Virus record (IMG/VR): IMGVR_UViG_3300012209_000019
Span: 1 to 30,790 of that record
Source: a virus
DNA: 30,790 nt
Reading direction: 5' to 3' (one strand)
The notes beneath the pieces are model-generated. The model saw only the letters and a list, made by a program, of their open reading frames with translations, ran no database searches and had not been told where the DNA came from. Position numbers and translations under genes: made by a program. Shown here piece after piece: positions 1 through 30,790 of this stretch (the stretch's first letter is position 1; every line of letters starts with the position of its first letter).

Positions 1-123
1 CTCGTGGGGGTGAGGGGGCTTGGGCGCGAGACCGGGGCGCTCGGTGCTCGGGATGGGGCGAATAGAAAAAGCCCCCCGGCCGGTGAGGGCGCGAGGGGCT
101 GGGCTAGGCGAATTGGGAGGGGG
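1..123. repeat. Left inverted terminal repeat (123 bp)
   Basis: Read base by base, positions 1-123 are identical to the reverse complement of 30668-30790; identity stops at 124 (g against t). The outer part is G-rich, with G tracts at 6-10, 14-18, 22-24 and 34-37. The inner part carries the terminator of the leftward operon, whose last stop codon lies at 127-129, just inside the repeat. Whether the repeat is a physical genome end, half of a larger palindrome or a contig break point cannot be told from sequence alone. Confidence 0.97.
66..100 (-). terminator. Rho-independent terminator of the leftward operon
   Basis: Read on the minus strand, AGCCCC (plus 95-100) pairs with GGGGCT (plus 70-75), and a run of five T (plus 66-70) follows. 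The loop is GC-rich and contains CCGGCC. The site lies 27 bp beyond the last leftward stop codon. It is the exact mirror copy of the terminator at the right end. Confidence 0.8.
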
Positions 124-126
124 GAG

Positions 127-318
127 CTACGGCAATAGGTCCATGAGGAACAGGCAACGCTTGCACGTCACCGTTTCAAAGTCGGTTGCGAGCGTCGGTA
201 TGGTGACCAGCGCTCGGCGGTAGTCCGTTCGGCACAATGGCCGATTGCCATCGTTGTAGTGAACGGCATACGCGCGCGATCGGGTCGAGGCCGGCCGCTC
301 GAAGATGCGATCCGTCAT
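127..318 (-). CDS. Small putative zinc-ribbon protein, last gene of leftward operon
   Basis: This 63-aa protein has a His/Cys pattern: H20, C29, then VTCKRC (C52, C55) near the end. It resembles many tiny phage proteins with an H...C...CxxC arrangement that probably bind one zinc ion; their role is unknown. The ATG overlaps the upstream stop as ATGA, so translation is likely coupled. The stop falls 4 bp inside the terminal repeat boundary. A protein with similar Cys/His spacing is encoded at 3768-4040 on the other arm. The fold is inferred from the motif alone. Confidence 0.7.
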   Translation of the reverse strand: MTDRIFERPASTRSRAYAVHYNDGNRPLCRTDYRRALVTIPTLATDFETVTCKRCLFLMDLLP

Positions 319-707
319 CGCGGCCTCGCTCGCACGTCGTCATCTTCGATCGCACGCTGAGCCATGCGTGCGAGCTCGCCGCTTCCGAACGCCGCGACGT
401 GAGCGAGCGCCTCTCGAAGGTAGGCGATGCGAACGCCGGGCAAGCTCCCACGCACGGGAGCATGAAGAGAGCTCGAGTTCCCGAGCTCGGGGCGAAACGA
501 GTCGACGATGAAACGCTCGATCGACCGCATCGCCACGCTCTTTCCGAGCAAGCGATGCGGCCACCGGTGAACGTTCCCGCCACCGGGTTGCCCCGGCGCA
601 CGCAAGGCGATCAGGCAATCGCCGGGGTGTTCGACGTCGAGGTGGCATCGCCAAGCCTGCTCGAGAGGGTGGCGGCTCGTGCACCGCATCCACGCGAAGA
701 GGCTCAC
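315..707 (-). CDS. Hypothetical protein with C-x-L-x3-H-x-G-D-C motif
   Basis: This 130-aa protein is not assigned to a family. Near the N-terminus it carries C21, L23, H27 and GDC ending at C31, in the same spacing as the protein at 2664-2885. Similar short Cys/His motifs are common in tiny phage proteins and may bind metal. The C-terminal half is Arg- and Ala-rich, helical in character, and ends in a basic stretch. The start is a GTG at 707 that overlaps the upstream TGA (GTGA), matching the coupling pattern of the operon. The two copies of the motif in one operon suggest an ancient duplication. Confidence 0.68.
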   Translation of the reverse strand: MSLFAWMRCTSRHPLEQAWRCHLDVEHPGDCLIALRAPGQPGGGNVHRWPHRLLGKSVAMRSIERFIVDSFRPELGNSSSLHAPVRGSLPGVRIAYLREALAHVAAFGSGELARMAQRAIEDDDVRARPR

Positions 708-1003
708 GGGAGCACCCTTGATTCGTAAGTGTTGGCGAGGCCGCGATCGTTGGGGCGATCACGCTTTCGAAGCAACATCACGAGCCACGCGCGGCAACGC
801 TCCGCACGTCTCACGAGTAGAAAGAACCGATCACCGAAAGCGCACGACGCGCAGCAATCGCCATTGTCGAAAGCGGATTGATTCATCGCGTCGATCTCGG
901 CGCAGTATCGCGCGAGAGCGTGAACGTTGAACCGGATCGCATCGTCGCCCTTGGTCGAGCGGGAGCGATACCGATGGGCGAAGATGCTCGACGTGGTCTT
1001 CAC
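704..1003 (-). CDS. Hypothetical small Cys-containing protein
   Basis: This 99-aa protein is of unknown function. The frame is open further upstream, but the GTG at 1003 is preferred because it overlaps the stop of the preceding gene (GTGA) and is preceded on the minus strand by a GAAGGA Shine-Dalgarno-like stretch. A central CCASC cluster and a later single Cys could bind metal. The C-terminal part is Arg-rich. No membrane segment or signal peptide is seen. It lies inside the overlap-linked leftward chain, so it is probably co-expressed with its neighbours. Confidence 0.66.
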   Translation of the reverse strand: MKTTSSIFAHRYRSRSTKGDDAIRFNVHALARYCAEIDAMNQSAFDNGDCCASCAFGDRFFLLVRRAERCRAWLVMLLRKRDRPNDRGLANTYESRVLP

Positions 1004-1335
1004 GGCTCGGCATCCTTCGCCGCGCGTGCAGCGGCCCGGCGTTGCGAGCGGAGATCGTTCGCGCGCTTGGACCGCGCACGAGACGCGGCCATGTGAGCCT
1101 CGCATTCCTTGAACCCGGGAGCGGCCGGCTCATCGCATTGACCGCAAAGGCCGATCTTGGTGTGCTCGCGTCGTCGCTTCTTGATCGGTGACGACGCGAA
1201 CGGCACGCGGCCACCGACGATGATCGCCGCGTCGCGCGGCCGGTAGTTCGCATCGGTGGGGAGCGATGGGATCTTGGGCCACGACGGGTGGACACCCCAG
1301 ATGGCGAGCGGGAGCGGGGGATCGAGCGTGCTCAT
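1000..1335 (-). CDS. Putative zinc-finger protein with basic C-terminus
   Basis: In this 111-aa protein the centre holds a compact CGQC...CEAH arrangement (C64, C67, C78, H81), followed by an Arg/Lys/Ala-rich tail from about residue 85. This combination resembles the small zinc fingers seen in some phage nucleic-acid-binding and HNH-associated proteins, but no HNH catalytic motif is present. DNA or RNA binding is inferred from the zinc-type motif plus the basic tail. ATG at 1335 overlaps the upstream TGA as ATGA. The Pro-rich first 30 residues look unstructured. Confidence 0.7.
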   Translation of the reverse strand: MSTLDPPLPLAIWGVHPSWPKIPSLPTDANYRPRDAAIIVGGRVPFASSPIKKRRREHTKIGLCGQCDEPAAPGFKECEAHMAASRARSKRANDLRSQRRAAARAAKDAEP

Positions 1336-1562
1336 TCAACGCCTCCAGGCTTGTCAGTGTCCCCATGTCGTTCGGCGCGAATCATGTAGCGGATGACCGA
1401 AGAGACTTGATCCGTGTACGCCGTGTGAATGACGCGAAGTTGCTCCGCTTCGGTGAGCTGATGTTTGACGCTCAGCGCGGCGAGAGCGTTCACCAACTCA
1501 TGCACCGCCTTGCGCACGATGAGCTCGCGTGGGTGCATACGCGGCAACGGCCCGTCACTCAT
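1332..1562 (-). CDS. Hypothetical helical protein
   Basis: This 76-aa protein is of unknown function. The frame is open upstream to a TTG at 1670, but that extension is Arg/Ser-rich shadow sequence that overlaps the 53-aa gene at 1555-1716. The ATG at 1562 gives a product starting MSDGPLPR and an 8-nt overlap with that gene's stop. The product is mostly amphipathic helix (residues about 12-60) with no Cys cluster, signal or membrane segment. A small helical oligomer or inhibitor would fit but is not supported by any motif. Confidence 0.65.
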   Translation of the reverse strand: MSDGPLPRMHPRELIVRKAVHELVNALAALSVKHQLTEAEQLRVIHTAYTDQVSSVIRYMIRAERHGDTDKPGGVE

Positions 1563-1716
1563 CGGGCCACCGAGCCACGATCGCGTCGAGCATCGTTTTC
1601 GCATCGGCCGCCAATCGGCGCGCCTCGGTGGGGCTCGGCTCATCGACCGCGAATTGGACGATCTCTGCAACGTGCGAGAGATGGCGATTAGCGGACTCGC
1701 GTTGTTCCTTCGTCAT
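1555..1716 (-). CDS. Very small helical protein (53 aa)
   Basis: Manual translation of the minus strand from the ATG at 1716 gives a 53-residue protein starting MTKEQRESANRH and ending ARWPDE. Its balanced charged composition differs from the Arg/Ser/Pro-rich shadows around it. The ATG overlaps the upstream stop (ATGA, 1713-1716), and its own TGA at 1555-1557 overlaps the next start by 8 nt. It therefore fills an otherwise unexplained gap in the overlap chain. It is predicted all-helical, and its function is unknown. Confidence 0.68.
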   Translation of the reverse strand: MTKEQRESANRHLSHVAEIVQFAVDEPSPTEARRLAADAKTMLDAIVARWPDE

Positions 1717-1934
1717 GATTCACCGTTCACGTGAGGGCAAAGGGTTGCATCTTGGGCCGTCATAACGGCCGACTTGCACGAGTGAGTAAGCGCCTCGCGC
1801 GGCGACGAAGCGGGCACCGAAAACGCGATGCACCACGCCGCCGCGTGCGTCTTGCACGAGAGGCACATGAGGGTGAACGCCGGCCGGCCCATGCGCTTGG
1901 GATCGAATCGCACCCAAAGGCCCGAGGCGCTCAT
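1713..1934 (-). CDS. Hypothetical small Cys-rich protein
   Basis: This 73-aa protein starts at the ATG at 1934, which overlaps the preceding stop as ATGA. Longer versions reaching 2033 add Gly/Arg-rich residues that overlap the upstream gene and are rejected. The centre has CLSCKTH followed by another Cys a few residues later, then a further Cys and a late CPH, enough ligands for a zinc site. The spacing does not match a family I can name. Its neighbour upstream carries the W/F-rich domain shared with the first rightward gene. Confidence 0.65.
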   Translation of the reverse strand: MSASGLWVRFDPKRMGRPAFTLMCLSCKTHAAAWCIAFSVPASSPREALTHSCKSAVMTAQDATLCPHVNGES

Positions 1935-2239
1935 GGCCGGAAAGGGCGCTCCACCCAAGCCGCGAAGGCGCGCCGGTTCCCTTCGTCCCACACCGCCATT
2001 GCTTCGAGCAGATCGAAGCGTCCCACTTCCCACTCGCGATTATGCCAAACGGCAAGAATGAACGCGGCGGCCGACTTGCCACCCTTGCCGGCGAAGCGTG
2101 CGCCCCACTTGTCGAGCGTGGCGAGGTGCTCGATCGCGGGTGACAAGTGTTGCCCGGCCTGCTCGCCGTCGATGTGCATCGCGTGCTCAAGGCACGGGAA
2201 CGAAGCCCAGAGTGCGAGGAACGCCGCGCGGCCACTCAT
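1931..2239 (-). CDS. Hypothetical protein with C-terminal domain shared with the first rightward gene
   Basis: This 102-aa protein starts at the ATG at 2239 (ATGA overlap). Its last 50 residues align by eye with the C-terminus of the protein at 3260-3787. Both have an Ala-rich helix, an N before a W, then E-x-G-[RK]-F, a six-residue gap, Ala, W-x-EG-[ND]-R, AF-x-AW and a final P-x-x-P pattern. Roughly 18 of 50 positions are identical. No characterised family with this pattern is known to me. Presence of the domain on both arms suggests a duplicated phage module, perhaps one that acts on the same host target. The function is unknown. Confidence 0.72.
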   Translation of the reverse strand: MSGRAAFLALWASFPCLEHAMHIDGEQAGQHLSPAIEHLATLDKWGARFAGKGGKSAAAFILAVWHNREWEVGRFDLLEAMAVWDEGNRRAFAAWVERPFRP

Positions 2240-2667
2240 CGACAACTCGCTTCGTTGGTGAAGCCGGCCACGAGCCCGGGATAGGGCTGCACAACATCGG
2301 CGCGTTTGCGATCGGCCGAGAGCGTGACGGGGTAAACGTTGGGGTCACCGGGGATCTGAACGCTCACGGTGCAGGGGCGAAGCGCGAGGCACGTGGTGTG
2401 CGCCTTGCCGATCGCCACGACGTTGCCCGGGGTGCGTTCGTCCACGTTGTCGAGCGTGCGAATCTCGGCGGTGAGCGTGTCGGCCGTGTCGAGCGTGGTC
2501 TCCCATTGCGCCCACGCGTGCGACGACTCCACGAAGAACGTGGTCGAGCACGTGGCCACGGCGAGCGCTTGCGCGCCGGTGGACTCCGTCTCGGTGATTG
2601 CGCTCGGGGGAGCCGAGCACGCGAAGAGTGAGAGAGCGGCGAACGTCGTAGCAAAAAAGAGTTTCAT
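2236..2667 (-). CDS. Predicted secreted lipoprotein
   Basis: This 143-aa protein opens with a short basic n-region (MK), a hydrophobic stretch (LFFATTFAALSLF) and a lipobox ending at C17 (L-F-A-C), followed by Ser. It should be lipidated by the host Lgt/LspA pathway. After a Thr/Ser-rich linker, the mature part holds five further Cys, consistent with disulfides in an oxidising compartment. Serine at +2 favours the outer membrane under the usual Lol rule. The start at 2667 overlaps the upstream stop (ATGA). Phage lipoproteins expressed outside the lysis cassette often alter the host surface, for example in superinfection exclusion (T5 Llp type). That role is inference. Confidence 0.75.
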   Translation of the reverse strand: MKLFFATTFAALSLFACSAPPSAITETESTGAQALAVATCSTTFFVESSHAWAQWETTLDTADTLTAEIRTLDNVDERTPGNVVAIGKAHTTCLALRPCTVSVQIPGDPNVYPVTLSADRKRADVVQPYPGLVAGFTNEASCR

Positions 2668-2885
2668 AGCGGCCACCATCCGTCGATTGAGAGGTTGCGA
2701 AACACGTAGCGGGGAGTCGAGGGGCGAGAGAGGATGCAGTCGCCACCGTGGGAGGGATGCAGGGTGCACCCGTAATGATGCGGGGCGCTCGCCGTGGCGG
2801 ATTGCTCGGCGATGATGTCGCGCCTTACGCGAGCGATGATCGCGTCCATCTTGGCGATCGCGGCTTCGAGCGTTGCGCGGCTCAC
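2664..2885 (-). CDS. Small protein with helical N-terminus and C-x-L-x3-H-x-G-D-C motif
   Basis: This 73-aa protein starts at the GTG at 2885, which overlaps the preceding TGA (GTGA) and has an AGGTGGAG Shine-Dalgarno upstream. Residues 3-30 form an amphipathic helix. C40, L42, H46 and GDC ending at C50 match the motif of the protein at 315-707 with identical spacing. The aromatic C-terminus (DGWWPL) is unusual. It probably coordinates a metal through the Cys/His cluster. No function can be assigned. Confidence 0.68.
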   Translation of the reverse strand: MSRATLEAAIAKMDAIIARVRRDIIAEQSATASAPHHYGCTLHPSHGGDCILSRPSTPRYVFRNLSIDGWWPL

Positions 2886-3112
2886 CACTCCACCTGCTCG
2901 GCGATCTCGCCCCAGCATTCGCCGATGGTGTACGCGTCCTCGTGGCCCTCGGGGAGATACTCACCGTTCGGATCGTTCCAACGAAGCCACGCGATAAGCT
3001 GCGCGTGCGGGGCGTACGGGGTGAGCCTCGGCGCGCCGTGGGCCATGCACTCTTCGTTCGCGTGTACCGCGATATCCGTTCGAGCCACCACCGATTCGAT
3101 CGCCTTCAACAT
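2882..3112 (-). CDS. First gene of leftward operon, hypothetical
   Basis: This 76-aa acidic protein has several Trp and an internal His-rich half. The ATG at 3112 is preferred over a TTG at 3133 because a GAGAGA purine stretch sits just upstream on the minus strand. The frame is open at least to 3133. No domain is recognised. Being closest to the divergent control region, it should be the first protein made from the leftward promoter, a position often taken by anti-host or regulatory proteins. That is inference from position only. Confidence 0.68.
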   Translation of the reverse strand: MLKAIESVVARTDIAVHANEECMAHGAPRLTPYAPHAQLIAWLRWNDPNGEYLPEGHEDAYTIGECWGEIAEQVEW

Positions 3113-3135
3113 CGTCTCTCTCGCCTCCCACAATC

Positions 3136-3163
3136 AAGATACGGCCCCCTGACACCTTGGCGA
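3136..3163 (-). promoter_or_regulatory. Candidate leftward promoter
   Basis: On the minus strand, TCGCCA (plus 3158-3163, four of six matches to TTGACA) is followed after 16 bp by TATCTT (plus 3136-3141, four of six matches to TATAAT). Transcription would start near 3129, giving a short leader before the ATG at 3112. One TGACACCTTG element (3150-3159) lies across the spacer and -35 edge, so a protein bound there would block polymerase. This is a consensus match by eye only. Confidence 0.4.
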
Positions 3164-3250
3164 TAGCCTCAAACGGGTGACACCTTGCTTTTTCTTTGAC
3201 CCGCACCGCGCGTTCAGGTACGCAAGGTGTCAGGCAACGGTGACACCTTG
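3150..3250. promoter_or_regulatory. Four-copy TGACACCTTG array in the divergent control region
   Basis: Exact copies of the 10-mer TGACACCTTG lie at 3150-3159, 3178-3187 and 3241-3250 on the plus strand, and an exact inverted copy lies at 3223-3232. The last two form an inverted pair with an 8-bp spacer. All four sit between the two divergent operons, so they are likely operators for a regulator of both arms or, less likely, replication iterons. A candidate binding protein is the small HTH protein at 5722-5961. The repeats are seen directly; the role is inferred. Confidence 0.85.
3196..3224 (+). promoter_or_regulatory. Weak candidate rightward promoter
   Basis: TTGACC (3196-3201) is a good -35 match, preceded by a T-rich stretch, but at 17-bp spacing the -10 position reads TACGCA (3219-3224), which matches poorly. 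The inverted TGACACCTTG copy begins at 3223, overlapping the putative -10. A promoter for the whole rightward operon must lie between 3113 and about 3260, and this is the best sigma70-like candidate. A phage activator or a different sigma factor may be used. Confidence 0.25.
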
Positions 3251-3259
3251 CCGGAAAGA

Positions 3260-3787
3260 ATGGTTGACAGGATGGGAATCGAGGAAAGGGCGCGCCTTTT
3301 GGTGGCCGCTCTCGACTTGCCGGTGGATGCGCCGGTGTCTGCTTCGGCGCGTCTCAAAACGATTGCTAAGGACGAAAGGGAGTTGACGAACGTTCTCGAT
3401 CACACTCGGGCGCTGTTTGACTTACTCACGGCCGGTCCCCCGAGTGCGCCGAGCACGCCGCTCTTGCCGGTGTCGCCTTGGCGCAATCCCGCGCTGAAGA
3501 CGATGGCCGATCAGTGGGCGGCGATCTGCCAAACGTTGCCGGCGTTGCAGCACGAGCTCGTGGTGCCGCTCATCACGAAGGCGAAGCTTCGCGACCTTGA
3601 GCAGCTCGCCCGCACGGAAGCCGTTCCCCTTGCGACGAAGCACGCGATCCGCTTCGCGCTCTCTCTCTTCAATCCCGGCTTTCTTTGGGAGTGCGGGAAG
3701 TTCGAGATCGTGCCCGCGCTTCGCTCGTGGAGTGAGGGCGATCGCGTGGCGTTCCGTGCGTGGATCGATGACCCTTGGGCGCCATAA
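3260..3787 (+). CDS. First rightward gene; hypothetical with duplicated C-terminal W/F domain
   Basis: This 175-aa protein has a charged helical N-terminal half with a Pro/Ser linker near residues 50-65. Its C-terminal half ends in the domain shared with the leftward protein at 1931-2239 (W-E-C-G-K-F, W-S-EG-D-R, AF-R-AW, then P-W-A-P). The start is uncertain: ATG 3260, ATG 3272 and GTG 3227 are in frame, and none has a well-spaced Shine-Dalgarno. GTG 3227 lies inside an operator copy and is the least likely. The function is unknown. Confidence 0.75.
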   Translation: MVDRMGIEERARLLVAALDLPVDAPVSASARLKTIAKDERELTNVLDHTRALFDLLTAGPPSAPSTPLLPVSPWRNPALKTMADQWAAICQTLPALQHELVVPLITKAKLRDLEQLARTEAVPLATKHAIRFALSLFNPGFLWECGKFEIVPALRSWSEGDRVAFRAWIDDPWAP

Positions 3788-4040
3788 ACACGCGCTCTCG
3801 CCGGTGGTGGTGGCGATCCCTTGGGAGCGCTGCGTCCAGCGGAATAACGATGGGTGCGTGCACGCGCAAGACAACGGGGGGCACACGGCGTGCGGGCTTC
3901 GAACGCGCGGGGTGATGGGGTGGCAACGATCGGCCGCGGGAGTTTTTTGCGGCCGGTGTCACCTCGCTTTGGACGCTCGGGAACGGTTGAAACGCCAGGT
4001 GGACGAAAGGGAGCGGCGATGGGCAGGAAAAACACGCTAA
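3768..4040 (+). CDS. Putative zinc-ribbon protein
   Basis: In this 90-aa protein a VH pair (H32), ACG (C42) and FCGRCH (C61, C64) form an H...C...CxxC pattern like that of the protein at 127-318. A basic, probably helical tail follows (residues 68-90, rich in Arg, Glu and Lys). The ATG at 3768 lies 20 nt inside the preceding gene. The frame is open further upstream to 3597 but gives only Arg/Ser-rich shadow sequence. Zinc binding is inferred, and the biological role is unknown. Confidence 0.7.
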   Translation: MTLGRHKHALSPVVVAIPWERCVQRNNDGCVHAQDNGGHTACGLRTRGVMGWQRSAAGVFCGRCHLALDARERLKRQVDERERRWAGKTR

Positions 4041-4384
4041 CGGTCTTGGAGCGATTGGAGCTCGGGGCGCTCATGCGGGCGCATTGCGAGCTTCAAGCGA
4101 TGCTCGGCAACTTCCCGCATGAACGAATGCTCTACCTCGCGGAACGCGCCGTGTCGGCCGAGAGCGAGGAAGAGATGCGGGAGTCACTCACCGATCTAGA
4201 GACTGACAACGCGATGCGCGACGGTCACCGGCTCGTGGCCGATATCAAGACGCTTCAAGAGGCCACCGAGGCGCTCTCGGTGGGCGCGCGGGGATGCGAA
4301 TGCGCCCGATGCCGTGAGCGACGGTTGCAGGTGGAACGACGACGACAGGAAGACATCGCAAGCCAGAAAGGGAGTGTCCATTGA
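4019..4384 (+). CDS. Hypothetical helical protein with C-terminal Cys cluster
   Basis: This 121-aa protein starts at the ATG at 4019 behind an AAAGGGAG Shine-Dalgarno and overlaps the upstream gene by 22 nt. Most of the chain is predicted helix rich in Glu, Leu and Arg. Near residue 93 there is a CECARC cluster followed by a very basic segment (ERRLQVERRRQ), which could bind nucleic acid through a metal-bound knuckle. No named family is recognised. It is coupled to the next gene by a TTGA overlap. Confidence 0.72.
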   Translation: MGRKNTLTVLERLELGALMRAHCELQAMLGNFPHERMLYLAERAVSAESEEEMRESLTDLETDNAMRDGHRLVADIKTLQEATEALSVGARGCECARCRERRLQVERRRQEDIASQKGSVH

Positions 4385-5016
4385 ACGCGCCGAATGAAGT
4401 GATGAAGGACTCGAAGGTCACCATGGCCGAGATCGCGGCCGTCGAGGCGATCAGCAACGCGTGGGATGAAGTGACGCGGTGGCTCGCCACCGTCGACTTT
4501 GCCAAGACGCGAGACATCATCTCGCGCATCGTGGCCGAGGGTACGGGCACGAGTGCATCGCTCGGGCCGCTCGGCGTGGCCTCGGGGCAACGCAAGATCC
4601 TGGAGACGTACGAGCTCGAACGCGTGGGGAAGGTGCTCCAAGCGCTCGGGTGCCCTTGCGTGAATTGCATGGGCAAGGCGCCAAAAGAAGACCCGAGCTC
4701 GGTTACGTTCAAGGGCGAGGCGGGGGGCTTGGTCTCCTCGGTGCGCGTCACCGAGGGGCCGGGGCACGACGTGCTCACGGTTTGGAATCGTGGCGCGAAC
4801 GCGGGAACGCTCACGGTGACCAAGGGCGAGGGCTTCGAGATCGGCCATCGCCTCGTAACCACCACGCTCGACTCCGCACTCGAGCAGCACGAGCCGCTCG
4901 CACAAATGCGCGATCTGATCGTGATGCTCGCGACGCAATCGATCGACTCCGAAAAGCTCGTGGCGATCGAGGCCGACGCGGCCAAGCTCGCGCACGATGC
5001 GGGGTGGATTCGATGA
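4381..5016 (+). CDS. Hypothetical protein, 211 aa
   Basis: A TTG start at 4381 is favoured over the ATG at 4402 because AAAGGGAG at 4368-4374 is spaced correctly for it and the TTG overlaps the upstream stop (TTGA). The N-terminal third is helical (residues 15-85). A CPCVNC motif lies near residue 92, followed by a beta-rich stretch (about 105-160) and a C-terminal helical region. No catalytic motif is identified. It sits in the early accessory cluster, so a role in host takeover or DNA metabolism is possible but not shown. Confidence 0.75.
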   Translation: MNAPNEVMKDSKVTMAEIAAVEAISNAWDEVTRWLATVDFAKTRDIISRIVAEGTGTSASLGPLGVASGQRKILETYELERVGKVLQALGCPCVNCMGKAPKEDPSSVTFKGEAGGLVSSVRVTEGPGHDVLTVWNRGANAGTLTVTKGEGFEIGHRLVTTTLDSALEQHEPLAQMRDLIVMLATQSIDSEKLVAIEADAAKLAHDAGWIR

Positions 5017-5276
5017 GCCCGGGGCGCTCGCCGAACGGCCCGCAATTCTCAAGGCGCCAGATCCGCGCGCCGCACTTCGATCTCGCCACGCTCGCCGCGC
5101 TCGGGGTTTATCGCGAGGCGGTGCGGAAACAGGCCGAGGCGGATCGCGCGTTCCGTCTCGCGCAAGCCTCGATCGACCACGTGAAAGCTGAGCGCGCCGG
5201 CATCACGGCGCGTGCAGCGATGGCCGAAACGCTCGCCGCTCGTGCAGCCCTCGACGCATGCCTGCTCGACGCGTAA
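5013..5276 (+). CDS. Small Ala/Arg-rich helical protein
   Basis: This 87-aa protein starts at the ATG at 5013, overlapping the previous stop (ATGA). After a 20-residue Arg/Pro-rich leader, the rest is a long Ala-rich heptad-like helix (residues 24-87), probably a coiled coil. There are no conserved catalytic residues. Its stop (TAA) is shared with the next start (TAATG). The function is unknown. Confidence 0.68.
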   Translation: MSPGRSPNGPQFSRRQIRAPHFDLATLAALGVYREAVRKQAEADRAFRLAQASIDHVKAERAGITARAAMAETLAARAALDACLLDA

Positions 5277-5719
5277 TGGGCACGCCGTACTACTTCGAGA
5301 CGCTCAACGAGGTGATGCGCGATCACCTCGGTTTCCAATGGCGGTTTTTCTTCAACCCGAGTCACCCGATAGGACGATCAATGCATCACGCTTGCCCCCC
5401 TGACACCCAAGCTTGCCCGGCGTGCGGGCACTTTTTCTCACCTCGAATTGAGGTGAGGTGCGTCGTCTGCCAAGAGCGGGAGAAGAGCCGGCTCGCCGAG
5501 GAAGCGAGCAAGGTGCACGTCGAACGCGCCAGCGTGTTGGCTCGCGAGGTGGACAACCTTCGTGATCGCGTGCGCAACATCGAAGGGATCAATGTGGATC
5601 TCGGCGAGCGGCTCAACATGAAGGGGGCCGAGGCGAACGCGCTTCGTGAATCGAACGAGGTGCTCGCGATGGCGATCCGCACGATCAACTCGATCAATCT
5701 TCAGCGCGCACGGCAATAG
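5276..5719 (+). CDS. Zinc-ribbon plus coiled-coil protein
   Basis: This 147-aa protein starts at the ATG at 5276 (TAATG overlap with the upstream stop); an in-frame ATG at 5258 is possible. Residues 1-40 are aromatic-rich. A zinc-ribbon pair, CPACG and CVVC about 15 residues later, spans roughly residues 47-67. The rest (about 70-147) is a continuous Glu/Arg/Leu coiled coil. The layout suggests an oligomeric adaptor with a metal-stabilised head. The function is unknown. Confidence 0.75.
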   Translation: MGTPYYFETLNEVMRDHLGFQWRFFFNPSHPIGRSMHHACPPDTQACPACGHFFSPRIEVRCVVCQEREKSRLAEEASKVHVERASVLAREVDNLRDRVRNIEGINVDLGERLNMKGAEANALRESNEVLAMAIRTINSINLQRARQ

Positions 5720-5721
5720 CC

Positions 5722-5961
5722 ATGGCAATGCCGTCCGTCATCCGCGGCCGTCTCGGCGCCTTGATCAAGGCGTACGCGGGGGTCGATGCGTTCGCCGCGC
5801 TCGTGGGAGTGTGGCCACACACGGTGTGGCGCTGGGGCACCGGCCGCACTTCCCCCGAGCAGGCGAAACGCGAACTAATGAACGAGCTCGCGAGGGATAA
5901 GCACCTCGCGTTGCCGTTTCCTGATGCCGCCAAAACGAAACGACGTGGTTTGAAAGGGTGA
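5722..5961 (+). CDS. Small helix-turn-helix regulator (Cro/XRE-like)
   Basis: Residues 20-45 of this 79-aa protein read as a helix-turn-helix: a VDAFAALVGV first helix and turn, then WPHTVWRWGTGRTSP as recognition helix and following loop. This is close to the usual A-x-x-[LI]-G-[VI]-x-x-x-T-[VI]-x-R-W-x-x-G pattern of XRE proteins. Helices follow (PEQAKRELMNEL) and the tail is basic. It is the only clear DNA-binding regulator seen in the window and is the prime candidate to bind the TGACACCTTG array at 3150-3250. That link is inference; the HTH call rests on the motif. Confidence 0.78.
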   Translation: MAMPSVIRGRLGALIKAYAGVDAFAALVGVWPHTVWRWGTGRTSPEQAKRELMNELARDKHLALPFPDAAKTKRRGLKG

Positions 5962-5967
5962 ATCGCA

Positions 5968-6261
5968 ATGACCGATGAAGAATTGAAAGCACGCACCGAC
6001 GATGCGCGCACGGCGTTGGCTCGTACGCTCGTGGGACACATTCGGCGATTGGATGACAATGCGTCGATCACGATCCTTGCGCGCGCGTTCGGAGCAATCG
6101 CCGATGCGTCATCGAACGCCTCCACTGAATTGGCGAAAGGCCCTCGTGGAGATCGAGAAAGTCGTGCGCGATTGGCAAGGCATGCCCACAATCGCCCAAG
6201 TGCAAACGATCTATCAGTGCCTTGCGCGCTTGGACGCGATCCGTGGCCGAGCGCTCTCTAA
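5968..6261 (+). CDS. Hypothetical protein, possibly frameshifted or overlapping
   Basis: The frame gives 97 aa. An AAAGGG Shine-Dalgarno precedes the ATG. Residues 1-52 look like a genuine acidic helical protein, but the following 45 residues are Arg/His/Pro-rich like a shadow frame. Meanwhile another frame from 6104 to 6271 reads as good protein. Either two genes overlap by about 158 nt, or one gene of about 100 aa is split by a +1 shift near 6110-6130, whether natural, a mutation or a sequencing error. The function is unknown. Confidence 0.5.
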   Translation: MTDEELKARTDDARTALARTLVGHIRRLDDNASITILARAFGAIADASSNASTELAKGPRGDRESRARLARHAHNRPSANDLSVPCALGRDPWPSAL

Positions 6262-6271
6262 AGCCGGGTGA
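6104..6271 (+). CDS. Small hypothetical protein in the alternative frame
   Basis: This is a 55-residue product starting MRHRTPPLNWRK and ending RALSKAG, with a regular helical pattern (ALVEIEKVVRDW, then TIAQVQTIYQCLARL). GGAG at 6091-6094 is well spaced from the ATG at 6104, so it may be translated on its own. Alternatively it is the C-terminal half of the gene starting at 5968, reached by a +1 frameshift. Composition favours this frame as the real coding frame between about 6115 and 6260. The function is unknown. Confidence 0.55.
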   Translation: MRHRTPPLNWRKALVEIEKVVRDWQGMPTIAQVQTIYQCLARLDAIRGRALSKAG

Positions 6272-6506
6272 CGTTGGCTTCGTGCCACGCTATCCGCCCC
6301 TCGACCTCTCGCCGTTCGAAGCACGCCTAAAGGAACGGCGAGAGGCCGCCACGGGGATCATGAATCCCGCCACGCGCGAAGTGGTGGAATCAGACACCGA
6401 GATGATGCGGCGCCTTTTGTTGGAGGTGAAAAACCTCCGCTTGGGAAACGCCGCGCTCAAGACCGTGATCGATTCGATGCAGCTCTATAGGAGGCCGCCA
6501 ACGTGA
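6243..6506 (+). CDS. Hypothetical coiled-coil protein
   Basis: This protein has 87 aa from a GTG at 6243; GTG 6282 is an alternative start that would remove the overlap with the preceding gene. The N-terminus is Pro-rich (RYPPLDLSPF), and the remainder is helical with Leu-rich heptads (MMRRLLLEVKNLRLGNAALK). It ends with a GTGA overlap into the next gene. No domain is recognised. The start is the weakest part of the call, as neither GTG has a strong Shine-Dalgarno. Confidence 0.6.
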   Translation: MAERSLKPGDVGFVPRYPPLDLSPFEARLKERREAATGIMNPATREVVESDTEMMRRLLLEVKNLRLGNAALKTVIDSMQLYRRPPT

Positions 6507-6982
6507 CTCATTACAAGTCGATGATCGAAACCGAATGGCTCGGGCAATGGGACTTGCCCGGGGACCGCGATATCGTCGTTACGATCGATAGCGTGGATCG
6601 ATACAACCCCGAGCGACGGAAAAAGAAGCGTGACCCGGTCACCGGACAAATGGTCGATGAGCGCAACAAGCGGATCGCGATCGGTTTCCGCAACAAGCGA
6701 AAGAAGTGGCTCGCCGGGCCGGTGACGCAAGCCGTGATCGCGAAGATGTACGGCAACAATGTGGAGGGGTGGATCGGCAAACAGATCGCGCTGTACGTGG
6801 ACGCCGAGGTGACAATGGGGCGCGAGAAGACGGGTGGCATACGCGTTCGCCCCGCGGCCCCACGCGGCAAAAAAGACGAGGCCGATCCGCTGGACGTCGA
6901 TCCGCCGCAAGAAAAGATCGATCAGCTCGAACGAGCACGTGGCGACGTCGCGGGCTCGGGCCGTGAGCCGGGGGACGACTGA
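6503..6982 (+). CDS. Putative DNA-metabolism partner of the downstream exonuclease
   Basis: This 159-aa protein starts at the GTG at 6503 behind a full AGGAGG (6489-6494). The central region (residues 20-105) looks beta-rich with conserved-looking W-x-G-P-V, a Tyr-Gly, and G-W-I-G-K-x-I-x-L-Y-V. This pattern resembles small phage proteins often encoded next to recombination nucleases and thought to have an OB-like fold. The last 50 residues are charged and disordered, like the acidic tails of single-strand-binding proteins. Single-strand DNA binding is inference from this pattern and from the adjacent nuclease. Confidence 0.65.
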   Translation: MTHYKSMIETEWLGQWDLPGDRDIVVTIDSVDRYNPERRKKKRDPVTGQMVDERNKRIAIGFRNKRKKWLAGPVTQAVIAKMYGNNVEGWIGKQIALYVDAEVTMGREKTGGIRVRPAAPRGKKDEADPLDVDPPQEKIDQLERARGDVAGSGREPGDD

Positions 6983-7740
6983 TGCGCAACAAGGACGGCA
7001 CCATCCACTTTTCCGATCTCAAGTGCATGGCGGTAACGCCGGCCCACTACAAGCACGCTTGCGCCACGCCGCGCACTCCCACGCGGCCGATGCTCGTGGG
7101 CACCGTGGTCGATCGCGCGCTCACCGGTGGCAAGCCGCTCCCGCTTTGGGAGGGGCAACGAAAGGGCAACGATTGGAAAGCTTTTGAAGCGGCCCACTCG
7201 GGCGAAGACATCGTGACGCGCGCCGAATACGACGACGCGATCCCGATGGTCGACGCGGTCCGAAAGAACCCGCTCGCCATGCGCTTTCTCACCGGCCGGC
7301 CCCAAGTGGGCATGACGTGGGAAGTGATGGGGATGAAGTGCTCCACGCGCGGGATCGACGTCGTGGGGGACGGGTGGATTAGCGATCTCAAGGCGAGCAT
7401 GACGGCCAAGCCGGGGTTGCTCGAGTGGCACGCGCAAAGGCAACTCTGGCACGCGCAACTCGCCTGGTACGAGGAAGGCGCGCGCCAATGCGGGATCAAG
7501 GTGCACGAGGGGCTTTACCTCGTGGTGATCGAGAGCAAGCCACCGCACCCGAGCACGGTGTTCAAGCTCTCGGCCGGCGCTCTCGAAGCCGGCCGACGAT
7601 GCGTGAGGAAGTGGCTTGAGGATCTCCGCGCGTGCGAGCAGGCCGATTATTGGCCGGGCTACACCGACGCGATCCAAGACTTCGATATTCAGGAATCGAT
7701 CGAGCTCGAAGGGCTCGGGGAAGATGCGGACGACGAATGA
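6982..7740 (+). CDS. PD-(D/E)XK exonuclease (RecE/Cas4-like)
   Basis: In this 252-aa protein the catalytic core is readable: E114 in MTWE, D126 in RGIDVV, then D135-L-K137 in WISDLKAS, the D...(D/E)xK signature of RecE/lambda-Exo/Cas4-type nucleases. A Q/W/Y helix follows (RQLWHAQLAWY, about 153-163). It also has an N-terminal G-T-V-V-D-R-A-L segment where related enzymes have G-x-x-x-H. Such enzymes usually digest double-stranded DNA ends in phage recombination with a single-strand annealing protein. The start overlaps the previous stop (TGATG). No Beta/RecT/Erf annealing protein is seen, so the partner is unclear. Confidence 0.8.
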   Translation: MRNKDGTIHFSDLKCMAVTPAHYKHACATPRTPTRPMLVGTVVDRALTGGKPLPLWEGQRKGNDWKAFEAAHSGEDIVTRAEYDDAIPMVDAVRKNPLAMRFLTGRPQVGMTWEVMGMKCSTRGIDVVGDGWISDLKASMTAKPGLLEWHAQRQLWHAQLAWYEEGARQCGIKVHEGLYLVVIESKPPHPSTVFKLSAGALEAGRRCVRKWLEDLRACEQADYWPGYTDAIQDFDIQESIELEGLGEDADDE

Positions 7741-8228
7741 AGATCACGATCGACGTAGAAGACATCACGAGCGCCGAGGCCGAGAGCCGCGTCTATGACA
7801 TCGTCTCGGCGCGCATCACCGAGATGATCCACGACAACATCGGGCACAAGCTCACCGAACAGGCGAAGCAAGAGATCGACAAGGCCGCTCTCGTTCTGAT
7901 CTATGAGCGGATCAACGCCGAGCTAGGCCGCGTGATCGCCGAGGGGTGGACTCCCACGACGGTATACGGCGAGCGGAAAGGGGTCCCCGTCACATTGAAA
8001 GAGCGCATCTCGCAAGCGCTCACCGAAAAGACGCGCGACAATGGGAGCGCCTACGGCTCGCCCGAATTCACCGTGATCGATCGCGCGATGCGGACGGCGA
8101 TCGCTCAAACGCTCGACCGCGAATTCGCCGAGGAGATCAAGGCCGCTAAGGCGCAATTCAAGGCGGCCCTCGACAACGAGATGGGGCGGCGTCTCGCCGA
8201 TGCGGTCAAAGCGGCGTTCATTCGATGA
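7737..8228 (+). CDS. Hypothetical helical protein
   Basis: This 163-aa protein starts at the ATG at 7737 (ATGA overlap with the nuclease gene). Apart from a beta-hairpin-like stretch (TTVYGERKGVPVTL, about 75-90), it is almost all helix, rich in Ala, Glu, Lys and Ile, and could oligomerise. No nucleotide-binding or catalytic motif is seen. Its place directly after the nuclease and two genes before the terminase would suit either a recombination accessory protein or a packaging component. No function is assigned. Confidence 0.72.
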   Translation: MKITIDVEDITSAEAESRVYDIVSARITEMIHDNIGHKLTEQAKQEIDKAALVLIYERINAELGRVIAEGWTPTTVYGERKGVPVTLKERISQALTEKTRDNGSAYGSPEFTVIDRAMRTAIAQTLDREFAEEIKAAKAQFKAALDNEMGRRLADAVKAAFIR

Positions 8229-8578
8229 GCCGCCACCTCGGCGTTTTGCTGACCGAGCTCACCGAGCCCTTTCGTCCAGGCTTTCACATGGACGGAGGGT
8301 GCGACGATCGCGAGAGCGAGATCGATGAGGCGCTTGAGCATATCGAACAGGCCGAAACACTCGTGCACCGCATCGCCACAATGATCCGCACGATTGCGGA
8401 TCTCAAGGTTCGCCTCGATCGCTCCACTCCGCGCGTGCGGCAACTGGAGGACGCGTTGCGCAAGATCGCGAAACATCCTCACCCCGGCGAGATGGCGAGC
8501 GATGGCCCCGGCTTTCGCTCGCTCAACGAGATGCGCGGGATCGCGGCCGAGGCGCTAGAGGAAGAGATCCCGTTTTAG
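8225..8578 (+). CDS. Hypothetical coiled-coil protein upstream of large terminase
   Basis: This 117-aa protein starts at the ATG at 8225 (ATGA overlap). Residues 30-85 form a long Glu/Arg/Leu helix with coiled-coil character, and the C-terminus is short and acidic (EALEEEIPF). Its slot immediately before terL is where many phages encode the small terminase, but no N-terminal helix-turn-helix is evident, so that assignment is weak. No other small-terminase candidate is recognisable. Confidence 0.7.
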   Translation: MSRHLGVLLTELTEPFRPGFHMDGGCDDRESEIDEALEHIEQAETLVHRIATMIRTIADLKVRLDRSTPRVRQLEDALRKIAKHPHPGEMASDGPGFRSLNEMRGIAAEALEEEIPF

Positions 8579-8593
8579 TGTAACCTGCACGCG

Positions 8594-10099
8594 ATGGGAC
8601 TCGATCGCCGGCCTAACGAAGCACCCCGAAACGATCTCGAAGGACTCTCACTTCGAGCCTATATCCCGCGCGTCTCGCCCCATCTTCAAGACCCGTTTCA
8701 CCTCTCGCCCCTCACCGACGTGCTCGAGAGAGCACCCGGTGAGGGGCTTCGTGTTGTGGTCGCGTGCCCCGTGCAGCACGGCAAGACCACGTGCGTGATC
8801 CACGCCGTGCCGTGGTGGCTGAAGAAAAACCCGCGGCTCAAGATTATTTACGCGACGTACGGCGCGAAGTTTTCGCAAAAGCAAAGCCGCACGATGCGGC
8901 GCATTGCGATGGACTCGGGCATTCGCATATCGGCCGATCACAACACGATCGAGGAGTGGCAAACCGAGGAAGGGGGCTTTCTCTTCGCCACGTCGGTGGA
9001 CGGGCCGGGCACGGGGTACGGCGCGGATATCGCGGTGATCGACGATCCTTTCAAAAACAGGGAGGACGCGGAGTCGCCCGAGTATCGCGACAAGGCCGAT
9101 GAGTGGATGCGCGACGTCATCCTCACGCGTCTCGCGCCGCACGCGTCGGTCTTCGTGATCGCCTCGCGATGGCACGATGACGATCTCTCGGGCCGGCGAC
9201 TGAAGGACGGCTACGCGCACGTCCACTTGCGCGCGATCGATGAGCTCGGCCGGCCGCTCGCCCCGCACATGGGACGCGATCTCACGTTCCTCGCCGAAGC
9301 TCGGAAAGCGGTCAAAGAATACGGGTGGTGGAGCCTCTTCCAAGGCGAGCCGAAGCCCCGCGGCGGCTCGATCTTCCGGGCTCCGAAGTATTACGTGACG
9401 CTTCCCGATCGCCCCCTTCGCATCGCGATCGGGTGTGACGCTCAGTACGTCGAGGGCCGCGACAATGACGACGCGGTGGCGGTGGTGCTCGCCGAGGAGA
9501 TCGCGCCGGTCGATGGGCCGAAGCTTCACCGGCCGAATTCGAATCAGGTATTCGAGGACCGCGGGGGCGCTCGGGTGATTCAACTCGCTCCGGCGATCGC
9601 GAGGGCCGCCGCGCTCATCAAAGAACGCGAGGAAGCACTTCGATCGATTCGCGGTCGGTGGAACAATTCGAGCGGCCTGCTCAAGTACGTGGTCGATGTG
9701 CGGCGAACGAACGAGGGGATCGTCGCGGTCGAGGAGATGTTTCGGCAAGTCGTCACTGACTATCCCGGCGTCCCCCTCGGCTCGTACGTGGCCGGCCCCG
9801 AGCTCGGGATCCTGCAACTCTTCGCCACGCGCGGGCTCAACATCATGCCCATGCCGGCGAAGTGGAATAAGCGCGTGCGTGCCGTCCCCACCGCCGATGA
9901 GTGGAACAACGATGAGATCCTTGTGCAGCAAGGCGCCGAGTGGGAGCCGGTCTTTTCCAAGATCGTCGTCAACTTCACGGGGCGCGACGGGGATCGAGAC
10001 GACGACGTCGACGGCTTGGTGAGCGCGCGCGACCTATTGCGAAGCGGCTCGATCGCCTTGCCGGGGAGCGGATTTACGGCGGGGAGGCGCTGCATGTAG
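8594..10099 (+). CDS. terL: Terminase large subunit
   Basis: This 501-aa protein is the ATP-driven DNA packaging motor and headful or site-specific nuclease. The ATPase domain has a Walker A-like CPVQHGKTT (residues 58-66), Walker B ADIAVIDDP (144-152) and the coupling motif VIASRWHDDDLSGR (188-201). WWSLFQGEPKPRGG (245-258) is the typical linker before the RNase H-like nuclease domain. There, IAIGCDAQY (D282) and GRDNDD (D290-D293) supply acidic metal ligands, with a final acidic cluster near DGDRDDDVDG. The start has no strong Shine-Dalgarno. Length and motifs are normal for the family. It acts with the portal encoded next. Confidence 0.95.
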   Translation: MGLDRRPNEAPRNDLEGLSLRAYIPRVSPHLQDPFHLSPLTDVLERAPGEGLRVVVACPVQHGKTTCVIHAVPWWLKKNPRLKIIYATYGAKFSQKQSRTMRRIAMDSGIRISADHNTIEEWQTEEGGFLFATSVDGPGTGYGADIAVIDDPFKNREDAESPEYRDKADEWMRDVILTRLAPHASVFVIASRWHDDDLSGRRLKDGYAHVHLRAIDELGRPLAPHMGRDLTFLAEARKAVKEYGWWSLFQGEPKPRGGSIFRAPKYYVTLPDRPLRIAIGCDAQYVEGRDNDDAVAVVLAEEIAPVDGPKLHRPNSNQVFEDRGGARVIQLAPAIARAAALIKEREEALRSIRGRWNNSSGLLKYVVDVRRTNEGIVAVEEMFRQVVTDYPGVPLGSYVAGPELGILQLFATRGLNIMPMPAKWNKRVRAVPTADEWNNDEILVQQGAEWEPVFSKIVVNFTGRDGDRDDDVDGLVSARDLLRSGSIALPGSGFTAGRRCM

Positions 10100-10157
10100 G
10101 TGCACGCCTGTACACTGCACGCTTGCGCACTGAGCGGCTTGCGGGTAGCTGTTCAGT

Positions 10158-11564
10158 GTGGCGGCACGCGAGAGCTTCGGATCGGGCGAGCTGCACGTGC
10201 CTCGGGCCGTGCGAAGTGCCGAACCTCGCCCCGCGCTCGTGGACTCGTACGGCCGGCCGCTCAGCGCCGGCCTTGACGACGCGTACAAGCTCCCGCGCGA
10301 TCCGCTCGCCGCGCTCTCGAACGCTCAGATCGAGCGGAACGCGTTCACCGTCTTTCGCGACATCCCCGTCTCGACCCTCACCGGGTGGAATATCGATCTG
10401 ATTCGCTCGGCGCTCGTGCAGCACCAAGACGGCAACTTCCAAGCGAGCTCGCAACTTCTCGATTCGATCACCGGTGACGATCGCGTGCAAGCCACGATGG
10501 GCTCGCGCAACGCTGGCCTATTCGGCGCGCCGTTCAAGCACGCGGCGGCCGGTGACGATAAGCGGTCGATGGCGGCTCACGGGGCGTGGACGAAGGCGTG
10601 GCGCGCATGCGGCACCAAGGCCGTCCTCGATGAGATGCAGCAATGGACGGTGGGGATGGGGTGGGCGCTCGCCGAGATCCTTTGGGATACGACGGTGACG
10701 CCTTGGCAACCCTACCTAAAGCCGTGGCACCCCCAATTCGTTTACTACCGCAAAGATATTCGCAAGTACGTGGTGAGCACGATCGACGGCTTGGTCGAGG
10801 TGACTCCCGGTGATGGGAAGTGGTTCCTTCACGCGCCGCACGGTGCCTATCGCGGGTGGATGAGCGGGGCCGTTCGAGCCCTCGCGCAACCGTGGTTCAT
10901 TCGCCAATTGGCTTGGCGTGACTGGGCTCGTTACTCGGAACGCCACGGGCTCCCGATGCTCAAGGCCAAGGTTCCCGCCGTTGCTGACATTGCGATGAAA
11001 AAGCAATTCACCGACGCGATGAATCAGCTTGGCCAAGAGACCACGGTGATGCTCCCCCAGATGATCGACGGGACGGGCTTCGACGTGACCATGCTCGAAG
11101 CCACCGATCGATCGTGGGAGTCGTTCCCCGCGCTCATCGATCGATGCGACATGGCGATCGTCCTCACGATCAACTGGCAAAACCTCACAACCGAGGTGAA
11201 AGAGGGATCGTTTGCGGCGGCTCGCGTGCACGGGGACGTGCGCCAAGCGGCTTTGCAATTCGATAATGAGTCACTGAGCGAGAGCATATACACGCAGCTC
11301 GCTCGGCCTTACGCGCTCTACAACTTCGGCGATCCCGAGCTCGCCTCGCGAAGCGCGTGGGACATCACGCCGCCCGAGGACAACAAGGCGAACGCGGGAG
11401 TCTTCCAAGCCTTCGCCACCGCGGTGCGCGATCTCCGGCAAGGCGGATACGAGCTCGATCCGTTGGCCCTCGCGAAGCTCGCGCAAAAGTTTGGTATCCG
11501 GCTCGAGGACGGCACCCTCAAGGCCGCGCCACCGGTGGCAACGGGGCTCGGGGGTGCAGCATGA
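10158..11564 (+). CDS. Portal protein (DUF935, Mu gp29-like)
   Basis: This 468-aa protein forms the dodecameric ring at the capsid vertex through which DNA passes. Recognisable features are the early PLS...LDDAYKLPRDP and DIPVSTLTGWNIDLI region; repeated DSITGDDRVQATMGSR; the aromatic region ILWDTTVTPW...PWHPQFVYY; and the C-terminal IYTQLARPYALYNFG, all typical of DUF935 portals. The GTG at 10158 follows a 58-bp non-coding gap after terL. The stop overlaps the protease start (ATGA). No MuF (Mu gp30) homologue follows it, unlike Mu. Confidence 0.92.
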   Translation: MAARESFGSGELHVPRAVRSAEPRPALVDSYGRPLSAGLDDAYKLPRDPLAALSNAQIERNAFTVFRDIPVSTLTGWNIDLIRSALVQHQDGNFQASSQLLDSITGDDRVQATMGSRNAGLFGAPFKHAAAGDDKRSMAAHGAWTKAWRACGTKAVLDEMQQWTVGMGWALAEILWDTTVTPWQPYLKPWHPQFVYYRKDIRKYVVSTIDGLVEVTPGDGKWFLHAPHGAYRGWMSGAVRALAQPWFIRQLAWRDWARYSERHGLPMLKAKVPAVADIAMKKQFTDAMNQLGQETTVMLPQMIDGTGFDVTMLEATDRSWESFPALIDRCDMAIVLTINWQNLTTEVKEGSFAAARVHGDVRQAALQFDNESLSESIYTQLARPYALYNFGDPELASRSAWDITPPEDNKANAGVFQAFATAVRDLRQGGYELDPLALAKLAQKFGIRLEDGTLKAAPPVATGLGGAA

Positions 11565-13276
11565 AGACCAGGCGAGAGCGGCCGGCGAGCGCGGTGTTTT
11601 GCGGAGCGGGAGCCGAGGGGCGTTTCGCGCGCGATCGCCTTATGCTCATCGACCCCTCTGCGATCGGTGCGTACTACGACACGGCCGACGATGACGACGA
11701 CGACAATCCCGACTCGAACGTCGAGCCGAATTCCAGGATCGCCGTCATCGATATAAAGGGGCCTCTCGAGCATCATCGCGGGTGGTGGTGGGACTCCTAC
11801 GATTCGATCGTCGACCGCGTGGCTAACTCGCTCGCATGTGAAGAGGTGGGCGCGCTCATTCTTCGCATGGACTCGCCGGGGGGCGACGTCTCGGGATGCT
11901 TCGAGACGGTGAAGACGATCCAAGCGATGCGCGAGGAGTGCGGCAAGCCGATCATCGCGTACGTGAACGAGGCCGCGTATTCGGCGGCGTACGCGCTCGC
12001 GTGTGCGGCCGATGAGATTTACCTACCCAAGAGCGGCGGCGTGGGTTCGATCGGCGTGATCGCGACGCTATGCGATCGCACCGCGCTCAATAAAAAGTTG
12101 GGGCTTCGTGTCGAGGTGATCAAGAGCGGCGCGCTCAAGGCCGACGGTCACCCCGATGTGCCGCTTAGCGATGACGTAATCAATCGCATGCAAGGGCGAG
12201 TGAACGCACTCGCCGGGCAATTCTTCGATCTCGTGAGCGGCTCCCGAGGCTTGAGCACGAAAAAGATCGCCTCGTTTCAAGCGGGCACATTCTTGGGCAA
12301 TAGCGCCGTGAAGAGTGGGCTCGCCGATGGCGTGATGAGCTTCGCGGATGTCGTCGACAGCGCGCAAGCCCTCATCGAAGAAACGGCGAACGGTAACCAG
12401 GAACCCCCCAAGGGAGATCAGGCAATGAAATTGATCGCGCTCACGAAAAAGGTCCGCGAGGCGCGTGCCTCGTTCAACGCTGCCAAGTCTCCCGCCGAGC
12501 GTGAGAAGACGCGCCACCTGCTCGCGAAAGCAGAACGCGCACTCGCCGCGGCGAAGGGGCGCGTCGAAGGCAAGACGGTGAAAAAGGAGAAGTACGAAAA
12601 GGTCGAGGAGACCGACGACGACGAAGACGCCGAGGAAGCGGACGACGAAGCGGCCGATGAGGACGCCGAGGAAGCCGACGATGATGGTGACGACGACAGC
12701 GGCGATGACGACGAAGGCGATGATGATGCCGACGCGGATGAGGATGCCGACGAAGACGCCGAGGAAGCGGACGACGACGGCGAAGATGACGGCAAAACCA
12801 AGAAGAGCAAGGCGCTCGCACTCGTTCGCGAGATGACGGGGACGTCGAACCTCAGTCAGGCGAAAGGAGTGTTTCAAGCGATGAAAGCGTCACACGAGAA
12901 AGTCTCGAAGCTCGAAGCCAAGGTGAACAAGCTCGATCGCGATAGCCGCCGAGCTCGGGTCGAACAAATGATCTCGACTGGTCTCCAGTCGCGCAAGATC
13001 ACCCCCGGTCAGGTCGAGTGGGCACGCGAGACGGGGATGAAGAGCCCCGCGCAGCTCCGCGGCTTCCTCAAGACGGCCGTTCCTCACGAGGCGGTGGCGA
13101 GCGAAGTTTCGCAAGGTCGCTTGCGTGACGGAAGCGGCGCGGTCACCGGCCCCACCAACGCGCTCGGGCTCTCGGCCGACGAAGTGAAGATCGCCACCGC
13201 GATGGGTGTGCCGCTCAAAGACTTCGCCGCTCAGAAGGCCACGAACGGCTCGGGGCAATCCGGCCTCACGCACTGA
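11561..13276 (+). CDS. S49-family prohead protease fused to scaffold
   Basis: The N-terminal 270 residues of this 571-aa protein form a SppA/S49-type serine protease: MDSPGGDVSG (103-112) shapes the oxyanion region, S141 in AAYSAAY is the likely nucleophile and K193 in SGALKADG the likely general base. GGVGSIGV (159-166) is also typical. From about residue 289 begins a scaffold-like part: a basic helix, an acidic tract (349-410, 45 of 62 residues D or E), a helical segment and a C-terminal domain. In Mu-type heads the protease cleaves the scaffold and itself during maturation. The ATG at 11561 overlaps the portal stop. The frame is open far upstream inside the portal gene, but that extension is shadow. 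Confidence 0.93.
   Translation: MKTRRERPASAVFCGAGAEGRFARDRLMLIDPSAIGAYYDTADDDDDDNPDSNVEPNSRIAVIDIKGPLEHHRGWWWDSYDSIVDRVANSLACEEVGALILRMDSPGGDVSGCFETVKTIQAMREECGKPIIAYVNEAAYSAAYALACAADEIYLPKSGGVGSIGVIATLCDRTALNKKLGLRVEVIKSGALKADGHPDVPLSDDVINRMQGRVNALAGQFFDLVSGSRGLSTKKIASFQAGTFLGNSAVKSGLADGVMSFADVVDSAQALIEETANGNQEPPKGDQAMKLIALTKKVREARASFNAAKSPAEREKTRHLLAKAERALAAAKGRVEGKTVKKEKYEKVEETDDDEDAEEADDEAADEDAEEADDDGDDDSGDDDEGDDDADADEDADEDAEEADDDGEDDGKTKKSKALALVREMTGTSNLSQAKGVFQAMKASHEKVSKLEAKVNKLDRDSRRARVEQMISTGLQSRKITPGQVEWARETGMKSPAQLRGFLKTAVPHEAVASEVSQGRLRDGSGAVTGPTNALGLSADEVKIATAMGVPLKDFAAQKATNGSGQSGLTH
12425..13276 (+). CDS. Nested scaffold protein (internal start in protease gene)
   Basis: ATG 12425 (Met289 of the protease) lies 8 nt after an AAGGGAG Shine-Dalgarno at 12410-12416, so an independent 283-aa product beginning MKLIALTKKVREAR is likely. 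It holds a basic helix, the long Asp/Glu tract, coiled-coil-like SHEKVSKLEAKVNKLDRD and a globular-looking C-terminus. In phages with this layout (lambda C/Nu3, Mu I/Z), the internally started product is the abundant scaffold on which the capsid assembles before proteolysis. The internal signal is seen; the role is inferred from layout. Confidence 0.8.
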   Translation: MKLIALTKKVREARASFNAAKSPAEREKTRHLLAKAERALAAAKGRVEGKTVKKEKYEKVEETDDDEDAEEADDEAADEDAEEADDDGDDDSGDDDEGDDDADADEDADEDAEEADDDGEDDGKTKKSKALALVREMTGTSNLSQAKGVFQAMKASHEKVSKLEAKVNKLDRDSRRARVEQMISTGLQSRKITPGQVEWARETGMKSPAQLRGFLKTAVPHEAVASEVSQGRLRDGSGAVTGPTNALGLSADEVKIATAMGVPLKDFAAQKATNGSGQSGLTH

Positions 13277-13351
13277 CGGAACGAGCGGGAAGCCGCCACC
13301 CGCACCGATCCATCCACAAGCTCCACCCCTCTCTTTTGGAAGGCCACGCCA

Positions 13352-14104
13352 ATGACGAACCTGCTCATCGAACGCGACGCGACGCAAAAGCTCAACCCGG
13401 ATGGTGACTCGTTCGGTCAGTACCCGTTTCCGGTGAAGAGCGGCCAAAAGATCTTCGCGGGAGCGGCCGTTGCTCTCGTGGCCGGCTACCTCGCAAACAT
13501 CACCGCCGTTGCCGGCTTGCAACCGGTGGGGCGCGCGATGGAGTCGTTCGACAACACGAGCGGCGCAGACGGCGCGGGCACCGTGAAGGTCGAGCAGGGA
13601 GTCCTTGCGTGGGACATCTCCAGCGGCGATCCGGTGACGCAGGCCGATGTTGGGAACGATGTCTTTTTCGAAGACAATCACACGATCGCAAAGACCACTG
13701 GCGCGGGGCTCACGCTCGCCGGGAAGCTCTTGGCGCTCGTGACCAACGCGAGCACCGGCGCCACCAGTGCGCTGGTCGAGACGAATTGGCGCCAGCGCCA
13801 AACCGAGTCCGCGGTGGGGATCACCACGCTCTCGATCGCCGGCGCGGCCGGAACGCAGACCACCACGAGCGGCGTGCTCGCTGGCGGGATCGTTGAGCTC
13901 ACCGGCGCGATCACTGGCAACCGTGTACTCAACATCACGGACGCCGCGACGGGCAAACAGTGGACGTTTGCGAACAAGACCACGGGAGCTTTCACCGTGC
14001 AGATCGAGATCGCTGGCGCGAACCCGATCACCATCGCCTCGGGCACCCGCGCGATTCTCTACTCGGACGGGACGCAGATCCGTCGCGTCACGCCGGATAC
14101 CTGA
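13352..14104 (+). CDS. Head decoration-type protein with C-terminal beta module
   Basis: The N-terminal half of this 250-aa protein (about 1-145) has the small capsid-decoration pattern: GRAMESFDNTSG, then G-V-L-A-W and D-V-F-F-E-D-N-H-T-I. The next gene's N-terminus repeats this pattern. The second half (150-250) is a beta module common in phage fibres, with GKQWTFANKTTGAFTVQI and RAILYSDGTQI. It probably sits on the capsid surface. A GGAAGG Shine-Dalgarno precedes the ATG. The 75-bp gap before it (13277-13351) holds no convincing promoter. Confidence 0.75.
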   Translation: MTNLLIERDATQKLNPDGDSFGQYPFPVKSGQKIFAGAAVALVAGYLANITAVAGLQPVGRAMESFDNTSGADGAGTVKVEQGVLAWDISSGDPVTQADVGNDVFFEDNHTIAKTTGAGLTLAGKLLALVTNASTGATSALVETNWRQRQTESAVGITTLSIAGAAGTQTTTSGVLAGGIVELTGAITGNRVLNITDAATGKQWTFANKTTGAFTVQIEIAGANPITIASGTRAILYSDGTQIRRVTPDT

Positions 14105-14135
14105 TCGCGTCCACCGCCCACCCGAAAGCGCCCCA

Positions 14136-15914
14136 ATGGCAAACCTCACGCTCCCGCGGAAAACGATCAAGCTCGATATCGATTCGGTGCTCCCCCAGCT
14201 TTTGCAAGTGGGGGTTGCGGCCGGTGTCGTTATCCAATCGGGAGCGCTGGTCACCAGTGACGCGATCGGGTGGGCTCGGCCCGGTGGGGTCGGTGTAGCG
14301 CTCGGGCGCGCACTGCAAACGGTCGACAACACCAACGGGGTGGCCGGCGCGCTCACCATCCTCGTGGAGCCGGGTTGCTTCAATTGGCAAAGCGCGGGCG
14401 GTGCGGACGCGATCTCGCTCGCCACGGTGGCGCGTGGCGCGACGGTTTACATCTTTGACGATCACACCGTAGCGGCCACGAGCGCGTTCGGAACGCGATC
14501 CCCGGCCGGCTACTTCGTTGGAATCAACGAGCTCGACGGAACGATATGGGTGCAGACCGGCCTCGCGGGCTTGGCCACGTCAAGCGCCACCTCGGGGCTT
14601 GCACCGAGCCCCACGGCGCTCGCGCAAACCGATTGGTACGTCGACGAAGCCAACGTTTCCGGCGTGGCCAGCAACGCCAATTCGGGATTGATCGGCGCGC
14701 CGGTCCTCAATTGGGCCGAGGTGCTTCGAAGGTTCGGCGTTGGCGGCACCGTCGCAAACGGCACCAACCTCGTAACGGTGCACTACCTCAGCGTGCCCGC
14801 GTTGCCGGACGCATTCCGATTCGACTGGCCGCCCACCGTTACGCTCGGCGCCAATATGAGCGTGAGCGTCGAGGCTCCCGCGGGCACTGCCGTGCGAACG
14901 GGCACCCTCACGGCCGCCACCGCGCTCATTACCACGTACGGATCGGCGGCTCTCGCGACGATCACCGATACGGGCCAAGTTTGGACGGCCGGGCAACGCG
15001 TCACCATCACGGCCGGCGCGCGCGCCGGTCAGAGCTTTTGGGTAGTCACCGGTGGAACCGGAACGGCATCGATCACGCCGTGCTCGACTAGCTACGATAT
15101 CGTCGCGTCCACCATCACCACCACAACGCCGGCCGCGGGTGACGCTTACCTGCTCGAGAGCAACGCGCTCCCATCGCTTGATATCGCCGATCTGAATATC
15201 CACTACGCCGACCGCATCACCGGAAACAAAGCCTTCGTCTTCCGAGGCTTCACGCTCAACACAAGTAGCGCCATCACTACGCACTCCGGTCAAGCTCTCA
15301 TCGTCTTTGATCGGTGCGTCCTTCCGGCCGTGTTCCAAAACTGCGACGTCGTTACCATGATGAATTGCTGGACGACGGGAACGATCATCGCGCTCGCTGG
15401 GATGGGGATGTCTTTCAACGCGGGGTATTGCTCGTCGTTCACGATCTCTCGATCGGGCGCGACGCTGCTCTATACGCAAGACGTCGTCATGGGCGCTGGC
15501 ATCGGTGCGAACGTGTCGCCGGGCACCCTCGTGGCCCTCGACGGCGTAGGTTTCTTTTGCGCGGGCGATGGCGTCACCGTGGGACCGGGCTGCACTTTCC
15601 AGGTGGGCAACTTCGGATCGATCTTCGCCGCGTCCGGCCTTTACGGCGCAGTGACGGGCACCGGCGTGAACGTGAAAGAGGGGGGGCGGTTGCTCTATAA
15701 GAGCTCCCTACTTCCCACCATCAAAGGCACCACCGCCGATTGGAAACTACCAACGGCCCCGGCGTATTTCGATGCCGCTGCGCGCACGTTTCCGCTCGCT
15801 ACGGCGGGAACGCCAAGCACGTGGGCCAATCTCGCCGCTGCGCAACCGGGCGGCTTTGCCACCGGTAACGCGCACGATCCCGACACGGACGCGCACATCC
15901 TAAAGGTTGCGTAA
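14136..15914 (+). CDS. Large head-fibre-like protein: decoration domain plus beta-helix
   Basis: At 592 aa this is the longest predicted product after removal of false upstream extensions. Residues 1-150 match the preceding decoration protein (GRALQTVDNTNG, then C-F-N-W and V-Y-I-F-D-D-H-T-V). From about 165, WYVDEANVSGVASNANSG followed by APVLNWAEVLRRFG is the usual entrance of a right-handed beta-helix (pectin-lyase-like) fold. The remainder is Thr/Gly/Ala-rich beta sequence. This suggests a capsid-anchored fibre that binds host surface glycans or other receptors. The frame is open back to 13767, but the ATG at 14136 starts the recognisable domain. Confidence 0.8.
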   Translation: MANLTLPRKTIKLDIDSVLPQLLQVGVAAGVVIQSGALVTSDAIGWARPGGVGVALGRALQTVDNTNGVAGALTILVEPGCFNWQSAGGADAISLATVARGATVYIFDDHTVAATSAFGTRSPAGYFVGINELDGTIWVQTGLAGLATSSATSGLAPSPTALAQTDWYVDEANVSGVASNANSGLIGAPVLNWAEVLRRFGVGGTVANGTNLVTVHYLSVPALPDAFRFDWPPTVTLGANMSVSVEAPAGTAVRTGTLTAATALITTYGSAALATITDTGQVWTAGQRVTITAGARAGQSFWVVTGGTGTASITPCSTSYDIVASTITTTTPAAGDAYLLESNALPSLDIADLNIHYADRITGNKAFVFRGFTLNTSSAITTHSGQALIVFDRCVLPAVFQNCDVVTMMNCWTTGTIIALAGMGMSFNAGYCSSFTISRSGATLLYTQDVVMGAGIGANVSPGTLVALDGVGFFCAGDGVTVGPGCTFQVGNFGSIFAASGLYGAVTGTGVNVKEGGRLLYKSSLLPTIKGTTADWKLPTAPAYFDAAARTFPLATAGTPSTWANLAAAQPGGFATGNAHDPDTDAHILKVA

Positions 15915-15958
15915 CTCTCTATTTCTCTTTCCCAAGGTCGCATAGGAGACACATCGAC

Positions 15959-16903
15959 ATGCTCATCACTCCCGCAAACCTCGCGATCATCTTCACGGGG
16001 ATCGAGACGCTCTTTTGGAGCGCGTATCAGTCAAAAGAGCCGTGGTGGATGCAACTCGCCACCATGATCCCTTCGAGCACCGAGCAAAACTTTTACCCGT
16101 GGATGGGCAAGATCCCCACGATGCAAGAGTGGATCGGAGCCCGCAAGGTGCAGAACGCGGCGAGCCGAGGCTACAACCTCGTGAACAAGCCGTACGAGCT
16201 CACCTTGGCCGTCGACCGATTCAAGATCGAGGACGACACCTACGGCGTTTACAACCCGATCACCACCGAGATGGGGTGGCAGGCAAAGAAGTGGGTCGAC
16301 TACCAACTTCGCGATCTGATCCGAGGCGTCAATTCGCACTCGGGCGATCTCGGCCTCGACGGGCTCTCGTACTTCAACGCGGCGCACCCGGTCGATATCT
16401 ACGATCCGGCCAAGGGGACGTACGCGAACGACTTTACCGGGAAGCCGCTCACCATCCAGAATTACAGCGCCGGCCGCGCTGCGATGATGGCGTTCAAGGG
16501 TGAGGACGGCGAGTCGCTCGAAGTGGTGCCGAACCTGCTCGTGGTGCCGCCCCAGCTCGAAGAGCAGGGGAAGCACGTGCTCGAGACGGAGTACACCGGC
16601 CAACCGACGATCGGCACCTCGGGCGAAACGCAGGTGGGAGCCACTAACAACGTTTGGCGCAACTCGGCCAAGCTGATGGTGATCCCCGAGCTCTCTCCCG
16701 ATCCGACGAAGTGGTACCTGTTCGACACGTCGCGCGCGATCAAGCCGTTCATCTTTCAGAACCGCACGGCCGTCAACTTCGTGTACCGGACCGCACCGAC
16801 CGATCCCCGCGTCTTCGATCTGCACGAATACGTGTATGGCTCGGACGCTCGTGGAAACGTTGGCTTCGGCCACTCGTGGCTCGGCGCTCGCTTCGCTCCC
16901 TGA
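15959..16903 (+). CDS. Major capsid protein (Mu gpT-like)
   Basis: This 314-aa protein has the expected opening of Mu-type major head subunits: MLITPANLAIIFTGIETLFWSAY, then PSSTEQNFYPWMGKIPTMQEWIG and a YELTLAVDRFKIEDDTYGVY segment. The C-terminus ends FGHSWLGARF. An AGGAG Shine-Dalgarno (15944-15948) precedes the ATG. Length and position between decoration genes and the DUF1320 gene agree with Mu. It builds the icosahedral shell on the nested scaffold. No N-terminal propeptide is obvious. Confidence 0.93.
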   Translation: MLITPANLAIIFTGIETLFWSAYQSKEPWWMQLATMIPSSTEQNFYPWMGKIPTMQEWIGARKVQNAASRGYNLVNKPYELTLAVDRFKIEDDTYGVYNPITTEMGWQAKKWVDYQLRDLIRGVNSHSGDLGLDGLSYFNAAHPVDIYDPAKGTYANDFTGKPLTIQNYSAGRAAMMAFKGEDGESLEVVPNLLVVPPQLEEQGKHVLETEYTGQPTIGTSGETQVGATNNVWRNSAKLMVIPELSPDPTKWYLFDTSRAIKPFIFQNRTAVNFVYRTAPTDPRVFDLHEYVYGSDARGNVGFGHSWLGARFAP

Positions 16904-16915
16904 GGGCTTCACGTC

Positions 16916-17317
16916 ATGAGCTCGTATGTGCTTGTCAGTGAGATCGGGAGATACGGCGGGAACGTCGACGCCATCTCCTCGATCTCACCGACTGATCAGC
17001 AAGCCGCGTTGGATGCGGCAAGCGGCCTTGCGGACTCGTATATGCGAGGCCGCTACCGCTTGCCGCTTCTTACGTGGAACGATCCCGCGCTGAAAAAGGC
17101 GGTGGTGTCGATTGCTTATTACGACATGCTCACCACGCGCGGATATAACCCGCAATCGGGCTCAGACGCGAACGTAGTCAATCGCAACATCGAAGCGATC
17201 GCTTGGCTTGTGAAAGTGCAAAAGCAGGAAGCGCACCCCAACGTCACCCCCTCGGCGGATCAATCGCCGGGGTACGACGCGCCGCGTGTGCTCTCGACTC
17301 CAAAGCGGGGATGGTAA
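16916..17317 (+). CDS. DUF1320 (Mu gp36-like) head-completion protein
   Basis: This 133-aa protein shows the DUF1320 pattern: YVLVSEIGRYGG at the start, a helix with AALDAASGLADSYMRGRYRLPL, then NDPALKKAVVSIAYYDMLTTRG. Such proteins act as head-tail adaptor or completion factors beside the capsid gene in Mu-type phages. The ATG at 16916 lies 13 bp after the capsid stop. The stop TAA overlaps the next ATG (TAATG). Confidence 0.88.
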   Translation: MSSYVLVSEIGRYGGNVDAISSISPTDQQAALDAASGLADSYMRGRYRLPLLTWNDPALKKAVVSIAYYDMLTTRGYNPQSGSDANVVNRNIEAIAWLVKVQKQEAHPNVTPSADQSPGYDAPRVLSTPKRGW

Positions 17318-17760
17318 TGGGGCTCACGGGCGATCTGAAAAGCATGGGGCGACTGCAAAGCAACCTTGGCCGCTTGGCCTCGGTTCCCGCGCAGATCGCC
17401 GCCGATGCTTCGGAGTCGATCGCCGAGCTCATTCAAGACGAATTCGACAACGGCAACGATCCGTATGGCCGGCCGTGGGCACCTCTCGCCGAGCGCACGC
17501 TTGCGAAGGGTCGCACGCCGCCCCCGCTCACCGACACGCGCGCGATGCGCGAGAGCGTCGATGTGCGGCCGATGGCCGGCGCGGGGATCGCGATCACGAT
17601 GGACGATCCGGCCGGCATCCACCAAACCGGCGCACGCCGAGGCGCGTGGGTGATGCCGGCGCGTCCCATCTTGCCGGCCGAGGCTTTCCCCAAGACGTGG
17701 CGGCAAGCGCTGGACGACGCCACGGAAGCGAACGTGACGCGGGTGCTCGGCGATGAGTAA
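17317..17760 (+). CDS. Phage virion morphogenesis protein (Mu gpG / P2 gpS-like)
   Basis: This 147-aa protein starts at the ATG at 17317 (TAATG); in-frame ATG 17311 is also possible. The recognisable features are an N-terminal helix, FDNGNDPYGRPWAPLAERTL, the helix-rich centre, then GARRGAWVMPARPILPAEAFP, typical of the family that includes neck and tail-completion proteins. In P2, gpS helps join tails to heads. Here it precedes a likely tail terminator, which fits a head-tail joining role. Its stop overlaps the next gene by 8 nt. Confidence 0.88.
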   Translation: MGLTGDLKSMGRLQSNLGRLASVPAQIAADASESIAELIQDEFDNGNDPYGRPWAPLAERTLAKGRTPPPLTDTRAMRESVDVRPMAGAGIAITMDDPAGIHQTGARRGAWVMPARPILPAEAFPKTWRQALDDATEANVTRVLGDE

Positions 17761-18319
17761 TCCCACGCGCCCGAACGCGGGAGTCTTTCCCGATAGCACG
17801 AGCACGCCGATCGTCTATCCGACGATCTCGGCGATCTTGAACGGGCTCGCTACGCAATTGCTCGAGCAGATCGCGCCCACCACGTTGGACGGTGGCGGCG
17901 TGTTGCTCGGCCCCGAGGCGATCGCTCAGCAAGGGAAGCCGTTCCGCGTGGTGGCGCTGCTATCGGGCGACCAATTCGATTACAGCGATCAGAACGGCGC
18001 GAACCCGCAACCCCTTCGCGCGCGCCTGCTCGGGATCGAGTGGCACGTTTGGGGCTTCGATTATGACTCGGCCATGCAGCTCGCCGATCAGATCGCCGTG
18101 GCCCACGAGCACCAAGCCCCGGGGCTTTGGGAGATCAAAGGCGGGAAGTGGACGAATCAGACCACGGTGAGCGTGCATGGCCGCGAATACGTTTTCGGCA
18201 CCACCATCGCGCTCCCGCTAGTCGACACCCCGTGGCGCGTCGTCACCGGCGTGTCGAATGCGAACACCGGGATCATGGTGTTCCCCAACACCGAAACAAC
18301 GGCTTGCGGCGGCCCGTGA
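17753..18319 (+). CDS. Probable tail terminator / tail completion protein
   Basis: This 188-aa protein is not matched to a named family with certainty. The order, after the gpG-like gene and directly before the sheath, and the alpha/beta composition fit tail-terminator proteins that cap the tail tube at the neck. Features include YPTISAILNGLATQLLEQI at the start and a beta-rich core with IEWHVWGFDYDSAMQLADQI. The C-terminal part is beta-rich (VSVHGREYVFGTTIAL). The ATG overlaps the preceding stop. Confidence 0.65.
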   Translation: MSNPTRPNAGVFPDSTSTPIVYPTISAILNGLATQLLEQIAPTTLDGGGVLLGPEAIAQQGKPFRVVALLSGDQFDYSDQNGANPQPLRARLLGIEWHVWGFDYDSAMQLADQIAVAHEHQAPGLWEIKGGKWTNQTTVSVHGREYVFGTTIALPLVDTPWRVVTGVSNANTGIMVFPNTETTACGGP

Positions 18320-18342
18320 GTCACTGAACGAAACGAGGAACC

Positions 18343-19806
18343 ATGCCCCCCTTTGGCGACGTAAATATCACGATCACGGACGGCGCTCTCGGCGCGGTCA
18401 CCCCCTCGGCCGACTCGACTAGCGTTTGCATGGGGTGCAGCTCGCAAGGGCCGACCGCGCAAATGCTGCTCACCACGTCGCTCAAGACGCTTCAGACCAC
18501 GTTCGGCTCGGGGCCGATGGTCGAGGCCGCGGCGTTTCGAATCTTCAATTCGGGCGCTCCCGTGATCGCGATGCGCACGCCGCCCACGAACCCGGGCACG
18601 TCGAGTGCGGTCACGTTCGTGGGCACGGGAACGAGTGTGATCACTGTCACCGTGGACGGCACGGTGGGAGCGTACGACGACTCATCGACGATCTTCCAAG
18701 TGATCACCGGTGGCACGCGAGGAACGGCCGGGATCGTATTCCGCTATTCGCGCGACAAGGGCCGCACGTGGAGCGCGCAGATCGCACTCGGAACGGCATC
18801 CACGTATCTCATTCCCAATAGCGGCATCACGCTGCACTTCGCCGCGGGAACGCTCGTGGCGGGCGACACGGCGAGCTTTTACACGATCGCTCCCCTTTGG
18901 GCGATCGCCGACATCGCCGCGTGCTTCGCCGCGCTCAGCGCATCGACGCAAGAGTGGAGCTTCGCGCACGTCGTGGGAACGGCCACCGAGAGCGACTCGC
19001 TAGCGGTCGACGGCTACATGGCGAACCTCGCGATCGCGTATCGCTACGCGTTCGCCATCACCGAGGCGCGCGACGTTGCCCCCGATGGGAGCGAGACGGA
19101 AGCCCAGTGGATCACCTCGATCGAGGCGGCTTATGCGCCGTTCTCCTCGGTGCGTGTCGGTGTGGCCGCGGGGATGGCGCTCCTACGCTCGCCGCTCACT
19201 CAGCAACTCAATCGCCGCAACGCCGCGTGGACGATCGCGACGCGCGCCGTATCCGCCGCGGTGCACGTCGATCTCGCGCGTACCCTCGACGGCAAGCTCG
19301 TAAACACGAGCTTCCCCGATCCCACGTTGCTCCCGATCGACACCGACGTTTATCACGATGAGCGCGTGACTCCCGGGCTCGACGCGGCGCGCTTCATGAC
19401 GCTTCGCACGTATATCGGCAAGGGTGGCGTCTTCGTCAAAAACGGCAACCTCATGGCGCCGAACGGGAGCGATTTCACGCTCGTGCAATACCGGCGCGTG
19501 ATGGATCTTGCTTGCCGAACCACGTACGCCTTTTTCCTCGATCAGCTCAGCAACAATGTGCGGCTCGACAAGGTGACGGGATACATCCTCGAAAAGGATG
19601 CGGCGACGCTTCAGAAGGATGGATCGTTGCAGCTCAAGACCGTGCTCGTGGACGCCGCTCACGCGAGCAACGCGTATTGCGTGATCGCGCGCAATGACAA
19701 CCTCTCGAGCACCAAGACGCTTCACACCACGGTGCGCGTGCAGCCGCTGGGGTATCTGAAGGACATCGAAGTAGACATGGCGCTCGCGAACCCCGTAGCG
19801 GCCTAG
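18343..19806 (+). CDS. Tail sheath protein (DUF2586-type)
   Basis: This 487-aa protein is the contractile sheath subunit that wraps the tail tube and shortens at infection. The first 90 residues form a beta/alpha domain, followed by a long inserted beta region (90-190). The C-terminal half has YMANLAIAYRYAFAITEARD and DTDVYHDERVTPGLDAARFMTLRTYIGKGG (about 330-360), then the sheath-type C-terminal arm. Its presence establishes a contractile tail. A GAGGA Shine-Dalgarno lies just before the ATG. Confidence 0.9.
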   Translation: MPPFGDVNITITDGALGAVTPSADSTSVCMGCSSQGPTAQMLLTTSLKTLQTTFGSGPMVEAAAFRIFNSGAPVIAMRTPPTNPGTSSAVTFVGTGTSVITVTVDGTVGAYDDSSTIFQVITGGTRGTAGIVFRYSRDKGRTWSAQIALGTASTYLIPNSGITLHFAAGTLVAGDTASFYTIAPLWAIADIAACFAALSASTQEWSFAHVVGTATESDSLAVDGYMANLAIAYRYAFAITEARDVAPDGSETEAQWITSIEAAYAPFSSVRVGVAAGMALLRSPLTQQLNRRNAAWTIATRAVSAAVHVDLARTLDGKLVNTSFPDPTLLPIDTDVYHDERVTPGLDAARFMTLRTYIGKGGVFVKNGNLMAPNGSDFTLVQYRRVMDLACRTTYAFFLDQLSNNVRLDKVTGYILEKDAATLQKDGSLQLKTVLVDAAHASNAYCVIARNDNLSSTKTLHTTVRVQPLGYLKDIEVDMALANPVAA

Positions 19807-19817
19807 AAGGAGACGTC

Positions 19818-20285
19818 ATGGCGAACCCGATCCCGTATCCGATGGTCAATGGCACGCGCCACTCGTGGGCGCAGATCGAAGCGAAAGCCAACGGGGCTCT
19901 CATCGTTGGCTTTCAAGAGATCAATTACAACGACAAGCTCACCCCCGAAAAACAGTACGGGACGGCACCCGAGCCGATCGGCCGCACGCTCGGCGAATAC
20001 GATGCGGAGGGCTCGTGCACCCTCCTACTCGCCGAATTCAACGTGCTCATCACGGCGCTCGGGCCGGGATTCAAACAGAAGGTTTTCCCGATCACCGTGA
20101 GCTACTCGGCGGATGGTTTGGAAACGATCGTCGATCAGCTCATCGGCGTTCGCATCGCCGAGGTGGACGCCTCGAACGCCAAAGGCCCGGGTGGCACCGT
20201 GCGAAAGCTCACGCTCAATCTGATGAAGATCCTTTGGAACGGACTCGACTCGCTCGTAAACCCTCTAACCGGAGTGCCCGCATAA
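19818..20285 (+). CDS. Tail tube protein
   Basis: This 155-aa protein directly follows the sheath gene behind an AAGGAGA Shine-Dalgarno. Beta-rich sequence with GFQEINYNDKLTPEKQYGT and GRTLGEYDAEGSCTLLL, an Ala-rich loop, then QLIGVRIAEVD is typical of the tube subunits of myoviruses. It polymerises into the inner tube through which DNA passes. Its size and place match Mu gpM-type proteins. Confidence 0.85.
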   Translation: MANPIPYPMVNGTRHSWAQIEAKANGALIVGFQEINYNDKLTPEKQYGTAPEPIGRTLGEYDAEGSCTLLLAEFNVLITALGPGFKQKVFPITVSYSADGLETIVDQLIGVRIAEVDASNAKGPGGTVRKLTLNLMKILWNGLDSLVNPLTGVPA

Positions 20286-20286
20286 G

Positions 20287-20658
20287 ATGAATACGCCGCC
20301 CGATACCGGATCTCGACTCTCGCTCGTGCCACCCGCCACCGTTGACCCGATCGACGCCGTCCTCGCGACCTTGAAAGAGACGCACGGGGACGGCAACGTG
20401 GTGGCCGTCAACACGCAAGCGGGGTGGATCGCGTTCCGCAAGCCCAAGAAAGCCGAATACGATCGGCATGTGGGCATGCTCATGGACGACAAGCAGAAGC
20501 CCAAGGCGATCGAGGCGCTCGCCTGCATCACCGTGGTCTATCCGTCGCGCGCCGAATTCGACGCGATCTTGGTGCGCCTTCCCGGCGTGGTGCTCACGTG
20601 CGCCGATGCGCTCACCGAGCTCGCCGGCTTCACGGAAAAGGCCGAGACAAAAAAATAG
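20287..20658 (+). CDS. Tail assembly chaperone (G-type, unshifted)
   Basis: This 123-aa product lies between the tube and tape-measure genes, the universal position for the tail assembly chaperones. It has a globular domain with W-I-A-F-R-K-P and D-x-Y/H-x-G segments and ends in a Lys run at an A-heptamer. The product supports assembly of the tube around the tape measure and is not part of the virion in related phages. It also forms the N-terminus of the frameshifted product. Confidence 0.85.
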   Translation: MNTPPDTGSRLSLVPPATVDPIDAVLATLKETHGDGNVVAVNTQAGWIAFRKPKKAEYDRHVGMLMDDKQKPKAIEALACITVVYPSRAEFDAILVRLPGVVLTCADALTELAGFTEKAETKK

Positions 20659-20852
20659 ATGATCTCCTCGAACGGTCATCCTCGGACATGAGGGTGACCG
20701 CTCGACTCCTCCGCACGGCGTTTCGCGGGGCGAGTGGCGATACCGCCGAGGAGAGAGAGCAAAGCGAGGCCGAGGAGGAAGCCGGGTTCAGGGTCCTAGC
20801 GAGGTTTTTTCACATCGTGGACGCGTACGCCGAGGCGTCACGCAAGAAGTAG
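20287..20852 (+). CDS. Frameshifted tail assembly chaperone (G-T fusion)
   Basis: A -1 shift at 20649-20655 joins the 123-residue G part to 65 residues encoded in the other frame (starting IDDLLERSSS and ending AYAEASRKK), giving about 188 aa. The T part is helical and acidic (TAEEREQSEAEEEAGF). In lambda and many other phages the G-T fusion binds the tape measure while G coats it. The extension frame has no start of its own with a Shine-Dalgarno. The stop at 20850-20852 lies just before the tape-measure start. Confidence 0.85.
20649..20655 (+). other. Slippery heptamer A AAA AAA for -1 frameshifting
   Basis: In the zero frame the codons are ACA AAA AAA TAG, so the heptamer has the canonical X-XXY-YYZ register with a stop codon directly after it. 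Slipping back by one nucleotide re-pairs both tRNA-Lys and enters the extension frame. A downstream GC-rich stretch could form a stimulatory structure, but none was established by eye. Confidence 0.88.
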
Positions 20853-20862
20853 GAGGCCGAGC

Positions 20863-22515
20863 GTGGGTGCATTCGATTACGTCATCGGCCTCACCGACAA
20901 GATCAGCGCCCCCGCTCGTGCGGCGGCCGGCGCGATCGGTGGCCTCGGCAAGAGCGTGGGTGGCTTACAGGCCGGCCTAGAAGCGCTGGACGGCATCTTC
21001 CCCGGGCTCGGCGAAGCGCTGGGCACCTTGGGAACCCTTGCGATGGGGATAGGTGCGGCCGTGGTGGGTTTGGTCGCTGGAGGGGCCGCGCTCGCTCTCT
21101 CGGCGAGCAACTTCAAAGACGACTCGACGGAAGCACTCGCCGCGATGCTCGGGAGCGAGCAAGCGGCGAGCGCCACGTTCAGCAAGTTGCAAGGCATCTC
21201 CGATACGATCGGCCTCTCGCAAACGCGGGTGGAGGAGATTGGCCAAAGCCTTTTGCTGGCCGGCGTGAAGAGTGGACAGCAGCTCGAAAACACCGTGCAC
21301 GCGGTGGCCGATCTCGAAACGGTGGCCGGCGCATCGGCGGCCGACAAGCTCACCAAGATCATCGACAAGGCCGCTCAGACTGGCCGCTTCAAGCTCGACC
21401 CAAAGGCGCTCGTGGGCACCGGCGTCCAGGTTGAAGCGCTGTACGCGAAGATCGCTCAGCAGACCGGCAAGGGGATCGCGCAGATCAAGGCGCAGATCCA
21501 AGCGGGCACGCTCTCGGCCGACCAAGGGATCGCGGGGCTCAACGCCGTAATCGAGGACAAGCTAGGCGGCCAAGCCGCAAAGAAGCTGCTCGATCTCGAC
21601 GTTCAATTCGCGAAGTTCAAAGACCACATCAGTCAGCTATTCCAAGACGTAAACGTGACTCCCTTCCTCGAAGGGTTGAAGAGCGTTCTATCAATCTTCG
21701 ATTCGTCGACGGCCTCTGGGAAGGCGCTCAAGTGGGCGCTCACTACCGTTTTCGACGGCTTCTTTGCCATCGCCGGCAAGGTGCTCCCTTACGTGAAGTA
21801 CGGGCTCGAAAAGCTCGTGATCGCCGGGCTCAAACTTTACATCTCGCTGAAGCCGGCGATCGCTTCGCTCAAGAAGATGTTCGACGGCCCGAGCGACAAC
21901 GGCACCAAGAAAGCGATCGACTTCGTGGTGGCTTCAATCGAGCTCGCCGTGAAACAGATCGCCTGGCTCGTGATCGGCGCGGTGGCCTTTTACGAGGGGA
22001 TGATCAAGGCGTACGAGGCCGCGGCCTCGGCGTTCGCTGCGATCGTCGGGTGGGGCAAAGCCGTTTACAACGTGCTCGCGAACCTGTTCGGCGGTGGGGG
22101 CGACATCGCCTCCAACTTCATCGCCGGCTTGGTGGGCGGGATCGAGAGCGGCGTGGGGCTCGTGATCGATGCGGTCAAGGGGCTTGGCACCTCGGCCATG
22201 GGGGCGATCAAGGGAGTCCTCGGCATCGCCTCCCCTTCGAAAGAGATGGCCAAGCTCGGGGGACACACCGCGGCCGGCTTCGCCCAAGGCGTCGACAACG
22301 GCTCTGGAGGGGCTCAGGAAGCGATGGGGGACATGGTGGCCCCCCCGAAAGTGGGAGGCGGTGGCGGTGGCAAAGCGGCGCGGGGCGGTGGCGGCACCTA
22401 CTCGATCGAGATCAACGCCTCGGGGGGGAACGCTTCCGAGCTCGCCGAGCTCGTGGCCGCGAAGCTCGCCGAGGTGCTCGAGCAGATCGGCCTTGAGCAG
22501 GGAGCCCCAGCATGA
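20863..22515 (+). CDS. Tape measure protein
   Basis: This 550-aa protein sets tail length; at about 0.15 nm per residue, a tail of roughly 80 nm is implied. GTG start behind AGGAGG (20851-20856). The N-terminus is Ala/Gly-rich with a hydrophobic region (about 45-85). A helical middle follows, then a second hydrophobic stretch (about 365-400) and the common C-terminal motif LGIASPSKEMAKLGGHTAAG with a following Gly-rich linker and a short terminal helix. It is small for a tape measure, in line with a short Mu-like tail. Confidence 0.92.
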   Translation: MGAFDYVIGLTDKISAPARAAAGAIGGLGKSVGGLQAGLEALDGIFPGLGEALGTLGTLAMGIGAAVVGLVAGGAALALSASNFKDDSTEALAAMLGSEQAASATFSKLQGISDTIGLSQTRVEEIGQSLLLAGVKSGQQLENTVHAVADLETVAGASAADKLTKIIDKAAQTGRFKLDPKALVGTGVQVEALYAKIAQQTGKGIAQIKAQIQAGTLSADQGIAGLNAVIEDKLGGQAAKKLLDLDVQFAKFKDHISQLFQDVNVTPFLEGLKSVLSIFDSSTASGKALKWALTTVFDGFFAIAGKVLPYVKYGLEKLVIAGLKLYISLKPAIASLKKMFDGPSDNGTKKAIDFVVASIELAVKQIAWLVIGAVAFYEGMIKAYEAAASAFAAIVGWGKAVYNVLANLFGGGGDIASNFIAGLVGGIESGVGLVIDAVKGLGTSAMGAIKGVLGIASPSKEMAKLGGHTAAGFAQGVDNGSGGAQEAMGDMVAPPKVGGGGGGKAARGGGGTYSIEINASGGNASELAELVAAKLAEVLEQIGLEQGAPA

Positions 22516-23075
22516 TCGGCGACGCTTCACCCCTCGCGCAACCGGGGCTCTGGGATCGGGTGTTCGTTGCCGGCGTTCCTTCGCCGGGGCTCGCCAAGAT
22601 CGTGGGGGCCGGGCAACCGTTCAAGTGGGACGAAAAAGACGGGCCGGGCACCCAAGGCGCAAAGCTCACCTATCGCGGCGCGCGTAACTCGCACTTCAAG
22701 ATCGGCCTGCTCTTTTGGCTGGATGACCACTTCACCGAGTGGGACGACTGGCAAAGGCTGCTCGTCTACGACGCGACGAAAAAGACGGTGAAAGCGGTCG
22801 ATATCTATCACCCGTCTCTCGCCGATCGAGGCATCAAGTCGATCATCATCGAAAACATCGGCGGCCTTGAGCCGGCCGGGCCGACGAAGTGGTCAGTGAC
22901 GATCGACGTCTCGCAATACACGCAACCCAAGGCGAGCCCCACCGTCTCGCCGAATTCGAGCACGGCGAATCAAACGCACTTCACCGAGAGCGGCGCGGGC
23001 TCGCCGGCCACGACGGCCGACGATGCGCAGCAAGAAGAGATCGCGAAGCTGCTAGCGATCGCTCAGCAACCCTAG
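22512..23075 (+). CDS. Baseplate-associated tail protein
   Basis: This 187-aa protein starts at the ATG at 22512 (ATGA overlap) behind AGGGAG. A compact beta-rich domain spans about 12-135: PGLWDRVFVAGVPSPGLAKI, KWDEKDGPGTQGAKLTYRG, and the end motif IYHPSLADRGIKSIII. Family members follow the tape measure gene in many contractile-tail phages and probably belong to the tail-tip hub or tape-measure adaptor. The remaining residues are Thr/Ser-rich, then a short Glu-rich helix. The precise role is not known to me. Confidence 0.7.
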   Translation: MIGDASPLAQPGLWDRVFVAGVPSPGLAKIVGAGQPFKWDEKDGPGTQGAKLTYRGARNSHFKIGLLFWLDDHFTEWDDWQRLLVYDATKKTVKAVDIYHPSLADRGIKSIIIENIGGLEPAGPTKWSVTIDVSQYTQPKASPTVSPNSSTANQTHFTESGAGSPATTADDAQQEEIAKLLAIAQQP

Positions 23076-23088
23076 AGAAGAGGCACCG

Positions 23089-23361
23089 ATGGGTCGATCA
23101 GTTGGAAAGTGGGCATATCACGCGGGAGTGGCCGGAACGGTGACGCTCACCGGAACGGGCGAGATCGTGACTCGGATCATGGCATATGCCGGGGTGGGAG
23201 CCGGCTCGATCGCGATCGCCGGTGGTGACTCGATCATCATGCCGGCCGGCGCATCGGGGTGGTTCGACATGAAGATCGACAACGACGGATTGAGCACGGG
23301 AGCGATCGTCTTCACGGGGACGGCCGCTTACGTGGTCGAGACGATCAAGCCGGGGGGATGA
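23089..23361 (+). CDS. Small beta-structured virion protein
   Basis: This 90-aa protein is almost entirely beta-strand-like: alternating Val/Ile/Gly, an IAGGDSIIMPAGASGWFD centre and a VFTGTAAYVVETI C-terminus. Similar small beta-sandwich proteins are found among phage structural genes. Its position between the post-tape-measure gene and the hub-like gene suggests a baseplate component. No catalytic residues are evident. Confidence 0.65.
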   Translation: MGRSVGKWAYHAGVAGTVTLTGTGEIVTRIMAYAGVGAGSIAIAGGDSIIMPAGASGWFDMKIDNDGLSTGAIVFTGTAAYVVETIKPGG

Positions 23362-23362
23362 A

Positions 23363-24028
23363 GTGGCGGATCTGTTCGCAGAGCTCAACGGCGTAAGGAT
23401 CGTAAGCGGGCGCATTACGATCCCTTTCGTCGGCCTTTGGCATGCGGACGTCCGTCTCGACACCACCACCACGCTCCCCGATGCCGCGAACGGGTGCACG
23501 CTGAAGATCGCCGGCCTAACGCTCGTGGGCACCAAGTTTCGCGCGGCCGATTATCAAGGATCGCTCCGTTCGCGGATCGTCGGTGGCGCGGGCGGCTGGA
23601 GCAACCCGTTGCCGGGCAAGTTCTACAAGCACGATCCCGGCGTGCGTGTGTCGCTCGTGCTCACCGATGCAGCACGCGAGCTCGGCGAACGCGTCGTCAT
23701 CGACACCGATCGCGTCCTCGGGCCGCGGTGGTATCGAATCGGAGTCACGCGAGGCTCGCGCCTGATCCGGCAAGTCGTGGGTGACGGGTGGTACGTCTCG
23801 CCCGATGGCGTGACGCGCATCGGGTTGCGAACAGGCAAAGCGATCACTTCTGACTATGACGTTCTGAACGCCGATGGGGCGCTAGGTCACTTCATCGTGG
23901 CCACCGACTTGCCCGCGGACTTCGCGCCGGCTCGCATCTTCTCCACCCCCACGCTCGGCCCTCGCACGATCTCGTGCGTCTCTCACGTCATCGAAAAAGG
24001 CTCGCTTCGGAGCGAGGTGCAAACGTGA
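23363..24028 (+). CDS. Probable baseplate hub protein
   Basis: This 221-aa protein has a GTG start. The sequence has a beta-rich domain (GLWHADVRL, then CTLKIAGLTLVGT), a glycine-rich IVGGAGGWSNPLPGKFY stretch and a second domain beginning VRVSLVLTDAARELGE, patterns typical of hub proteins that cap the tail tube and hold the spike. It lies directly before the spike-like gene, with a GTGA overlap. It is shorter than Mu gp44 (about 380 aa), so homology to that protein is not claimed. Confidence 0.65.
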   Translation: MADLFAELNGVRIVSGRITIPFVGLWHADVRLDTTTTLPDAANGCTLKIAGLTLVGTKFRAADYQGSLRSRIVGGAGGWSNPLPGKFYKHDPGVRVSLVLTDAARELGERVVIDTDRVLGPRWYRIGVTRGSRLIRQVVGDGWYVSPDGVTRIGLRTGKAITSDYDVLNADGALGHFIVATDLPADFAPARIFSTPTLGPRTISCVSHVIEKGSLRSEVQT

Positions 24029-24474
24029 AGCTCGACGCCATCAAACGATCACTCATCGCACTGATCGAGGAAGCGTTTCCAAACGACAAGTTTGGAGCCT
24101 TTTACGAATTCATCGTGACGGCGCAAGACGGCTCGAGCATGGACGCCGAGCCCGCGCCGAGCGCGCTCAGTATCGAGCCCGGACTAAAGCCGGTCTTTGG
24201 CGTACGCATGCGCCCCTCGATCTTGGGCGAGGTGGCCACGTACCCCTCGGGCGCAAGTGTGGTGATCGCGTTCCTCAATCGCGATCCCGCTCGCCCCTTC
24301 GTGGCCTTTGGCGATCCCGACTCGATCCCGACCACGAGCACGATCGACGCCACGGCCGGCGTGACGATCGGGCACGGGATCGCGCTCCCCATCGCGCGAC
24401 AGACCGATCCCGTGCAGGCCGGCCCCTTTGCCGGCGTGATCGTTCAAGGCTCGCCACTGAATACGAGCGGGTGA
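24025..24474 (+). CDS. Baseplate spike protein (Mu gp45 / gpV-like)
   Basis: This 149-aa protein starts at the GTG at 24025, which overlaps the previous stop (GTGA) and has a purine-rich GGAGCGAGG upstream; an ATG at 23974 is in frame but adds Arg-rich shadow sequence. An OB-fold-like domain (GVRMRPSILGEV, then SVVIAFLNRDPARPFVAFGDPDS, about 58-103) is followed by a short beta stretch and ARQTDPVQAGPFAGVIVQG, usual in membrane-puncturing spike proteins. It probably trimerises at the tail tip. Confidence 0.78.
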   Translation: MKLDAIKRSLIALIEEAFPNDKFGAFYEFIVTAQDGSSMDAEPAPSALSIEPGLKPVFGVRMRPSILGEVATYPSGASVVIAFLNRDPARPFVAFGDPDSIPTTSTIDATAGVTIGHGIALPIARQTDPVQAGPFAGVIVQGSPLNTSG

Positions 24475-24478
24475 AACC

Positions 24479-24694
24479 ATGGCCCTCGATCCCACCCGTC
24501 TCGCCACCACGATGCGCACCGCGATCCTTTCCGCGGATTGCGGCGCGGTCGATGGACCGGCGCTCACCGGCCTTTGCAACGCGCTCGCGACGTCGATCGT
24601 CACCGAGATCCTTACCCACGCGGTGGTGCCCGCGGGATTGCTAGCAGCTCCCCCAAGCGGTGGCCCGGTCACCGGATCGACTACGGTGACGTAA
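24479..24694 (+). CDS. Small protein of the baseplate cluster
   Basis: This 71-aa protein has an amphipathic N-terminal helix with a central hydrophobic part (LCNALATSIVTEILTHAVV) and ends in a Pro/Gly/Thr-rich tail. Similar small proteins occur between spike and gp25-like genes in Mu-like phages, but their function is not known to me. The stop shares bases with the next start (TAATG). Confidence 0.65.
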   Translation: MALDPTRLATTMRTAILSADCGAVDGPALTGLCNALATSIVTEILTHAVVPAGLLAAPPSGGPVTGSTTVT

Positions 24695-25086
24695 TGGCGA
24701 CAGACTACGGCCGCGATCTATCGTGCATCACCGATCTGTCGCCCCTCATGACGGAAGCGACCGGCCGCGACGTGGTGATCGAGGCCGCTTTGCGTCGCAT
24801 CACCACCGCGCGCGGGATGGCCATCGATTGCCCCAACGATGGCACCGACGTGGGAAGCCTCTTGAGCCACGAGGTGGGGGCGGGCGACGTCGCACGCATT
24901 CGCGCCAACGTGGAGGGCGAGCTCGTGAAAGACGATCGCATCTTTTCCGCGTCTGTCGTTCGCCTGGCATTCGTCGCGGCCACCGGCGTGCTCACGATGG
25001 CGATCCGTCTCGAAGATGCGGACGGCCCATTCATCCTCACCGTCGATGTGAGCTCGCTCACCGTTCAATTGCTAGAGGTGTCGTAA
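24694..25086 (+). CDS. Baseplate wedge protein (gp25/GPW-like, Mu gp46 position)
   Basis: This 130-aa protein starts at the ATG at 24694 (TAATG). The sequence MATDYGRDLSCITDLSPLMTE, a conserved-looking GRDVVIEAALRRITTARG and a C-terminal strand region (TVDVSSLTVQLLEV) are typical of the gp25-like lysozyme-fold wedge proteins that start sheath assembly on the baseplate. The stop overlaps the next ATG. The frame is open back to 24538, but there it is shadow of the neighbour. Confidence 0.78.
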   Translation: MATDYGRDLSCITDLSPLMTEATGRDVVIEAALRRITTARGMAIDCPNDGTDVGSLLSHEVGAGDVARIRANVEGELVKDDRIFSASVVRLAFVAATGVLTMAIRLEDADGPFILTVDVSSLTVQLLEVS

Positions 25087-26246
25087 TGCTCACGCTCGCC
25101 GATCTGCTCACCCCCGAAACGCGCGATGAGGTGCTCCAAGACTTCTTGGATATCGGTACGGCCGTGGGGCTCCCGGTGACCGCGTGGCAAAAGCTCGGCG
25201 TGGCGCGAACCATCCTCGCCACCGTCGCGCAAAAGGTATCCGACGTCATCCGCATGGTCACAACGGCCACCGCGGGCGGCCTGCTCGACTACGCCGCGGC
25301 GGTCACTCCCGAGGGTGGGCCGGGGTGGCTCGACATCCTCGGGCACAATATGTACGGGACGGACCGAATCCCGGGCACGTTCGCCGGTGGCGCCGAGACT
25401 CTCACCAACACGAGTGGCGTCACATACACGATCAACCCCGGCGATCTGACGTTTTCCAACACGCTCAGCGGCAAGACCTATACGAATCTCACCGGCGGAT
25501 CGCTCAACGCGCACGGCTCGCTCACGGTCGACATCATCGCGAGCGAGATCGGCTCGGCGAGCTCGTCAATCGCGGGAGCGATCGACAACCTAGTAACGCC
25601 GCTCAACGGCGTGACGTGCGCCAATACGCTTCCCGTGCTTGGCACCGACGTTCAAAAGAACGCCGATTACGTCCAATCGTGCCGCGCCTCGCTCGCCGCG
25701 ACGTCACCTAACGGGGCGCACGACGCTTACAACTATTTCGCCAAGCGCACGCTTAGGCCGGACGGCTCGAGCGTCGGTGTCACCCGCACGCGCACCACGA
25801 TCGACCCCACGACGGGCCGGATCTCTCTCTACGTCGCCTCGGCGAACGGGCCGATCGATCCGAGCGATCAGAATTACGTGGTCGATCAGATCCAAAACAC
25901 GTGCGTGCCGTTCGGCGATGCCGTGGACGTGATCAACGCCACCGCTCACTCGATCACGGTGACCGGCGTAATCACCGTGCTCGGAACGTCGGTGGTGGGA
26001 GTGACGGACGCGCAGCTCGCCGCGAAGGCGCTCACGCAGATCGCTGCATACTTTTCGGTCGTTCCGATCGGGGGCTACCTCGGGACGATTTACGCTGAGG
26101 GGATTCGTGGGCAGATCTCGCAATCGATCGGCTCGCCCGCGTTCGTCACCTGCTCGATCTCTTCCCCGGCCGGCGACACCGCGCTCACGAGCTCCGACGT
26201 TCCCACGTTGAACGTGGCGAGCGCCTTTACCATCGTGAGGATCTGA
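25086..26246 (+). CDS. Baseplate J-like protein (Mu gp47)
   Basis: The beginning of this 386-aa protein is helical (LLTPETRDEVLQDFLDIG), followed by a beta-rich domain with GTFAGGAETLTNTSGVTY and GSASSSIAGAIDNLVTPLNGV (the classical J-family G-x-x-x-N-V-x-x-G-x-I region, about 155-180). The C-terminal half has RISLYVASANGPIDPSDQNYVVDQI and ends in a beta strand. J proteins form the wedge ring of contractile-tail baseplates. The ATG at 25086 overlaps the previous stop (TAATG). Confidence 0.88.
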   Translation: MLTLADLLTPETRDEVLQDFLDIGTAVGLPVTAWQKLGVARTILATVAQKVSDVIRMVTTATAGGLLDYAAAVTPEGGPGWLDILGHNMYGTDRIPGTFAGGAETLTNTSGVTYTINPGDLTFSNTLSGKTYTNLTGGSLNAHGSLTVDIIASEIGSASSSIAGAIDNLVTPLNGVTCANTLPVLGTDVQKNADYVQSCRASLAATSPNGAHDAYNYFAKRTLRPDGSSVGVTRTRTTIDPTTGRISLYVASANGPIDPSDQNYVVDQIQNTCVPFGDAVDVINATAHSITVTGVITVLGTSVVGVTDAQLAAKALTQIAAYFSVVPIGGYLGTIYAEGIRGQISQSIGSPAFVTCSISSPAGDTALTSSDVPTLNVASAFTIVRI

Positions 26247-26249
26247 GCG

Positions 26250-27113
26250 ATGGGCATTCGCGACACCATCCCCAAGATCACTCCCGCATGGCTCAACGGC
26301 TTCGTGGGGACGCGCTTCCTATACTCCATGGGGCTCGTGCTCGACGCGGTCTATGAAAAGGCTCACCAAGGCGTGCTCGCACGCTTCCCTGGCCTTGGCA
26401 CCCCCACCGCGCTCCCCGCCATCGGCGCCGATCGTCAGATCGATCGCGGCTTCGCCGAGACGGACGATTCGTATATCGCGCGGCTGATCGGGTTTCGCAA
26501 AACGTGGGCATTCGCCGGGAACGCGCTCACGTTGATCAAGCAATTCATCGGTTACACGTCCCCCTTCGCCGTACCGATCAAGACGGTAAACATCGGCGGC
26601 AATTGGTGGACGTACGACGGGGCCGGCAACTATCTCCACCACAATCAAGTGCCGCCCAATTGGAATTGGGACGGTCACCCGGAAGTCTATTGGCGCGGGT
26701 GGATTATCCTCTATCCGCCTCCCACGCTTTGGAAGAGGCCGCCCGTCTTGGGCACCGGTGGCGTTGCGAAGCTCGGGCAAGGTGGCCCCACCGGTTTCAC
26801 GCTCGGAAGCACCGCCACGAGCTCGCAAGTGGCCGGGCTCCGTCAATTGGCCAACAAGTGGAAAGACCAAGGCTCGATCGTTCCAAACATCATCCTCGCT
26901 TTCGACGCTGCGTTCGCCCCCGAATTCTTGCCACCGGCTTCGAGCGGTCTCCCCGATGGTTCGTGGGGTGCGCAATCGAAGCTCGTGGCCGGAGTGCAGG
27001 TGCGATCGCGCGACCCGCGCGCCGTCTACCTAAGCGGCTCCGTCCAATTCGCGTATACAACGTTTGCGGGGCCGCCCGCTTATCCCGGGGCCGGCGTCCC
27101 CGTTCCCTCGTGA
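26250..27113 (+). CDS. Tail protein I-like / baseplate protein (Mu gp48 position)
   Basis: This 287-aa protein has an N-terminal helical part with DSYIARLIGFRKTWAFAGNA and LIKQFIG, then a Trp-rich middle (GGNWWTYDGAGNY, NWNWDGHPE, YWRGWIILYPPP, about 110-165). A C-terminal domain follows with Gly/Ser-rich loops. In other phages this protein connects baseplate wedges to fibres. The Trp-dense segment is a hallmark of this family. The ATG at 26250 lies 3 bp after the J stop. Confidence 0.8.
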   Translation: MGIRDTIPKITPAWLNGFVGTRFLYSMGLVLDAVYEKAHQGVLARFPGLGTPTALPAIGADRQIDRGFAETDDSYIARLIGFRKTWAFAGNALTLIKQFIGYTSPFAVPIKTVNIGGNWWTYDGAGNYLHHNQVPPNWNWDGHPEVYWRGWIILYPPPTLWKRPPVLGTGGVAKLGQGGPTGFTLGSTATSSQVAGLRQLANKWKDQGSIVPNIILAFDAAFAPEFLPPASSGLPDGSWGAQSKLVAGVQVRSRDPRAVYLSGSVQFAYTTFAGPPAYPGAGVPVPS

Positions 27114-27122
27114 GGTGATCGC

Positions 27123-27734
27123 ATGCCTGGTACCCCGTACGCTGGTAACGACGTTTTCCCCGCATCGATCACCATCCCCACCGATGGCGACGATTACGTA
27201 GCGGCCACCTATGCGCCGGCCGACGAAGGGAACGCCGATCGCTCACGGTGGCTAAAAAACCGCACGGGTGACTATCGCGTCGTGGGTGTCCCCAACGTCT
27301 ATGACGTCGTTTACGACGACGTTTTAGGCTTCACCAACACCTCGTGGACTGACACCGTCCTCACCCCCGCGCATGCGACCACGTTGACCACGGTGCCCGC
27401 GGCGGCCCTGCTCGTGGACGATTGGCTGGACGTCATCTTCGCCGGCACGGGCTCTTTCACCCCCGGCGCGGCCTCGGCCCTCAATCAAGGGTGGCTCGCG
27501 CTCGTTCGAAACGGCGCACTCATTTCGGGTGCGAACGCGCTTTATGCGCCGGGTGCCATCAATTCAAACATCATCATCTTTACCGCGCCGATCGTGCTCA
27601 AGGCGAAGATCCACGTAACGGCCGCCGTCGATCAGGTGTTCGGCATCACCGGGAAGATCGACCACTCGGCCACGCAAGTGGAATTCCGCGGCTCGTGGTC
27701 GATCTCAATCACGCACTATCGGAGCAACGCCTAA
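27123..27734 (+). CDS. Tail fibre or fibre-adaptor protein
   Basis: This 203-aa protein lies directly after the I-like gene, where fibres are usual. The N-terminus has a short conserved-looking region (PTDGDDYVAATYAPADEGNADRSRW broken by Asp), followed by beta-rich sequence with a C-terminal globular domain. It is much shorter than usual fibres, so it may be an adaptor or a short tip. Its stop overlaps the next start (TAATG). Confidence 0.6.
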   Translation: MPGTPYAGNDVFPASITIPTDGDDYVAATYAPADEGNADRSRWLKNRTGDYRVVGVPNVYDVVYDDVLGFTNTSWTDTVLTPAHATTLTTVPAAALLVDDWLDVIFAGTGSFTPGAASALNQGWLALVRNGALISGANALYAPGAINSNIIIFTAPIVLKAKIHVTAAVDQVFGITGKIDHSATQVEFRGSWSISITHYRSNA

Positions 27735-28561
27735 TGAGCACCCTCGACGGCCTGATCTTTGGGATCAAAGACATCATCAATAAGCTCGGGGTGACGCAAC
27801 CCACGAGCACGAAGCTCCGTTTTATGGACGGTGCCGTCGTTTATAACGAGGGCACCAAGGCGCTGGAGTACACGCCGCCGAGCGCCCCACCCGTCAATTA
27901 CCCATTCGGCCCCGCGGCAAAGCTCACCACGCCGCCCGATATCGCGTCCTTCACGCTTCGCAATCCGGTGGGTGGTGGCGTTGGCACTGCGTCGCTTGCG
28001 ACGATTCAAAACCACCCGAGTGGCTACGGCTTCGCCATCTACGGGACGCAGAACAGTCAACACGAGTGCTTTTGCGGCGCGATGAAAACGCGTGGGGCCA
28101 ACACCACGCTCATCGCTCAGATCGACGCGCCGTATTGGGATGCGTCGCCCGATGGCGTGATCAACGCGCCCCCGTTCGGCGGGATCTTCATCTACTCGCC
28201 GGCCACCGGTAGGGCGATCATCTTTGGCCCATACTCGGGCACGATCGTGGGCTCGAGTGCGATCTATGTCTTTCACCAAGACATCGCGGGGGCGGGCACA
28301 ACGGCCGCGTGCAGCTTCGTCCCCGGCCGATCGCCGTTTCCGCTTTGGCTCAAGTGGCACGATGACGGAGCGAACTACAATTATTCGTATTCGTTCGACG
28401 GCGAATTCACGCACGCGCCCACCTTCGTGGAGTCGCGCACCGCGTGGCTATCCGACGCGGGCACCGAGGTGGGGATCGGCGCCAACGCGAATCAGGCTTC
28501 AGGCACGCGCACCAACAAGACGTCTTTCTCGCTATGGTGTGGAAGCTTTTCTCTCACCTGA
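27734..28561 (+). CDS. Putative receptor-binding / tail appendage protein
   Basis: This 275-aa protein starts at the ATG at 27734 (TAATG). After a helical start (LDGLIFGIKDIINKLGV) the chain is beta-rich with many aromatic residues (YWDASPDGV, WLKWHDDGANYNYSYSFDG, FSLWCGSFSL), like jelly-roll or lectin-type domains. That fits a receptor-binding tip, possibly carbohydrate-binding. Only composition and location support this. The upstream frame is open to 27422 but is shadow of the previous gene. Confidence 0.6.
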   Translation: MSTLDGLIFGIKDIINKLGVTQPTSTKLRFMDGAVVYNEGTKALEYTPPSAPPVNYPFGPAAKLTTPPDIASFTLRNPVGGGVGTASLATIQNHPSGYGFAIYGTQNSQHECFCGAMKTRGANTTLIAQIDAPYWDASPDGVINAPPFGGIFIYSPATGRAIIFGPYSGTIVGSSAIYVFHQDIAGAGTTAACSFVPGRSPFPLWLKWHDDGANYNYSYSFDGEFTHAPTFVESRTAWLSDAGTEVGIGANANQASGTRTNKTSFSLWCGSFSLT

Positions 28562-28578
28562 ACGAAGGGGATCAATCG

Positions 28579-28872
28579 ATGAAACTATGGCTCAAAACAT
28601 TCGCGGCTTCGATCGTGGTCTTTGCTGCATTCTCGATCGCCCTCGGCAGCCCGGGGTGCACGAAAGAGCAGGGGGCTAAGGTCGAATCGGTGGCCTCGAA
28701 AGAGGCGATCAACGCAACCCTTTGCGTCCTTCAAAACATCACGCTCCCACCCGACCAGATCGCCGTGCGATGCGTGGGGATGACGGTGGGTGACGTTCTG
28801 AACGTGCTCGAGCAAACGCCGCCCGCGATGAAAGCGCGCCTCGGCGCCAAGTCGGACGCCGGCTCCCCGTGA
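28579..28872 (+). CDS. Small lipoprotein, o-spanin candidate
   Basis: This 97-aa protein starts at the ATG at 28579 after GAAGGGG. The signal segment LKTFAASIVVFAAFSIALG is followed by SPGC (C27), a loosely fitting lipobox. The mature part has Lys and Glu early and a helical centre. Position before a single-pass coiled-coil protein and the lytic enzyme suggests an outer-membrane spanin subunit. The gene order (o-spanin first) is inverted against lambda, so this is inference. Confidence 0.65.
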   Translation: MKLWLKTFAASIVVFAAFSIALGSPGCTKEQGAKVESVASKEAINATLCVLQNITLPPDQIAVRCVGMTVGDVLNVLEQTPPAMKARLGAKSDAGSP

Positions 28873-29255
28873 GCAGTGACCCGATCTGGATCGGCGTGGG
28901 AGGGCTCGCGATCGCGATCGCCACCTCCTACGCAACTTCACTGATTCAATCGGTCAAGGCGGGGCGTTTGATCGAGAGGCTCGAGAGGGCCGTAAAGGAC
29001 ATTGAAGATATGCGCGATGACGTGGGAAGAATCCCCGTAATCGAGGAACGACAGAAGCACGGCGATAGCCGGCTAGAGGGCTTCCAACACGCCGTGAGCT
29101 CGGTGACCAGCAAGGTCGAAACGATATGGCTCAAGGTGTTTAGCCACGATAAGCACATCGCTGTAACGCAAGAGCAGGTGCGCCAGCAATCTCACCACTC
29201 GTTCGACGACATCGTGAGTGACACGATCCCCGCTCCCCCCAAACGACGAAGGTAG
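28869..29255 (+). CDS. Single-pass coiled-coil protein, i-spanin or holin candidate
   Basis: This 128-aa protein starts at the GTG at 28869, overlapping the lipoprotein stop. One transmembrane helix (residues about 6-29, PIWIGVGGLAIAIATSYATS) is followed by a long coiled coil (30-115) and a basic end (PPKRRR). That topology is typical of i-spanins such as Rz. It could also be an accessory holin; no multi-span holin is recognisable in the window. Confidence 0.68.
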   Translation: MSSDPIWIGVGGLAIAIATSYATSLIQSVKAGRLIERLERAVKDIEDMRDDVGRIPVIEERQKHGDSRLEGFQHAVSSVTSKVETIWLKVFSHDKHIAVTQEQVRQQSHHSFDDIVSDTIPAPPKRRR

Positions 29256-29262
29256 GTGCAAC

Positions 29263-30033
29263 GTGAATTGGATCAAGTCGCCCGAGCACATCTATGCGTT
29301 GCTGCTCTTAGCCGGGCTCATCGCTAGCGCGTTTCCCAATTCTGCGATTGCCGGCGCTCACAATCCGAACGGTGATGCGGCCGGCCTTTGTCAGATGATG
29401 CCGGGCACGTTGAAAGCGGTGGGCTTCGTCGAAGGGTGGCAACGCTTCATCGCGCTTACCGCTGGCGATCAGCTCCCTTGGATGAATCGTTATTACCGCG
29501 CGTACACCGGCCGCATGGCATCACCGGCGCTCGCGTACCTCGCCACGTTTTTGCCCGCGTACCTCACGCCGGGCTATCTCCCCAAGGGTGAAGAGCTCGG
29601 CCCCGAGACGGTGATCGCTGCACGCGGCGGCCGGCTCGGGTGGGCCTATTCGGCGAATGCGGTCTTTGATGAAAACGGCGATGGCCGAATTCAGCTTTAC
29701 GAGCTCGGGGACGCGATCGCGCGCAACACCGTGGGCGATCGATGGGATGAGATCGCGGCCAAGCTCGCCACGATCGCGAGCTTGCCGATCCCGTCTCCCA
29801 CGCAACGGCCGCCCACGATCGACCTTGGCACCGTATGGGGAGCGCAACGCGCGCTCACCGTGCTCACGAGGCCGAACGGTGCACCGTGGTACGCCGGGCC
29901 GATCGACGGCATCGTCGGCCCCATCACGCGCGGCGCAATCCGCGATTACCAGGCCGCTCACTCACTCGAGCAAGTCGGATACGTTGGCCCACTCACCAAA
30001 CGCGCGTTAGAGGCGGATCTCGAAAGCGCATAG
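29263..30033 (+). CDS. Endolysin-like protein with EF-hand and peptidoglycan-binding domain
   Basis: This 256-aa protein starts at the GTG at 29263, the start nearest a Shine-Dalgarno-like AGG. Residues 10-50 recall a lysozyme-like transglycosylase core (NPNGDAAGLCQMMPGT), but the expected Glu-Ser pair appears as A21-S22. Residues 136-147 (DENGDGRIQLYE) form a perfect EF-hand calcium loop, as known in MltB/Slt35. Residues about 183-255 are a peptidoglycan-binding domain (WGAQRALTVL, GPIDGIVGPITRGAIRDYQ, GPLTKRAL). The N-terminal hydrophobic stretch may be a signal or SAR segment. It should cut the host wall at lysis. Confidence 0.75.
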   Translation: MNWIKSPEHIYALLLLAGLIASAFPNSAIAGAHNPNGDAAGLCQMMPGTLKAVGFVEGWQRFIALTAGDQLPWMNRYYRAYTGRMASPALAYLATFLPAYLTPGYLPKGEELGPETVIAARGGRLGWAYSANAVFDENGDGRIQLYELGDAIARNTVGDRWDEIAAKLATIASLPIPSPTQRPPTIDLGTVWGAQRALTVLTRPNGAPWYAGPIDGIVGPITRGAIRDYQAAHSLEQVGYVGPLTKRALEADLESA

Positions 30034-30043
30034 AAAGATCATC

Positions 30044-30451
30044 ATGAAAAACTTTTCCTCTACCGTTTTCGAGATGGCGTGCGTGAGCATCGCCGCATCT
30101 CTCTCTGGCCTCTTGCACCCGCACCAAGCCGGGCCGCTGTACACGGAAGACCAGATCATCGACATCTCCACGGCACGAGCGCTGAAGCTCGCCAAGGCTT
30201 CGGCATTGGTGCTCGACGCCGAGGCGTTGGCGCAAGCCACTCCCGCGCCGGTCACCACGCCGGCAACGGGGCCGAGCGATAGCGAGCTCGCCGCGGCGGC
30301 CGACAAGGCCGCTCAGGAAACGATCGCTTCCGAGATCGCATCGCTCAACAAGCCCCCCACGTCACCCGATCCGATCCCGAGCTCCGAACCCATCGCGCCG
30401 AGCGCCGAGCCCACGAGCGCTCAGACGCCAACGGCCAAGCGGGGGAAGTGA
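30044..30451 (+). CDS. Hypothetical protein with disordered Pro/Ser/Ala tail
   Basis: This 135-aa protein starts MKNFSSTVFEMACVSIAAS with a short mildly hydrophobic stretch, then an Ala-rich helix (about 38-65), and a tail rich in Thr, Pro, Ser and Ala with a basic end (TAKRGK). It is of unknown function, and the tail suggests disorder. The GTGA overlap to the next gene indicates coupled translation. It could be a lysis accessory or virion protein. Confidence 0.6.
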   Translation: MKNFSSTVFEMACVSIAASLSGLLHPHQAGPLYTEDQIIDISTARALKLAKASALVLDAEALAQATPAPVTTPATGPSDSELAAAADKAAQETIASEIASLNKPPTSPDPIPSSEPIAPSAEPTSAQTPTAKRGK

Positions 30452-30687
30452 TCCGGCTCGCCGTCTTCGCCGATCAAGACGATCTCGACATGGTGATGCC
30501 CACGATGGGCGAAGAGTGGATCGGGATCGTTGTCGGTGCGGAGGTGAATGGGCAAGCGTTCGATGAAGCCCTGTTCTTCGATCCGTTCTCGCGCAAGAGC
30601 GTGGCCGAAGCCAAGGGGGTGTTCGACTGGATCTGCAACGTGGTGCTAACTCGCTTGAAGCCTGGTACCCCCTCCCAATTCGCCTAG
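30448..30687 (+). CDS. Hypothetical protein ending inside the terminal repeat
   Basis: This 79-aa protein starts at the GTG at 30448 (GTGA). It is acidic and globular, with MGEEWIGIVVGAEVNGQAFD and a C-terminal helix with W and C (VFDWICNVVLTRL). The last codons and the TAG (30685-30687) lie within the right terminal repeat, so the gene's C-terminus depends on the repeat sequence. The function is unknown. Confidence 0.65.
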   Translation: MIRLAVFADQDDLDMVMPTMGEEWIGIVVGAEVNGQAFDEALFFDPFSRKSVAEAKGVFDWICNVVLTRLKPGTPSQFA

Positions 30688-30790
30688 CCCAGCCCCTCGC
30701 GCCCTCACCGGCCGGGGGGCTTTTTCTATTCGCCCCATCCCGAGCACCGAGCGCCCCGGTCTCGCGCCCAAGCCCCCTCACCCCCACGAG
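30668..30790. repeat. Right inverted terminal repeat (123 bp)
   Basis: Reverse complement of positions 1-123 with no mismatch seen. It contains the end of the last gene, the shared terminator and a C-rich outer part (the complement of the G tracts at the left end). Joining the two window ends would create one 246-bp perfect palindrome with CACGAGCTCGTG at its centre. Confidence 0.97.
30691..30725 (+). terminator. Rho-independent terminator of the rightward operon
   Basis: AGCCCC at 30691-30696 pairs with GGGGCT ending at 30721, followed by TTTTT (30721-30725). It lies 4 bp after the last stop codon. It is the mirror copy of the left terminator, so both operons are closed by the same element facing outward. 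Confidence 0.82.

Follow-up and report, generated by a model that had tools for sequence, protein, structure and literature searches.

In metagenomic contigs, the lengths of terminal repeats tend to coincide with the k-mer lengths used by the assembler, an assembly break leaving a repeat whose length equals k, and the CheckV authors, who described this behavior, reported a near-complete share of 33% for contigs with inverted terminal repeats (ITRs) and of 90% for those with direct terminal repeats (PMC8116208). Tailed-phage contigs from metagenomes show an excess of inverted ends, and some species clusters hold both direct- and inverted-end versions (PMC9610469). The k-list reported for MEGAHIT assembly of JGI metagenomes comprises 23, 43, 63, 83, 103, and 123 (PMC6646334 and PMC6478937), and SPAdes with k of up to 127 has also been used on JGI metagenomes. 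A described phage relevant to the present case is Mx4 of Myxococcus, a Mu-like myovirus with a circular genome of 57.0 kb (PMC8530038).

The window analyzed here, a complete IMG/VR record of 30,790 bases, starts and finishes in a repeat whose two copies (Table 1) are 100% complementary. An earlier note on this DNA had claimed perfect inverted copies of 123 bp at both ends, and this was borne out: the match extends over exactly 123 bases by direct count, after which similarity is lost abruptly, the next 200 bases inward being 22.5% identical, as in random sequence. Chance cannot account for a perfect match of this length at the two extremities; the repeat has a real inner boundary, and its true length would be at least 123 bases. 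Its outer sequence is CTCGTGGGGGTGAGGGGGCTTGG, and its G+C content is 73%, compared with 63% for the window. Repeat pieces of 15 bases or more do not recur inside the window, no direct terminal repeat was found at the window ends, and a search of IMG/VR with the repeat as an exact 50-mer returned no match. Because the window is the whole record, the repeats sit at contig ends rather than at demonstrated ends of a molecule.

Table 1. Coordinates of the terminal repeat, its predicted terminators, and the principal gene modules
Feature	Position	Strand	Content or prediction	Basis
Left repeat copy	1..123	-	Predicted outward-facing intrinsic terminator, after the left operon	
Right repeat copy	30668..30790	+	Same predicted outward-facing terminator, after the late operon	
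Terminator core, left copy	71..90	-	GCCCTCACCGGCCGGGGGGC-TTTTTCTATT	Terminator scan, fold
Terminator core, right copy	30701..30720	+	GCCCTCACCGGCCGGGGGGC-TTTTTCTATT	Terminator scan, fold
Leftward module	127..3133	-	Small genes of unknown function	ORFs, codon-position G+C
Rightward module	3227..30687	+	Early genes, exonuclease, terminase, Mu-type head, contractile tail, lysis genes	ORFs, profile matches
Large terminase	8594..10099	+		Conserved ATPase and nuclease residues

Repeat length and assembler k-mer length

The repeat length of 123 coincides with the final k of the MEGAHIT list reported for JGI metagenomes. Among 79 control IMG/VR microvirus contigs (gokushovirus relatives), 28 carried a direct end repeat, most commonly of 123 bases (5 of 28), followed by 99 and 121 (3 each), and none had inverted ends; 123, as the commonest length, is thus a software length within the IMG/VR collection. 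The behavior of inverted repeats was modeled with an idealized, error-free toy de Bruijn graph (k=123) built from random synthetic genomes, in which any repeat arm of 123 bases or more left the main contig with inverted ends of exactly 123 bases, so that both the outer ends and the length are fixed by software. This output did not depend on whether the genome was linear and ended in ITRs or was circular, with either a palindrome or two inverted copies lying apart from each other; the three arrangements, therefore, cannot be distinguished from the contig alone. A palindrome that is perfect but has arms of less than 123 bases was rejected as a candidate: the outer ends would then share a short direct repeat, and none is present here.

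Operon layout and gene content

From a divergence point at approximately 3.2 kb, the two gene modules run outward, and it is at the contig ends that they converge. The leftward module yielded neither a Pfam match above the cut-off nor a PHROG match. Its last stop codon is 4 bases away from the inner edge of the repeat, and that of the rightward module lies 20 bases within the repeat. Each copy carries an outward-facing terminator-like hairpin, GCCCTCACCGGCCGGGGGGC, followed by TTTTTCTATT, which folds at approximately -25 kcal/mol (z of approximately -1.9). The count of terminator-like sites in both end regions was not clearly above shuffled expectation, and the argument for terminators consequently rests on their position and orientation directly after the last genes, on which grounds we infer that the repeat represents an intrinsic-terminator region.

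Two further observations concern genes of these opposing operons. The proteins encoded at 1931-2245 (-) and 3227-3787 (+) have in common a C-terminal stretch of 33 residues (45% identity, E 8e-10) and are probably paralogues. The last gene, 30448-30687 (+), encodes 79 amino acids that resemble related large terminases at the Walker-B stretch (38% over 48 residues, E 5e-6, in L120); it lacks four residues and the double aspartate, has no profile match, and may be a terminase-derived remnant or a chance likeness.

The window holds a full head, tail, and lysis gene set, with matches to Portal_Mu (9e-54), Mu-like_Pro (2e-10), the phrog_371 major head protein (3e-71), and a tail sheath (1e-36); the capsid protein is gpT-like and the sheath belongs to DUF2586. 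The label of Mu-type myovirus in the earlier note is, on this evidence, upheld for the head and tail; Pfam and PHROG scans of the ORFs gave no match to the Mu-type DDE transposase A or target protein B. The same scans recognized no family-B polymerase, terminal protein, or protelomerase, in agreement with what had been remarked earlier, nor a transposase, integrase, replication initiator, or repressor. The left 8 kb, which consists almost wholly of genes of unknown function, could hide divergent replication or end-forming components, such as a terminal protein; an exonuclease VIII-like gene is located at 6982-7740. Scans of the window for tRNA and Rfam families returned nothing.

The aligned relatives share with the large terminase its Walker A and Walker B motifs and its nuclease residues D282, E403, and D469/D470/D473, the nuclease residues having been judged from this alignment since PDB gave no sequence match to the terminase. 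By this conservation, it is an intact two-domain enzyme, which we take to be of the concatemer-cutting and not the phi29 kind. Unit-length packaging by means of a terminase without a nuclease, a trait of protein-primed phages, is not indicated, as the nuclease residues are retained. The nuclease domain also bears an insertion of approximately 55 residues after approximately residue 300, which is absent from the aligned relatives shown.

Elsewhere in the head region, a fused S49 protease and Mu-like scaffold protein contains a long, repetitive stretch rich in Asp, Glu, and Ala (12590-12805, +). Between the protease and capsid genes, 13352-14104 and approximately 14135-15914 (+) both match one gene of a relative (G018 16528-16962). 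This suggests that a head-decoration protein has been duplicated, the second protein carrying a long extension at its C-terminus.

Origin of the inverted ends

A comparison of the first 25 kb with 50,697 phage records detected no DNA similarity, and patterns drawn from the terminase, portal, last gene, and first gene retrieved no close IMG/VR relative, so the contig ends could not be compared with those of a near relative. An alignment-based search returned 80 IMG/VR relatives, with a best capsid identity of 46%, none of which is near enough for the junction itself to be seen. Both ends were read in 26 related contigs; inverted ends occurred in none of them, and two, of 43,719 and 65,278 bases, had direct end repeats of exactly 127, a length by which they are recognized as circles that an assembler with k=127 had closed. 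The check for the same ends in related genomes, raised in the earlier note, was thus negative among these 26 contigs, none of them close. The closed relatives measure 43.7, 57.0, and 65.3 kb, versus 30.8 kb here.

It is considered likely that assembly was broken off at the contig ends by an inverted repeat bearing a terminator, in a genome with a circular map, perhaps with DNA missing. A sequence of 123 bases or more would be present in the genome twice, in inverted orientation, and would force an assembler based on de Bruijn graphs, most likely MEGAHIT with a final k of 123, to stop; the branching k-mer would be kept on both contig ends, producing exactly 123 inverted bases whatever the true length of the repeat. 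The repeat would constitute the intrinsic-terminator region in which the late operon, running rightward, and the small-gene operon, running leftward, face each other, the phage being a circularly mapping, concatemer-packaging, Mu-headed myovirus, and the DNA between the two copies could amount to a few bases or to several kilobases of genome left unassembled. Both MEGAHIT as the assembler of the source record and the circular map are presumed from the evidence above.

An assembly break is favored by the identity of the repeat length and the assembler k, the circularity of the closed relatives, the concatemer-cutting terminase, and the lack of a recognized family-B polymerase, terminal protein, or protelomerase, to which may be added the outward terminator in each copy and the placement of the operon stop codons at the repeat edges. 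Weighing against it are the 44- to 65-kb sizes of the closed relatives, compared with 30.8 kb here, the want of a close relative in which the junction can be seen, and the idealized nature of the graph test. Of the readings put forward in the earlier note, the one supported, given the length of k and the circular closed relatives, is that an inverted repeat broke the contig. A circle with a palindrome, which had been listed separately, becomes a special case of such a break, and both are favored over protein-primed or telomere-resolved ends.

Two versions of the assembly break are given equal weight, each tentatively. The first is a circle of approximately 31 kb with little missing, in which the inverted repeat, as a palindrome or as arms with a short spacer, lies at the point of operon convergence. 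That both contig ends are operon ends with terminators, as around the convergence point of Mx4, argues for little missing DNA, and the head, tail, and lysis gene set is complete; however, all three closed relatives are larger, a replication initiator, transposase, integrase, and repressor are not recognized, and a perfect palindrome would need arms of at least 123 bases given the outer ends. In the second version, the remainder of the genome falls between the two repeat copies and is carried by a different contig. The larger sizes of every closed relative and the near-absence of recognizable replication genes, together with that of lysogeny genes, indicate that part of the genome may lie there, and IMG/VR contigs with ITRs are mostly incomplete by CheckV, although both ends fall neatly at operon ends, and small phages with the same head type exist near 36 to 38 kb.

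It is improbable that the genome is truly linear, bears inverted terminal repeats of 123 bases or more, and is replicated by protein priming or another scheme. The toy graph indicates that such a genome would look the same, but neither a family-B polymerase nor a terminal protein was found among the scanned proteins, the terminase is of the intact, two-domain, concatemer-cutting type, and the relatives are circular, with no inverted ends in the related contigs that were read. Protein-primed ends, as envisaged in the earlier note, are disfavored on the same grounds, and a Mu-headed myovirus with linear virion DNA, ending in inverted repeats of 123 bases or more and maintained with no recognizable family-B polymerase, terminal protein, or protelomerase, would be a slightly more doubtful proposition still. 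It is similarly improbable that a fold-back chimera formed during library preparation or amplification created the inverted link in a genome with no true repeat: inverted chimeras are common after multiple-displacement amplification, but a random chimera would not place its inner edges at operon ends with a correctly oriented terminator in each copy. The halves of a telomere-resolution site of a hairpin-ended linear prophage, also suggested earlier, would place inverted copies at both ends but are very improbable, since no protelomerase (an N15-type trait) was recognized in the scanned ORFs, the length equals the assembler k, and known telomere-resolution palindromes, at tens of bases, are far shorter than the repeat.

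A new genome-end strategy for this type of phage, which the earlier note had made conditional on linear or telomere-resolved ends, is not supported and is improbable, an ordinary cause being available in a terminator-bearing inverted repeat that is likely to have broken the assembly; were the ends real, they would amount to such a strategy for contractile-tailed phages. In catalogues, inverted ends on a contig are taken to indicate a complete linear genome, and inverted ends of length k can stem from an inverted terminator repeat in a phage with circular relatives. Comparing repeat length with k before new genome ends are claimed would weed out many false claims.

Comparison with known systems

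The protein-primed phages phi29, PRD1, and Cp-1 resemble the window in the inverted repeats at the ends of their sequence records. They differ in possessing their own polymerase B and terminal protein, and the phi29 group also in a special packaging ATPase; in the window, polymerase B, a terminal protein, and a phi29-type ATPase were not found, and an ordinary large terminase is present.

Mx4 is colinear with the window from the portal to the baseplate genes (capsid, sheath, and portal identities of 39%, 36%, and 37%, respectively) and has the same layout of two divergent and convergent modules, its convergence point lying at 42.9 kb on a closed circle. In contrast to the window, it is closed without inverted ends, has a far larger leftward module, and carries early genes unrelated to those seen here.

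The k-length terminal repeats of short-read metagenome contigs (PMC8116208) share with the window an exact repeat at both ends and a length equal to the assembler k. Those repeats are direct, whereas the present ones are inverted, an orientation which requires an inverted repeat in the genome rather than a plain circle.
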